Source: Amia ocellicauda (taxonomy: Eukaryota > Chordata > Actinopteri > Amiiformes > Amiidae). From it: a stretch of DNA of 64,000 nucleotides. The stretch is taken from the NCBI RefSeq assembly GCF_036373705.1, contig NW_027102662.1:804109-868108 (forward strand), given 5' to 3'. Both the position numbers and the translations under genes were made by a program. A model generated the notes under the pieces. The model had not been told where the DNA came from and did not search any database. It saw only the letters and a program-made list of their open reading frames with translations. Of this stretch, positions 1 to 64,000 are shown piece after piece (positions within the stretch are counted from its first letter, which is position 1; each line of letters begins with the position of its first letter).

Positions 1-1989
1 ACGAGTTTTTAGGCAAGTCTTCAGATTATTTTCATTGACTCAGAGCGTGTTGTGTGCATGTATTGTAAATAAGGCTATAACATTTGTTTTAAGTTCTGTA
101 AAATTATTTTTCAGCCAGTCAACAGGAGTTAATTCCCAACGCTGAGGAGATCATCTGGAACAACGACGGTAAGATTTTTGTGTTTGCGCTCATGGGTTCT
201 TATGTATGGGTGTGTGTGGTTTTGAAGCGGCTCATTAGAGTTATGAAAACGTTTTAATATATATTAATGCCGGTCTCTTTAATTACACAGAAACTATCGA
301 AAGGCCTGTGATTAATGTCTCGACCAAGAGAAGTGGTTGTCCCTAGACAGGCTGTCTGCCGACCGGGTAAGAACTAAACCCCTGTTTGTTTGTATAACGT
401 TTCTGTAAGATGTTTGAGTCCAGTTTTGTTAATTTTAAAAAAATTATCCTGTCTAACAGTATTAAGAAACGTGGTTCGAGACAACGAAAGGCCTTCCACA
501 TCGAGGGCTTGTTTCGTTTTACCTTCGAGAACCGTAACCTTTCAAGAATCTGAAAGGCTGTCAGCCCCGGTATCTGATAGCTGTGAGTATATGTCTGCAG
601 CCTGTAAGAGGTTAAATCTTTTTATAAAGCGGTGTGGTTAAAGGTTAAACATGTCTCTTACCTTCACAGCGGTGCAAAAAGCTAAACCAGCCGAAAAACA
701 TAAGAAACGATTATTCTGTGGAGGTAAGTAAGATCTTTCAAACTTTAATGTTTTTAAAAGGGCTTTGTTTGCACGTTGAGGGCTAATATTTAAGCGATGG
801 GTGACCGTTTCCTGTAGGGCGGGGGGTTCTGGGAAAGATCTTTAGAAGTCCGGACAGATCTAGGCTTGTTTCTGGGGAACGTGTTTAGAAATGACCGATT
901 GTCGTACCGTCTGGATAGGAAGTAAAGCCGTCCGAAAGGGTTTAGTAAGTTGTTTGGCTTATCTCCCGCTATTATACTTCTGTTTTAAAGTGGTTGTAGG
1001 AAAAGGCTTGAAGGTGTTCATTGTATTTAATATTTAAACAGATCGTGAAAACGTTTGTGAAACAGGAAGTCCCGGGATCAGGAAGCGTTAACACTTGGAA
1101 GGTTCGTTTAAAAATGAAATGTTGTTGTGTGTGTGTGTGTTTTATTAACAATATTACAGTTTTTAAAGAAACATTTAAGAAACAGTTTATTTACAGCGGC
1201 TTCTCTGTTTTACATTTATTATCAAGTCCTAATAAATATATTGTCTGTAAATAATAAGGCGTTGTAGTGAATGTCTAAGGCTATTTTCAAAGGTCTAAAA
1301 AAGCTAAAGGTTTTGAATGTCCTGGACATGTTGTTTTAAGTTTGATTTCTGTCGCCGTTTAAAGATGTAAATGTAATGTATATTTTTATTCTTCCCAAGA
1401 CTCTTCTGTGGATGAGCTATTGAGGACAATTACCCCGTCTAAGTGGGATCAAACATCTTCCCCGGTGACATCACCGAGAGGATCCCCCACGGTGGTCTTG
1501 GAGACCCCCCAACATCTACTCAGGCCACAGCCTTCTGGGGGTAATTCAACACCCCAGATTCAGCCCGCCGCATTGTCGGGCGGAACAAATACAGGCATCC
1601 AACAACCTCAGGGGTCGCCGTCAGTCAGGGCTGACACACCACCCAACGACGGCCTGGTTTCAACATCGTCCCCCCAGACCCGTTTCTTGGCTACAGAAAC
1701 GCTGAACAGTACCCCGCGCTTGGCCAGGGTGTCACCGCAAAGGCCTTCTTGGTCTCCGTCCATGAGTATACGCTCGCTCCCTGCCTCCTTCGACCGAGAT
1801 TTACCGGAGCGACCATCCTTTGAAGCTGAGCCAGGCCACCAGCCCCCGGAGCTACTTACTGAAGGTCGTCATGAGTTGCTACATACTTTGTTACAAAATC
1901 AAAGACTTGTGTTAGTGGGGCAAAACCTGCTGATAGAGAGCCAAAACACCCTTATTAATACCCTTACTAACGAATTGTACTGTATTTAA
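1..1989 (+). pseudogene. six-exon spliced left-end gene, copy 1 (partial, frameshifted)
   Basis: Exon ends inferred from splice signals and frame: exon 1 to 12, exon 2 115-168, exon 3 291-366, exon 4 460-582, exon 5 670-723, exon 6 1400-1989. A possible 60-nt cassette exon is at 1042-1101. Every junction is phase 1. Exon 1 starts outside the window and has a GC donor (AG/GCAAGT). Exon 3 lacks 8 nt present in copies 3 and 4, breaking the frame. Exon 6 lacks 12 nt in frame. The product is not recognised; see copy 4 for its features. Confidence 0.65.
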
Positions 1990-2172
1990 TGTTTTAATAG
2001 ACACAAAACGCCTTACTATTGTGGGTTGTTGGAAAAATAAAAAATAAATTAAAAAATGTCCTGACTTGGTAAAAGAACTCACAAACTAAAGGATTATGAA
2101 CAAGCTAGGGCCCCAAAAAGACCTTCCCGAGAGAACATCCCCGGCCCTGTTGTGAACTCCTCTGATGTCCCA

Positions 2173-2970
2173 ATGAACCTGGAACTATTACAAATGATAA
2201 ATGATTTAAATAACCCCCAATTACCACCGATAGAATGTGAATTAACAGACTTACCGGTGAACCCCGACCTGTTACAGATGGTCAATGATCTAAATAACCA
2301 CCTCCCACCGGTAGCGCTTATAGAGGTTCACCCCCTAGTTCACCCCGATTTGTTTGAAATGGTGGAGGCTTTGGAGGAGCTACCCCTACCAAATTCTGCC
2401 CCTATTATAAATGATTTGAGACAATTAGAACACAGGATGGCGGCAGAAGCAGCCATCACTATAGAGGAGGGTCTTGACATTAACCGGTTGGATATCTTTG
2501 AAGGACTTTTACAGGCTTTAAATGAGCCTACTCAAAAAGGGGGTTTTGTAGATGTCAGCAGTGGGGGTGTTCGGAATGTGGAGGGTTCTGAGACTGATAA
2601 GGCTGTGGAGGACATGCTCTGTGAGAATGTAGGGGGTGAAGGCTTTGTTCAAAATGATGATGTGTCCAAGAGTACCAGTGATCCCGTGATTATAGATAGA
2701 CCGGCCTATAACAATTTTGAAATGATTCAGCGTTTTAATTTTGCAGAACTTTTAAATTGTGACAATTATGCAGAAATATTTGTCAACATACACGAGGCCT
2801 TGCAGAAAATGCTTGAACAGGTTGCTGAAAGGGTCAGACCTCGAGATGTTGTACAGTTAGAACTCAGAGGGGATGATTTGTTTAGCAACCTATCTGTAAT
2901 GCTGAGTGGAGATAATTTAGACGTCTGGCTAAAATCGAAGCGTTATTGCAAAGTAACGCAGCCATCATAG
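2173..2970 (+). CDS. N-terminal polymerase-region ORF, copy 1
   Basis: The frame is open from 2065, but the first ATG is at 2173 (265 aa). The first 90 residues hold three imperfect repeats: NLELLQMINDLNN, NPDLLQMVNDLNN and HPDLFEMVEALEEL. An acidic linker follows, then a helical region. It ends 25 nt inside the downstream polymerase frame. From the known size and N-terminal pattern of Polinton polymerases I infer that this is the detached N-terminal part of pol, separated by a 1-nt shift near 2925-2945 shared by all copies. A separate protein is the alternative. Confidence 0.6.
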   Translation: MNLELLQMINDLNNPQLPPIECELTDLPVNPDLLQMVNDLNNHLPPVALIEVHPLVHPDLFEMVEALEELPLPNSAPIINDLRQLEHRMAAEAAITIEEGLDINRLDIFEGLLQALNEPTQKGGFVDVSSGGVRNVEGSETDKAVEDMLCENVGGEGFVQNDDVSKSTSDPVIIDRPAYNNFEMIQRFNFAELLNCDNYAEIFVNIHEALQKMLEQVAERVRPRDVVQLELRGDDLFSNLSVMLSGDNLDVWLKSKRYCKVTQPS

Positions 2971-5900
2971 CTGATGAAAGTCTGTCTCTGGTAATGAATG
3001 TGGTTCGTAACCCTGAGGGTGGGGCGCTTAGAAGACTGTCGAAATGCTTGAAGAACGACATAATTAGGACCAAGCTCAGGCAATTAGTGGTGAGTTCCAG
3101 TGGGGACAATAAGCTCTGTTTTGCTTACAGTTTAATAAAACTACTCACCCCCGACATGCCTGAACCCCAAGCTCTGCAAGAGGCTTTAATGCTTCATCAG
3201 AGGGCCGGCTTAAACTCTCAACAGATGGTTGCCTTTTCAGACATCACCAAGTTTGAGGAGTTGTTGTCTTTAAAAATTGTTGTGTGGTACCGTTGTGAGG
3301 TAAAGGAAGTATTTGTGAAATTTCAGACACATCCTGAAACCCATACACAGACACTGTTTCTCTTCCTAAGTGATAGTCATTACTTTGGAATAAAGAGTTT
3401 GACGGCTTTTTTGGGTTGTTCGTATGTTTGTCATTGTTGTTATAAGGCCTTCAATGATAAGCTTAAGCACCGCTGTGACGGTTACTGTAACGTCTGATTC
3501 AATCCGCAATGTTGTAAGGGTTTGGCCCCTACCATCCGATGAAAAGATTGCTTAAGGATTTGTCTCTCTGCGTTCTGTTTTTCCGAGCATAAGGTACAGA
3601 GGGCCGCTTCTGAGGGGGTTAAAAAACTGAGTTATTGTGATCAAACTAAATATTGCCCGCAGTGTTGCCTCCAGTACCGTTTTCATGAGGTTAAACCACA
3701 CAAATGTCTGGAGCCGAGATGCAGGATCTGTAATGCTGATTTAACCCCGGGGTCCGAACACCAGTGCTTTATTCAGCCGGTTAAAAAGGAGCCGCCGCAC
3801 AATTATAATTAATTATATACACTGTATTGACATGTTGGATCGTGAGTGGTCAGCTAGCGGTGAGAGTTGTGTCAGGGATTTCTTTACGCGGTATCGCGGT
3901 CCAAAATACCTCAATTACACATTTATTGCCCACAATGCTAAGGGTTATGATTCTTACATTTTGATGAAGTATCTGGTGGAAAATGGGGTGACCCCAAAAA
4001 TAATAGCTCAGGGTAGCAAGATCATGTGTTTCACCGACGAAGCTTTCAACTAACGTTACATAGACTCGTTAAATTTCCTCCCCATGAAATTGAGCGCTTT
4101 GCCTAAGGCTCTGGGTTTTGAGGCTCAGAAGAAAGGTTGGTTCTGCCATTTTTTTAATACTAAGGACACTCAAAATTATCGAGGGTCCTACCCGCCCGCC
4201 TCTTATTATGGGGTTGTTACTATGATGTCTCATGAGAGGGAGGAATTCTTTAAATGGTACAATACGGTTAAGGGAGGTGTTTTTGATTTCCGAGAAGAGA
4301 TGGCCGCTTATTGTAAAAATGATGTGGTGATCCTTAAAGAAGCCTGTGTGCGTTTCTGCGCCGAGGTTATCAACACATCGGGTCTCGACCCTTTGCAAAG
4401 TGTGACCATAGCGTCTCTCTGCATGAAAATGTATCGGTCCAATTTCTTGCAGAAAAACACTATAGCGGTCACCACTTCTGACAACTATCGTGCTAGACAA
4501 AAGAACTTTTCGACTGTCTCCATACAGTGGCTGGAATACCTGAGTGCCCGGGATAACATCTTCATCAGACATGCTTTAAATCAAGGGGAAGTCAAAAGCC
4601 TTACTACTTAGACGGTTTTAGCGACGTGTTCGGGCGGCGTACCGCTTATGAGTTTGCTGGTTGTATTTACCATGGCTGTCCTCAGTGCTTCGACCCAAAC
4701 ACCTTTAACCCCGTAACACAAAAACTCTGCGGTGATATGTACTATGATTTCCAGGAACGAATTGAAACTTTAAAAAACACCTATGGTTTGAACGTGCTGG
4801 TGATTTGGGAACACGAGTGGACGACCCTGAAGCAACAGGATGCGGGGGTACAACGGTTTATGGAAACCTTGGACTTTCCTGAACGTCTAGAGCCCCGGGA
4901 TGCGTTATTTGGGGGTCGTACCAACGCCCTCTGTTTACATTATGAGGTAAAGGAGGGTGAGAGAGTAGATTACTATGATTTCACCAGTCTGTACCCTTAT
5001 GTCAACAAGACCAAAATGTACCCGGTGGGGCGTCCAACCATTGTTTATCGTGACTTTCTCGAAATCGGACATTACTTTGGTTTGATCAAAGTCACCATGT
5101 ACCCTCCTCGCGAGCTGTTCTTACACGTGTTGCCTTACAGTTGTTCGGGAAAATTGATGTTCCCTCTGTGTAGAACGTGTGTGGAAACTGAAAATCAAAC
5201 TACCTCTTGTCTGCACAGTGATGAAGAGAGAGCGCTGACGGGTGTCTGGTGTAGCATTGAGCTTGACAAGGCGGTGGAGAAAGGTTACAGAGTCGGTAAG
5301 GTGTATGAGGTTTGGCATTTTTCTGAAAAACCTGATACTCTTTTTGCTGATTACATTATGACCCATCTGAAAGGGAAACAGGAGGCATCGGGCTATCCCT
5401 CATGGTGTGTTGACTCCGCGGCCAAAGAGCGATATGTTCAGCAATATTTTGAAAAGGAAGGGATCTGTCTAGAGCTGGGGAACATAACTGTAAACCCCGC
5501 CAAGAGACAAATGTCCAAACTGATTTTAAACAGTCTGTGGGGTAAGTTTGGGGAAAGAAATTACCGTCTAAACACAACCTTGATTAAAACCCCTAAACAG
5601 TTTATAGAATTTATGTTTACCAAACAACATGCAGTATCACACTTTCAATTCTTAAATGACCACGTGGCACAGGTCCAGTGGAGGGCCCCTAAAGATTTCC
5701 CCACCAAACAGGGGAACGTTAATGTTTTCATAGCGGTTTTTACCACGGCTTACGCCCAGCTTGAACTGTACAACTTAATGGATCAGTTGCAGGAACGCAC
5801 GCTCTATCAAGATACTGACTCTGTAATCTTTGTCACCAGGCCAGGGGATTGGGTCCCTCCCCTCGGGGACTACCTTGGGGAGTTAACGAGTGAACTAGAT

Positions 5901-6233
5901 CCTCAGGACCACATAGTGGAGTTTGTTTCAGGGGGTCCTAAGACTTACGCATACAGAACGGCTGCGGGTAAGACCTGTATGAAAGTTAAGGGTTTCACTC
6001 TGAACCACTGTAACATCAAGCTCATTAACATCAAGTCTCTGACGACCCTGGTAGAAAGTTTTTTAACCGAGAAAGACGCGCCTCCTCGTGAGATTATTAC
6101 AGCCGGAAATCAGATCTATCGCAATAAAAAGGGGTACACGTTGTAAAATAGATCACTAAACAAATGGTTCAGGGTGGTGTACAATAAAAGAGTGTTGAAG
6201 ACTGATTATACCACTCTGCCTTATGGATATTAG
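2946..6233 (+). pseudogene. polB: protein-primed family B DNA polymerase, copy 1 (heavily broken)
   Basis: Catalytic motifs are readable: motif A (DFTSLYP, near 4978), motif B (K..LILNSLWGKFGER, near 5515) and motif C (DTDS, near 5812). The N-terminal part is Cys-rich, as in Polinton polymerases. Lesions: TGA in place of Tyr/Cys-region codons at 3495 and 3539, a ~47-nt deletion at about 3805 removing the Exo I motif, the shared TAA at 4051-4053, a 4-nt deletion near 4593, and a TAA at 6144-6146 that removes the last ~29 codons. The end overlaps the ATPase start by 11 bp. It would replicate the element in the nucleus. Confidence 0.9.
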
Positions 6234-6894
6234 CGGTGGTTTTGATAACAGACTTCAACACCCTTTCTCCTGTATTATAGCCGGTCCCTCCAATTCGGGG
6301 AAGAGCTATCTTATAAAGAACATCATAGAAGATGTGGACGCAACCGTGTCCCAAGCTCTTGACAACATAGTGTGGTGTTACTCTTGCTGGCAACCTCTCT
6401 ACGATGATTTGGCTTCGAAAAAAAATAATCTGAAATTTGTGCAAGGTCTCCCCGCCTCGTTGTGTGACGATGACTTGTTCCCGCCCGGTCAAACTAATCT
6501 AGTGATCCTTGATGACCTGATGGAGCAGGCCGGTGACAACAGTGAAGTGGAAAAAGCTTTCACAAAGTACACTCATCATAGGAATTTAAGTATTATTTAT
6601 TTAGTTCAAAATCTATTTTTTCAAGGTAAAAAAAGCCGCACTATTAATTTAAATGCCAATGATATAATTCTTTTTAAAAACCCCAGAGATAAACTACAGG
6701 TCACCGTCGTGGCTCGTCAAATGTACCCTAACCAGACCAAGTTCTTTTTGGAGGCATTTGAGGATGCCACCAAAAAACCCTACGGGTACTTGATTGCGGA
6801 CTTAAAAGCACAAACCCCAGAAGACTTTCGCCTCAGAACAGGTTTGTGCCCGCCCGATTGGCCGGCAGTGTATGTGCTAAAGAAAAGGAAATAA
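6223..6894 (+). CDS. FtsK/HerA-type packaging ATPase, copy 1
   Basis: 223 aa, starting at the ATG that overlaps the polymerase stop. Walker A is GPSNSGKS at residues 21-28, and Walker B is LVILDD at about 93-98. It belongs to the A32-like DNA-packaging ATPases of Polintons and related viruses, which pump DNA into preformed capsids. Open and full length. It differs from the other copies at NLNANDI (elsewhere NLYANYI). Confidence 0.9.
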   Translation: MDISGGFDNRLQHPFSCIIAGPSNSGKSYLIKNIIEDVDATVSQALDNIVWCYSCWQPLYDDLASKKNNLKFVQGLPASLCDDDLFPPGQTNLVILDDLMEQAGDNSEVEKAFTKYTHHRNLSIIYLVQNLFFQGKKSRTINLNANDIILFKNPRDKLQVTVVARQMYPNQTKFFLEAFEDATKKPYGYLIADLKAQTPEDFRLRTGLCPPDWPAVYVLKKRK

Positions 6895-6900
6895 ATAAGA

Positions 6901-7236
6901 ATGTCTGTTCGGATTAAAAGAAATCTGCCGCTTTTGCAAATGTTATTTGAGGGGAGCCCGCGCCATAGGAAAGCTGTGCTGGCAGGGGCCCCCTCGGATT
7001 TGATCGAGACCCTGTGTGAAATAGCTTTTAACATCTTACGCGGTAATATACCCCTAACCCCTTCTCAACATTCTAAACTCAAAAAACAAAAAGCGGTTAT
7101 CAAGATCATCGCTAATAAGAAGTATTCTATTAAAAGAAAAAGAAAGAAGATTAATCAAACCGGGGGTTTTATAGTACCGCTGTTGAGCATAGCCGTGCCT
7201 TTCCTAACCAGTCTTCTAGCTTCCAGAGTGGGTTAA
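6901..7236 (+). CDS. 111-aa basic protein with hydrophobic C-terminus, copy 1
   Basis: Starts 6 bp after the ATPase stop. Residues ~25-55 form a helical conserved-looking region (LIETLCEIAFNILRGNIPL). A basic stretch KRKRKK at ~80-86 is followed by a Gly-Gly turn and a hydrophobic tail (PLLSIAVPFLTSLL). Similar small ORFs occur beside the ATPase in Mavericks (from memory). A membrane-active or DNA-binding virion peptide is possible by analogy with small adenovirus core proteins; function not established. It is open in all four copies. Confidence 0.75.
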   Translation: MSVRIKRNLPLLQMLFEGSPRHRKAVLAGAPSDLIETLCEIAFNILRGNIPLTPSQHSKLKKQKAVIKIIANKKYSIKRKRKKINQTGGFIVPLLSIAVPFLTSLLASRVG

Positions 7237-7238
7237 TA

Positions 7239-7982
7239 ATGGAATATCCTCAGAAAATGTTTTTGATCCCTCAGGAGCAGCTTGAGAAACTGAGAAAAAA
7301 TGTTTTCGGGCCAGAGCCCATTAGACAAACGGCCGAAAACAACCTGAACTCTGAAATGAAAGCTATACAGGCCAGGGCCGATTTAAATCAGTATTCCAAA
7401 GCCCAGTTGTATACCAACACTTTACAGCGCTACCTCCGTCTGGTTAGACAGGGTGAAAAAGATCAAAACATTTTAACTTTAACCATGGCCTCTCAAGAAA
7501 ATGGTTCTGGGGCTGATGCGGGAGGTACGGTTGATAAAGATGTTGCGGTGACCGAACCTGTTGAGAGTTCAGAGGGAGGTGTTGTAACGGATGTTTTGAG
7601 AAACATGCCGGCCAGAAGCAAAAGACATGCAGAATATATCCTGCACAAAATGGTTCAGAAACCGCGGGTAACGGCTTGGAATGAACAGGGTGAATTTGTT
7701 TTTAAAGGACAACTGATCAAAGGTTCACACATGTTTGATTTGTTGAAGAGTGTCACTAGCACTAATAAGGTACCCGATAGTCGCCGACCTGTAGGCTGGA
7801 ATGCTTTCCTACAGGCGATGGCCTGTCTGAACATGCCCCAATCCACAGTTCCTAACCAGGAAACGCGACAAAAAATCCGTCTGTGTAAAGAGGTGGAGCC
7901 TGATCTGACTCCGATATCTCATTACTCTGACCGTGCTGAGCGACCATCCTCAGGATCTATCCATCGTTGGGAAGCTTTTTAA
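7239..7982 (+). CDS. 247-aa uncharacterised Maverick protein, copy 1
   Basis: Begins 2 bp after the 111-aa gene. The N-terminal ~80 residues are helical and charged (QEQLEKLRKNV.., AQLYTNTLQRYLRLVRQGEKD). A Gly/Asp/Glu-rich linker follows. A C-terminal domain at ~145-210 includes TAWNEQGEFVFKG, SHMFDLLKSV and GWNAFLQAMACLNMP. I recall the same C-terminal pattern in other Maverick-linked ORFs but know no function. Last gene of the rightward block. Confidence 0.75.
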   Translation: MEYPQKMFLIPQEQLEKLRKNVFGPEPIRQTAENNLNSEMKAIQARADLNQYSKAQLYTNTLQRYLRLVRQGEKDQNILTLTMASQENGSGADAGGTVDKDVAVTEPVESSEGGVVTDVLRNMPARSKRHAEYILHKMVQKPRVTAWNEQGEFVFKGQLIKGSHMFDLLKSVTSTNKVPDSRRPVGWNAFLQAMACLNMPQSTVPNQETRQKIRLCKEVEPDLTPISHYSDRAERPSSGSIHRWEAF

Positions 7983-8162
7983 TCTCATGTTTTTATTTGT
8001 CTCCCCTGTAAATAATGACCCGACAAACAATTTTTTTTTTTATTTATTTATTTTTCAAATGTTGTACATTTATTTATAACATAACCCCTGCTTTGTATAA
8101 GAATTGTATTGAATAAAAACAAAAACTAATGATTCAAAGGCTGTTTTCATTATTTTTTCACC
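7983..8162. terminator. convergent poly(A) region, copy 1
   Basis: Lies between the ends of the rightward and leftward genes. AATAAA at 8112-8117 serves the plus strand, and TTTATT motifs (AATAAA on the minus strand) serve the leftward transcripts. A T-rich tract at about 8030-8052 varies in length between copies. Confidence 0.6.
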
Positions 8163-8735
8163 TTAACACGCATGACATCTTTTAAAATCCTCACAAGAAC
8201 ACCCCATCTGTATACATGGCTGGCCAGGGTCGTAAGTCATTGTGTTATAAGGGGGGGTCCACAGTGTCCTGACAAACTCTGCCACTTTTTTATCATTTTG
8301 GCCTAAATCCTCACTGTACAAGGCCATAATATCGGGGTATGACCTTCCATTAGATCTATGATATAAGAAAAACACACAGTGTTGACCACAAGTGAAGGTC
8401 TGAAGACTTTGTACTTGACGACCGCTGTAAATGGTTTCTTGACAGTTGTTGAGCAGAAAGTTATTGATCTTCCGAGGGAAAGGTCTGAAATCCGGGGGGT
8501 TTGCATAGGAATCAAAAAATTCACCACGGTGGTCCTCCCTTAGATAAATAGCCAGCCAATGTTCTCCGGGCATGTTTTTAGGGTATGTGTTGATTATGTA
8601 CATTGCAGGTAAATTCTTGATCTTAAATTTAGGCAGCTGATCGCAGGCGTAGACTCCTTGAAACAGTTTCCGTGAGCCGGCCAGGGCATTCATGATGTGG
8701 TTGAGCTCTCTGGTGTTCATTTTAATAATAATCAT
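8163..8735 (-). CDS. adenain-like cysteine protease, copy 1
   Basis: 190 aa from the first ATG; a second ATG is 5 codons in. Catalytic elements of the adenovirus protease/Ulp1 fold are visible: His in GEHWLAIYL (~59), Asp in EFFDSYA (~75), Gln ~112 and Cys in TCGQHC (~116). It would process capsid precursors during maturation. The first ATG lies inside the major capsid gene (14-bp overlap). It ends in a Cys-rich tail (CSCEDFKRCHAC). Confidence 0.9.
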   Translation of the reverse strand: MIIIKMNTRELNHIMNALAGSRKLFQGVYACDQLPKFKIKNLPAMYIINTYPKNMPGEHWLAIYLREDHRGEFFDSYANPPDFRPFPRKINNFLLNNCQETIYSGRQVQSLQTFTCGQHCVFFLYHRSNGRSYPDIMALYSEDLGQNDKKVAEFVRTLWTPPYNTMTYDPGQPCIQMGCSCEDFKRCHAC

Positions 8736-10029
8736 ACAGAACGTTTCTCCTCTGATTCACCTCAATAATGTTGTCAAACACAGCATACACGACCATATTT
8801 ACAGTGCGTGGTAGAGGCTGCTTGAAACGCATCTCCAAACGCATATTGCCCGTCTTCATCAGTGAAAAATGTTGTCCACACTCTTCGTCAGGGGTCAGGT
8901 TGAAACCGTACAAGGTGTAACCGCTGCAGTATTCCCGGCGATCGATCAGTAGAGTTTGATCCTTGAGATGGCGACCCGTGGCCAGTACTAGACTGTAATA
9001 TTCACGAACCGCATTGCCGTTTTCAAAGTCAGCTTGAAAAGGTCTGGATGGAACCTGCACACCATCGACGTACAACGCTATAAATTCCGCATTATAATCT
9101 TTAAAGTTAAAGGGGTTCTTGTTGTAAACCCCGGTAAATGCATCATTATCCATGAGGCCTATAATAACCTGTTTTGGGAGCTGTCCTAGAAACAGATTCT
9201 CCTGGTTCATCACCCGTGTCCCTGCGGGGATTCTGTGGACTTTCATATAGACTCTTTCGATCGGGTACTCGGCGTTTGCCGTCATTAACGCCTGCGCGTG
9301 TCCTAGTTTAACCGCCGGGGAGACGGACACTTTTTTCACAAACAGCGAGGCCGATAATATGGTCAGTTTATATTTTTCAGTATCAGGGGTCATCAGACAA
9401 AAAGCACTTTTACTACGGATCATTTTAATTTTAATGTCTACCCCGTTGAGCATGAGTTTTTCTTGGAAAAATATGTCTGCATGGATATGCCCCATTAGCT
9501 CAAAGGTCCTCCCTTCTGTTGAAGAGGCCGTTCTTTTTTGCAAACCCTTATTGAGTCCCTCTGGATCCTTGTCGTCCATAGCTTCCGGGATGTCTTTGAA
9601 GAAAAGGCCGGGGCTGAACTGTTTGCTTAGGGTCTCCTCACTATAATTAAGTATACACTCCATCATGGCTCTATAGGGGTAAGTATTGCTGCTTTGACTA
9701 ATGAGCCGATCTCCCAGGGTCACATCCACCTGTGAAAACATGGTGGCCACCGGGTAATTGATGACCCCAGCGTTGGTCGTCTTCTCGATTGCATCGCCAT
9801 CCTCATCAGTCACTTTACAGTTCATTAAAATAAATGTGTTATTCAAATCAATATAATCCTCGCCATTGCCAGCTATAAAAAACTCCAGAGGGGCCGTGTC
9901 TGAAATTGCAGAAAGAGGGGGAATCTCTACATATATGCTCTTATCTATACTCGTTTGAGTGTGTGGAACTGTAAACAGATCCAGTTCTGATTTGACGCAT
10001 TCTTCCGATAGACTGTGGAAAAAAGACAT
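8722..10029 (-). CDS. major capsid protein (hexon-like, double jelly-roll), copy 1
   Basis: 435 aa, with the length and pattern of Polinton/adintovirus major capsid proteins. The N-terminal region reads ...KSIYVEIPPLSAIS, and later come FIAGNGEDYIDLNNT and a conserved C-terminal LYGFNLTPDE and NMRLEMRFKQPL. Such proteins form trimeric capsomers of an icosahedral shell. The start lies 2 bp after the core-protein frame. No disabling change seen. Confidence 0.88.
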   Translation of the reverse strand: MSFFHSLSEECVKSELDLFTVPHTQTSIDKSIYVEIPPLSAISDTAPLEFFIAGNGEDYIDLNNTFILMNCKVTDEDGDAIEKTTNAGVINYPVATMFSQVDVTLGDRLISQSSNTYPYRAMMECILNYSEETLSKQFSPGLFFKDIPEAMDDKDPEGLNKGLQKRTASSTEGRTFELMGHIHADIFFQEKLMLNGVDIKIKMIRSKSAFCLMTPDTEKYKLTILSASLFVKKVSVSPAVKLGHAQALMTANAEYPIERVYMKVHRIPAGTRVMNQENLFLGQLPKQVIIGLMDNDAFTGVYNKNPFNFKDYNAEFIALYVDGVQVPSRPFQADFENGNAVREYYSLVLATGRHLKDQTLLIDRREYCSGYTLYGFNLTPDEECGQHFSLMKTGNMRLEMRFKQPLPRTVNMVVYAVFDNIIEVNQRRNVLYDYY

Positions 10030-10031
10030 GT

Positions 10032-10521
10032 TTAAAAGATGTATCCTGAGGCTCTATTTTTCTTTCTTTGAGACTTTCTTTTTGCAGGTTTTTTCTTGTG
10101 CTGCTTCCTTCTCCGAGTGTTTCCACGATATGTTGGAGAATGAGAGATTCTTCGTTTTTTGTTAGCCATGGATCTTTGTCGCCCCCTGGTGGACACATGC
10201 TGTTTCTTCTTTTACCCCCCCTCCTCGCCATTACCATGAGACCCGAACCCTCCTGATGCTCATGGCTAGCTGCCCGGTTCATAACATTGGTGAACACGTC
10301 ACTAACAATATTTTTAGCCAATGATTTCAAGTGGGGTCTGGCTATAGCAAAGCCTCTCTTAAGCAGGGGTATGGCCATTCTAAAGAGACCACGAAAGAGT
10401 CCTCCTAGACCGGCGCCATACATTGTGGGGGCTCCTACAATACCGGGCAAGCCGTTCCATCTTGCATCTTGTAATAATCCACATAGGCGCTAGGATCTAC
10501 ATAACCCCTCGAGGTAGCCAT
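10032..10521 (-). pseudogene. basic core-like virion protein, copy 1 (two frameshifts)
   Basis: Compared with copy 3, one shift lies near 10460 (TTCCATCTTGC where copy 3 has TTCCCGGCTTGC) and a 2-nt insertion near 10183 destroys the Arg/Lys-rich C-terminus. A chance ORF then runs on into the capsid gene. Confidence 0.8.
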
Positions 10522-10522
10522 T

Positions 10523-11251
10523 TTAATAATGTACAAACTGTTTCAGGGGTCGAAAATGTAGTTTGACATTAACTTTACCGAAGCGGAAGGGTACGTTGAT
10601 ATTCTGATCCGATTTTACTTCGATCGTGATGTTGTCAAAGTGGGTCTTTGAGACTGGTACGTAGTGTGGTTTGTCATAAGTAATTGTGACCATGTCATTG
10701 CTTTTACCTTTAATAAGTACATTTCTCAAAAGGGGGACATAACTATCCCAGACCCTCTGGTGGGTTATGATATCCGTATACACATAAAGAGTGTAAAAGC
10801 CGCCCCACCACTTCTGAGAACCTGCTCTCTGTGTTAGAATAGAACCCAAATATACGCCCCAGTTGGCCGCTGGTTTGAATGCTAATACCTGGTTTTGACA
10901 CCTTGTACACTCTGTTTTTAATAGGGTTGTAATATAGCTTGATGTTGGGGGTGCCTTCTGAGAACTGTTTATGCATCTCATCTAATATTTTATCCACATT
11001 GTCATAATAACCTCCTTGTATCGTGAATATCCATTGATTTTAACATCATCAAAAATGGCGAAGGTGGCATCCTTATCTTGTAAAACAGCCCAAGTGTAAG
11101 GATACTGTATTTCCGCCAACCCCACTTCCCACGACCCCCTTAGATCTATAGATTTTCCAAATTGTACCGTGTAACTGGATATTTCATTTTTAGGATATAT
11201 ATCGAGAGAGGCATTACTGGGTAGAGTCACGTAGAAGCCTCCTGATTCCAT
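10523..11251 (-). pseudogene. penton-like minor capsid protein, copy 1
   Basis: The N-terminus reads MESGGFYVTLPSN, with SSYTVQF and GSWEVGLAEIQYPYTW typical of Polinton minor capsid (penton) proteins. A 4-nt deletion at about 11037 and the shared frame change near 10815 (within GTGGTGGGGCGG on the minus strand) break it. The downstream frame holds the matching C-terminal half (FYTLYVYTD, VPLLRNV). Confidence 0.85.
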
Positions 11252-11297
11252 CTTGAGAATCGAAAGTAATGCCCCCAACACACCCGCGGGCATGTTG

Positions 11298-12389
11298 TTA
11301 TAAGGATTGAATATCGCAAACCTGTTGTTCCGGGACCCAACTATTGAACTTTTCAGGCCATCCAAGCCATTTCATCAACACATATTTTTTCCGGTTCTGG
11401 GTTTTTTCAGCTAATATCTTTTCAACTCTGTATACACTGTCTTTACCCACAATAATATTTTGTAACTCGGCTTCATAAAACGTTCCTTCTATATCCTCCC
11501 TGTCATAGTCTTTTAACCGGTACACGGGGGGGTCTCTAGCCAACTGTTCGGTAACTGTAAAATATTCGTCAGAAAATGTTTGTTCATAACCTTTGGCAAA
11601 AGTACTCCTTAGCTTTGAAACGCGAACCACATCACCGATGTTGAACTAATAAGTAGTTTTTCCCTTCTTAATAAATGGTCGGTATAATTTTTTATAGACC
11701 TTAAAAGAATTACTTTGATCAACATCTAAAGGCTTCATTTTAATACTGGTGTGATACCCTTGGTTGTAAGCATCGATAAAATCCTGAACTTTATCAAAAT
11801 ACTTGAACGTGTGGACCGCTGTAAAATATCTCCACATTTTGGTCTTTATGGTGCGGTTAAACCTCTCCACTACCGATGCCCTAAGCTCATTACCGGTGGT
11901 GAAATGATGTATTTTGTGTCTCTTCAGTAGATTCTGAAATTCTCTGTTGAGAAACTCTTTTCCTTTATCAGTCTGCAGTTTTTTAGGACATCGACCCTGG
12001 GACAATATATCCTCAAAGGCCCTTGTCACCGCCCGACCTGTTTTATTATGTAGAATGCGAGCCCAGGCATATTTTGATAACACATCGATACACATCAACA
12101 TCAATTTGTGACCATTGTTATGTTTTGATAAATTTGACATATCGACTAGATCCATTTGCCATTGTGAATCTATGTCAGTTGCATATACGCGGTTTCTTTA
12201 AAAGTTAATCCTGAGAGGTTTATGTAAGGTATAGGCGTCTTGTTCCCGTAACCATTCTGAAACAACCACATCATTAACCTTCACTCCGGCCTCAGCGAGT
12301 CCTCTTTGAAAACCCTTCTTACCCGCCAAACCCCCAATCTTGGCTGGGTTGTAGTATAGTTCCTGCATTTGGGGAGCTTGCCGAGTCAT
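11298..12389 (-). pseudogene. chromodomain integrase, copy 1 (two stops)
   Basis: A TAA near 12198 interrupts the N-terminal region, and a TAG near 11645 separates the catalytic core from the C-terminal chromodomain; the second stop is shared with copy 2. Catalytic Asp, Asp and Glu remain readable. Confidence 0.9.
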
Positions 12390-12428
12390 TCTGTCAAATA
12401 ACCACACAGACCCACACTATGCGCAAAG

Positions 12429-12436
12429 TTTTTATA
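12429..12436 (-). promoter_or_regulatory. TATA box upstream of integrase/late block, copy 1
   Basis: TATAAAAA on the minus strand, 40 bp before the integrase ATG. It overlaps the poly(A) signal area of the upstream early genes (GAATAAAAAACC). Confidence 0.6.
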
Positions 12437-12561
12437 CAAGGTTTTTTATTCAACTTCAGGAGAGCAGATACCCCTTTTTAGACATTTGAGAAAAGTATAA
12501 CATACACAACAATTTTTTCTACGGTCCAGACAAAAAGAAATCAGATGATTGGTTACTTGAT

Positions 12562-12954
12562 CTATATCAACAAATATACCTGTTTCTTTATCTTGTAGGC
12601 ACACACCTCAGTTACATATGTAAATAAAACAACAATATGACCTATTTTAAAAGTAAACAGAGGTGTATTAAACATGCTCAGTAAAAGGTCATACAGATGT
12701 TGATGAAATGGCCTAACATCATTCTTGGCCCCCTTGAGCCCTTCATCCCAGTGTTCGTACCCCCCGGTCTTTGTTACAGCAGCCATTCACTTTTCCAGGT
12801 TTGAAAGTTGATCCTCATCGATGGTTAAATCTGTAGAGAAAAGGCTCGCGTTGGCTACTTTTCTGTCAAGCACATGGTGTAATAGCGCTCTCAGGTTAGC
12901 TGCAGAGTGTTGATGACAGAACCAGTTGCAGAAGCAGTCCAGAACATTTCCCAT
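12562..12954 (-). pseudogene. Bcl-2-like candidate, copy 1 (nonsense)
   Basis: A Leu codon became TGA near 12788, leaving only the C-terminal 74 codons open. Otherwise it matches copies 2 and 3. Confidence 0.7.
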
Positions 12955-12966
12955 GTTCAAAGTCCC

Positions 12967-13815
12967 TTAGTTCAGGTCAGAGTCTGAATCAGTGGCGTAG
13001 ATGTCGAATTCTTCGTCGCTACCCCCAGCTTTAACTTCTTTACGGAAGAAATAAGCTTTTAGCTTGCCAGCGGTTTTTCTACTCGGCTCATCCAGGTCAT
13101 TGAGCAGCTGCCCAAGTTTCTCTATTATAAACGGCTCCTTTTTCAGCTCCAGCAAAATCTCATCTATGATTTTCTGGACTTGTCCCACAGTGACATGTAT
13201 GTGGGAGTAAGAGAGCGCCTTGATTAGTGCCGGTTTCAGCCACGGTTTGTTCAGTCTTCTGTAAAACACGTTGAAATAGAACAGGAAATAGTAACGGTCT
13301 GGTTCAAACAAACAACTGTGTCTCAACTGACTGGGGTGATTCACTTCACACCCCCGACAGACTTCTTTCAGAGCTCGGTCGATGAGAGCACTCAGAATAT
13401 ACACCAGGGTGCTTTTAACCACTCTGCTTACTTGGTCACATACCCCGGGCATAAATCCTGCGTCTTCATCACGCCCCCGGGACAGTCCGATGCTCATTGG
13501 GTCGCCTGGTGGTTTGTGGGGTGTTTCTCCATCCATTGGACTGACCCCCTCCTGAGACGCACAGACGGTAGACAGTTCGGCAAAATCGAGGCCCTCCATG
13601 AGCTCCAGAGGCTGGGGATCCCCGAGACTCATTTGGACATCCATCGCACCGCATGTTGTTTCGTCCTGAGGGACCGGGGTCTGAGGTCTTGGAGAGTAAC
13701 CACAGTCAAAGGGTTCCAGAGTGTATACAAAATCTGGGGAATAGAACCAGGGGTGATCCCGGGTTTGAAGAGGCCTGTAGAGCCTGTCGACGTCCGCAGC
13801 TTTCGGGTAAGACAT
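12967..13815 (-). CDS. 282-aa protein with Cys/His cluster, copy 1
   Basis: Starts at the ATG of MSYPKAAD. The N-terminal ~125 residues are Pro- and acid-rich and look disordered. From ~130 to 200 lies a folded-looking domain with CRGCEVNHPSQLRHSC, whose C..C...H.....H.C spacing could bind zinc, followed by an aromatic stretch (YYFLFYFNVFYRR). A helical region and an acidic tail (DSDSD) end it. Family not recognised. Position in the minus-strand early block suggests a host-interaction or regulatory role (inference). Confidence 0.7.
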   Translation of the reverse strand: MSYPKAADVDRLYRPLQTRDHPWFYSPDFVYTLEPFDCGYSPRPQTPVPQDETTCGAMDVQMSLGDPQPLELMEGLDFAELSTVCASQEGVSPMDGETPHKPPGDPMSIGLSRGRDEDAGFMPGVCDQVSRVVKSTLVYILSALIDRALKEVCRGCEVNHPSQLRHSCLFEPDRYYFLFYFNVFYRRLNKPWLKPALIKALSYSHIHVTVGQVQKIIDEILLELKKEPFIIEKLGQLLNDLDEPSRKTAGKLKAYFFRKEVKAGGSDEEFDIYATDSDSDLN

Positions 13816-13893
13816 TCTCTTTAATTTTAAACCATGAATGAATTGTTGCACCTTTTATCCTATCTCTTCACTACGTCACGACACACCGCCCTC

Positions 13894-14592
13894 TTAGAAG
13901 AGAGTAGCCCCTGAGCCGTCAGACCCCCCTCCAAAACCCCACACGTCGTCTGTTTTATCATCGTCGTCGTCATTCAAGGGGGATATATAATCCATAATCC
14001 AGCATATTCTCCTTCTAACCAAATCCAGTTGCGAACATTTGGTCAAGATGTCAAAACCATCATTTATACAGTTTATGACCTCTTTCAAGAACGGCCAGTC
14101 CACGGCGTCAAACATAATTTCCGTAACCTGTTTTTCTGGATCCTCCACACCCCCTTCAATAGGGTTTGTAATCAGGGTACTGCTAAACAAAACCTTACGA
14201 TCTGTAGTTTGAGATAGACTCTTCACCACTCTACCGTAGTTCTGCAAGCTTTCCCATTCACACCTTTCAAAACCCTGAGTCGGAGACTCCATTTCGCATT
14301 CTCTTGGACCCTCTTGCAAGCCTTCTAGAGTCTTATCCACAAGCCCCAGATCTCTCCAGGCCATCACCTTCAACCAGTCCTCATAAGAGTATTCAATTAC
14401 CGTCTCAAAAGGTTCCAACGTACCCTCCTTCTCTCCCAAAGCAAGAAGCTCCACTCCAACATAGCTGGGATCCCTTTTAAAGCGCAGGGCGACCTGCCTT
14501 TGAAAGAGTTTCCAAAGTGTCCTGATGTGCCCTTTAGCAATGCCAAACAGGTCTGTGAAAATGGCATCCTTTCGCGGCACTTCAGACGCCAT
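13894..14592 (-). pseudogene. acidic 236-aa protein gene, copy 1 (5' end replaced by tRNA-repeat DNA)
   Basis: The element part ends at ~14484. The natural start and promoter are deleted, and the frame runs by chance into the tRNA repeat to an ATG at 14592. The C-terminal ~195 residues match copy 3. Confidence 0.8.
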
Positions 14593-14677
14593 CTCACAGT
14601 CTAGCCGACCTGAAATGCCTGAGCCCGTTTTACCAGCCGGCTTCGATAGGAGTTATTCGAAACACCAGGACGGGTTG

Positions 14678-14750
14678 ATTTCCGTAGTGTAGTGGCTATC
14701 ACGTTTGCCTCACACGCGAAAGGTCCCCGGTTCGAAACCGGGTGGAAACA
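14678..14750 (+). tRNA. tRNA-Val(CAC), array A unit 1, slightly degenerate
   Basis: A 73-nt cloverleaf is visible: acceptor ATTTCCG against TGGAAAC, anticodon loop CTCACAC (anticodon CAC), and T arm CCCGG-TTCGAAA-CCGGG. The first base is A instead of G, giving a mismatch, and the anticodon stem has a T-G wobble. No TTTT terminator occurs for about 70 nt downstream. Confidence 0.7.
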
Positions 14751-15325
14751 ACCCACGGTGCACGTGTGCCAGTGCCGTGTTACCCGTCCCCCATCTCTCT
14801 GCCCCAAGGGTGGCTGTCGTTTTCTCTTCCTCGGAGTGGCAAGAAATCCTGACCTTGAGAACAAACGATCGCAGAAGGGTAGCTTTGCGAGGCGCTGGAA
14901 CTGACACTTTTAAAATCGATACATGTTGTTGCTGTTACAATACGACCGTAGCAGGATCGGCGACATTGCTGTTACTCTTATGTAGTTGAAGGCGCAGTAT
15001 AACTCTGATAGTCTGGTGGTGACGGAAGACCACCAGCCGTTTGAAGAAGCCATTCAGCATCACCTTGTTGGGCTAAGTGCAGGCACTGTCTGAGCGCAGG
15101 GCGTCCTGCCTTTGAAAGAGTTTCCAAAGTGTCCTGATGTGCCCTTGAGCAATGCAAAATAGGTCAGTGAAATTAGAGACCTTTATCTCACAGGCTGGCC
15201 CACGGGAAACGCCTGTGCGCGTTTTACCAGCCTGCTTCGATGGGAGCCATTCGAAACGCCAGGACGGGTCGGTTTTACCAGCAGTCTCCAACGGTAACCG
15301 TTCTAAGCAAGAGGTGACGGTGTCA

Positions 15326-15398
15326 GTTTCCGAAGTGTAGCGGTTATCACGTTCGCCTAACGCACGAAAGGTCCCCGGTTTGAAACCGGGTGGAAACA
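15326..15398 (+). tRNA. tRNA-Val(AAC)-like, array A unit 2, degenerate
   Basis: Acceptor GTTTCCG pairs with TGGAAAC (one wobble) and the anticodon loop CTAACGC gives AAC. The B box reads GGTTTGAAACC rather than GGTTCGAAACC, and the anticodon stem has a C-A mismatch. A TTTT terminator starts about 20 nt downstream at 15418. It may be a pseudogene. Confidence 0.6.
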
Positions 15399-15943
15399 GC
15401 CTGCTGTGGGCCGGCCCTTTTCGTCCTGCTTGCCCTCGTGGTTCCCCGGAGGCGGTAGGTGGCTTTTCTTCATTGGAGTGCCCGAAATTGGTGCACTCAG
15501 AGCGTCCGTCAATCGACAGGTTGAAATTGTAAATGCTGGTGTAGGCACTTTTAATTAAAATCTGATGATGATGTTATTGTTGTTGTTCTTGTTGTTCTTG
15601 TTGTCGTCGTGGTCGCCGTCATTATTATTGTTAAAGTAATGCTACCGTAAGGTGTAGAAGGCACAATAGCTCTGTGATTGTCTGATGGTGGCACAAGACA
15701 AGCAGCAGCTGTTTGAACAAGCCATTGAGCATCACCTTGTTGGGGTAATTGTAAGTCTTGTCACAGCTCAGGGCGTTCTTCCTTTGAAAGAGTTTCCAAA
15801 GTGTCCTGATGTGCCCTTGAGCAATGCAAAATAGGTCAGTGAAAATAGAAACCTTTATCTCACAGGCTGGCCCACGGGAAACGCCTGTGTGCGTTTTACC
15901 AGCCGGCTTCGATAGGAGTTATTCGAAACACCAGGACGGGTCG

Positions 15944-16016
15944 TTTTCTGTAGTGTAGTGGCTATCACGTTCGCCTCACACGCGAAAGGTCCCTGGTTCG
16001 AAACCGGGCGGAAACA
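15944..16016 (+). tRNA. tRNA-Val(CAC)-like, array A unit 3, degenerate acceptor
   Basis: Anticodon stem TTCGC/GCGAA and loop CTCACAC are intact, as is the B box GGTTCGAAACC. The 5' acceptor strand reads TTTTCTG against CGGAAAC, so the first pair is mismatched and another is a wobble. Confidence 0.6.
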
Positions 16017-16955
16017 ACCCGTGGTGCACGCGTGCCAGTGCCGTGTTACCCGTCCCCCATCTCTCTGCCCCAAGGGTGGCTGTAGTTTTCTCTTCCTCGG
16101 AGTGGCAAGAAATCCTGACCTTGAGAACAAACGATGTAAGAAGGGTAGCTTTGCGAGGCGCTGGAACTGACACTTTTAAAATCGATACATGTTGTTGCTG
16201 TTACAATACGACCGTAGCAGGATCGGCGACATTGCTGTTACTCTTATGTAGTTGAAGGCGCAAAATAGCTCTGATAGTCTGGTGGTGACGGAAGACCACC
16301 AGCCGTTTGAACAAGCCATTCAGCATCACCTTGTTGGGCTAAGTGCAGGCACTGTCTGATCGCAGGGCGTCCTGCCTTTGAAAGAGTTTCCGAAGTATCC
16401 CGAAATCGGTGCACTCAGAGCGTCCGTCCGTCGACAGGATGAAATTGTAAACGCTGGTGTAGCCACTTTTAATTAAAATCTGATGATGATGATGATGATG
16501 ATGTTGTTGTTCTTGTTGATGTTGTTGTTCTTGTTGTTGTTCTTGTTGTCGTCGTGGTCCCCGTCATTATTATTGTTAAAGTAAAGCAGTAGTTAGATTT
16601 GTTGCTACCGTAAGGTGTAGAAGGCACAATAGCTCTGATAGTCTGGTGGTGAAGGAAGACCACCAGCCGTTTGAACATGCCATTCAGCATCACCTTGTTG
16701 GGCTAAGTGCAGGCACTGTCAGAGCGCAGGGCGTCCTGCCTTTGAAAGAGTTTCCAAAGTGTCCTGATGTGCCCTTGAGCAATGCAAAATAGGTCAGTGA
16801 AAATAGAAACCTTTATCTCACAGGCTGGCCCACGGGAAACGCTTGTGCGCGTTTTACCAGCCTGCTTCGATGGGAGCCATTTGAAACGCCAGGACGGGTC
16901 GGTTTTACCAGCAGTCTCCAACGGTAACCGTTCTAAGCAAGAGGTGACGGTGTCA

Positions 16956-17028
16956 GTTTCCGAAGTGTAGCGGTTATCACGTTCTCCTAACGCGCGAAAG
17001 GTCCCCGGTTTGAAACCGGGCGGAAAGA
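16956..17028 (+). tRNA. tRNA-Val(AAC)-like, array A unit 4, degenerate
   Basis: Anticodon AAC lies in loop CTAACGC, but the stem strand TTCTC has a mismatch with GCGAA. The B box has the TTTGAAA variant. The 3' acceptor ends CGGAAAG, breaking the first pair. Probably a pseudogene. Confidence 0.5.
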
Positions 17029-17588
17029 GCCTGCTGTGGGCCTGCCCTTTTCGTCCTGCTTGCCCTCGTGGTTCCCCGGAGGCGGTAGGTGGCTTTTCTT
17101 CATTGGAGTTTCCGAAATTGGTGGACTCAGAGCGTCCGTCCGTCGACAGGTTGAAATTGTAAACGCTGGTGTAGCCACTTTTAATTAAAATCTGATGATG
17201 ATGTTATTGTTCTTGTTGTTGTTGTTGTTGTTCTTGTTTTTCTTTTTGTTGTCGAGGTCGCCGTCATTATTATTGTTAAAGTAAAGCTACCGTAAGGTGT
17301 AGAAGGCACAATAGCTCTGTGATTGTCTGATGGTGGCACAAGATGAGCAGCAGCTGTTTGAACAAGCCAGTGAGCATCACCTTGTTGGGGTAAGTCTAAG
17401 TCTTGTCATAGCTCAGGGCGTTCTTCCTTTGAAAGAGTTTCCAAAGTGTCCTGATGTGTCCTTGAGCAATGCAAAATAGGTCAGTGAAAATAGAAACCTT
17501 TATCTCACAGGCTGGCCCACGGGAAACGCCTGTGCGCGTTTTACCAGCCGGCTTCGATGGGAGCCATTCGAAACACCAGGGCAGGTCG

Positions 17589-17661
17589 GTTTCCGTAGTG
17601 TAGTGGCTATCACGTTCGCCTCACACGCGACAGGTCCCTGGTTCGAAACCGGGCGGAAACA
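17589..17661 (+). tRNA. tRNA-Val(CAC), array A unit 5, next to copy 2
   Basis: Acceptor GTTTCCG/CGGAAAC, anticodon loop CTCACAC and B box GGTTCGAAACC are intact. A C replaces A just after the anticodon stem. The CTTATG insertion site of copy 2 begins 218 nt after this gene. Confidence 0.7.
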
Positions 17662-17878
17662 ACCCGCGGTGCACGCGTGCTAGTGCTTTATTATCTGTCC
17701 CTGTAACGCGGCCGGCCATCGTTTTCTCTTCCTCGGAGTGTCAAGAAATCCTGACCTTGAGAACAAACGATCACAGAAGGGTAGCTTTGCGAGGCGCTGG
17801 AACTGACAGTTTTAAAATCGATACATGTTGTTGCTGTTACAATACGACCGTAGCAGGATCGGCGACATTGCTGTTACT

Positions 17879-17884
17879 CTTATG
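17879..17884. repeat. target site duplication, left of copy 2 (CTTATG)
   Basis: CTTATG immediately precedes the TIR. The unoccupied repeat unit reads straight through this hexamer, for example at 14977-14982. Confidence 0.93.
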
Positions 17885-18069
17885 AGTAGATAGTAGGGTT
17901 TTATGGGCGCGGCCTATTTTGTTATGACGTATGCCCTAAGCTTATTAATATTCCTACGTCATAATTGGGGGGCGTGATTTTAGGTAGAGTTATTTCCTTA
18001 ATTATTCCTACGTCATATCCGTCAGAAAGTGTACACCCATAAAACCCTGAACAACAAGGCCGCCCATAA
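17885..18069 (+). repeat. left terminal inverted repeat of copy 2
   Basis: It matches the complement of 33870-34054 over 185 bp with only a few differences (for example near 17903 and 18036). It contains three CRE/ATF-like hexamers: TGACGT at 17925, ACGTCA at 17956 and ACGTCA at 18010. Such sites could bind ATF/CREB factors; that function is inference. Confidence 0.95.
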
Positions 18070-18166
18070 CCTGTTGTTCTTGTTGTTCTTGTTGGTCAAC
18101 TGTAGAGTGTGAATGGGTCGGCTCTTCCTGTAGTGTTTGGGGGTCTTTTTAAAATATACATGTAAT

Positions 18167-18185
18167 GGTTTAGTAAATCTAAACC
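18167..18185. other. perfect hairpin GGTTTAG-TAAAT-CTAAACC, copy 2
   Basis: Seven paired bases and a 5-nt loop, about 100 bp inside the left TIR and conserved in copy 4. Function unknown. Confidence 0.5.
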
Positions 18186-18188
18186 GTT

Positions 18189-18425
18189 ATAAGATCAACA
18201 AGTTCTATTGTCTGTAATGGTCCCAGGTCTTAACAATGCCAGTTTTGAATAGTGCGTTTATCATATTCACACTGTCTCTGTGTGTCTCTCTCTCTCTCTC
18301 GCCCAATCATTTTATAAGATCAACAAGTTCTGTTGTCTGTTATGATCCCAGGTCCTAACAATGCCTGTTTTGCATAGGGTACTTATGTTATCCACACTGT
18401 ATCTGGCTCTGTCTCTCCCCTCAAA
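18189..18425 (+). repeat. two-copy ~125-bp direct repeat, copy 2
   Basis: The stretch starting ATAAGATCAACAAGTTCT at 18189 recurs at 18314 with scattered differences, through TGTCTGT..ATG.TCCCAGGTC..AACAATGCC to the CACACTGT.TCTG.. segment. It lies in non-coding DNA. Confidence 0.75.
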
Positions 18426-19258
18426 TTTAATTAAAAATAAAATTAAAAAAGAGGGTGTGTGTGTGGGTGTTTGTGTGTATAGGTTAATTGTTTTAAAAAA
18501 AAAAAAAAAAAAAGCTGTGGTTATATTTTATCTCTCACATAATGTGTTCAGTCGTTTTACTTAAATACATTCTAGGGTCTTAAAGCTCATAAGAGTTAGA
18601 CTTAAGATAAGGATATGCTTTTAAGGTATTTTAGCAGTCTCAATCCCTGATGATAAGGAATCGTTTAAAAAATAAAAACAACTGATCACTCAATGCTAAA
18701 TAGATCACAACACTCAAGGCTAAATCACTCACACCATGGGTGGCGGGGGTGGGCTCAGACAACAGTACGTATGGCATGTGGTATCAAAACATTCAGAATA
18801 CTTTTAACCTATATAATTTATAAGCTTTGTAAAATAAACCCAAATATCTCTTTTGCGGGGATAAACGCTGTTCTGAGTAGTTTGTGACTTGTATAATACA
18901 AAACAAAGCATCGCTATTAAAAAAAAAAAAAAATCACTGTAAAAGCGCTAGTTATTTTAGATCTTTATAGTTATTTTCTTCGCTCAGGTTGTTTTTTAGC
19001 GCTTATAAAGGCCTGAAATATTCTTAGTGGTTTGTTGACTATAGGTCATGATGCTTAAAAATATTTTTTTGAGAGACCTAAAGGTTCTAATAAAAGTTTA
19101 GAGTAGAGAGGAAGAGATCGTCTATATCTTGGTTTCTATTTGAAATTTGATGCAGTGTCATTTTATTGGTTGGTTTTGATATGTTAATTGGTAACAGGGC
19201 GGCACAAAGGCCAGACCAGAACAATGCCTTACAAGCAGATCCGGCATGTGGCCATCAG

Positions 19259-19264
19259 TATAAG
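19259..19264 (+). promoter_or_regulatory. TATA box of spliced left-end gene, copy 2
   Basis: TATAAG lies 73 bp upstream of the ATG at 19332, with inverted CCAAT boxes further upstream. CCAGACC at 19212 and GGTCTGG near 19270 form a short inverted repeat around it. Confidence 0.55.
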
Positions 19265-19331
19265 TATGAAGGTCTGGTCTTCAGCTCGACAGACTCATAC
19301 TGACCTTTCGATTTAAGACTAAAGATCAACA

Positions 19332-21366
19332 ATGTCCGGAAACAACATCAGCGACTTCGATTTAAACGAGTTTTTAGGCAAGTCTTCAGATTATTTTCAT
19401 TGACTCAGAGCGTGTTGTGTGCATGTATTGTAAATAAGGCTATAACATCTGTTTTAAGTTCTGTAAAATTATTTTTCAGCCAGTCAACAGGAGTTAATTC
19501 CCAACGCTGAGGAGATCATCTGGAACAACGACGGTAAGATTTTTGTGTTTAAGCTCATGGGTTCTTATGTATGGGTGTGTGTGGTTTTGAAGCGGCTCAT
19601 TAGAGTTATGAAAACGTTTTAATATATATTAATGCCGGTCTCTTTAATTACACAGAAACTATCGAAAGGCCTGTGATTAATGTCTCGACCAAGAGAAGTA
19701 GTTGTCCCTAGACAGGCTGTCTGCCGACCGGGTAAGAACTAAACCCCTGTTTGTTTGTATAACGTTTCTGTAAGATGTTTGAGTCCAGTTTTGTTAATTT
19801 TAAAAAAATTATCCTGTCTAACAGTATTAAGAAACGTGGTTCGAGACAACGAAAGGCCTTCCACATCGAGGGCTTGTTTCGTTTTACCTTCGAGAACCGT
19901 AACCTTTCAAGAATCTGAAAGGCCGTCAGCCCCGGTATCTGATAGCTGTGAGTATATGTCTGCAGCCTGTAAGAGGTAAAAGCTTTTTATAAAGCGGTGT
20001 GGTTAAAGGTTAAACATGTCTCTTACCTTCACAGCGGTGCAAAAAGCTAAACCAGCCGAAAAACATAAGAAACGATTATTCTGTGGAGGTAAGTAAGATC
20101 TTTCAAACTTTAATGTTTTTAAAAGGGCTTTGTTTGCCCGTTGAGGGCTAATATTTAAGCGATGGGTGACCGTTTCCTGTAGGGCGGGGGGTTCTGGGAA
20201 AGATCTTTAGAAGTCCGGACAGGTCTATGCTTGTTTCTGGGGAACGTGTTTAGAAATGACCGATTGCCGTACCGTCTGGTTAGGAAGTAAAGCCGTCCGA
20301 AAGGGTTTAGTAAGTTGTTTGGCTTATCTCCCGCTATTATACTTCTGTTTTAAAGTGGTTGTAGGAAAAGGCTTGAAGGTGTTCATTGTATTTAATATTT
20401 AAACAGATTGTGAAAACGTTTGTGAAACAGGAAGTCCCGGGATCAGGAAGCGTTTACACTTGGAAGGTTCGTTTAAAAATGAAATGTTGTTGTGTGTGTG
20501 TGTGTTTTATTAACAATATTACAGTTTTTAAAGAAACATTTAAGAAACAGTTTATTTACAGCGGCTTCTCTGTTTTACATTTATTATCAAGTCCTAATAA
20601 ATATATTGTCTGTAAATAATAAGGCGTTGTAGTGAATGTCTAAGGCTATTTTCAAAGGTCTAAAAAAGCTAAAGGTTTTGAATGTCCTGGACATGTTGTT
20701 TTAAGTTTGATTTCTGTCGCCGTTTAAAGATGTAAATGTAATGTATATTTTTATTCTTCCCAAGACTCTTGGGATAGTCATTCTGTGGATGAGCTATTGA
20801 GGACAATTACCCCGTCTAAGTGGGATCAAACATCTTCCCCGGTGAGATCACCGAGAGGATCCCCCACGGTGGTCTTGGAGACCCCCCAACATCTACTCAG
20901 GCCACAGCCTTCTGGGGGTAATTCAACACCCCAGATTTAGCCCGCCGCATTGTCGGGCGGAACAAATACAGGCATCCAACAACCTCAGGGGTCGCCGTCA
21001 GTCAGGGCTGACACACCACCCAACGACGGCCTGGTTTCAACATCGTCCCCCCAGACCCGTTTCTTGGCTACAGAAACGCGGAACAGTACCCCGCGCTTGG
21101 CCAGGGTGTTACCGCAAAGGCCTTCTTGGTCTCCGTCCATGAGTATACGCTCGCTCCCTGCCTCCTTCGACCGAGATTTACCGGAGCGACCATCCTTTGA
21201 AGCTGAGCCAGGCCACCAGCCCCCGGAGCTACTTCCTGAAGGTCGGCATGAGTTGCTACATACTTTGTTACAAAATCAAAGACTTGTGTTAGTGGGGCAA
21301 AACCTGGTGATAGAGAGCCAAAACACCCTTATTAATACCCTTACTAACGAATTGTACCGTATTTAA
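19332..21366 (+). pseudogene. six-exon spliced left-end gene, copy 2 (broken)
   Basis: Exons: 19332-19377, 19480-19533, 19656-19731, 19825-19947, 20035-20088 and 20765-21366. The ATG lies 73 bp after a TATA box. Intron 1 uses a GC donor; the other donors are GTAAGA, GTAAGA, GTGAGT and GTAAGT, and the acceptors are pyrimidine-rich ..CAG or CCAAG. Lesions: the 8-nt exon 3 deletion shared with copy 1, and a TAG at 20938-20940 in exon 6. AATAAA signals follow the stop codon. Confidence 0.7.
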
Positions 21367-21549
21367 TGTTTTAATTGACACAAAACGCCTTACTATTGTG
21401 GGTTGTTGGAAAAATAAAAAATAAATTAAAAAATGTCCTGACTTGGTAAAAGAACTCACAAACTAAAGGATTATGAACAAGCTAGGGCCCCAAAAAGACC
21501 TTCCCGAGAGAACATCCCCGGCCCTGTTGTGAACTCCTCTGATGTCCCA

Positions 21550-22347
21550 ATGAACCTGGAACTATTACAAATGATAAATGATTTAAATAACCCCCAATTA
21601 CCACTGATAGAATGTGAATTAACAGACTTACCGGTGAACCCCGACCTGTTACAGATGGTCAATGATCTAAATAACCACCTCCCACCGGTAGCGCTTATAG
21701 AGGTTCACCCCCTAGTTCACCCCGATTTGTTTGAAATGGTGGAGGCTTTGGAGGAGCTACCCCGACCAAATTCTGCCCCTATTATAAATGATTTGAGACA
21801 ATTAGAACACAGGATGGCGGCAGAAGCAGCCATCACTATAGAGGAGGGTCTTGACATTAACCGGTTGGATATCTTTGAAGGACTTTTACAGGCTTTAAAT
21901 GAGCCTCCTCAAAAAGGGGGTTTTGTAGATGTCAGCAGTGGGGGTGTTCGGAATGTGGAGGGTTCTGAGACTGATAAGGCTGTGGAGGACATGCTCTGTG
22001 AGAATGTAGGGGGTGAAGGCTTTGTTCAAAATGATGATGTGTCCAAGAGTACCAGTGATCCCGTGATTATAGATAGACCGGCCTATAACAATTTTGAAAT
22101 GATTCAGCGTTTTAATTTTGCAGAACTTTTAAATTGTGACAATTATGCAGAAATATTTGTCAACATACACGAGGCCTTGCAGAAAATGCTTGAACAGGTT
22201 GCTGAAAGGGTCAGACCTCGAGATGTTGTACAGTTAGAACTCAGAGGGGATGATTTGTTTAGCAACCTATCTGTAATGCTGAGTGGAGATAATTTAGATG
22301 TCTGGCTAAAATCGAAGCGTTATTGCAAAGTAACGCAGCCATCTTAG
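21550..22347 (+). CDS. N-terminal polymerase-region ORF, copy 2
   Basis: Open, 265 aa from the first ATG, with the same three N-terminal repeats and the same overlap with the next frame as in copy 1. Confidence 0.6.
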   Translation: MNLELLQMINDLNNPQLPLIECELTDLPVNPDLLQMVNDLNNHLPPVALIEVHPLVHPDLFEMVEALEELPRPNSAPIINDLRQLEHRMAAEAAITIEEGLDINRLDIFEGLLQALNEPPQKGGFVDVSSGGVRNVEGSETDKAVEDMLCENVGGEGFVQNDDVSKSTSDPVIIDRPAYNNFEMIQRFNFAELLNCDNYAEIFVNIHEALQKMLEQVAERVRPRDVVQLELRGDDLFSNLSVMLSGDNLDVWLKSKRYCKVTQPS

Positions 22348-25300
22348 CTGATGAAAGTCTGTCTCTGGTAATGAATGTGGTTCGTAACCCTGAGGGTGGG
22401 GCGCTTAGAAGACTGTCGAAATGCTTGAAGAACGACATAATTAGGACCAAGCTCAGGCAATTAGTGGTGAGTTCCAGTGGGGACAATAAGCTCTGTTTTG
22501 CTTACAGTTTAATAAAACTACTCACCCCCGACATGCCTGAACCCCAAGCTCTGCAAGAGGCTTTAATGCTTCATCAGAGGGCCGGCTTAAACTCTCAACA
22601 GATGGTTGCCTTTTCAGACATCACCAAGTTTGAGGAGTTGTTGTCTTTAAAAATTGTTTTGTGGTACCGTTGTGAGGTAAAGGAAGTATTTGTGAAATTT
22701 CAGATACATCCTGAAACCCATACACAGACACTGTTTCTCTTCCTAAGTGATAGTCATTACTTTGGAATAAAGAGTTTGACGGCTTTTTTGGGTTGTTCGT
22801 ATGTTTGTCATTGGTGTTATAAGGCCTTCAATGATAAGCTTAAGCACCGCTGTGACGGTTACTGTAACGTCTGTTTCAATCCGCAATGTCGTAAGGGTTT
22901 GGCCCCTACCATCCGATGTAAAGATTGCTTAAGGATTTGTCTCTCAGCGTTCTGTTTTTCCGAGCATAAGGTACAGAGGGCCGCTGCTGAGGGGCTTAAA
23001 AAACGGAGTTATTGTGATCAAACTAAATATTGCCCGCAGTGTTGCCTCCAGTACCGTTTTCATGAGGTTAAACCACACAAATGTCTGGAGCCGAGATGCA
23101 GGATCTGTAATGCTGATTTAACCCCGGGGTCCGAACACCAGTGCTTTATTCAGCCGGTTAAAAAGGAGCCGCCGCACAACCGGTATGTCTTTTTTGCTTT
23201 TGAATGCCGGCAAGAAAACGGGGTCCACGTTGCTAATTATATACACTGTATTGACATGTTGGATCGTGAGTGGTCAGCTAGCGGTGAGAGTTGTGTCAGG
23301 GATTTCTTTACGCGGTATCGCGGTCCAAAATACCTCAATTACACATTTATTGCCCACAATGCTAAGGGTTATGATTCTTACATTTTGATGAAGTATCTGG
23401 TGGAAAATGGGGTGACCCCAAAAATAATAGCTCAGGGTAGCAAGATCATGTGTTTCACCGACGAAGCTTTCAACTAACGTTACATAGACTCGTTAAATTT
23501 CCTCCCCATGAAATTGAGCGCTTTGCCTAAGGCTCTGGGTTTTGAGGCTCAGAAGAAAGGTTGGTTCTGCCATTTTTTTAATACTAAGGACACTCAAAAT
23601 TATCGAGGGTCCTACCCGCCCGCCTCTTATTATGGGGTTGATACTATGATGTCTCATGAGAGGGAGGAATTCTTTAAATGGTACAATACGGTTAAGGGAG
23701 GTGTTTTTGATTTCCGAGAAGAGATGGCCGCTTATTGTAAAAATGATGTGGTGATCCTTAAAGAATCCTGTGTGCGTTTCCGCGCCGAGGTTATCAACAC
23801 ATCGGGTCTCGACCCTTTGCAAAGTGTGACCATAGCGTCTCTCTGCATGAAAATGTATCGGTCCAATTTCTTGCAGAAAAACACTATAGCGGTCACCACT
23901 TCTGACAACTATCGTGCTAGACAAAAGAACTTTTCGACTGTCTCCATACAGTGGCTGGAATACCTGAGTGCCCGGGATAACATCTTCATCAGACATGCTT
24001 TAAATCAAGGGGAAGTCAAAATGGGGCCTTATGACTTAGACGGTTTTAGCGACGTGTCCGGGCGGCGTACCGCTTATGAGTTTGCAGGTTGTATTTACCA
24101 TGGCTGTCCTCAGTGCTTCGACCCAAACACCTTTAACCCCGTAACACAAAAACTCTGCGGTGATATGTACTATGATTTCCAGGAACGAATTGAAACTTTA
24201 AAAAACACCTATGGTTTGAACGTGCTGGTGATTTGGAAACACGAGTGGACGACCCTGAAGCAACAGGAAGCGGGGGTACAACGGTTTATGGAAACCTTGG
24301 ACTTTCCTGAACGTCTAGAGCCCCGGGATGCGTTATTTGGGGGTCGTACCAACGCCCTCTGTTTACATTATGAGGTAAAGGAGGGTGAGAGAGTAGATTA
24401 CTATGATTTCACCAGTCTGTACCCTTATGTCAACAAGACCAAAATGTACCCGGTGGGGTGTCCAACCATTGTTTATCGTGACTTTCTCGAAATCGGACAT
24501 TACTTTGGTTTGATCAAAGTCACCATGTACCCTCCTCGCGAGCTGTTCTTACCCGTGTTGCCTTACAGGTGTTCGGGAAAATTGATGTTCCCTCTGTGTA
24601 GAACGTGTGTGGAAACTGAAAATCAAACTACCTCTTGTCTGCACAGTGATGAAGAGAGAGCGCTGACGGGTGTCTGGTGTAGCATTGAGCTTGACAAGGC
24701 GGTGGAGAAAGGTTACAGTTGGTAAGGTGAATGAGGTTTGGCATTTTTCTGAAAAATCTGATACTCTTTTTGCTGATTACATTATGACCCATCTGAAAGG
24801 GAAACAGGAGGCATCGGGCTATCCCTCATGGTGTGTTGACTCCGCGGCCAAAGAGCGATACGTTCAGCAATATTTTGAAAAGGAAGGGATCCGTCTAGAG
24901 CCGGGGAACATAACTGTAAACCCCGCCAAGAGACAAATGTCCAAACTGATTTTAAACAGTCTGTGGGGTAAGTTTGGGGAAAGAAATTACCGTCTAAACA
25001 CAACCTTGATTAAAACCCCTGAACTGTTCATAGAATTTATGTTTTCCAAACAACATGCAGTATCACACTTTCAATTCTTAAATGACCACGTGGCACAGGT
25101 CCAGTGGAGGGCCCCTAAAGATTTCCCCACCAAACAGGGGAACGTTAATGTTTTCATAGCGGTTTTTACCACGGCTTACGCTCGGCTTGAACTGAACAAC
25201 TTAATGGATCAGTTGCAGGAACGCACGCTCTATCATGATACTGACTCTGTAATCTTTGTCACCAGGCCAGGGGATTGGGTCCCTCCCCTCGGGGACTACC

Positions 25301-25658
25301 TTGGGGAGTTAACGAGCGAACTAGATCCTCAGGACCACATAGTGGAGTTTGTTTCAGGGGGTCCTAAGACTTACGCATACAGAACGGCTGCGGGTAAGAC
25401 CTGTATGAAAGTTAAGGGTTTCACTCTGAACCATTGTAACAACAAGCTCATTAACATCAAGTCTCTGACGACCCTGGTAGAAAGTTATGTAACGAGAAAG
25501 ACGCGCCTCCTCGTGAGATTATTACAGCCGGAAATCAGATCTATCGCAATAAAAAGGGGTACACGTTGGAAAATAGATCACTAAACAAACGGTTCAGAGT
25601 GGTGTACAATAAAAGAGTGTTGAAGACTGATTATACCACTCTGCCTTATGGATATTAG
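22323..25658 (+). pseudogene. polB: protein-primed family B DNA polymerase, copy 2
   Basis: The first ATG of this frame is 22371. Order: Cys-rich region, Exo I (FAFE, where the usual catalytic Asp is Ala), Exo II (AHNAKGYDS), the shared TAA at 23475-23477, Exo III (YCKNDVV), motif A, motif B, motif C (HDTDS). A deletion near 24717 and a 1-nt deletion near 25488 shift the frame, so the C-terminus is scrambled. Palm-domain residues otherwise look unchanged. Confidence 0.9.
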
Positions 25659-26319
25659 CGGTGGTTTTGATAACAGACTTCAACACCCTTTCTCCTGTAT
25701 TATAGCCGGTCCCTCCAATTCGGGGCAGAGCTATCTTATAAAGAACATCATAGAAGATGTGGACGCAACCGTGTCCCAAGCTCTTGACAACATAGTGTGG
25801 TGTTACTCTTGCTGGCAACCTCTCTACGATGATTTGGCTTCGAAAAAAAATAATCTGAAATTTGTGCAAGGTCTCCCCGCCTCGTTGTGTGGTGATGACT
25901 TGTTCCCGCCCGGTCAAACTAACCTAGTGATCCTTGATGACCTGATGGAGCAGGCCGGTGACAACAGTGAAGTGGAAAAAGCTTTCACAAAGTACACTCA
26001 TCATAGGAATTAAAGTATTATTTATTTAGTTCAAAATCTATTTTTTCAAGGTAAAAAAAGCCGCACTATTAATTTATATGCCAATTATATAATTCTTTTT
26101 AAAAACCCCAGAGATAAACTACAGGTCACCGTCTTGGCTCGTCAAATGTACCCTAACCAGACCAAGTTCTCTTTGGAGGCATTTGAGGATGCCACCAAAA
26201 AACCCTACGGGTACTTGATTGCGGACTTAAAAGCACAAACCCCAGAAGACTTTCGCCTCAGAACAGGTTTGTGCCCGCCCGATTGGCCGGCAGTGTATGT
26301 GCTAAAGAAAAGGAAATAA
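25648..26319 (+). pseudogene. packaging ATPase, copy 2 (nonsense; Walker A Lys lost)
   Basis: A TAA at 26011-26013 stops translation after 121 codons. Walker A reads GPSNSGQS, replacing the essential Lys with Gln. The rest of the frame continues to 26319. Confidence 0.9.
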
Positions 26320-26325
26320 ATAAGA

Positions 26326-26661
26326 ATGTCTGTTCGGATTGAAAGAAATCTGCCGCTTTTGCAAATGTTATTTGAGAGGAGCCCGCGCCATAGGAAAGCT
26401 GTGCTGGCAGGGGCCCCCTCGGATTTGATCGAGACCCTGTGTGAAATAGCTTTTAACATCTTACGCGGTAATATACCCCTAACCCCTTCTCAACATTCTA
26501 AACTCAAAAAACAAAAAGCGGTTATCAAGATCATCGCTAATAAGAAGTATTCTATTAAAAGAAAAAGAAAGAAGATTAATCAAACCGGGGGTTTTATAGG
26601 ACCGCTGTTGAGCATAGCCGTGCCTTTCCTAACCAGTCTTCTAGCTTCCAGAGTGGGTTAA
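26326..26661 (+). CDS. 111-aa basic/hydrophobic protein, copy 2
   Basis: Open; differs from copy 1 by a few residues (IER for IKR, FERSP for FEGSP, IGP for IVP). Same 6-bp spacing to the ATPase frame. Confidence 0.75.
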   Translation: MSVRIERNLPLLQMLFERSPRHRKAVLAGAPSDLIETLCEIAFNILRGNIPLTPSQHSKLKKQKAVIKIIANKKYSIKRKRKKINQTGGFIGPLLSIAVPFLTSLLASRVG

Positions 26662-26663
26662 TA

Positions 26664-27407
26664 ATGGAATATGCTCAGAAAATGTTTTTGATCCCTCAGG
26701 AGCAGCTTGAGAAACTGAGAAAAAATGTTGTCGGGCCAGAGCCCATTAGACAAACGGCCAAAAACAACCTGGACTCTGAAATGAAAGCTATACAGGCCAG
26801 GGCCGATTTAAATCAGTATTCCAAAGCCCAGTTGTATACCAACACGTTACAGCGCTACCTCCGTCTGGTTAGACAGGGTGAAAAAGATCAAAACATTTTA
26901 ACTTTAACCATGGCCTCTCAAGAAAATGGTTCTGGGGCTGATGCGGGGGGTACGGTTGATAAAGATGTTGCGGTGACCGAACCTGTTGAGAGTTCAGAGG
27001 GAGATGTTGTAACGGATGTTTTGAGAAACATGCCGGCCAGAAGCAAAAGACATGCAGAATATATCCTGCACAAAATGGTTCAGAAACCGCGGGTAACGGC
27101 TTGGAATGAACAGGGTGAATTTGTTTTTAAAGGACAACTGATCAAAGGTTCACACATGTTTGATTTGTTGAAGAGTGTCACTAGCACTAATAAGGTACCC
27201 GATAGTCGCCGACCTGTAGGCTGGAATGCTTTCCTACAGGCGATGGCCTGTCTGAACATGCCCCAATCAACAGTTCCTAACCAGGAAACGCGACAAAAAA
27301 TCCGTCTGTGTAAAGAGGTGGAGCCTGATCTGACTCCGATATCTCATTACTCTGACCGTGCTGAGCGACCATCCTCAGGATCTATCCATCGTTGGGAAGC
27401 TTATTAA
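26664..27407 (+). CDS. 247-aa uncharacterised Maverick protein, copy 2
   Basis: Open and full length; differs from copy 1 by scattered substitutions and ends in EAY rather than EAF. Confidence 0.75.
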   Translation: MEYAQKMFLIPQEQLEKLRKNVVGPEPIRQTAKNNLDSEMKAIQARADLNQYSKAQLYTNTLQRYLRLVRQGEKDQNILTLTMASQENGSGADAGGTVDKDVAVTEPVESSEGDVVTDVLRNMPARSKRHAEYILHKMVQKPRVTAWNEQGEFVFKGQLIKGSHMFDLLKSVTSTNKVPDSRRPVGWNAFLQAMACLNMPQSTVPNQETRQKIRLCKEVEPDLTPISHYSDRAERPSSGSIHRWEAY

Positions 27408-27586
27408 TCTCATGTTTTTATTTGTCTCCCCTGTAAATAATGACCCGACAAACATTTTTTTATTTTTATTTTTTATTTTTCAAATGTTGTACATTTATTT
27501 ATACCATAACCCCTGCTTTGTATAAGAATTGTGTTGAATAAAAACAAAACTAATGATTCAAAGGCTGTTTTCATTATTTTTTCACC
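27408..27586. terminator. convergent poly(A) region, copy 2
   Basis: AATAAA at 27537-27542 on the plus strand, and TTTATT motifs for the minus strand. Confidence 0.6.
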
Positions 27587-28159
27587 TTAACACGCATGAC
27601 ATCTTTTAAAATCCTCACAAGAACACCCCATCTGTATACACGGCTGGCTAGGGTCGTAAGTCATTGTGTTATAAGGGGGGATCCACAGTGTCCTGACAAA
27701 CTCTGCCACTTTTTTATCATTTTGGCCTAAATCCTCACTGTACAAGGCCATAATATCGGGGTATGACCTTCCTTTAGATCTATGATATAAGAAAAACACA
27801 CAGTGTTGACCACAAGTGAAGGTCTGAAGACTTTGTACTTGACGACCGCTGTAAATGGTTTCTTGACAGTTGTTGAGCAGAAAGTTATTGATCTTCCGAG
27901 GGAAAGGTCTGAAATCCGGGGGGTTTGCATAGGAATCAAAAAATTCACCACGGTGGTCCTCCCTTAGATAAATAGCCAGCCAATGTTCTCCGGGCATATT
28001 TTTAGGGTGTGTGTTGATTATGTACATTGCAGGTAAATTCTTGACCTTAAATTTAGTCAGCTGATCGCAGGTGTAGACTCCTTGAAACAGTTTCCGTGAG
28101 CTGGCCAGGGCATTCATGATGTGGTTGAGCTCTCTGGTGTTCATTTTAATAATAATCAT
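27587..28159 (-). CDS. adenain-like cysteine protease, copy 2
   Basis: Open, 190 aa, catalytic His, Asp, Gln and Cys retained; a few substitutions (for example TKFKVKN for PKFKIKN). Confidence 0.9.
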   Translation of the reverse strand: MIIIKMNTRELNHIMNALASSRKLFQGVYTCDQLTKFKVKNLPAMYIINTHPKNMPGEHWLAIYLREDHRGEFFDSYANPPDFRPFPRKINNFLLNNCQETIYSGRQVQSLQTFTCGQHCVFFLYHRSKGRSYPDIMALYSEDLGQNDKKVAEFVRTLWIPPYNTMTYDPSQPCIQMGCSCEDFKRCHAC

Positions 28160-29453
28160 ACATAACGTTTCTCCTCTGATTCACCTCAATAATGTTGTCA
28201 AACACTGCATACACGACCATATTAACAGTGCGTGGTAGAGGCTGCTTGAAACGCATCTCCAAACGCATATTGCCCGTCTTCATCAGTGAAAAATGTTGCC
28301 CACACTCTTCGTCAGGGGTCAGGTTGAAACCGTACAGGGTGTAACCGCTGCAGTATTCCCGGCGATCGATCAGCAGAGTTTGATCCTTGAGATGGCGACC
28401 CGTAGCCAGTACTAGACTGTCATATTCACGAACCGCATTGCCGATTTCAAAGTCAGGTTGAAAAGGTCTGGATGGAACCTGCACACCATCGACGTACAAC
28501 GCTATAAATTCCGCGTTATAATGTTTAAAGTTAAAGGGGTTCTTGTTGTAAACCCCGGTAAATGCATCATTATCTTCGAGACCTATAATAACCTGTTTTG
28601 GGAGCTGTCCTAGAAACAGATTTTCCTGGTTCATCACCCGTGTCCCTGCGGGGATACTGTGGACTTTCATATAGACTCTTTCAATCGGGTACTTGGCGTT
28701 TGCCGTCATTAACGCCTGCGCGTGTCCTAGTTTAACCGCCGGGGAGACGGACACTTTTTTCACAAACAGCGAGGCCGATAATATGGTCAGTTTATATTTT
28801 TCAGTATCAGGGGTCATCAGACAAAAAGCACTTTTACTACGGATCATTTTAATTTTAATGTCTACCCCGTTGAGCATGAGTTTTTCTTGGAAAAATATGT
28901 CTGCATGGATATGCCCCATTAGCTCAAAGGTCCTCCCTTCTGTTGAAAAGGCCATTCTTTTTTGCAAACCCTTATTTAGTCCCTCTGGATCCTTGTCGTC
29001 CATAGCTTCCGGGATGTCTTTGAAGAAAAGGCCGGGGCTGAACTGTTTGCTTAGGGTCTCCTCACTATAATTAAGTATACACTCCATCATGGCTCTATAG
29101 GGGTAAGTATTGCTGCTTTGACTAATGAGCCGATCTCCCAGGGTCACATCCACCTGTGAAAACATGGTGGCCACCGGGTAATTGATGACCCCAGCGTTGG
29201 TCGTCTTCTCGATTGCATCGCCATTCTCATCAGTCACTTTACAGTTCATTAAAATAAATGTGTTATTCAAATCAATATAATCCTCGCCATTGCCAGCTAT
29301 AAAAAACTCCAGAGGGGCCGTGTCTGAAATTGCAGAAAGAGGGGGAATCTCTACATATATGCTCTTATCTATACTCGTTTGAGTGTATGGAACTGTAAAC
29401 AGATCCAGTTCTGATTTGACGCATTCTTCCGATAGACTGTGGACAAAAGACAT
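28146..29453 (-). CDS. major capsid protein, copy 2
   Basis: Open, 435 aa; several substitutions relative to copy 1 (for example KYPIERV for EYPIERV, IGLEDND for IGLMDND). Confidence 0.88.
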   Translation of the reverse strand: MSFVHSLSEECVKSELDLFTVPYTQTSIDKSIYVEIPPLSAISDTAPLEFFIAGNGEDYIDLNNTFILMNCKVTDENGDAIEKTTNAGVINYPVATMFSQVDVTLGDRLISQSSNTYPYRAMMECILNYSEETLSKQFSPGLFFKDIPEAMDDKDPEGLNKGLQKRMAFSTEGRTFELMGHIHADIFFQEKLMLNGVDIKIKMIRSKSAFCLMTPDTEKYKLTILSASLFVKKVSVSPAVKLGHAQALMTANAKYPIERVYMKVHSIPAGTRVMNQENLFLGQLPKQVIIGLEDNDAFTGVYNKNPFNFKHYNAEFIALYVDGVQVPSRPFQPDFEIGNAVREYDSLVLATGRHLKDQTLLIDRREYCSGYTLYGFNLTPDEECGQHFSLMKTGNMRLEMRFKQPLPRTVNMVVYAVFDNIIEVNQRRNVMYDYY

Positions 29454-29455
29454 GT

Positions 29456-29945
29456 TTAAAAGATGTATCCTGAGGCTCTATTTTTCTTTCTTTGAGACTT
29501 TCTTTTTGCAGGTTTTTTCTTGTGCTGTTTCCTTCTCCGAGTGTTTCCACGATATGTTGGAGAATGAGAGATTCTTCGTTTTTTGTTAGCCACGGATCTT
29601 TGTCGCGCCCTGGTGGACACATGCTGTTTCTTCTTTTACCCCCCCTCCTCGCCATTACCATGAGACCCGAACCCTCCTGATGCTCATGGCTAGCTGCCCG
29701 GTTCATAACATTGGTGAACACGTCACTAACAATATTTTTAGCCGCTGATTTCAAGTGGGGTCTGGCTATAGCAAAGCCTCTCTTAAGCAGGGGTATGGCC
29801 ATTCTAAAGAGACCACGAAAGAGTCCTCCTCGACCGGCGCCATACATTGTGGGGGCTCCTACAATACCGGGCAAGCCGTTCCATCTTGCATCTTGTAATA
29901 ATCCACATAGGCGCTAGGATCTACATAACCCCTCGAGGTAGCCAT
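29456..29945 (-). pseudogene. basic core-like virion protein, copy 2 (frameshifted)
   Basis: Same frameshift near the start as copy 1, and a 2-nt excess near 29607, so the basic tail is lost. The amphipathic middle segment is intact. Confidence 0.8.
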
Positions 29946-29946
29946 T

Positions 29947-30679
29947 TTAATAATGTACACACTGTTTCAGGGGTCGAAAATGTAGTTTGACATTAACTTT
30001 ACCGAAGCGGAAGGGTACGTTGATATTCTGATCCGATTTTACTTCGATCGTGATGTTGTCAAAGTGGGTCTTTGAGACTGGTACGTAGTGTGGTTTGTCA
30101 TAAGTAATTGTGACCATGTCATTGCTTTTACCTTTAATAAGTACATTTCTCAAAAGGGGGACATAACTATCCCCAACCCTCTGGTGGGTTATGATATCCG
30201 TATACACATAAAGAGTGTAAAAGCCGCCCCACCACTTCTGAGAACCTGCTCTCTGTGTCAGAATAGAACCCAAATATACGCCCCAGTTGGCCGCTGGTTT
30301 GAATGCTAATACCTGGTTTTGACACCTTGTACACTCTGTTTTTAATAGGGTTGTAATATAGCTTGATGTTGGGGGTGCCTTTTGTGAACTGTTTATGCAT
30401 CTCATCTAATATTTTATCCACATTGTCATAATAACCTCCTTGTATCGTGAATGTCCATTGACTCTTTTTAACATCATCAAAAATGGCGAAGGTGGCATTC
30501 GTATCTTGTAAAACAGCCCAAGTGTAAGGATACTGTATTTCCGCCAACCCCACTTCCCACGACCCCCTTAGATCTATAGATTTTCCAAATTGTACCGTGT
30601 AACTGGATATTTCATTTTTAGGATATATATCGAGAGAGGCATTACTGGGTAGAGTCACGTAGAAGCCTCCTGATTCCAT
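29947..30679 (-). pseudogene. penton-like minor capsid protein, copy 2 (shared frame change)
   Basis: Two overlapping frames, 30167-30679 and 29947-30405, together cover a full penton-like protein of about 243 residues. The frame changes near 30235-30245 in a G-rich run. Otherwise open. A longer upstream ATG (30793) overlaps the integrase and is less likely as the start. Confidence 0.85.
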
Positions 30680-30725
30680 CTTGAGAATCGAAAGTAATGC
30701 CCCCAACACACCCGCGGGCATGTTG

Positions 30726-31817
30726 TTATAAGGATTGAATATCGCAAACCTGTTGTTCCGGGACCCAACTATTGAACTTTTCAGGCCATCCAAGCCATTT
30801 CATCAACACATATTTTTTCCGGTTCTGGGTTTTTTCAGCTAATATCTTTTCAACTCTGTATACACTGTCTTTACCCACAATAATTTTTTGTAACTCGGCT
30901 TCGTAAAACGTTCCTTCTATATCCTCCCTGTCATAGTCTTTTAACCGGTACACGGGGGGGTCTCTAGCCAACTGTTCGGTAACTGTAAAATATTCGTCAG
31001 AAAATGTTTGTTCATAACCTTTGGCAAAAGTACTCCTTAGCTTTGAAACGCGAACCACATCACCGATGTTGAACTAATAAGTAGTTTTTCCCTTCTTAAT
31101 AAATGGTCGGTATAATTTTTTATAGACCTTAAAAGAATTACTTTGATCAACATCTAAAGGCTTCATTTTAATACTGGTGTGATACCCTTGGTTGTAAGCA
31201 TCGATAAAATCCTGAACTTTATCAAAATACTTGAACGTGTTGACCGCTGTAAAATATCTCCACATTTTGGTCTTTATGGTGCGGTTAAACCTCTCCACTA
31301 CCGATGCCCTAAGCTCATTACCGGTGGTGAAATGATGTATTTTGTGTCTCTTCAGTAGATTCTGAAATTCTCTGTTGAGAAACTCTTTTCCTTTATCAGT
31401 CTGCAGTTTTTTAGGACATCGACCCTGGGACAATATATCCTCAAAGGCCCTTGTCACCGCCCAACCTGTTTTATTATGTAGAATGCGAGCCCAGGCATAT
31501 TTTGATAACACATCGATACACATCAACATCAATTTGTGACCATTGTTATGTTTTGATAAATTTGACATATCGACTAGATCCATTTGCCATTGTGAATCTA
31601 TGTCAGTTGCATATACGCGGTTTCTTTTAAAGTTAATCCTGAGAGGTTTATGTAAGGTATAGGCGTCTTGTTCCCGTAACCATTCTGAAACAACCACATC
31701 ATTAACCTTCACTCCGGCCTCAGCGAGTCCTCTTTGAAAACCCTTCTTACCCGCCAAACCCCCAATCTTGGCTGGGTTGTAGTATAGTTCCTGCATTTGG
31801 GGAGCTTGCCGAGTCAT
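30726..31817 (-). pseudogene. chromodomain integrase, copy 2 (one stop)
   Basis: A single Lys-to-TAG change near 31073 lies between the rve core and the chromodomain. All else is open. Confidence 0.9.
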
Positions 31818-31856
31818 TCTGTCAAATAACCACACAGACCCACACTATGCGCAAAG

Positions 31857-31864
31857 TTTTTATA
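31857..31864 (-). promoter_or_regulatory. TATA box upstream of integrase/late block, copy 2
   Basis: TATAAAAA on the minus strand, 40 bp before the integrase start; same context as copy 1. Confidence 0.6.
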
Positions 31865-31989
31865 CAAGGTTTTTTATTCAACTTCAGGAGAGCAGATACC
31901 CCTTTTTAGACATTTGAGAAAAGTATAACATACACAACAATTTTTTCTACGGTCCAGACAAAAAGAAATCAGATGATTGGTTACTTGAT

Positions 31990-32382
31990 CTATATCAACA
32001 AATATACCTGTTTCTTTATCTTGTAGGCACACACCTCAGTTACATATGTAAATAAAACAACAATATGACCTATTTTAAAAGTAAACAGAGGTGTATTAAA
32101 CATGCTCAGTAAAAGGTCATACAGATGTTGATGAAATGGCCTAATATCATTCTTGGCCCCCTTGAGCCCTTCATCCAAGTGTTCGTACCCCCCGGTCTTT
32201 GTTACAGCAGCCATTAACTTTTCCAGGTTTGAAAGTTGATCCTCATCGATGGTTAAATCTGTAGAGATAAGGCTCGCGTTGCCTACTTTTCTGTCAAGCA
32301 CATGGTGTAATAGCGCTCTCAGGTTAGCTGCAGAGTGTTGATGACAGAACCAGTTGCAGAAGCAGTCCAGAACATTCCCCAT
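31990..32382 (-). CDS. Bcl-2-like apoptosis regulator candidate, copy 2
   Basis: 130 aa from ATG (MGNVLDC). All-helical in appearance. The segment GHIVVLFTYVTEVC resembles the BH1 pattern of Bcl-2 proteins (G-R-I-V-x-x-F-x-F...C), preceded by a TPLFTFK segment as expected. No BH2 or transmembrane tail is seen. The last codons include CAG/GTATAT, a possible splice donor, so a further exon may exist. Adenoviruses encode a Bcl-2-like protein (E1B-19K), which makes the role plausible. This is a motif judgement; the gene may be something else. Confidence 0.45.
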   Translation of the reverse strand: MGNVLDCFCNWFCHQHSAANLRALLHHVLDRKVGNASLISTDLTIDEDQLSNLEKLMAAVTKTGGYEHLDEGLKGAKNDIRPFHQHLYDLLLSMFNTPLFTFKIGHIVVLFTYVTEVCAYKIKKQVYLLI

Positions 32383-32394
32383 GTTCAAAGTCCC

Positions 32395-33243
32395 TTAGTT
32401 CAGGTCAGAGTCTGAATCAGTGGCGTAGATGTCGAATTCTTCGTCGCTGCCCCCAGCTTTAACTTCTTTACGGAAGAAATAAGCTTTTAGCTTGCCAGCG
32501 GTTTTTCTACTCGGCTCATCCAGGTCATTGAGCAGCTGCCCAAGTTTCTCTATTATAAACGGCTCCTTTTTCAGCTCCAGCAAAATCTCATCTATGATTT
32601 TCTGGACTTGTCCCACAGTGACATGTATGTGGGAGTAAGAGAGCGCCTTGATTAGTGCCGGTTTCAGCCACGGTTTGTTCAGTCTTCTGTAAAACACGTT
32701 GAAATAGAACAGGAAATAGTAACGGTCTGGTTCAAACAAACAACTGTGTCTCAACTGACTGGGGTGATTCACTTCACACCCCCGACAGACTTCTTTCAGA
32801 GCTCGGTCGATGAGAGCACTCAGAATATACACCAGGGTGCTTTTAACCACTCTGCTTACTTGGTCACATACCCCGGGCAAAAATCCTGCGTCTTCATCAC
32901 GCCCCCGGGACAGTCCGATGCTCATTGGGTCGCCTGGTGGTTTGTGGGGTGTTTCTCCATCCATTGGACTGACCCCCTCCTGAGACACACAGACGGTAGA
33001 CAGTTCGGCAAAATCGAGGCCCTCCATGAGCTCCAGAGGCTGGGGATCCCCGAGACTCATTTGGACATCCATCGCACCGCATGTTGTTTCGTCCTGAGGG
33101 ACCGGGGTCTGAGGTCTTGGAGAGTAACCACAGTCAAAGGGTTCCAGAGTGTATACAAAATCTGGGGAATAGAACCAGGGGTGATCCCGGGTTTGAAGAG
33201 GCCTGTAGAGCCTGTCGACGTCCGCAGCTTTCGGGTAAGACAT
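32395..33243 (-). CDS. 282-aa protein with Cys/His cluster, copy 2
   Basis: Open; cluster intact. Minor differences (GFLPG for GFMPG, VCVSQ for VCASQ). Confidence 0.7.
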   Translation of the reverse strand: MSYPKAADVDRLYRPLQTRDHPWFYSPDFVYTLEPFDCGYSPRPQTPVPQDETTCGAMDVQMSLGDPQPLELMEGLDFAELSTVCVSQEGVSPMDGETPHKPPGDPMSIGLSRGRDEDAGFLPGVCDQVSRVVKSTLVYILSALIDRALKEVCRGCEVNHPSQLRHSCLFEPDRYYFLFYFNVFYRRLNKPWLKPALIKALSYSHIHVTVGQVQKIIDEILLELKKEPFIIEKLGQLLNDLDEPSRKTAGKLKAYFFRKEVKAGGSDEEFDIYATDSDSDLN

Positions 33244-33346
33244 TCTCTTTAATTTTAAACCATGAATGAATTGTTGCACCTTTTATCCTATCTCTTCACT
33301 ACGTCACGACACACCGCCCTCTTAGAAGAGAGTAGCCCCTGAGCCG

Positions 33347-33751
33347 TCAGACCCCCCTCCAAAACCCCACACGTCGTCTGTCGTAGTTCTGCAAGCTTTC
33401 CCATTCACACCTTTCAAAACCCTGAGTCGGAGACTCCATTTCGCATTCTCTTGGACCCTCTTGCAAGCCTTCTAGAGTCTTATCCACAAGCCCCAGATCT
33501 CTCCAGGCCATCACCTTCAACCAGTCCTCATAAGAGTATTCAATTACCGTCTCAAAAGGTTCCAACGTACCCTCCTTCTCTCCCAAAGCAAGAAGCTCCA
33601 CTCCAACATAGCTGGGATCCCTTTTAAAGCGGTAACCCCGTCGAGCCCCCCAGAACAACACCCAGGAGCGTTCAATCTTCAAATTGGTGAGTACAGGAAC
33701 CCTTGCCCGGGATTGTTTCTTGCGGGGTTTCATGTTGATGTCGCTGGACAT
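33347..33751 (-). pseudogene. acidic 236-aa protein gene, copy 2 (internal deletion)
   Basis: About 290 bp are deleted at 33380 (CGTCGTCTG joined to TCGTAGTTCTGC). The N-terminal ~125 codons are kept and the acidic C-terminus is lost or out of frame. Confidence 0.85.
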
Positions 33752-33818
33752 GTTGAAGAAGCGGGATGTTTCAGAAGCTGAGAATTAAAGAGGTATTGCC
33801 TAATAGAAGCGCGGGTTC

Positions 33819-33825
33819 TTAAATA
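33819..33825 (-). promoter_or_regulatory. TATA box of right-end early block, copy 2
   Basis: TATTTAA on the minus strand, 68 bp upstream of the ATG at 33751 and 45 bp inside the right TIR. Confidence 0.6.
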
Positions 33826-33869
33826 GAGAGGAGAGTTTCGGGGCGTTGCCTTCAGAGGGGTGGGGGTAT

Positions 33870-34054
33870 TTATGGGTGGCCTTGTTGTTCAGGGTTTTAT
33901 GGGTGCACACTTTCTGACGGATATGACGTAGGAATAATTAAGGAAATAACTCTACCTAAAATCACGCCCCCCAATTATGACGTAGGAATATTAATAAGCT
34001 TAGGGCATACGTCATAACAAAATAGGCCGCGCCCAAAAAACCCTACTATCTACT
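33870..34054 (-). repeat. right terminal inverted repeat of copy 2
   Basis: Inverted partner of 17885-18069, ending in ...CTATCTACT next to the CTTATG duplication. It lies directly upstream of the minus-strand early gene block. Confidence 0.95.
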
Positions 34055-34060
34055 CTTATG
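34055..34060. repeat. target site duplication, right of copy 2 (CTTATG)
   Basis: Exact copy of 17879-17884, directly after the right TIR. Repeat DNA resumes after it at TAGTTGAAGG. Confidence 0.93.
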
Positions 34061-34370
34061 TAGTTGAAGGCGCAGTATAGCTCTCATAGTCTGGTGGTGA
34101 CGGAAGACCACCAGCCGTTTGAACAAGCCATTCAGCATCACCTTGTTGGGTTAAGTGCAGGCACTGTCAGAGCGCAGGGCGTCCTGCCTTTGAAAGAGTT
34201 TCCGAAGTGTCCTGATGTGCCCTTTAGCAATGCCAAACAGGTCTGTGAAAATGGCATCCTTTCGCGGCACTTCAGACGCCATCTCACAGTCTAGCCGACC
34301 TGAAACGCCTGAGCCCGTTTTACCAGCAGGCTCCAACGGTAACCGTTTGAAGCAAGAGGCAGCGTTGTCA

Positions 34371-34443
34371 GTTTCCGTAGTGTAGCGGTTATCACATTCG
34401 CCTACCGCGCGAAAGGTCCCCGGTTCGAGACCGGGCGGAAACA
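34371..34443 (+). tRNA. tRNA-Val body with ACC anticodon, array B unit 1
   Basis: Acceptor GTTTCCG/CGGAAAC, anticodon stem TTCGC/GCGAA and T stem CCCGG/CCGGG all pair perfectly. The anticodon loop reads CTACCGC, so the anticodon is ACC (glycine code) instead of AAC as in its sister units: one A-to-C change at position 35. The T loop is TTCGAGA. TTTT occurs about 20 nt downstream. Whether it is expressed cannot be told from sequence. Confidence 0.65.
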
Positions 34444-35385
34444 GCCTGCTTTGGGCCGGCCCTTTTCGTCCTGCTTGCCCTCGTGGTTCCCCGCAGGCGG
34501 TGGGTGGCTTTTCTTCATTGGAGTGCCCGAAATCGGTGCTCTCAGAGCGTCCGTCCGTCGACAGGTTGAAATTGTAAACGCTGGTGTAGCCACTTTTAAT
34601 TAAAATCTGATGATGATGATGATGATGATGTTGTTGTTGTTGTTGTTCTTGTTGTTCTTGTTGTCGTCGTAGTCGCCATCATTATTATTGTTAAAGTAAA
34701 GCAGTAGTTAGATTTGTTGCTACCGTAAGGTGTAGAAGGCACAATAGCTCTGATAGTCTGGTGGTGAAGGAAGACCACCAGACGTTTGAACAAGCCATTC
34801 AGCATCACCTTGTTGGGCTAAGTGCAGGCACTGTCAGAGCGCAGGGCGTCCTGCCTTTGAAAGAGTATCCTAAGTGTCCCGAAATCGGTGCACTCAGAGC
34901 GTCCGTCCGTCGACAGGTTGAAATTGTAAACGCTGGTGTAGCCACTTTTAATTAAAATATGATGATGATGATGATGATATTGTTGTTCTTGTTCTTGTTG
35001 TTGTTGTTGTTCTTGTTTTTCTTGTTGTCGTCGTGGTCGCCGTCATTATTATTGTTAAAGTAAAGCAGTAGTTAGATTTGTTGCTACCGTAAGGTGTAGA
35101 AGGCACAATAGCTTTGTGATTGTCTGATGGTGGCACAAGACGAGCAGCAGCTGTTTGAACAAGCCATTGAGCATCACCTTGTTAGGGTAAGTGTAAGTCT
35201 TGTCATAGCTCAGGGCGTTCTTCCTTTGAAAGAGTTTCCAAAGTGTCCTGATGTGCCCTTTAGCAATGCAAAATAGGTCAGTGAAAATAGAAACCTTTAT
35301 CTCACAGGCTGGCCCACGGGAAACCCCTGTGCGCGTTTTACCAGCCGGCTTCGATGGGAGCCATTTGAAACACCAGGACGGGTCG

Positions 35386-35458
35386 GTTTCCGTAGTGTAG
35401 TGGCTATCACGTTCGCCTCACACGCGAAAGGTCCCTGGTTCGAAACCGGGCGGAAACA
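35386..35458 (+). tRNA. tRNA-Val(CAC), array B unit 2
   Basis: Full cloverleaf: acceptor GTTTCCG/CGGAAAC, anticodon loop CTCACAC, and T stem CCTGG/CCGGG with one wobble. Same sequence as the gene 962 bp downstream. Confidence 0.75.
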
Positions 35459-36347
35459 ACCCGCGGTGCACGCGTGCCAGTGCCGTGTTACCCGTCGCCA
35501 TCTCTCTGCCCCAAGGCCGGCCGTCGTTTTCTCTTCCTCGGAGTGGCAAGAAATCCTGACCTTGAGAACAAACAATCGCAGAAGGGTAGCTTTGCGAGGC
35601 ACTGGAACTGACACTTTTAAAATCGATACATGTTGTTGCTGTTACAATACGACCGTAGCAGGATCGGCGACATTGCTGTTACTCTTATGTAGTTGAAGGC
35701 GCAGTATAGCTCTGATAGTCTGGTGGTGACGGAAGACCACCAGCCGTTTGAACAAGCCATTCAGCATCACCTTGTAGGGCTAAACGCAGGCACTGTCAGA
35801 GCGCAGGTCGTCCTGCCTTTGAAAGAGTTTCCGAAGTGTCCCGAAATCGATGCACTCAGAGCGTCCGTCCGTCGACAGGTTGAAATTGTAAACGCTGGTG
35901 TAGCCACTTTTAATTAAAATCTGATGATGATGATGATGATATTGTTGTTCTTGTTCTTGTTGTTGTTGTTGTTCTTGTTTTTCTTGTTGTCGTCGTGGTC
36001 GCCGTCATTATTATTGTTAAAGTAAAGCAGTAGTTAGATTTGTTGCTACCGTAAGGTGTAGAAGGCACAATAGCTTTGTGATTGTCTGATGGTGGCACAA
36101 GACGAGCAGCAGCTGTTTGAACAAGCCATTGAGCATCACCTTGTTAGGGTAAGTGTAAGTCTTGTCATAGCTCAGGGCGTTCTTCCTTTGAAAGAGTTTC
36201 CAAAGTGTCCTGATGTGCCCTTTAGCAATGCAAAATAGGTCAGTGAAAATAGAAACCTTTATCTCACAGGCTGGCCCACGGGAAACCCCTGTGCGCGTTT
36301 TACCAGCCGGCTTCGATGGGAGCCATTTGAAACACCAGGACGGGTCG

Positions 36348-36420
36348 GTTTCCGTAGTGTAGTGGCTATCACGTTCGCCTCACACGCGAAAGGTCCCTGG
36401 TTCGAAACCGGGCGGAAACA
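36348..36420 (+). tRNA. tRNA-Val(CAC), array B unit 3
   Basis: Identical to the tRNA at 35386-35458, within the ~962-bp duplicated unit. Confidence 0.75.
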
Positions 36421-37017
36421 ACCTGCGGTGCACGCGTGCCAGTGCCGTGTTACCCGTCGCCATCTCTCTGCCCCAAGGCCGGCCGTCGTTTTCTCTTCCT
36501 CGGAGTGGCAAGAAATCCTGACCTTGAGAACAAACAATCGCAGAAGGGTAGCTTTGCGAGGCACTGGAACTGACACTTTTAAAATCGATACATGTTGTTG
36601 CTGTTACAATACGACCGTAGCAGGATCGGCGACATTGCTGTTACTCTTATGTAGTTGAAGGCGCAGTATAGCTCTGATAGTCTGGTGGTGACGGAAGACC
36701 ACCAGCCGTTTGAACAAGCCATTCAGCATCACCTTGTAGGGCTAAACGCAGGCACTGTCAGAGCGCAGGTCGTCCTGCCTTTGAAAGAGTTTCCGAAGTG
36801 TCCCGAAATCGATGCACTCAGAGCGTCCGTCCGTCGACAGGTTGAAATTGTAAACGCTGGTGTAGCCACTTTTAATTAAAATCTGATGATGATGATGATG
36901 ATGATGTTGTTGTTGTTGTTCTTGTTGTTGTTGTTCTTGTTGTCATCGTGGTCGCCGTCATTATTATTGTTAAAGTAAAGCAGTAGTTAGATTTGTTGCT
37001 ACCGTAAGGTGTAGAAG

Positions 37018-37516
37018 ACAACAGTTGGTATGGCGTGTGATATCAAAACATTCAGAATACTTTTAACCTATATAATTTATAAGCTTTGTAAAATAAACCC
37101 AAATATCTCTTTTGCGGGGATAAACGCTGTTCTGAGTAGTTTGTGACTTGTTTAATACCAAACAAAGCATCGGTATAAAAATAAAAAAAAATCACTGTAA
37201 AAGCGCTAGTTATTTTAGATCTTTATAGTTATTTTCTAGGCTCAGGTTGTTTATTAGTGCTTATAAAGGCCTGAAATATTCTTAGTGGTTGTTGACTATA
37301 GGTCTTGATGCTTAAACATGTTTTTTTGAGAGACCAAAAGGTTCTAATAAAAGTTTAGAGTAGAGAGGAGAGAGATCGTCTCCATCTTGGTTTCTATTTG
37401 AAATTTGATGCAGTGTCATTTTATTGGTTGGTTTTGATATGTTAATTGGTAACAGGGCGGCACAAAGGCCAGACCAGAACAATGCCTTACAAGCAGATCC
37501 GGCATGTGGCCATCAG
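37018..37516. other. left non-coding remnant of copy 3
   Basis: Equivalent to 18760-19258 of copy 2. The hairpin, the 125-bp repeat and the TIR are gone. The CCAAT-like ATTGG boxes are retained. No gene seen. Confidence 0.65.
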
Positions 37517-37522
37517 TATAAG
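37517..37522 (+). promoter_or_regulatory. TATA box of spliced gene, copy 3
   Basis: TATAAG 73 bp upstream of the ATG at 37590, in the same context as copy 2. Confidence 0.55.
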
Positions 37523-37589
37523 TATGAAGGTCTGGTCTTCAGCTCGACAGACTCATACTTACCTTTCGATTTAAGACTAAAGATCAACA

Positions 37590-39630
37590 ATGTCCGGAAA
37601 CAACATCAGCGATTCGATTTAAACGAGTTTTTAGGCAAGTCTTCAGATTATTTTCATTGACTCAGAGCGTGTTGTGTGCATGTATTGTAAATAAGGCTAT
37701 AACATCTGTTTTAAGTTCTGTAAAATTATTTTTCAGCCAGTCAACAGGAGTTCATTCCCAACGCTGAGGAGATCATCTGGAACAACGACGGTAAGATTTT
37801 TGTGTTTGCGCTCATGGGTTCTTATGCATGGGTGTGTGTGGTTTTGAAGCGGCTCATTAGAGTTATGAAAACGTTTTGATATATATTAATGCCGGTCTCT
37901 TTAATTACACAGAAACTATCGAAAGGCCTGTGATTAATGTCTCCGAGGATCGACCAAGAGAAGTGGTTATCCCTAGACAGGCTGTCTGCCGACCGGGTAA
38001 GAACTAAACCCCTGTTTGTTTGTATAACGATTCTGTAAGATGTTTGAGTCCAGTTTTGTTAATTTAAAAAAATTATCCTGTCTAACAGTATTAAGAAATG
38101 TGGTTCGAGACAACGAAAGGCCTTCCACATCGAGGGCTTGTTTCGTTTTACCTTCGAGAACCGTAACCTTTCAAGAATCTGAAAGGCCGTCAGCCCCGGT
38201 ATCTGATAGCTGTGAGTATATATCTGCAGCCTGTAAGAGGTTAAAGCTTTTTATAAAGCGGTGTGGTTAAAGGTTAAACATGTCTCTTACCTTCACAGCG
38301 GTGCAAAAAGCTAAACCAGCCGAAAAACATAAGAAACGATTATTCTGTGGAGGTAAGTAAGATCTTTCAAACTTTAATGTTTTTAAAAGGGCTTTGTTTG
38401 CCCGTTGAGGGCTAATATTTAAGCGATGGGTGACCGTTTCCTGTAGGGCGGGGGGTTCTGGGAAAGATCTTTAGAAGTCCGGACAGGTCTAGGCTTGTTT
38501 CTGGGGAACGTGTTTAGAAATGACCGATTGCCGTACCGTCTGGTTAGGAAGTAAAGCCGTCCGAAAGGGTTTAGTAAGTTGTTTGGCTTATCTCCCGCTA
38601 TTATACTTCTGTTTTAAAGTGGTTGTAGGAAAAGGCTTGAAGGTGTTCATTGTATTTAATATTTAAACAGATCGTGAAAACGTTTGTGAAACAGGACGTC
38701 CCGGGATCAGGAATCGTTTACACTTGGAAGGTTCGTTTAAAAATGAAATGTTGTTGTGTGTGTGTGTGTTTTATTAACAATATTACAGTTTTTAAAGAAA
38801 CATTTAAGAAACAGTTTATTTACAGCGGCTTCTCTGTTTTACATTTATTATCAAGTCCTAATAAATATATTGTCTGTAAATAATATTGCGTTGTAGTGAA
38901 TGTCTAAGGCTATTTTCAAAGGTCTAAAAAAGCTAAAGGTTTTGAATGTCCTGGACATGTTGATTTAAGTTTGATTTTTGTCGCCGTTTAAAGATGTAAA
39001 TGTAATGTATATTTTTATTCTTCCCAAGACTCTTGGGATAGTCATTCTGTGGATGAGCTATTGAGAACAATTACCCCGTCTAAGTGGGATCAAACATCTT
39101 CCCCGGTGAGATCACCGAGTGGATCCCCCACGGTGGTCTTGGAGACCCCCCAACATCTACTCAGGCCACAGCCTTCTGGGGGTAATTCAACACCCCAGAT
39201 TCAGCCCGCCGCATTGTCGGGCGGAACAAATAGAGGCATCCAACAACCTCATGGGTCGCCGTCAGTCAGGGCTGACACACCACCCGACGACGGCCTGGTT
39301 TCAACATCGTTCCCCCAGACCCATTTCTTGGCTACAGAAACGCGGAACAGTTCCCCGCGCTTGGCCAGGGTGTCACCGCAAAGGCCTTCTTGGTCTCCGT
39401 CCATGAGTATACGCTCGCTCCCTGCCTCCTTCGACCGAGATTTACCGGAGCGACCATCCTTTGAAGCTGAGCCAGGCCACCAGCCCCCGGAGCTACTTCC
39501 TGAAGGTCGGCATGAGTTGCTACATACTTTGTTACAAAATCAAAGACTTGTGTTAGTGGGGCAAAACCTGGTGATAGAGAGCCAAAACACCCTTATTAAT
39601 ACCCTTACTAACGAATTGTACAGTATTTAA
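37590..39630 (+). pseudogene. six-exon spliced left-end gene, copy 3 (1-nt deletion in exon 1)
   Basis: Exons: 37590-37634, 37737-37790, 37913-37996, 38089-38211, 38299-38352 and 39029-39630, with a cassette candidate at 38671-38730. The ATG is kept and exon 3 has its full 84 nt. A single-base deletion in exon 1 (near 37612) shifts the frame. Exons 2-6 remain one consistent frame with phase 1 junctions. Confidence 0.7.
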
Positions 39631-39813
39631 TGTTTTAATAGACACAAAACGCCTTACTATTGTGGGTTGTTGGAAAAATAAAAAATAAATTAAAAAATGT
39701 CCTGACTTGGTAAAAGAACTCACAAACTAAAGGATTATGAACAAGCTAGGGCCCCAAAAAGACCTTCCCGAGAGAACATCCCCGGCCCTGTTGTGAACTC
39801 CTCTGATGTCCCA

Positions 39814-40611
39814 ATGAACCTGGAACTATTACAAATGATAAATGATTTAAATAACCCCCAATTACCACCGATAGAATGTGAATTAACAGACTTACCGGTG
39901 AACCCCGACCTGTTACAGATGGTCAATGATCTAAATAACCACCTCCCACCGGTAGCGCTTATAGAGGCTCACCCCCTAGTTCACCCCGATTTGTTTGAAA
40001 TGGTGGAGGCTTTGGAGGAGCTACCCCGACCAAATTCTGCCCCTATTATAAATGATTTGAGACAATTAGAACACAGGATGGCGGCAGAAGCAGCCATCAC
40101 TATAGAGGAGGGTCTTGACATTAACCGGTTGGATATCTTTGAAGGACTTTTACAGGCTTTAAATGAGCCTCCTCAAAAAGGGGGTTTTGTAGATGTCAGC
40201 AGTGGGGGTGTTCGGAATGTGGAGGGTTCTGAGACTGATAAGGCTGTGGAGGACATGCTCTGTGAGAATGTAGGGGGTGAAGGCTTTGTTCAAAATGATG
40301 ATGTGTCCAAGAGTACCAGTGATCCCGTGATTATAGATAGACCGGCCTATAACAATTTTGAAATGATTCAGCGTTTTAATTTTGCAGAACTTTTAAATTG
40401 TGACAATTATGCAGAAATATTTGTCAACATACACGAGGCCTTGCAGAAAATGCTTGAACAGGTTGCTGAAAGGGTCAGACCTCGAGATGTTGTACAGTTA
40501 GAACTCAGAGGGGATGATTTGTTTAGCAACCTATCTGTAATGCTGAGTGGAGATAATTTAGATGTCTGGCTAAAATCGAAGCGTTATTTCAAAGTAACGC
40601 AGCCATCTTAG
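39814..40611 (+). CDS. N-terminal polymerase-region ORF, copy 3
   Basis: Open, 265 aa. It has the same repeats and the same frame change at its 3' end as the other copies. Confidence 0.6.
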   Translation: MNLELLQMINDLNNPQLPPIECELTDLPVNPDLLQMVNDLNNHLPPVALIEAHPLVHPDLFEMVEALEELPRPNSAPIINDLRQLEHRMAAEAAITIEEGLDINRLDIFEGLLQALNEPPQKGGFVDVSSGGVRNVEGSETDKAVEDMLCENVGGEGFVQNDDVSKSTSDPVIIDRPAYNNFEMIQRFNFAELLNCDNYAEIFVNIHEALQKMLEQVAERVRPRDVVQLELRGDDLFSNLSVMLSGDNLDVWLKSKRYFKVTQPS

Positions 40612-43600
40612 CTGATGAAAGTCTGTCTCTGGTAATGAATGTGGTTCGTAACCCTGAGGGTGGGGCGCTTAGAAGACTGTCGAAATGCTTGAAGAACGAC
40701 ATAATTAGGACCAAGCTCAGGCAATTAGTGGTGAGTTCCAGTGGGGACAATAAGCTCTGTTTTGCTTACAGTTTAATAAAACTACTCACCCCCGACATGC
40801 CTGAACCCCAAGCTCTGCAAGAGGCTTTAATGCTTCATCAGAGGGCCGGCTTAAACTCTCAACAGATGGTTGCCTTTTCAGACATCACCAAGTTTGAGGA
40901 GTTGTTGTCTTTAAAAATTGTTGTGTGGTACCGTTGTGAGGTAAAGGAAGTATTTGTGAAATTTCAGACACATCCTGAAACCCATACACAGACACTGTTT
41001 CTCTTCCTAAGTGATAGTCATTACTTTGGAATAAAGAGTTTGACGGCTTTTTTGGGTTGTTCGTATGTTTGTCATTGGTGTTATAAGGCCTTCAATGATA
41101 AGCTTAAGCACCACTGTGACGGTTACTGTAACGTCTGTTTCAATCCGCAATGTCATAAGGATTTGGCCCCTACCATCCGATGTAAAGATTGCTTAAGGAT
41201 TTGTCTCTCAGCGTTCTGTTTTTCCGAGCATAAGGTACAGAGGGCCGCTGCTGAGGGGGTTAAAAAACTGAGTTATTGTGATCAAACTAAATATTGCCCG
41301 CAGTGTTGCCTCCAGTACCGTTTTCATGAGGTTAAACCACACAAATGTCTGGAGCCGAGATGCAGGATCTGTAATGCTGATTTAACCCCGGGGTCCGAAC
41401 ACCAGTGCTTTATTCAGCCGGTTAAAAAGGAGCCGCCGCACAACGGTATGTCTTTTTTGATTTTGAATGCCGGCAAGAAAACGGGGTCCACGTTGCTAAT
41501 TATATACACTGTATTGACATGTTGGATCGTGAGTGGTCAGCTAGCGGTGAGAGTTGTGTCAGGGATTTCTTTACGCGGTATCGCGGTCCAAAATACCTCA
41601 ATTACACATTTGTTGCCCACAATGCTAAGGGTTATGATTCTTACATTTTGATGAAGTATCTGGTGGAAAATGGGGTGACCCCAAAAATAATAGCTCAGGG
41701 TAGCAAGATCATGTGTTTCACCGACGAAGCTTTCAACTAACGTTACATAGACTCGTTAAATTTCCTCCCCATGAAATTGAGCGCTTTGCCTAAGGCTCTG
41801 GGTTTTGAGGCTCAGAAGAAAGGTTGGTTCTGCCATTTTTTTAATACTAAGGACACTCAAAATTATCGAGGGTCCTACCCGCCCGCCTCTTATTATGGGG
41901 TTGATACTATGATGTCTCATGAGAGGGAGGAATTCTTTAAATGGTACAATACGGTTAAGGGAGGTGTTTTTGATTTCCGAGAAGAGATGGCCGCTTATTG
42001 TAAAAATGATGTGGTGATCCTTAAAGAAGCCTGTGTGCGTTTCCGCGCCGAGGTTATCAACACATCGGGTCTCGACCCTTTGCAAAGTGTGACCATAACG
42101 TCTCTCTGCATGAAAATGTATCGGTCCAATTTCTTGCAGAAAAACACTATAGCGGTCACCACTTCTGACAACTATCGTGCTAGACAAAAGAACTTTTCGA
42201 CTGTCTCCATACAGTGGCTGGAATACCTGAGTGCCCGGGATAACATCTTCATCAGACATGCTTTAAATCAAGGGGAAGTCAAAATGGGGCCTTACTACTT
42301 AGACGGTTTTAGCGACGTGTTCGGGCGGCGTACCGCTTATGAGTTTGCAGGTTGTATTTACCATGGCTGTCCTCAGTGCTTCGACCCAAACACCTTTAAC
42401 CCCGTAACACAAAAACTCTGCGGTGATATGTACTATGATTTCCAGGAACGAATTGAAACTTTAAAAAACACCTATGGTTTGAACGTGCTGGTGATTTGGA
42501 AACACGAGTGGACGACCCTGAAGCAACAGGAAGCGGGGGTACAACGGTTTATGGAAACCTTGGACTTTCCTGAACGTCTAGAGCCCCGGGATGCGTTATT
42601 TGGGGGTCGAACCAACGCCCTCTGTTTACATTATGAGGTAAAGGAGGGTGAGAGAGTAGATTACTATGATTTCACCAGTCTGTACCCTTATGTCAACAAG
42701 ACCAAAATGTACCCGGTGGGGCGTCCAACCATTGTTTATCGTGACTTTCTCGAAATTGGACATTACTTTGGTTTGATCAAAGTCACCATGTACCCTCCTC
42801 GCGAGCTGTTCTTACCCGTGTTGCCTTACAGGTGTTCGGGAAAATTGATGTTCCCTCTGTGTAGAACGTGTGTGGAAACTGAAAATCAAACTACCTCTTG
42901 TCTGCACAGTGATGAAGATAGAGCGCTGACGGGTGTCTGGTGTAGCATTGAGCTTGACAAGGCGGTGTAGAAAGGTTACAGAGTCGGTAAGGTGTATGAG
43001 GTTTGGCATTTTTCTGAAAAATCTGATACTCTTTTTGCTGATTACATTATGACCCATCTGAAAGGGAAACAGGAGGCATCGGGCTATCCCTCATGGTGTG
43101 TTGACTCCGCGGCCAAAGAGCGATACGTTCATCAATATTTTGAAAAGGAAGGGATCCGTCTAGAGCCGGGGAACATAACTGTAAACCCCGCCAAGAGACA
43201 AATGTCCAAACTGATTTTAAACAGTCTGTGGGGTAAGTTTGGGGAAAGAAATTACCGTCTAAACACAACCTTGATTAAAACCCCTGAACAGTTTATAGAA
43301 TTTACGTTTTCCAAACAACATGCAGTATCACACTTTCAATTCTTAAATGACCACGTGGCACAGGTCCAGTGGAGGGCCCCTAAAGATTTCCCCACCAAAC
43401 AGGGGAACGTTAATGTTTTCATAGCGGTTTTTACCACGGCTTACGCCCGGCTTGAATTGTACAACTTAATGGATCAGTTGCAGGAACGCACGCTCTATCA
43501 TGATACTGACTCTGTAATCTTTGTCACCAGGCCAGGGGATTGGGTCCCTCCCCTCGGGGACTACCTTGGGGAGTTAACGAGCGAACTAGATCCTCAGGAC

Positions 43601-43920
43601 CACATAGTGGAGTTTGTTTCAGGGGGTCCTAAGACGCATACAGAACGGCTGCGGGTAAGACCTGTATGAAAGTTAAGGGTTTCACTCTGAACCATTGTAA
43701 CAACAAGCTCATTAACATCAAGTCTCTGACGACCCTGGTAGAAAGTTTTGTAACCGAGAAAGACGCGCCTCCTCGTGAGATTATTACAGCCGGAAATCAA
43801 ATCTATCGCAATAAAAAGGGGTACACGTTGGAAAATAGATCACTAAACAAACGGTTCAGGGTGGTGTACAATAAAAGAGTCTTGAAGACTGATTATACCA
43901 CTCTGCCTTATGGATATTAG
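40587..43920 (+). pseudogene. polB: protein-primed family B DNA polymerase, copy 3
   Basis: First ATG at 40635. A 1-nt deletion near 41446 shifts the frame just before Exo I. The codon for the Exo I catalytic Asp (GAT) is still present in the original frame, unlike copies 2 and 4. Further lesions: shared TAA at 41738-41740, TAG at 42968-42970, and a 4-nt deletion near 43636. Motifs A, B and C are recognisable. Confidence 0.9.
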
Positions 43921-44581
43921 TGGTGGTTTTGATAACAGACTTCAACACCCTTTCTCCTGTATTATAGCCGGTCCCTCCAATTCGGGGAAGAGCTATCTTA
44001 TAAAGAACATCATAGAAGATGTGGACGCAACCGTGTCCCAAGCTCTTGACAACATAGTGTGGTGTTACTCTTGCTGGCAACCTCTCTACGATGATTTGGC
44101 TTCGAAAAAAAATAATCTGTAATTTGTGCAAGGTCTCCCCGCCTCGTTGTGTGATGATGACTTGTTCCCGCCCGGTCAAACTAATCTAGTGATCCTTGAT
44201 GACCTGATGGAGCAGGCCGGTGACAACAGTGAAGTGGAAAAAGCTTTCACAAAGTACACTCATCATAGGAATTTAAGTATTATTTATTTAGTTCAAAATC
44301 TATTTTTTCAAGGTAAAAAAAGCCGCTCTATTAATTTATATGCCAATTATATAATTCTTTTTAAAAACCCCAGAGATAAACTACAGGTCACCGTCTTGGC
44401 TCGTCAAATGTACCCTAACCAGACCAAGTTCTTTTTGGAGGCATTTGAGGATGCCACCAAAAAACCCTACGGGTACTTGATTGCGGACTTAAAAGCACAA
44501 ACCCCAGAAGACTTTCGCCTCAGAACAGGTTTGTGCCCGCCCGATTGGCCGGCAGTGTATGTGCTAAAGAAAAGGAAATAA
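43910..44581 (+). pseudogene. packaging ATPase, copy 3 (nonsense)
   Basis: Walker A is intact, but a Lys codon became TAA at 44120-44122, after residue 70 and before Walker B. The remaining 151 codons are open. Confidence 0.9.
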
Positions 44582-44587
44582 ATAAGA

Positions 44588-44923
44588 ATGTCTGTTCGGA
44601 TTAAAAGAAATCTGCCACTTTTGCAAATGTTATTTGAGGGGAGCCCGCGCCATAGGAAAGCTGTTCTGGCAGGGGCCCCCTCGGATTTGATCGAGACCCT
44701 GTGTGAAATAGCTTTTAACATCTTACGCGGTAATATACCCCTAACCCCTTCTCAACATTCTAAACTCAAAAAACAAAAAGCGGTTATCAAGATCATCGCT
44801 AATAAGAAGTATTCTATTAAAAGAAAAAGAAAGAAGATTAATCAAACCGGGGGTTTTATAGGACCGCTGTTGAGCATAGCCGTGCCTTTCCTAACCAGTC
44901 TTCTAGCTTCCAGAGTGGGTTAA
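44588..44923 (+). CDS. 111-aa basic/hydrophobic protein, copy 3
   Basis: Open and nearly identical to copy 1, with IGP in the hydrophobic tail. Confidence 0.75.
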   Translation: MSVRIKRNLPLLQMLFEGSPRHRKAVLAGAPSDLIETLCEIAFNILRGNIPLTPSQHSKLKKQKAVIKIIANKKYSIKRKRKKINQTGGFIGPLLSIAVPFLTSLLASRVG

Positions 44924-44925
44924 TA

Positions 44926-45667
44926 ATGGAATATGCTCAGAAAATGTTTTTGATCCCTCAGGAGCAGCTTGAGAAACTGAGAAAAAATGTTGTCGGGCCA
45001 GAGCCCATTAGACAAATGGCCGAAAACAACCTGGAATCTGAAATGAAAGCTATACAGGCCAGGGCCGATTTAAATCAGTATTCCAAAGCCCAGTTGTATA
45101 CCAACATGTTACAGCGCTACCTCCGTCTGGTTAGACAGGGTGAAAAAGATCAATACATTTTAACTTTAACCATGGCCTCTCAAGAAAATGGTTCTGGGGC
45201 TGATGCGGGGGGTTCGGTTGATAAAGATGTTGCGGTGACCGAACCTGTTGAGAGTTCAGAGGGAGATGTTGTAACGGATGTTTTGAGAAACATGCCGGCC
45301 AGAAGCAAAAGACATGCAGAATATATCCTGCACAAAATGGTTCAGAAACCGCGGGTAACGGCTTGGAATGAACAGGGTGAATTTGTTTTTAAGGGACAAC
45401 TGATCAAAGGTTCACACGTTTGATTTGTTGAAGAGTGTCACTAGCACTAATAAGGTACCCGATAGTCGCCGACCTGTAGGCTGGAATGCTTTCCTACAGG
45501 TGATGGCCTGTCTGAACATGCCCCAATCAACAGTTCCTAACCAGGAAACGCGATAAAAAATCCATCTGTGTAAAGAGGTGGAGCCTGATCTGACTCCGAT
45601 ATCTCATTACTCTGACCGTGCTGAGCGACCATCCTCAGGATCTATCCATCGTTGGGAAGCTTATTAA
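44926..45667 (+). pseudogene. 247-aa protein gene, copy 3 (2-nt deletion)
   Basis: A 2-nt deletion at about 45418 (CACACGTTTG for CACACATGTTTG) truncates the frame after 165 codons. In the original frame a TAA also appears near 45554. Confidence 0.85.
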
Positions 45668-45837
45668 TCTCATGTTTTTATTTGTCTCCCCTGTAAATAA
45701 TGACCCGACAAACAATTTTTTTTTTTTTTTTCAAATGTTGTACATTTATTTATACCATAACCCCTGCTTTGTATAAGAATTGTGTTGAATAAAAACAAAA
45801 CTAATGATTCAAAGGCTGTTTTCATTATTTTTTCACC
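45668..45837. terminator. convergent poly(A) region, copy 3
   Basis: AATAAA at 45788-45793, poly(T) tract at about 45717-45731, and TTTATT motifs for the minus strand. Confidence 0.6.
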
Positions 45838-46410
45838 TTAACACGCATGACATCTTTTAAAATCCTCACAAGAACACCCCATCTGTATACATGGCTGGCT
45901 AGGGTCGTAAGTCATTGTGTTATAAGGGGGGGTCCACAGTGTCCTGACAAACTCTGCCACTTTTTTATCATTTTGGCCTAAATCCTCACTGTACAAGGCC
46001 ATAATATCGGGGTATGACCTTCCTTTAGATCTATGATATAAGAAAAACACACAGTGTTGACCACAAGTGAAGGTCTGAAGACTTTGTACTTGACGACCGC
46101 TGTAAATGGTTTCTTGACAGTTGTTGAGCAGAAAGTTATTGATCTTCCGAGGGAAAGGTCTGAAATCCGGGGGGTTTCCATAGGAATCAAAAAATTCACC
46201 ACGGTGGTCCTCCCTTAGATAAATAGCCAGCCAATGTTCTCCGGGCATATTTTTAGGGTGTGTGTTGATTATGTACATTGCAGGTAAATTCTTGATCTTA
46301 AATTTAGGCAGCTGATCGCAGGCGTAGACTCCTTGAAACAGTTTCCGTGAGCTGGCCAGGGAATTCATGATGTGGTTGAGCTCTCTGGTGTTCATTTTTA
46401 TAATAATCAT
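45838..46410 (-). CDS. adenain-like cysteine protease, copy 3
   Basis: Open, 190 aa, catalytic residues retained. A T-for-A change near its start is silent here but removes the stop codon of the overlapping capsid gene. Confidence 0.9.
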   Translation of the reverse strand: MIIIKMNTRELNHIMNSLASSRKLFQGVYACDQLPKFKIKNLPAMYIINTHPKNMPGEHWLAIYLREDHRGEFFDSYGNPPDFRPFPRKINNFLLNNCQETIYSGRQVQSLQTFTCGQHCVFFLYHRSKGRSYPDIMALYSEDLGQNDKKVAEFVRTLWTPPYNTMTYDPSQPCIQMGCSCEDFKRCHAC

Positions 46411-47704
46411 ACAGAACGTTTCTCCTCTGATTCACCTCAATAATGTTGTCAAACACAGCATACACGACCATGTTTACAGTGCGTGGTAGAGGCTGCTTGA
46501 AACGCATCTCCAAACGCATATTGCCCGTCTTCATCAGTGAAAAATGTTGTCCACACTCTTCGTCAGGGGTCAGGTTGAAACCGTACAGGGTGTAACCGCT
46601 GCAGTATTCCCGGCGATCGATCAGCAGAGTTTGATCCTTGAGATGGCGACCCGTAGCCAGTACTAGACTGTAATATTCACGAACCGCATTGCCGTTTTCA
46701 AAGTCAGGTTGAAAAGGTCTGGATGGAACCTGCACACCATCGACGTACAACGCAATAAATTCCGGGTTATAATGTTTAAAGTTAAAGGGGTTCTTGTTGT
46801 AAACCCCGGTAAATGCATCATTATCCACGAGACCTATAATAACCTGTTTTGGGAGCTGTCCTAGAAACAGATTTTCCTGGTTCATCACCCGTGTCCCTGC
46901 GGGGATACTGTGGACTTTCATATAGACTCTTTCGATCGGGTACTCGGCGTTTTCCGTCATTAACGCCTGCGCGTGTCCTAGTTTAACCGCCGGGAAGACG
47001 GACACTTTTTTCACAAACAGCGAGGCCGATAATATGGTCAGTTTATATTTTTCCGTATCAGGGGTCATCAGACAAAAAGCACTTTTACTACGGATCATTT
47101 TAATTTTAATGTCTACCCCGTTGAGCATGAGTTTTTCTTGGAAAAATATGTCTGCATGGATATGCCCCATTAGCTCAAAGGTCCTCCCTTCTGTTGAAGA
47201 GGCCGTTCTTTTTTGCAAACCCTTATTGAGTCCCTCTGGATCCTTATCGTCCATAGCTACCGGGATGTCTTTGAAGAAAAGGCCGGGGCTGAACTGTTTG
47301 CTTAGGGTCTCCTCACTATAATTAAGGATACACTCCATCATGGCTCTATAGGGGTAAGTATTGCTGCTTTGACTAATGAGCCGATCTCCAAGGGTCACAT
47401 CCACCTGTGAAAACATGGTGGCCACCGGGTAATTGATGACCCCAGCGTTGGCCGTCTTCTCGATTGCATCGCCATCCTCATCAGTCACTTTACAGTTCAT
47501 TAAAATAAATGTGTTATTCAAATCAATATAATCCTCGCCATTGCCAGCTATAAAAAACTCCAGAGGGGCCGTGTCTGAAATTGCAGAAAGAGGGGGAATC
47601 TCTACATATATGATCTTATCTATACTCGTTTGAGTGTATGGAACTGTAAACAGATCCAGTTCTGATTTGACGCATTCTTCCGATAGACTGTGGACAAAAG
47701 ACAT
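46304..47704 (-). CDS. major capsid protein, copy 3 (stop codon lost)
   Basis: The natural TAA after ..LYDYY is AAA, so the frame continues 31 codons into the protease gene on another frame (466 aa). The capsid domain itself is open. The added tail has no family features and might disturb assembly (inference). Confidence 0.85.
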   Translation of the reverse strand: MSFVHSLSEECVKSELDLFTVPYTQTSIDKIIYVEIPPLSAISDTAPLEFFIAGNGEDYIDLNNTFILMNCKVTDEDGDAIEKTANAGVINYPVATMFSQVDVTLGDRLISQSSNTYPYRAMMECILNYSEETLSKQFSPGLFFKDIPVAMDDKDPEGLNKGLQKRTASSTEGRTFELMGHIHADIFFQEKLMLNGVDIKIKMIRSKSAFCLMTPDTEKYKLTILSASLFVKKVSVFPAVKLGHAQALMTENAEYPIERVYMKVHSIPAGTRVMNQENLFLGQLPKQVIIGLVDNDAFTGVYNKNPFNFKHYNPEFIALYVDGVQVPSRPFQPDFENGNAVREYYSLVLATGRHLKDQTLLIDRREYCSGYTLYGFNLTPDEECGQHFSLMKTGNMRLEMRFKQPLPRTVNMVVYAVFDNIIEVNQRRNVLYDYYKNEHQRAQPHHEFPGQLTETVSRSLRLRSAA

Positions 47705-47706
47705 GT

Positions 47707-48195
47707 TTAAAAGATGTATCCTGAGGCTCTATTTTTCTTTCTTTGAGACTTTCTTTTTGCAGGTTTTTTCTTGTGCTGCTTCCTTCTCCGAGTGTATCCA
47801 CGATATGTTGGAGAATGAGAGATTCTTCGTTTTTTGTTAGCCACGAATCTTCGTCGCCCTGGTGGACACATGCTGTTTCTTCTTTTACCCCCCCTCCTCG
47901 CCATTAACATGAGACCCGAACCCTCCTGATGCTCATGGCTAGCTGCCCGGTTCATAACATTGGTGAACAAGTCACTAACAATATTTTTAGCCGCTGATTT
48001 CAAGTGGGGTCTGGCTATAGCAAAGCCTCTCTTAAGCAGGGGTACGGCCATTCTAAAGAGACCACGAAAGAGTCCCCCTAGACCGGCGCCATACATTGTG
48101 GGGGCTCCTACAAAACCGGGCAAGCCGTTCCCGGCTTGCATCTTGTAATAATCCACATAGGCGCTAGGATCTACATAACCCCTCGAGGTAGCCAT
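47707..48195 (-). CDS. basic core-like virion protein, copy 3 (only intact copy)
   Basis: About 162 aa from the ATG at 48195, 1 bp after the penton frame. The order is a short N-terminus, a Gly-rich turn, an amphipathic segment (GLFRMAVPLLKRGFAIARP), a small-residue linker, and a strongly basic C-terminus with runs such as RRRKQHKKK. This resembles adenovirus pVI/pX-type minor core proteins in layout; homology is not shown. It would bind DNA and/or membranes in the virion (inference). Confidence 0.75.
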   Translation of the reverse strand: MATSRGYVDPSAYVDYYKMQAGNGLPGFVGAPTMYGAGLGGLFRGLFRMAVPLLKRGFAIARPHLKSAAKNIVSDLFTNVMNRAASHEHQEGSGLMLMARRGGKRRNSMCPPGRRRFVANKKRRISHSPTYRGYTRRRKQHKKKPAKRKSQRKKNRASGYIF

Positions 48196-48196
48196 T

Positions 48197-48929
48197 TTAA
48201 TAATGTACACACTGTTTCAGGGGTCGAAAATGTAGTTTGACATTAACTTTACCGAAGCGGAAGGGTACGTTGATATTCTGATCCGATTTTACTTCGATCG
48301 TGATGTTGTCAAAGTGGGTCTTTGAGACTGGTACGTAGTGTGGTTTGTCATAAGTAATTGTGACCATGTCATTGCTTTTACCTTTAATAAGTACATTTCT
48401 CAAAAGGGGGACATAACTATCCCCGACCCTCTGGTGGGTTATGATATCCGTATACACATAAAGAGTATAAAAGCCGCCCCACCACTTCTGAGAACCTGCT
48501 CTCTGTGTCAGAATAGAACCCTAATATACGCCCCAATTGGCCGCTGGTTTGAATGCTAATACCTGGTTTTGACACCTTGTACACTCTGTTTTTAATAGGG
48601 TTGTAATATAGCTTGATGTTGGGGGTGCCTTCTGAGAACTGTTTATGCATCTCATCTAATATTTTATCCACATTGTCATAATAACCTCCTTGTATCGTGA
48701 ATGTCCATTGACTCTTTTTAACATCATCAAAAATGGCGAAGGTGGCATCCTTATCTTGTAAAACAGCCCAAGTGTAAGGATACTGTATTTCCGCCAACCC
48801 CACTTCCCACGACACCCTTAGATCTATAGATTTTCCAAATTGTACCGTGTAACTGGATATTTCATTTTTAGGGTATATATCGAGAGAGGCGTTACTGGGT
48901 AGAGTCACGTAGAAGCCTCCTGATTCCAT
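48197..48929 (-). pseudogene. penton-like minor capsid protein, copy 3 (shared frame change)
   Basis: Same two-frame structure as copy 2, with the change near 48490. The N-terminal and C-terminal halves are both open. It lies 46 bp after the integrase stop. Confidence 0.85.
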
Positions 48930-48975
48930 CTTGAGAATCGAAAGTAATGCCCCCATCACACCCGCGGGCATGTTG

Positions 48976-50067
48976 TTATAAGGATTGAATATCGCAAACC
49001 TGTTGTTCCGGGACCCAACTATTGAACTTTTCAGGCCATCCAAGCCATTTCATCAACACATATTTTTTCCGGTTCTGGGTTTTTTCATCTAATATCTTTT
49101 CAACTCTGTATACACTGTCTTTACCCACAATAATTTTTTGTAACTTGGCTTCGTAAAACGTTCCTTCTATATCCTCCCCGTCATAGTCTTTTAACCGGTA
49201 CACGGGGGGGTCTCTAGCCAACTGTTCGGTAACTGTAAAATATTCGTCAGAAAATGTTTGTTCATAACCTTTGGCAAAAGTACTCCTTAGCTTTGAAACG
49301 CGAACCACATCACCGATGTTGAACTTATAAGTAGTTTTTCCCTTCTTAATAAATGGTCCGTATAATTTTTTATAGACCTTAAAAGAATTACTTTGATCAA
49401 CATCTATAGGCTTCATTTTAATACTGGTGTGATACCCTTGGTTGTAAGCATCGATAAAATCTTGAACTTTATCAAAATACTTGAACGTGTTGACCGCTGT
49501 AAAATATCTCCATATTTTGGTCTTCATGGTGCGGTTAAACATCTCCACTACCGATGCCTTAAGCTCATTACCGGTGGTGAAATGATGTATTTTGTGTCTC
49601 TTCAGTAGATTCTGAAATTCTCTGGTGAGAAACTCTTTTCCTTTATCAGTCTGCAGTTTTTTAGGACATCGACCCTGGGACAATATATCCTCAAAGGCCC
49701 TTGTCACCGCCCGACCTGTTTTATTATGTAGAATGCGAGCCCAGGCATATTTTGATAACACATCGATACACATCAACATCAATTTGTGACCATTGTTATG
49801 TTTTGATAAATTTGACATATCGACTAGATCCATTTGCCATTGTGAGTCTATGTCAGTTGCATATACGCAGTTTCTTTTAAAGTTAATCCTGAGAGGTTTA
49901 TGTAAGGTATAGGCGTCTTGTTCCCGTAACCATTCTGAAACAACCACATCATTAACCTTCACTCCGGCCTCAGCGAGTCCTCTTTGAAAACCCTTCTTAC
50001 CCGCCAAACCCCCAATCTTGGCTGGGTTGTAGTATAGTTCCTGCATTTGGGGAGCTTGCCGAGTCAT
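48976..50067 (-). CDS. retroviral-type integrase with chromodomain, copy 3 (intact)
   Basis: 363 aa from the ATG at 50067; a GTG 6 codons upstream is less likely. The DDE core is visible: Asp80 (WQMDLVDM), Asp141 (LQTDKGKEF) and Glu175 (ASVVEMFNR). The C-terminal ~50 residues are a chromodomain (YRVEKIL...WLGWPEKFNSWVP), which in related integrases binds modified histone tails. It would insert the element and create the 6-bp duplication. A TATA box lies ~40 bp upstream. This is the only uninterrupted integrase in the window. Confidence 0.93.
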   Translation of the reverse strand: MTRQAPQMQELYYNPAKIGGLAGKKGFQRGLAEAGVKVNDVVVSEWLREQDAYTLHKPLRINFKRNCVYATDIDSQWQMDLVDMSNLSKHNNGHKLMLMCIDVLSKYAWARILHNKTGRAVTRAFEDILSQGRCPKKLQTDKGKEFLTREFQNLLKRHKIHHFTTGNELKASVVEMFNRTMKTKIWRYFTAVNTFKYFDKVQDFIDAYNQGYHTSIKMKPIDVDQSNSFKVYKKLYGPFIKKGKTTYKFNIGDVVRVSKLRSTFAKGYEQTFSDEYFTVTEQLARDPPVYRLKDYDGEDIEGTFYEAKLQKIIVGKDSVYRVEKILDEKTQNRKKYVLMKWLGWPEKFNSWVPEQQVCDIQSL

Positions 50068-50106
50068 TCTGTCAAATAACCACACAGACCCACACTATGC
50101 GCAAAG

Positions 50107-50114
50107 TTTTTATA
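50107..50114 (-). promoter_or_regulatory. TATA box upstream of integrase/late block, copy 3
   Basis: TATAAAAA on the minus strand, 40 bp before the intact integrase. Integrase, penton, core, capsid and protease frames follow with gaps of 46 bp or less. Confidence 0.6.
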
Positions 50115-50239
50115 CAAGGTTTTTTATTCAACTTCAGGAGAGCAGATACCCCTTTTTAGACATTTGAGAAAAGTATAACATACACAACAATTTTTTCTAC
50201 GGTCCAGACAAAAAGAAATCAGATGATTGGTTACTTGAT

Positions 50240-50632
50240 CTATATCAACAAATATACCTGTTTCTTTATCTTGTAGGCACACACCTCAGTTACATATGTA
50301 AATAAAACAACAATATGACCTATTTTAAAAGTAAACAGAGGTGTATTAAACATGCTCAGTAAAAGGTCATACAGATGTTGATGAAATGGCCTAATATCAT
50401 TCTTGGCCCCCTTGAGCGCTTCATCCCAGTGTTCGTACCCCCCGGTCTTTGTTACAGCAGCCATTAACTTTTCCAGGTTTGAAAGTTGATCCTCATCGAT
50501 GGTTAAATCTGTAGAGAAAAGGCTCGCGTTGGCTACTTTTCTGTCAAGCACATGGTGTAATAGCGCTCTCAGGTTAGCTGCAGAGTGTTGATGACAGAAC
50601 CAGTTGCAGAAGCAGTCCAGAACATTCCCCAT
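50240..50632 (-). CDS. Bcl-2-like apoptosis regulator candidate, copy 3
   Basis: Open, 130 aa, same BH1-like segment and the same donor-like CAG/GTATAT at the 3' end. It lies between the Cys/His gene (12 bp away) and the integrase promoter. Confidence 0.45.
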   Translation of the reverse strand: MGNVLDCFCNWFCHQHSAANLRALLHHVLDRKVANASLFSTDLTIDEDQLSNLEKLMAAVTKTGGYEHWDEALKGAKNDIRPFHQHLYDLLLSMFNTPLFTFKIGHIVVLFTYVTEVCAYKIKKQVYLLI

Positions 50633-50644
50633 GTTCAAAGTCCC

Positions 50645-51493
50645 TTAGTTCAGGTCAGAGTCTGAATCAGTGGCGTAGATGTCGAATTCTTCGTCGCTGC
50701 CCCCAGCTTTAACTTCTTTACGGAAGAAATAAGCTTTTAGCTTGCCAGCGGTTTTTCTACTCGGCTCATCCAGGTCATTGAGCAGCTGCCCAAGTTTCTC
50801 TATTATAAACGGCTCCTTTTTCAGCTCCAGCAAAATCTCATCTATGATTTTCTGGACTTGTCCCGCAGTGACATGTATGTGGGAGTAAGACAGCGCCTTG
50901 ATTAGTGCCGGTTTCAGCCACGGTTTGTTCAGTCTTCTGTAAAACACGTTGAAATAGAACAGGAAATAGTAACGGTCTGGTTCAAACAAACAACTGTGTC
51001 TCAACTGACTGGGGTGATTCACTTCACACCCCCGACAGACTTCTTTCAGAGCTTGGTCGATGAGAGCACTCAGAATATACACCAGGGTGCTTTTAACCAC
51101 TCTGCTTACTTGGTCACATACCCCGGGCATAAATCCTGCGTCTTCATCACGCCCCCGGGACAGTCCGATGCTCATTGGGTCGCCTGGTGGTTTGTGGGGT
51201 GTTTCTCCATCCATTGGACTGACCCCCTGCTGAGACGCACAGACGGTAGACAATTCGGCAAAATCGAGGACCTCCATGAGCTCCAGAGGCTGGGGATCCC
51301 CGAGACTCATTTGGACATCCATCGCACCGCATGTTGTTTCGTCCTGAGGGACCGGGGTCTGAGGTCTTGGAGAGTAACCGCAGTCAAAGGGTTCCAGAGT
51401 GTATACAAAATCTGGGGAATAGAACCAGGGGTGATCCCGGGTTTGAAGAGGCCTGTAGAGCCTGTCGACGTCCGCAGCTTTCAGGTAAGACAT
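50645..51493 (-). CDS. 282-aa protein with Cys/His cluster, copy 3
   Basis: Open; cluster intact. Starts MSYLKAAD. Confidence 0.7.
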   Translation of the reverse strand: MSYLKAADVDRLYRPLQTRDHPWFYSPDFVYTLEPFDCGYSPRPQTPVPQDETTCGAMDVQMSLGDPQPLELMEVLDFAELSTVCASQQGVSPMDGETPHKPPGDPMSIGLSRGRDEDAGFMPGVCDQVSRVVKSTLVYILSALIDQALKEVCRGCEVNHPSQLRHSCLFEPDRYYFLFYFNVFYRRLNKPWLKPALIKALSYSHIHVTAGQVQKIIDEILLELKKEPFIIEKLGQLLNDLDEPSRKTAGKLKAYFFRKEVKAGGSDEEFDIYATDSDSDLN

Positions 51494-51571
51494 TCTCTTT
51501 AATTTTCAACCATGATTGAATTGTTGCGCCTTTTATCCTATCTCTTCACTACGTCACGACACACCGCCCTC

Positions 51572-52282
51572 TTAGAAGAGAGTAGCCCCTGAGCCGTCAG
51601 ACCCCCCTCCAAAACCCCACACGTCGTCTGTTTTATCATCGTCGTCGTCATTGAAGGGGGATATATAATCCATAATCCAGCATTTTCTCCTTCTAACCAA
51701 ATCCAGTTGCGAACATTTGGTCAAGATGTCAAAACCATCATTTATACAGTTTATGACCTCTTTCAAGAACGGCCAGTCCACGGCGTCAAACATAATTTCA
51801 GTAACCTGTTTTTCTGGATCCTCCACACCCCCTTCAATAGGGTTTGTAATCAGGGTACTGCTAAACAAAACCTTACGATCTGTAGTTAGAGATAGACTCT
51901 TCACCACTCTACCGTAGTTCTGCAAGCTTTCCCATTCACACCTTTCAAAACCCTGAGTCGGAGACTCCATTTCGCATTCTCTTGGACCCTCTTGCAAGCC
52001 TTCTAGAGTCTTATCCACAAGCCCCAGATCTCTCCAGGCCATCACCTTCAACCAGTCCTCATAAGAGTATTCAATTACCGTCTCAAAAGGTTCCAACGTA
52101 CCCTCCTTCTCTCCCAAAGCAAAAAGCTCCACTCCAACATAGCTGGGATACCTTTTAAAGCGGTAACCCCGTCGAGCCCCCCAGAACAACACCCAGGAGC
52201 GTTCAATCTTCAAAATGGTGATTACAGGAACCCTTGCCCGGGATTGTTTCTTGCGGGGTTTCATGTTGATGTCGCTGGACAT
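51572..52282 (-). CDS. acidic 236-aa protein, copy 3 (intact)
   Basis: Starts MSSDINMKPRKKQ, 68 bp after a TATA box and close to the right TIR. The first ~45 residues are basic, the middle is mixed with several Trp (YSYEDWLKVMAW), and the C-terminus has an Asp run (NDDDDDKTDD) and Gly-rich end. Family not recognised. As first gene from the right end it is probably early and regulatory (inference). Confidence 0.65.
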   Translation of the reverse strand: MSSDINMKPRKKQSRARVPVITILKIERSWVLFWGARRGYRFKRYPSYVGVELFALGEKEGTLEPFETVIEYSYEDWLKVMAWRDLGLVDKTLEGLQEGPRECEMESPTQGFERCEWESLQNYGRVVKSLSLTTDRKVLFSSTLITNPIEGGVEDPEKQVTEIMFDAVDWPFLKEVINCINDGFDILTKCSQLDLVRRRKCWIMDYISPFNDDDDDKTDDVWGFGGGSDGSGATLF

Positions 52283-52349
52283 GTTGAAGAAGCGGGATGT
52301 TTCTGATGCTGAGAATTAAAGAGGTATTGCCTAAAAGCAGCGCGGGTTC

Positions 52350-52356
52350 TTAAATA
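52350..52356 (-). promoter_or_regulatory. TATA box of right-end early block, copy 3
   Basis: TATTTAA on the minus strand, 68 bp upstream of the ATG at 52282. The CRE-like sites of the TIR lie 80-180 bp upstream of it. Confidence 0.6.
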
Positions 52357-52400
52357 GAGAGGAGAGTTTCGGGGCGTTGCCTTCAGAGGGGTGGGGGTAT

Positions 52401-52584
52401 TTATGGGTGGCCTTGATGTTCAGGGTTTTATGGGTGTACACTTTCTGACGGATATGACGTAGGAATAATTAAGGAAATAACTCTACCTAAAATCACGCCC
52501 CCCAATTATGACGTAGGAATATTAATAAGCTTAGGGCATACGTCATAACAAATAGGCCGCGCCCAAAAAACCCTACTATCTACT
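52401..52584 (-). repeat. right terminal inverted repeat of copy 3
   Basis: Nearly identical to 33870-34054 but one A shorter near 52551. It has no left partner because that end of copy 3 is deleted. Confidence 0.93.
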
Positions 52585-52590
52585 CTTATG
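52585..52590. repeat. target site duplication, right of copy 3 (CTTATG)
   Basis: CTTATG follows the right TIR of copy 3 and continues into TAGTTGAAGG, as at copy 2. The left partner was lost with the left end. Confidence 0.9.
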
Positions 52591-53057
52591 TAGTTGAAGG
52601 CGCAGTATAGCTCTGATAGTCTGGTGGTCTTTTAATTAAAATCTGATGATGATGATGATGATGATGATATTGTTGTTGTTGTTGTTGTTGTTCTTGTTGT
52701 CGTCGTAGTCGCCGTCATTATTATTGTTAAAGTAAAGCAGTAGTTAGATTTGTTGCTACCGTAAGGTGTAGAAGGCACAATAGCTCTGTGATTGTCTGAT
52801 GGTGGCACAAGACGAGCAGCAACTGTTTGAACAAGCCATTGAGCATCACCTTGTTGGGAAAAGTGTAAGTCTTGTCATAGCTCAGGGCGTTCTTCCTTTG
52901 AAAGAGTTTCCAAAGTGTCCTGATGTGCCCTTGAGCAATGCAAAATAGGTCAGTGAAAATAGAAACCTTTATCTCACAGGCTGGCCCACGGGAAACGCCT
53001 GTGTGCGTTTTACCAGCCGGCTTCGATGGGAGCCATTCGAAACACCAGGACGGGTCG

Positions 53058-53130
53058 GTTTCCGTAGTGTAGTGGCTATCACGTTCGCCTCACACGCGAA
53101 AGGTCCCCGGTTCGAAACCGGGCGGAAACA
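53058..53130 (+). tRNA. tRNA-Val(CAC), array C unit 1, best preserved
   Basis: All stems pair: acceptor GTTTCCG/CGGAAAC, anticodon stem TTCGC/GCGAA with loop CTCACAC, and T stem CCCGG/CCGGG with TTCGAAA. Discriminator base is A. This is the least degenerate tRNA in the window and the best candidate for a functional gene, although no T-run terminator lies within about 70 nt. Confidence 0.8.
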
Positions 53131-54025
53131 ACCCGCGGTGCATGCGTGCCAGTGCTGTGTTACCCGTCCCCATCTCTCTGCCCCGAGGCTGGCCGTCGTT
53201 TTCTCTTGCTCGGAGTGGCAAGAAATCCTGACCTTGAGAACAAACGATCGCAGAAGGGTAGCTTTGCGAGGCGCTGGAACTGACACTTTTAAAATCGATA
53301 CATGTTGTTGCTGTTACAATACGACCGTAGCAGGATCGGCGACATTGCTGTTACTCTTATGTAGTTGAAGGCGCAGTATAGCTCTGATAGTCTGGTGGTG
53401 ACGGAAGACCACCAGCCGTTTGAACAAGCCATTCAGCATCACCTTGTTGGGCTAAGTGCAGGCACTGTCTGAGCGCAGGGCGTCCTGCCTTTGAAAGAGT
53501 TATCGAAGTGTCCCGAAATCGGTGCACTCAGAGCGTCCGTCCGTCGACAGGTTGAAATTGTTAACGCTCGTGTAGCCACTTTTAATTAAAATCTAATGAT
53601 AATGATGATGATGATGATGATGTTGTTGTTCTTGTTGATGTTGTTGTTGTTCTTGTTGTTCTTGTTGTCGTCGTAGTCGCCGTCATTATTATTGTTAAAG
53701 TAAAGCAGTAGTTAGATTTGTTGCTACCGTAAGGTGTAGAAGGCACAATAGCTCTGTGATTGTCTGATGGTGGCACAAGACGAGCAGCAGCTGTTTGAAC
53801 AAGCCATTGAGCATCACCTTGTTGGGGTAAGTGTAAGTCTTGTCATAGCTCAGGACGTTCTTCCTTTGAAAGAGTTTCCAAAGTGTCCTGATGTGCCCTT
53901 GAGCAATGCAAAATAGGTCAGTGAAAATAGAAACCTTTATCTCACAGGCTGGCCCACGGGAAACGCCTGTGCACGTTTTACCTGCCGGCTTCGATGGGAG
54001 CCATTCGAAACACCAGGACGGGTTG

Positions 54026-54098
54026 GTTTCTGTAGTTTAGTGGCTATCACGTTTGCCTCACACGCGAAAGGTCCCTGGTTTGAAACCGGGCGGAAACA
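54026..54098 (+). tRNA. tRNA-Val(CAC)-like, array C unit 2, degenerate, next to copy 4
   Basis: Anticodon loop CTCACAC is kept, but the acceptor reads GTTTCTG, the D arm has TAGTTTAG, and the B box has TTTGAAA. Copy 4's CTTATG site begins 226 nt downstream. Confidence 0.55.
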
Positions 54099-54323
54099 AC
54101 CCGCGGTGCACGCGTGCCAGTGCCGTGTTACCTGTCCCCATCTCTCTGCCCCAAGGCTGGATGTCGTTTTCTCTTCCTCGGAGTGGCAAGAAATCCTGAC
54201 CTTGAGAACAAACGATCACAGAAGGGTAGCTTTGCGAGGCGCAGGAACTGACACTTTTAAAATCGATACATGTTGTTGCTGTTACAATACGACCGTAGCA
54301 GGATCGGCGACATTGCTGTTACT

Positions 54324-54329
54324 CTTATG
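54324..54329. repeat. target site duplication, left of copy 4 (CTTATG)
   Basis: CTTATG directly precedes the left TIR of copy 4, in the same repeat context as 17879-17884. Confidence 0.9.
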
Positions 54330-54514
54330 AGTAGATAGTAGGGTTTTTTGGGCGCGGCCTATTTTGTTATGACGTATGCCCTAAGCTTATTAATATTCCT
54401 ACGTCATAATTGGGGGGCGTGATTTTAGGTAGAGTTATATCCTTAATTATTCCTACGTCATATCCGTCAGAAAGTGTACACCCATAAAACCCTGAACAAC
54501 AAGGCCGCCCATAA
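54330..54514 (+). repeat. left terminal inverted repeat of copy 4
   Basis: Nearly identical to 17885-18069, with the same three ACGTCA/TGACGT hexamers. Its right partner would lie beyond the window. Confidence 0.93.
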
Positions 54515-55707
54515 CCTGTTGTTCTTGTTGTTCTTGTTGGTCAACTGTAGAGTGTGAATGGGTCGGCTCTTCCTGTAGTGGTTGGGGGTCTTTTTTAAAT
54601 ATACATGTAATGGTTTAGTAAATCTAAACCGTTATAAGATCAACAAGTTCTGTTGTCTGTAATGGTCCCAGGTCTTAACAATGCCAGTTTTGAATAGTGC
54701 GTTTATCATATTCACACTGTCTCTGTCTGTCTCTCTCTCTATCTCGCCCAATCATTTTATAAGATTAACAAGTTCTGTTGTCTGTTATGATCCCAGGTCC
54801 TATCAATGCCTGTTTTGCATAGGGTATTTATGTTATCCACACTGTATCTGGCTCTGTCTCTCCCCTCAAATTTAATTAAAAATAAAATTAAAAAAGAGGG
54901 TGTGTGTGTGGGTGTTTGTGTGTATAGGTTAATTGTTTTTGTAAAAAAAAAAAAAAAAAGCTGTGGTTATATTTTATCTCTCACATAATGTGTTCAGTCG
55001 TTTTACTTAAATACATTCTAGGGTCTTAAAGCTCATAAGAGTTAGACTTAAGATAAGGATATGCTTTTAAGGTATTTTAGCAGTCTCAATCCCTGATGAT
55101 AAGGAATCGTTTAAAAAATAAAAACAACTGATCACTCAATGCTAAATAGATCACAACACTCAAGGCTAAATCACTCACACCATGGGGGGCGGGGGTGGGC
55201 TCAGACAACAGTAGGTATGGCGTGTGGTATCAAAACATTCAGAATACTTTTAACCTATATAATTCATAAGCTTTGTAAAGTAAACCCAAATATCTCTTTT
55301 GCGGGGATAAACTCTGTTCTGAGTAGTTTGTGACTTGTTTAATACCAAACAAAGCATCGCTATTAAAAAAAAAAAAAAAAAATCACTGTAAAAGCGCTAG
55401 TTATTTTAGATCTTTATGGTTATTTTCTTGGCTCAGGTTGTTTTTTAGCGCTTATAAAGGCCTAAAATATTCTTAGTGGTTGTTGACTATAGGTCTTGAT
55501 GCTTAAAAATGTTTTTTTGAGAGACCAAAAGGTTCTAATAAAAGTTTAGAGTAGAGAGGAGAGAGATCGTCTCCATCTTGGTTTCTATTTGAAATTTGAT
55601 GCAGTGTCATTTTATTGGTTGGTTTTGATATGTTAATTGGTAACAGGGCGGCACAAAGGCCAGACCAGAACAATGCCTTACAAGAAGATCCGGCATGTGG
55701 ACATCAG
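54515..55707. other. left non-coding region of copy 4
   Basis: Equivalent to 18070-19258: hairpin at 54612-54630, two-copy ~125-bp repeat, TG-rich tract, poly(A) tracts near 54943 and 55366, and ATTGG boxes. No gene seen. Confidence 0.65.
54634..54868 (+). repeat. two-copy ~125-bp direct repeat, copy 4
   Basis: Units begin at 54634 and 54759, matching the pair in copy 2. Confidence 0.7.
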
Positions 55708-55713
55708 TATAAG
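55708..55713 (+). promoter_or_regulatory. TATA box of spliced gene, copy 4
   Basis: TATAAG 73 bp upstream of the degenerate start codon at 55781. Confidence 0.5.
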
Positions 55714-55780
55714 TATGAAGGTCTGGTCTTCAGCTCGACAGACTCATACTGACCTTTCGATTTAAGACTAAAGATCAACA

Positions 55781-57822
55781 GTGTCCGGAAACAACATCTG
55801 CGACTTCGATTTAAACGAGTTTTTTGGTAAGTCTTCAGATTATTTTCACTGACTCAGAGCGTGTTGTGTGCATGTATTGTAAATAAGGCTATAACATCTG
55901 TTTTAAGTTCTGTAAAATTATTTTTCAGCCAGTCAACAGGAGTTAATTCCCAACGCTGAGGAGATCATCTGGAACAACAACGGTAAGATTTTTGTGTTTG
56001 CGCTCATGGGTTCTTATGTATGGGTGTGTGTGGTTTTGAAGCGGCTCATTAGAGTTATGAAAACGTTTTAATACATATTAATGCCGGTCTCTTTAATTAC
56101 ACAGAAACTATCGAAAGGCCTGTGATTAATGTCTCCGAGGATCGACCAAGAGAAGTGGTTGTCCCTAGACAGGCTGTCTGCCGACCGGGTAAGAACTAAA
56201 CCCCTGTTTGTTTGTATAACGTTTCTGTAAGATGTTTGAGTCCAGTTTTGTTAATTTTAAAAAATTATCCTGTCTAACAGTATTAAGAAACGTGGTTCGA
56301 GACAACGAAAGGCCTTCCACATCAAGGGCTTGTTTCGTTTTACCTTCGAGAACCGTAACCTTTCAAGAATCTGAAAGGCCGTCAGCCCCGGTATCTGATA
56401 GCTGTGAGTATATATCTGCAGCCTGTAAGAGGTTAAAGCTTTTTATAAAGCGGTGTGGTTAAAGGTTAAACATGTCTCTTACCTTCACAGCGGTGCAAAA
56501 AGCTAAACCAGCCGAAAAACTTAAGAAACGATTATTCTGTGGAGGTAAGTAAGATCTTTCAAACTTTAATGTTTTTAAAAGGGCTTTGTTTGCCCGTTGA
56601 GGGCTAATATTTAAGCGATGGGTGCCCGTTTCCTGTAGGGCGGGGGGTTCTGGGAAAGATCTTTAGAAGTCCGGACAGGTCTAGGCTTGTTTCTGGGGAA
56701 CGTGTTTAGAAATGACCGATTGCCGTACCGTCTGGTTAGGAAGTAAAGCCGTCCGAAAGGGTTTAGTAAGTTGTTTGGCTTATCTCCCGCTATTATACTT
56801 CTGTTTTAAAGTGGTTGTAGGAAAAGGCTTGAAGGTGTTCATTGTATTTAATATTTAAACAGATCGTGAAAACGTTTGTGAAACAGGAAGTCCCGGGATC
56901 AGGAAGCGTTTACACTTGGAAGGTTCGTTTAAAAATGAAATGTTGTTGTGTGTGTGTGTGTTTTATTAACAATATTACAGTTTTTAAAGAAACATTTAAG
57001 AAACAGTTTATTTACAGTGGCTTCTCTGTTTTACATTTATTATCAAGTCCTAATAAATATATTGTCTGTAAATAATAAGGCGTTGTAGTGAATGTCTAAG
57101 GCTATTTTCAAAGGTCTAAAAAAGCTAAAGGTTTTGAATGTCCTGGACATGTTGTTTTAAGTTTGATTTCTGTCGCCGTTTAAAGATGTAAATGTAATGT
57201 ATATTTTTATTCTTCCCAAGACTCTTGGGATAGTCATTCTGTGGATGAGCTATTGAGGACAATTACCCCGTCTAAGTGGGATCAAACATCTTCCCCGGTG
57301 AGATCACCGAGAGGATCCCCCACGGTGGTCTTGGAGACCCCCCAACATCTACTCAGGCCACAGCCTTCTGGGGGTAATTCAACACCCCAGATTCAGCCCG
57401 CCGCATTGTCGGGCGGAACAAATACAGGCATCCAACAACCTCAGGGGTCGCCGTCAGTCAGGGCGGTCACACCACCCAACGACGGCCTGGTTTCAACATC
57501 GTCCCCCCAGACCCGTTTCTTGGCTACAGAAACGCGGAACAGTACCCCGCGCTTGGCCAGGGTGTCACCGCAAAGGCCTTCTTGGTCTCCGTCCATGAGT
57601 ATACGCTCGCTCCCTGCCTCCTTCGACCGAGATTTACCGGAGCGACCATCCTTTGAAGCTGAGCCAGGCCACCAGCCCCCGGAGCTACTTCCTGAAAGTC
57701 GCCATGAGTTGCTACATACTTTGTTACAAAATCAAAGACTTGTGTTAGTGGGGCAAAACCTGGTGATAGAGAGCCAAAACACCCTTATTAATACCCTTAC
57801 TAACGAATTGTACCGTATTTAA
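55781..57822 (+). CDS. six-exon spliced left-end gene, copy 4 (start codon GTG)
   Basis: Exons: 55781-55826, 55929-55982, 56105-56188, 56281-56403, 56491-56544 and 57221-57822. Together they would encode about 320 residues, or 340 with the optional 60-nt exon. All junctions are phase 1, and intron 1 has a canonical GTAAGT donor here. The start is GTG where copies 2 and 3 have ATG, so initiation is doubtful. The long last exon is rich in Ser, Pro and Thr and ends in a Leu-rich helix (HELLHTLLQNQRLVLVGQNL). An LxCxD motif spans the exon 5/6 junction. Position at the element end beside a TATA box suggests an early regulatory protein; no known family recognised. Confidence 0.65.
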
Positions 57823-58005
57823 TGTTTTAATAGACACAAAACGCCTTACTATTGTGGGTTGTTGGAAAAATAAAAAATAAATTAAAAAATGTCCTGACTT
57901 GGTAAAAGAACTCACAAACTAAAGGATTATGAACAAGCTAGGGCCCCAAAAAGACCTTCCCGAGAGAACATCCCCGGCCCTGTTGTGAACTCCTCTGATG
58001 TCCCA

Positions 58006-58789
58006 ATGAACCTGGAACTATTACAAATGATAAATGATTTAAATAACCCCCAATTACCACCGATAGAATGTGAATTAACAGACTTACCGGTGAACCCCGA
58101 CCTGTTACAGATGGTCAATGATCTAAATAACCACCTCCCACCGGTAGCGCTTATAGAGGTTCACCCCCTAGTTCACCCCGATTTGTTTGAAATGGTGGAG
58201 GCTTTGGAGGAGCTACCCCAACCAAATTCTGCCCCTTTTATAAATGATTTGAGACAATTAGAACACAGGATGGCGGCAGAAGCAGCCATCACTATAGAGG
58301 AGGGTCTTGGATATCTTTGAAGGACTTTTACAGGCTTTAAATGAGCCTCCTCAAAAAGGGGGTTTTGTAGATGTCAGCAGTGGGGGTGTTCGGAATGTGG
58401 AGGGTTCTGAGACTGATAAGGCTGTGGAGGACATGCTCTGTGAGAATGTAGGGGGTGAAGGCTTTGTTCAAAATGATGATGTGTCCAAGAGTACCAGTGA
58501 TCCCGTGATTATAGATAGACCGGCCTATAACAATTTTGAAATGATTCAGCGTTTTAATTTTGCAGAACTTTTAAATTGTGACAATTATGCAGAAATATTT
58601 GTCAACATACACGAGGCCTTGCAGAAAATGCTTGAACAGGTTGCTGAAAGGGTCAGACCTCGAGATGTTGTACAGTTAGAACTCAGAGGGGATGATTTGT
58701 TTAGCAACCTATCTGTAATGCTGAGTGGAGATAATTTAGACGTCTGGCTAAAATCGAAGCGTTATTGCAAAGTAACGCAGCCATCATAG
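58006..58789 (+). pseudogene. N-terminal polymerase-region ORF, copy 4 (14-nt deletion)
   Basis: A 14-nt deletion at about 58310, between two TTG trinucleotides, shifts the frame in the middle. The first ~105 codons and the C-terminal 160 codons are otherwise like copy 1. Confidence 0.75.
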
Positions 58790-61700
58790 CTGATGAAAGT
58801 CTGTCTCTGGTAATGAATGTGGTTCGTAACCCTGAGGGTGGGGCGCTTAGAAGACTGTCGAAATGCTTGAAGAACGACATAATTAGGACCAAGCTCAGGC
58901 AATTAGTGGTGAGTTCCAGTGGGGACAATAAGCTCTGTTTTGCTTACAGTTTAATAAAACTACTCACCCCCGACATGCCTGAACCCCAAGCTCTGCAAGA
59001 AGCTTTAATGCTTCATCAGAGGGCCGGCTTAAACTCTCAACAGATGGTTGCCTTTTCAGACATCACCAAGTTTGAGGAGTTGTTGTCTTTAAAAATTGTT
59101 GTGTGGTACCGTTGTGAGGTAAAGGAAGTATTTGTGAAATTTCAGACACATCCTGAAACCCATACACAGACACTGTTTCTCTTCCTAAGTGATAGTCATT
59201 ACTTTGGAATAAAGAGTTTGACGGCTTTTTTGGGTTGTTCGTATGTTTGTCATTGGTGTTATAAGGCCTTCAATGATAAGCTTAAGCACCGCTGTGACGG
59301 TTACTGTAACGTCTGTTTCAATCCGCAATGTCGTAAGGGTTTGGCCCCTACCATCCGATGTAAAGATTGCTTAAGGATTTGTCTCTCAGCGTTCTGTTTT
59401 TCCGAGCATAAGGTACAGAGGGCCGCTGCTGAGGGGGTTAAAAAACGGAGTTATTGTGATCAAACTAAATATTGCCCGCAGTGTTGCCTCCAGTACCGTT
59501 TTCATGAGGTTAAACCACACAAATGTCTGGAGCCGAGATGCAGGATCTGTAATGCTGATTTAACCCCGGGGTCCGAACACCAGTGCTTTATTCAGCCGGT
59601 TAAAAAGGAGCCGCCGCACAACCGGTATGTCTTTTTTGCTTTTGAATGCCGGCAAGAAAACGGGGTCCACGTTGCTAATTATATACTCTGTATTGACATG
59701 TTGGATAGTGAGTGGTCAGCTAGCGGTGAGAGTTGTGTCAGGGATTTCTTTACGCGGTATCGCGGTCCAAAATACCTCAATTACACATTTATTGCCCACA
59801 ATGCTAAGGGTTATGATTCTTACATTTTGATGAAGTATCTGGTGGAAAATGGGGTGACCCCAAAAATAATAGCTCAGGGTAGCAAGATCATGTGTTTCAC
59901 CGACGAAGCTTTCAACTAACGTTACATAGACTCGTTAAATTTCATCCCCATGAAATTGAGCGCTTTGCCTAAGGCTCTGGGTTTTGAGGCTCAGAAGAAA
60001 GGTTGGTTCTGCCATTTTTTTAATACTATGGACACTCAAAATTATCGAGGGTCCTACCTGCCCGCCACTTATTATGGGGTTGATACTATGATGTCTCATG
60101 AGAGGGAGGAATTCTTTAAATGGTACAATACGGTTAAGGGAGGTGTTTTTGATGACCGAGAAGAGATGGCTGCTTATTGTAAAAATGATGTGGTGATCCT
60201 TAAAGAAGCCTGTGTGCGTTTCCGCGCCGAGGTTATCAACACATCGGGTCTCGACCCTTTGCAAAGTGTGACCATAGCGTCTCTCTGCATGAAAATGTAT
60301 CGGTCCAATTTCTTGCAGAAAAACACTATAGCGGTCACCACTTCTGACAACTATCGTGCTAGACAAAAGAACTTTTCGACTGTCTCCATACAGTGGCTGG
60401 AATACCTGAGTGCCCGGGATAACATCTTCATCAGACATGCTTTAAATCAAGGGGAAGTCAAAATGGGGCCTTACTACTTAGACGGTTTTAGCGACGTGTC
60501 CGGGCGGCGTACCGCTTATGAGTTTGCAGGTTGTATTTACCATGGCTGTCCTCAGTGCTTCGACCCAAACACCTTTAACCCCGTAACACAAAAACTCTGC
60601 AGTGATATGTACTATGATTTCCAGGAACGAATTGAAACTTTAAAAAACACCTATGGTTTGAACGTGCTGGTGATTTGGGAACACGAGTGGACGACCCTGA
60701 AGCAACAGGATGCGGGGGTACAACGGTTTATGGAAACCTTGGACTTTTCTGAACGTCTTGAGCCCCGGGATGCGTTATTTGGGGGTCGTACCAACGCCCT
60801 CTGTTTACATTATGAGGTAAAGGAGGGTGAGAGAGTAGATTACTATGATTTCACCAGTCTGTACCCTTATGTCAACAAGACCAAAATGTACCCGGTGGGG
60901 CGTCCAACCATTGTTTATCGTGACTTTCTCGAAATCGGACATTACTTTGGTTTGATCAAAGTCACCATGTACCCTCCTCGCGAGCTGTTCTTACCCATGT
61001 TGCCTTACAGGTGTTCGGGAAAATTGATGTTCCCTCTGTGTAGAACGTGTGTGGAAACTGAAAATCAAACTACCTCTTGTCTGCACAGTGATGAAGAGAG
61101 AGCGCTGACGGGTGTCTGGTGTAGCATTGAGCTTGACAAGGCGGTGGAGAAAGGTTACAGAGTCGGTAAGGTGTATGAGGTTTGGCATTTTTCTGAAAAA
61201 TCTGATACTCTTTTTGCTGATTACATTATGACCCATCTGAAAGGGAAACAGGAGGCATCGGGCTATCCCTCATGGTGTGTTGACTCCGCGGCCAAAGAGC
61301 GATACGTTTAGCAATATTTTGAAAAGGAAGGGATCCGTCTAGAGCTGGGGAACATAACTGTAAACCCCGCCAAGAGACAAATGTCCAAACTGATTTTAAA
61401 CAGTCTGTGGGGTAAGTTTGGGGAAAGAAATTACCGTCTAAACACAACCTTGATTAAAACCCCTGAACTGTTCATAGAATTTATGTTTTCCAAACAACAT
61501 GCAGTATCACACTTTCAATTCTTAAATGACCACGTGGCACAGGTCCAGTGGAGGGCCCCTAAAGATTTCCCCACCAAACAGGGGAACGTTAATGTTTTCA
61601 TAGCGGTTTTTACCACGGCTTACGCCCGGCTTGAACTGTACAACTTAATGGATCAGTTGCAGGAACGCACGCTCTATCATGATACTGACTCTGTAATCTT

Positions 61701-62103
61701 TGTCACCAGGCCAGGGGATTGGGTCCCTCCCCTCGGGGACTACCTTGGGGAGTTAACGAGCGAACTAGATCCTCAGGACCACATAGTGGAGTTTGTTTCA
61801 GGGGGTCCTAAGACTTACGCATACAGAACGGCTGCGGGTAAGACCTGTATGAAAGTTAAGGGTTTCACTCTGAACCATTGTAACAACAAGCTCATTAACA
61901 TCAAGTCTCTGACGACCCTGGTAGAAAGTTTTGTAACCGAGAAAGACGCGCCTCCTCGTGAGATTATTACAGCCGGAAATCAGATCTATCGCAATAAAAA
62001 GGGGTACACGTTGGAAAATAGATCACTAAACAAACGGTTCAGGGTGGTGTACAATAAAAGAGTGTTGAAGACTGATTATACCACTCTGCCTTATGGATAT
62101 TAG
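58765..62103 (+). pseudogene. polB: protein-primed family B DNA polymerase, copy 4 (least broken)
   Basis: The Cys-rich N-terminus, Exo II, Exo III and all three palm motifs are open apart from the shared TAA at 59917-59919 and a private TAG at 61309-61311. Exo I reads FAFE (Asp to Ala). The final ~240 codons run open to the natural stop overlapping the ATPase start. This is the best copy for aligning the family. Confidence 0.9.
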
Positions 62104-62764
62104 CGGTGGTTTTGAAAACAGACTTCAACACCCTTTCTCCTGTATTATAGCCGGTCCCTCCAATTCGGGGAAGAGCTATCTTATAAAGAACATCATAGAA
62201 GATGTGGACGCAACCGTGTCCCAAGCTCTTGACAACATAGTGTGGTGTTTCTCTTGCTGGCAACCTCTCTACGATGATTTGGCTTCGAAAAAAAATAATC
62301 TGAAATTTGTGCAAGGTCTCCCCGCCTCGTTGTGTGACGATGACTTGTTCCCGCCCGGTAATACTAACCTAGTGATCCTTGATGACCTGATGGAGCAGGC
62401 CGGTGACAACAGTGAAGTGGAAAAAGCTTTCACAAAGTACACTCATCATAGGAATTTAAGTATTATTTATTTAGTTCAAAATCTATTTTTTCAAGGTAAA
62501 AAAAGCCGCACTATTAATTTATATGCCAATTATATAATTCTTTTTAAAAACCCCAGAGATAAACTACAGGTCACCGTCTTGGCTCGTCAAATGTACCCTA
62601 ACCAGACCAAGTTCTTTTTGGAGGCATTTGAGGATGCCACCAAAAAACCCTACGGGTACTTGATTGCGGAATTAAATGCACAAACCCCAGAAGACTTTCC
62701 CCTAAGAACAGGTTTGTGCCCGCACGATTGGCCGGCAGTCTATGTGCTAAAGAAAAGGAAATAA
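62093..62764 (+). CDS. packaging ATPase, copy 4
   Basis: Open, 223 aa, Walker A GPSNSGKS and Walker B LVILDD intact. A few substitutions occur near the C-terminus (for example Arg to Pro in EDFPL). Confidence 0.9.
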   Translation: MDISGGFENRLQHPFSCIIAGPSNSGKSYLIKNIIEDVDATVSQALDNIVWCFSCWQPLYDDLASKKNNLKFVQGLPASLCDDDLFPPGNTNLVILDDLMEQAGDNSEVEKAFTKYTHHRNLSIIYLVQNLFFQGKKSRTINLYANYIILFKNPRDKLQVTVLARQMYPNQTKFFLEAFEDATKKPYGYLIAELNAQTPEDFPLRTGLCPHDWPAVYVLKKRK

Positions 62765-62770
62765 ATAAGA

Positions 62771-63106
62771 ATGTCTGTTCGGATTAAAAGAAATCTGCCG
62801 CTTTTGCAAATGTTATTTGAGAGGAGCCCGCGCCATAGGAAAGCTGTGCTGGCAGGGGCCCCCTCGGATTTGATCGAGACCCTGTGTGAAATAGCTTTTA
62901 ACATCTTACGCGGTAATATACCCCTAACCCCTTCTCAACATTCTAAACTCAAAAAACAAAAAGCGGTTATCAAGATCATCGCTAATAAGAAGTATTCTAT
63001 TAAAAGAAAAAGAAAGAAGATTAATCAAACCGGGGGTTTTATAGGACCGCTGTTGAGCATAGCCGTGCCTTTCCTAACCAGTCTTCTAGCTTCCAGAGTG
63101 GGTTAA
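62771..63106 (+). CDS. 111-aa basic/hydrophobic protein, copy 4
   Basis: Open; FERSP and IGP variants as in copy 2. Confidence 0.75.
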   Translation: MSVRIKRNLPLLQMLFERSPRHRKAVLAGAPSDLIETLCEIAFNILRGNIPLTPSQHSKLKKQKAVIKIIANKKYSIKRKRKKINQTGGFIGPLLSIAVPFLTSLLASRVG

Positions 63107-63108
63107 TA

Positions 63109-63687
63109 ATGGAATATGCTCAGAAAATGTTTTTGATCCCTCAGGAGCAGCTTGAGAAACTGAGAAAAAATGTTGTCGGGCCAGAGCCCATTAGACAAAC
63201 GGCCGAAAACAACCTGGACTCTGAAATGAAAGCTATACAGGCCAGGGCCGATTTAAATCAGTATTCCAAAGCCCAGTTGTATACCAACACGTTACAGCGC
63301 TACCTCCGTCTGGTTAGACAGGGTGAAAAAGATCAAAACATTTTAACTTTAACCATGGCCTCTCAAGAAAATGGTTCTGGGGCTGATGCGGGGGGAACGG
63401 TTGATAAAGATGTTGCGGTGATCAAAGGTTCACACATGTTTGATTTGTTGAAGAGTGTCACTAGCACTAATAAGGTACCCGATAGTCGCCGACCTGTAGG
63501 CTGGAATGCTTTCCTACAGGCGATGGCCTGTCTGAACATGCCCCAATCAACAGTTCCTAACCAGGAAACGCGACAAAAAATCCGTCTGTGTAAAGAGGTG
63601 GAGCCTGATCTGACTCCGATATCTCATTACTCTGACCATGCTGAGCGACCATCCTCAGGATCTATCCATTGTTGGGAAGCTTATTAA
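63109..63687 (+). CDS. 247-aa protein, copy 4 (in-frame 165-bp deletion, 192 aa)
   Basis: The linker between the N-terminal helices and the C-terminal domain is deleted in frame, with a shared TGA at the breakpoint (63418-63421). The start, first 104 residues and C-terminal domain from IKGSHMF onward remain. Whether the short form would work is unknown. Confidence 0.7.
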   Translation: MEYAQKMFLIPQEQLEKLRKNVVGPEPIRQTAENNLDSEMKAIQARADLNQYSKAQLYTNTLQRYLRLVRQGEKDQNILTLTMASQENGSGADAGGTVDKDVAVIKGSHMFDLLKSVTSTNKVPDSRRPVGWNAFLQAMACLNMPQSTVPNQETRQKIRLCKEVEPDLTPISHYSDHAERPSSGSIHCWEAY

Positions 63688-63866
63688 TCTCATGTTTTTA
63701 TTTGTCTCCCCTGTAAATAATGACCCGACAAACAATTTTTTATTTTTATTTTTTATTTTTCAAATGTTGTACATTTATTTATACCATAACCCCTGCTTTG
63801 TATAAGAATTGTGTTGAATAAAAACAAAACTAATGATTCAAAGGCTGTTTTCATTATTTTTTCACC
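63688..63866. terminator. convergent poly(A) region, copy 4
   Basis: Same arrangement as copy 2: TTTATT motifs and a plus-strand AATAAA near 63817. Confidence 0.6.
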
Positions 63867-64000
63867 TTAACACGCATGACATCTTTTAAAATCCTCACAA
63901 GAACACCCCATCTGTATACACGGCTGGCTAGGGTCGTAAGTCATTGTGTTATAGGGGGGGGTCCACAGTGTCCTGACAAACTCTGCCACTTTTTTATCAT
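63867..64000 (-). CDS. adenain-like cysteine protease, copy 4 (C-terminal part only)
   Basis: The last ~44 codons are inside the window and open; the catalytic region lies beyond it. Confidence 0.85.
   Translation of the reverse strand, partial: DKKVAEFVRTLWTPPYNTMTYDPSQPCIQMGCSCEDFKRCHAC

Follow-up and report, generated by a model that had tools for sequence, protein, structure and literature searches.

Introduction

Tandem gene arrays evolve under unequal exchange and conversion, with units that vary in number and type, recent duplications and mosaics. Some mobile elements home to such arrays, as R2 does to rDNA, and Dada elements, a class unrelated to Mavericks, have a comparable habit. 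According to the available parts of PMC8869645 and PMC3706591, Dada DNA transposons target the multicopy small RNA genes of fish; some families insert in tRNA-Val, and the Dada-tV cases described in the available part of PMC8869645 lie in the anticodon arm. For Mavericks/Polintons there was no report of target-site choice among the best-ranked literature matches. Intact vertebrate Mavericks measure 12.7-24.6 kb and have the reported end motif (AGT)2 (PMC8097293, in part), and the available part of that paper makes no mention of a target preference. A survey of cryptophyte polinton-like viruses, in the part available, describes the 1 kb around insertions as free of tRNA genes (PMC12220804), and PMC9683012 mentions neither target site, tRNA, tandem nor duplication.

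The 64-kb stretch of Amia ocellicauda DNA analysed here (the window) holds four Maverick copies, all in one direction, among Val-type tRNA loci. Compared with vertebrate Mavericks as described in the available part of PMC8097293, the element is alike in having two modules that face the centre, one with pPolB, ATPase and a PZ-position ORF and the other with integrase, minor capsid, PW-position ORF, major capsid and protease, and in its length of 16.2 kb, its inverted ends, its 6-bp target-site duplication and its AGT-type end. It differs in reading AGTAGA where those have (AGT)2, and in standing as four tandem copies in a tRNA array, an arrangement not described there. Like Dada, it is inserted among multicopy tRNA loci of fish, but it lies 217-226 bp downstream of the tRNA rather than in the anticodon arm, and the present data favour amplification over targeting. 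The locus shares with other tandem gene arrays a variable unit number and type, recent unit duplications and mosaics, but here the repeat carries a 16-kb virus-like element.

Results

Self-comparison of the window confirmed the sequence-only reading that four co-oriented, near-identical elements of about 16 kb alternate with tRNA-Val arrays (Table 1). The array is cut by the window at both ends, and all copy counts refer to these 64 kb, which contain no N. Deletion junctions lie at the right end of E1, where element and tRNA unit overlap by 4 bp, and at the left end of E3. The inverted ends of E2 are about 185 bp long, and their 189-bp BLAST match extends 4 bases into the target-site duplication.

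Table 1. Coordinates in the window of the Maverick copies, their genes and ends, and the tRNA arrays
Feature	Position	Strand	Remarks
E1, Maverick copy	1..14484	+	left side outside window; right end deleted
E2, Maverick copy	17885..34054	+	complete, 16,170 bp
E3, Maverick copy	37016..52584	+	right end present; left about 870 bp deleted
E4, Maverick copy	54330..64000	+	left end present; right side runs outside window
E2 left terminal inverted repeat	17885..18069	+	
E2 right terminal inverted repeat	33870..34054	-	
Target-site duplication CTTATG, left of E2	17879..17884	+	
Target-site duplication CTTATG, right of E2	34055..34060	+	
75-bp stretch ending in CTTATG	54255..54329	+	one of seven units
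tRNA array 1	14481..17884	+	five tRNA loci; empty CTTATG at 14977, 16243
Array 1 tRNA loci	14678, 15944, 17589; 15326, 16956		first three CAC; last two read as AAC
tRNA array 2	34055..37020	+	three tRNA loci; empty CTTATG at 35684, 36646
Array 2 tRNA loci	34371; 35386, 36348		first ACC; last two CAC
tRNA array 3	52585..54329	+	empty CTTATG at 53356; CTTATG at both element borders
Array 3 tRNA loci	53058, 54026		CAC
Right-flank variant, E1	14485..14626	+	18-bp insertion and 13 substitutions
Right-flank variant, E2	34175..34316	+	matches E1 variant
Integrase ORF, E3	48979..50094	-	rve core and chromodomain; open in E3
Putative minor capsid gene, E3	48224..49049	-	named by gene order
Major capsid ORF (presumed), E3	46400..47704	-	435 codons; named by gene order and homologues
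Adenovirus-type protease ORF, E3	45841..46431	-	Peptidase_C5
pPolB ORF piece, E4	59920..61308	+	downstream of stop present in 4/4 copies
Packaging ATPase ORF, E4	62069..62764	+	Pox_A32 resemblance below family cut-off

Long matches among the copies are 97.6-98.4% identical by BLAST, and over the pieces compared the six copy pairs show a substitution divergence of 1.19-1.49% (170/14080 for E1/E2, 112/9419 for E2/E4). Relations among the copies are nearly star-like, unlike the nested tree of stepwise duplication, with 166 of 182 variable sites confined to a single copy and 13 splitting the copies two against two. They are also uneven, or mosaic, along the element. E1 and E2 are closest to each other towards its right end, where the last piece compared has 0/547 differences between them and 11/828 between E1 and E3. 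The changes unique to E3 are clustered (none of 2000 shuffles was as extreme), which seems to reflect sequence exchange between copies.

Ten Val-type tRNA loci in the window score 37.7-64.1 Rfam bits; ARAGORN detects eight of them and a whole-window Rfam search at the gathering score three. ARAGORN reads seven CAC anticodons and one ACC, while the remaining two were read by eye as AAC, so the array, previously described simply as tRNA-Val, is mainly but not purely Val-CAC.

The expectation that every preserved element end meets CTTATG was borne out at all four (E2 left, E2 right, E3 right and E4 left). The same hexamer is unoccupied in five other repeat units, and the 75-bp stretch that ends in it is identical in 7/7 units. 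AGTAGA stands at the left ends of E2 and E4 and its complement at the right ends of E2 and E3; it matches (AGT)2 in five of six letters, the motif expected for Mavericks being (AGT)2 or (AG)3.

With a pPolB, an integrase and an adenovirus-type protease, the element is a vertebrate-type Maverick/Polinton (adintovirus-like). In Pfam searches the E3 integrase has an rve core (E 7.1e-12) and a chromodomain (E 2.6e-8), and the protease ORF matches PF00770 (E 4.7e-5, 23.6 bits, cut-off 21.3). PF03175 matches adjacent pPolB pieces of E3 and E4, with E 1.4e-27 on the E3 piece. The E4 piece listed in Table 1 was itself outside the Pfam search; it has 468 homologues, and the 120 listed include 'PolB-C' of two adintoviruses. 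The ATPase ORF reaches 20.1 bits against Pox_A32, below the cut-off of 22.8, and its gene order fits. The ORF of E3 that we take to be the major capsid gene, from gene order and general knowledge of such elements, has 1652 homologues, and the best species-named one among the 120 listed is Hoplias 'F54H12.2-like' (66% identical). The four best species-named matches listed come from Hoplias, Erpetoichthys, Brachyhypopomus and Anolis, at 63-66% identity. No Pfam model, and no homologue among the 120 listed, names it a capsid protein. In E3 its frame continues open past the usual end. Neither the integrase nor the major capsid query found a relative in viral contigs, the tRNA, unit and inverted-end patterns had no match there, and the unit pattern had none in bacterial and archaeal contigs.

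All four copies have pPolB broken by the same one stop codon. The putative minor capsid gene is broken in 3/3 copies, E1 and E2 have an integrase stop in common, and the remaining breaks found are single-copy or common to two copies, in conflicting pairs. In 3/3 copies the frames for major capsid and protease are uninterrupted. For most genes one of these same copies served as the reference, so that a lesion common to every copy could be missed in them. The core ORFs are thus not all open, and this is not an intact, potentially active Maverick. The sequence-only reading went further and held, from shared lesions, that the element was already dead when amplified; the pPolB stop agrees with this, but the lesions of one or two copies and the open capsid and protease frames do not. 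Even the stop is weakened as proof of a dead ancestor, because the pPolB relatives P0121, P0127 and P0151 have their start on, or adjacent to, the first Met that follows it, and the gene may be split in some lineages. Four other relatives (P0122, P0123, P0128 and P0130) are continuous through it.

Among the changes in the major capsid gene, synonymous ones are in excess (uncorrected P 0.0086, four genes tested), and the other three genes do not deviate from neutrality (P 0.65-0.72). Pairwise dN/dS, calculated for seven genes, is 0.27-0.34 for the capsid gene and 0.42 to 1.16 for other pairs, one pair having no synonymous changes. We rejected the capsid signal as proof of function, because it came from one of four genes tested, the rest look neutral, and what is raised is the synonymous rate.

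Discussion

The history that we consider quite probable is one insertion, after which tRNA units underwent unequal exchange and conversion with one another. A single Maverick would have entered a tandem array about 220 bp downstream of one of its tRNA-Val genes, generating a 6-bp target-site duplication. As the flanking tRNA units are alike, those to the left and right could misalign across the element, and unequal exchange between them would multiply it as a passenger. Each copy would then have acquired its own lesions and mosaic of flanks through crossing over within the adjoining units, gene conversion among the copies and small deletions by end joining. Amplification is supported by the one site at the four preserved ends, the one orientation and the pPolB stop in every copy, as well as by the mosaic relations along the element and a recent duplication within array 2. 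The single founding insertion presumably covers E3 and E4 too, with unequal exchange the likely amplifying step.

For co-amplification of E1 and E2 there is one strong marker, the variant of their right flanks. Its 18-bp insertion and 13 substitutions are common to both and absent from the 8/8 other comparable stretches (ten stretches were compared, all within the window). The two flanks differ from each other at 3/142 sites, not far from the divergence of the elements themselves, and from the other eight at 16-19/124. Past the shared stretch the E1 flank belongs to the CAC-unit type and the E2 flank to the other tRNA type, the outcome expected of crossovers in units.

The left flanks of E2 and E4 tell against such a shared history. 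They are 93.9% identical (47/773 sites differ), which exceeds the divergence of the two elements, and they sit in different unit types, diverged as other units are. The unit tree does not place them together. A single site unites them, two unite the E4 flank with unit u16243, and two the E2 flank with unit u53356. Without CpG sites the difference falls to 21/522, against 86/8789 in the elements, and without one divergent patch as well to 11/485 against the same 86/8789 (Fisher P 0.017). Left-flank divergence is thus weakened as evidence against co-amplification and, as the last 165 bp of these flanks have too few variable sites to decide, we regard the mismatch as a counter-indication only. 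It implies that the flanks have been reshuffled or that E4 arrived separately. Besides that one joining site, the flanks offer no link between the E1/E2 duplication and either E3 or E4. This, the left-flank divergence and the star-like copies count against a single insertion. The earlier proposal that the element was amplified together with its tRNA flanks is therefore supported for the right flanks of E1 and E2 but not for the left flanks of E2 and E4.

The main alternative, independent site-specific integrations in which the integrase favours one position, about 220 bp downstream of tRNA-Val genes, and several units were hit separately from one source, seems unlikely. Such integrations would make the site a target of this Maverick lineage. 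They would account for the exact hexamer at each preserved end and for the unlike left flanks of E2 and E4, and star-like copies fit a common source. The synonymous excess in the capsid gene and the chromodomain of the integrase also favour them, and targeting of tRNA genes is known in another DNA transposon, Dada (PMC8869645, in part). However, the rare right-flank variant common to E1 and E2, the co-orientation of all copies and the stop that all carry speak against them; the other genes tested look neutral, target preference goes without mention in the available part of PMC8097293, and the available part of the cryptophyte survey (PMC12220804) places insertions away from tRNA genes. Judged as the flanks of a target-specific element, those of E2 and E4 on the left are unlike and those of E1 and E2 on the right alike. 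We are equally doubtful of a Maverick lineage whose chromodomain integrase homes to the site downstream of tRNA-Val, using the array as a safe haven in the manner of Dada or R2, with unequal exchange spreading it further.

A mixed history, in which E1 and E2 arose by duplication and E3, E4 or both inserted there separately, using the same site, is very unlikely. It would fit the restriction of strong flank evidence to E1/E2 and the disagreement of the E2/E4 left flanks, but it requires both processes at one hexamer, and the pPolB stop and the orientation are common to all four copies. That mis-assembly or joined haplotypes stitched a single element and its allele into a false tandem is hardly credible; although 16-kb repeats that are 98% identical pose a difficulty for assembly, all six pairs differ by 1.2-1.5% over the pieces compared, when a locus represented by its two haplotypes should yield one or more near-identical pairs among four copies. 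Deletions or junctions are also particular to each copy, and the window has no gaps.

If amplification by the array is right, large endogenous DNA viruses have a second route of multiplication, as passengers of a tandem tRNA array and not by their own replication, and both genome counts of Mavericks and dating by copy divergence would partly reflect host recombination. Should same-site copies occur elsewhere, the case would instead be one of target-site choice, in a group for which the best-ranked literature matches report none. The 16-kb insert tags the units that carry it, which makes the locus a natural test bed for unequal exchange. Within array 2, two stretches are 99.6% identical (808/811), and units in the array have therefore been duplicated recently.

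Results and discussion

The window contains one element in four same-direction copies (E1 to E4, left to right) with three tRNA arrays in between, which bears out the sequence-only reading of co-oriented elements alternating with tRNA arrays. E2 is the copy with both ends; E1 has lost its right end and E3 its left, and E1 and E4 extend past the window borders. Both end losses have the look of deletions by ordinary end joining, with overlaps of 4 and 2 bases. E2 starts with AGTAGATAGTAGGG and ends with the complement of AGTAGATAGTAGGG, with CTTATG on either side, and its inverted ends are alike over about 185 bp (189 bp when 4 duplication bases are counted).

We compared empty with occupied repeat units directly. 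As five units show the same CTTATG empty, with neighbouring sequence alike on both sides, the elements are insertions into the tRNA repeat unit. All four preserved element ends use this site, as had been claimed; in the seven loci with anticodon CAC, the distance from the tRNA downstream to the site is 217-226 bp. A 75-bp run that ends in CTTATG and adjoins the insertion site is the same in 7/7 units although the rest of the units varies, and the longest run without variation covers the 69 columns leading up to the site (permutation P 0.0006).

Positions of features in the window
Feature	Positions	Module, strand	Remark
E2	17885-34054
Empty CTTATG sites	14977, 16243, 35684, 36646, 53356		five repeat units
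75-bp run (starts)	14908, 16174, 17810, 35615, 36577, 53287, 54255
125-bp unit, 1.8 repeats	18187-18417 (E2), 54632-54862 (E4)		inside element, close to left end
Major capsid gene	8725-10029, 28149-29453, 46400-47704	right module, minus	named by gene order
First codon after shared pPolB stop	4054, 23478, 41741, 59920	left module, plus	stop in 4/4 copies
Paired array stretches	34879-35689, 35841-36651
tRNA with anticodon ACC	34371-34443

The element belongs to the Mavericks of vertebrate type. On the plus strand, its left module carries pPolB, an ATPase whose match falls under the Pfam family cut-off, and then an ORF at the PZ position; its right module (minus strand) carries an integrase with chromodomain, a putative minor capsid gene, a PW-position ORF, the major capsid gene and a protease. 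The capsid, PW and PZ ORFs had no naming match in Pfam, and we take their labels, which are putative, from gene order. The best species-named capsid relatives among the matches listed are from three ray-finned fish and one lizard. The element fits vertebrate Mavericks as described in excerpts of PMC8097293 in its gene order, with both modules pointing to the centre, in its length, in its inverted ends and in the 6-bp duplication; these excerpts mention neither site preference nor tandem Mavericks.

No copy is intact. pPolB is broken in 4/4, with one stop codon in all four and extra breaks in single copies. The putative minor capsid gene is broken in 3/3 (a same-place frame change in E2 and E3, another break in E1). 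The integrase is open in one of three, with one stop common to E1 and E2, as is the PW-position ORF, with the same break in these two copies. The ATPase is open in 2/4, the remaining two each having their own stop, and the PZ-position ORF is full-length in 2/4, shortened without a stop in E4 and broken in E3. Major capsid and protease are open in 3/3; the E3 capsid frame continues open beyond the usual end, and the E4 protease, cut by the window, is outside the count. The proposal that shared lesions mark an already dead element is only partly supported, by the pPolB stop. Within the reach of these comparisons, the ancestor shared by the four copies probably had one pPolB break and few others; outside references covered pPolB and the two capsid genes, and the other genes were judged against a window copy, so that damage present in every copy might have escaped notice in them. 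Three pPolB relatives begin at or beside the Met right after the stop position, which suggests a possible split polymerase gene in some lineages; four relatives read through.

Single-copy changes in the major capsid gene comprise 17 synonymous and 21 nonsynonymous, against 28.2 nonsynonymous expected (P 0.0086, uncorrected). Three other genes given the same test look neutral.

Divergence is 1.19-1.49% across all six pairs of copies, omitting pieces with too short a match, and with the last 170 bp outside the comparison. The region common to all four has 182 variable sites, 166 of them single-copy, and 13 two-against-two sites split 6/6/1 (15, split 8/6/1, on other pieces); the copies form a near star. 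Of three shared gaps, two divide E1+E2 from E3+E4 and one divides E1+E3 from E2+E4. Changes found only in E3 are clustered along the element (0/2000 shuffles as extreme; E1 P 0.013, E2 P 0.24), and shared breaks conflict, joining E1 and E2 for PW and integrase and E2 and E3 for the minor capsid. The copies therefore look like mosaics, as expected from conversion or exchange among them. E1 and E2 are closest to each other towards the element's right end.

A single insertion at CTTATG, multiplied by unequal exchange in the tRNA array, is the best explanation and quite probable. It would account for the common site and orientation, for the stop in all copies, and for the right-flank variant and the mosaics, without requiring any new element property. 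The array has recently duplicated units, since two of its stretches are 99.6% identical (808/811). To the right of E1 and E2, a 142-bp stretch ahead of the tRNA shares an 18-bp insertion together with 13 substitutions, all absent from the eight other stretches of the ten compared; the two differ at 3/142 positions and each differs from the other eight at 16-19/124. Past it, E1 is flanked by sequence of the CAC-unit type, as in the adjoining unit, and E2 by sequence of the other type. Such a pattern is expected if one insertion was duplicated along with the unit to its right and recombination inside the unit followed. E3 retains 44 bp of right flank, which are uninformative.

Left flanks are preserved in E2 and E4 only. 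They differ at 47/773 positions, belong to differing unit types and do not group in the unit tree, where support is weak throughout; a cautious count gave 11/485 against 86/8789 (P 0.017). Such divergence suggests that they were replaced by exchange, or that E4 was a separate insertion. Amplification together with tRNA flanks, as first proposed, is thus supported on the right of E1 and E2 but not on the left of E2 and E4. Under the single-insertion explanation, later exchange inside the array would have altered the left flanks. Repeated site-specific targeting of CTTATG by the element fits these unlike flanks and the star-like copies, but seems improbable: it leaves unexplained the E1/E2 right-flank variant, the same orientation of all copies and, unless a defective master moved in trans, the shared stop.

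Fish Dada transposons target tRNA genes, the tRNA-Val cases hitting the anticodon arm, according to passages of PMC8869645, and a cryptophyte polinton-like virus survey, in its excerpted text, reports no tRNA genes close to insertions (PMC12220804). Titles and abstract openings among the literature matches listed include no Mavericks in tRNA arrays.

One tRNA of Val type has anticodon ACC and is called tRNA-Gly by ARAGORN; if it is expressed, Gly codons could be misread.
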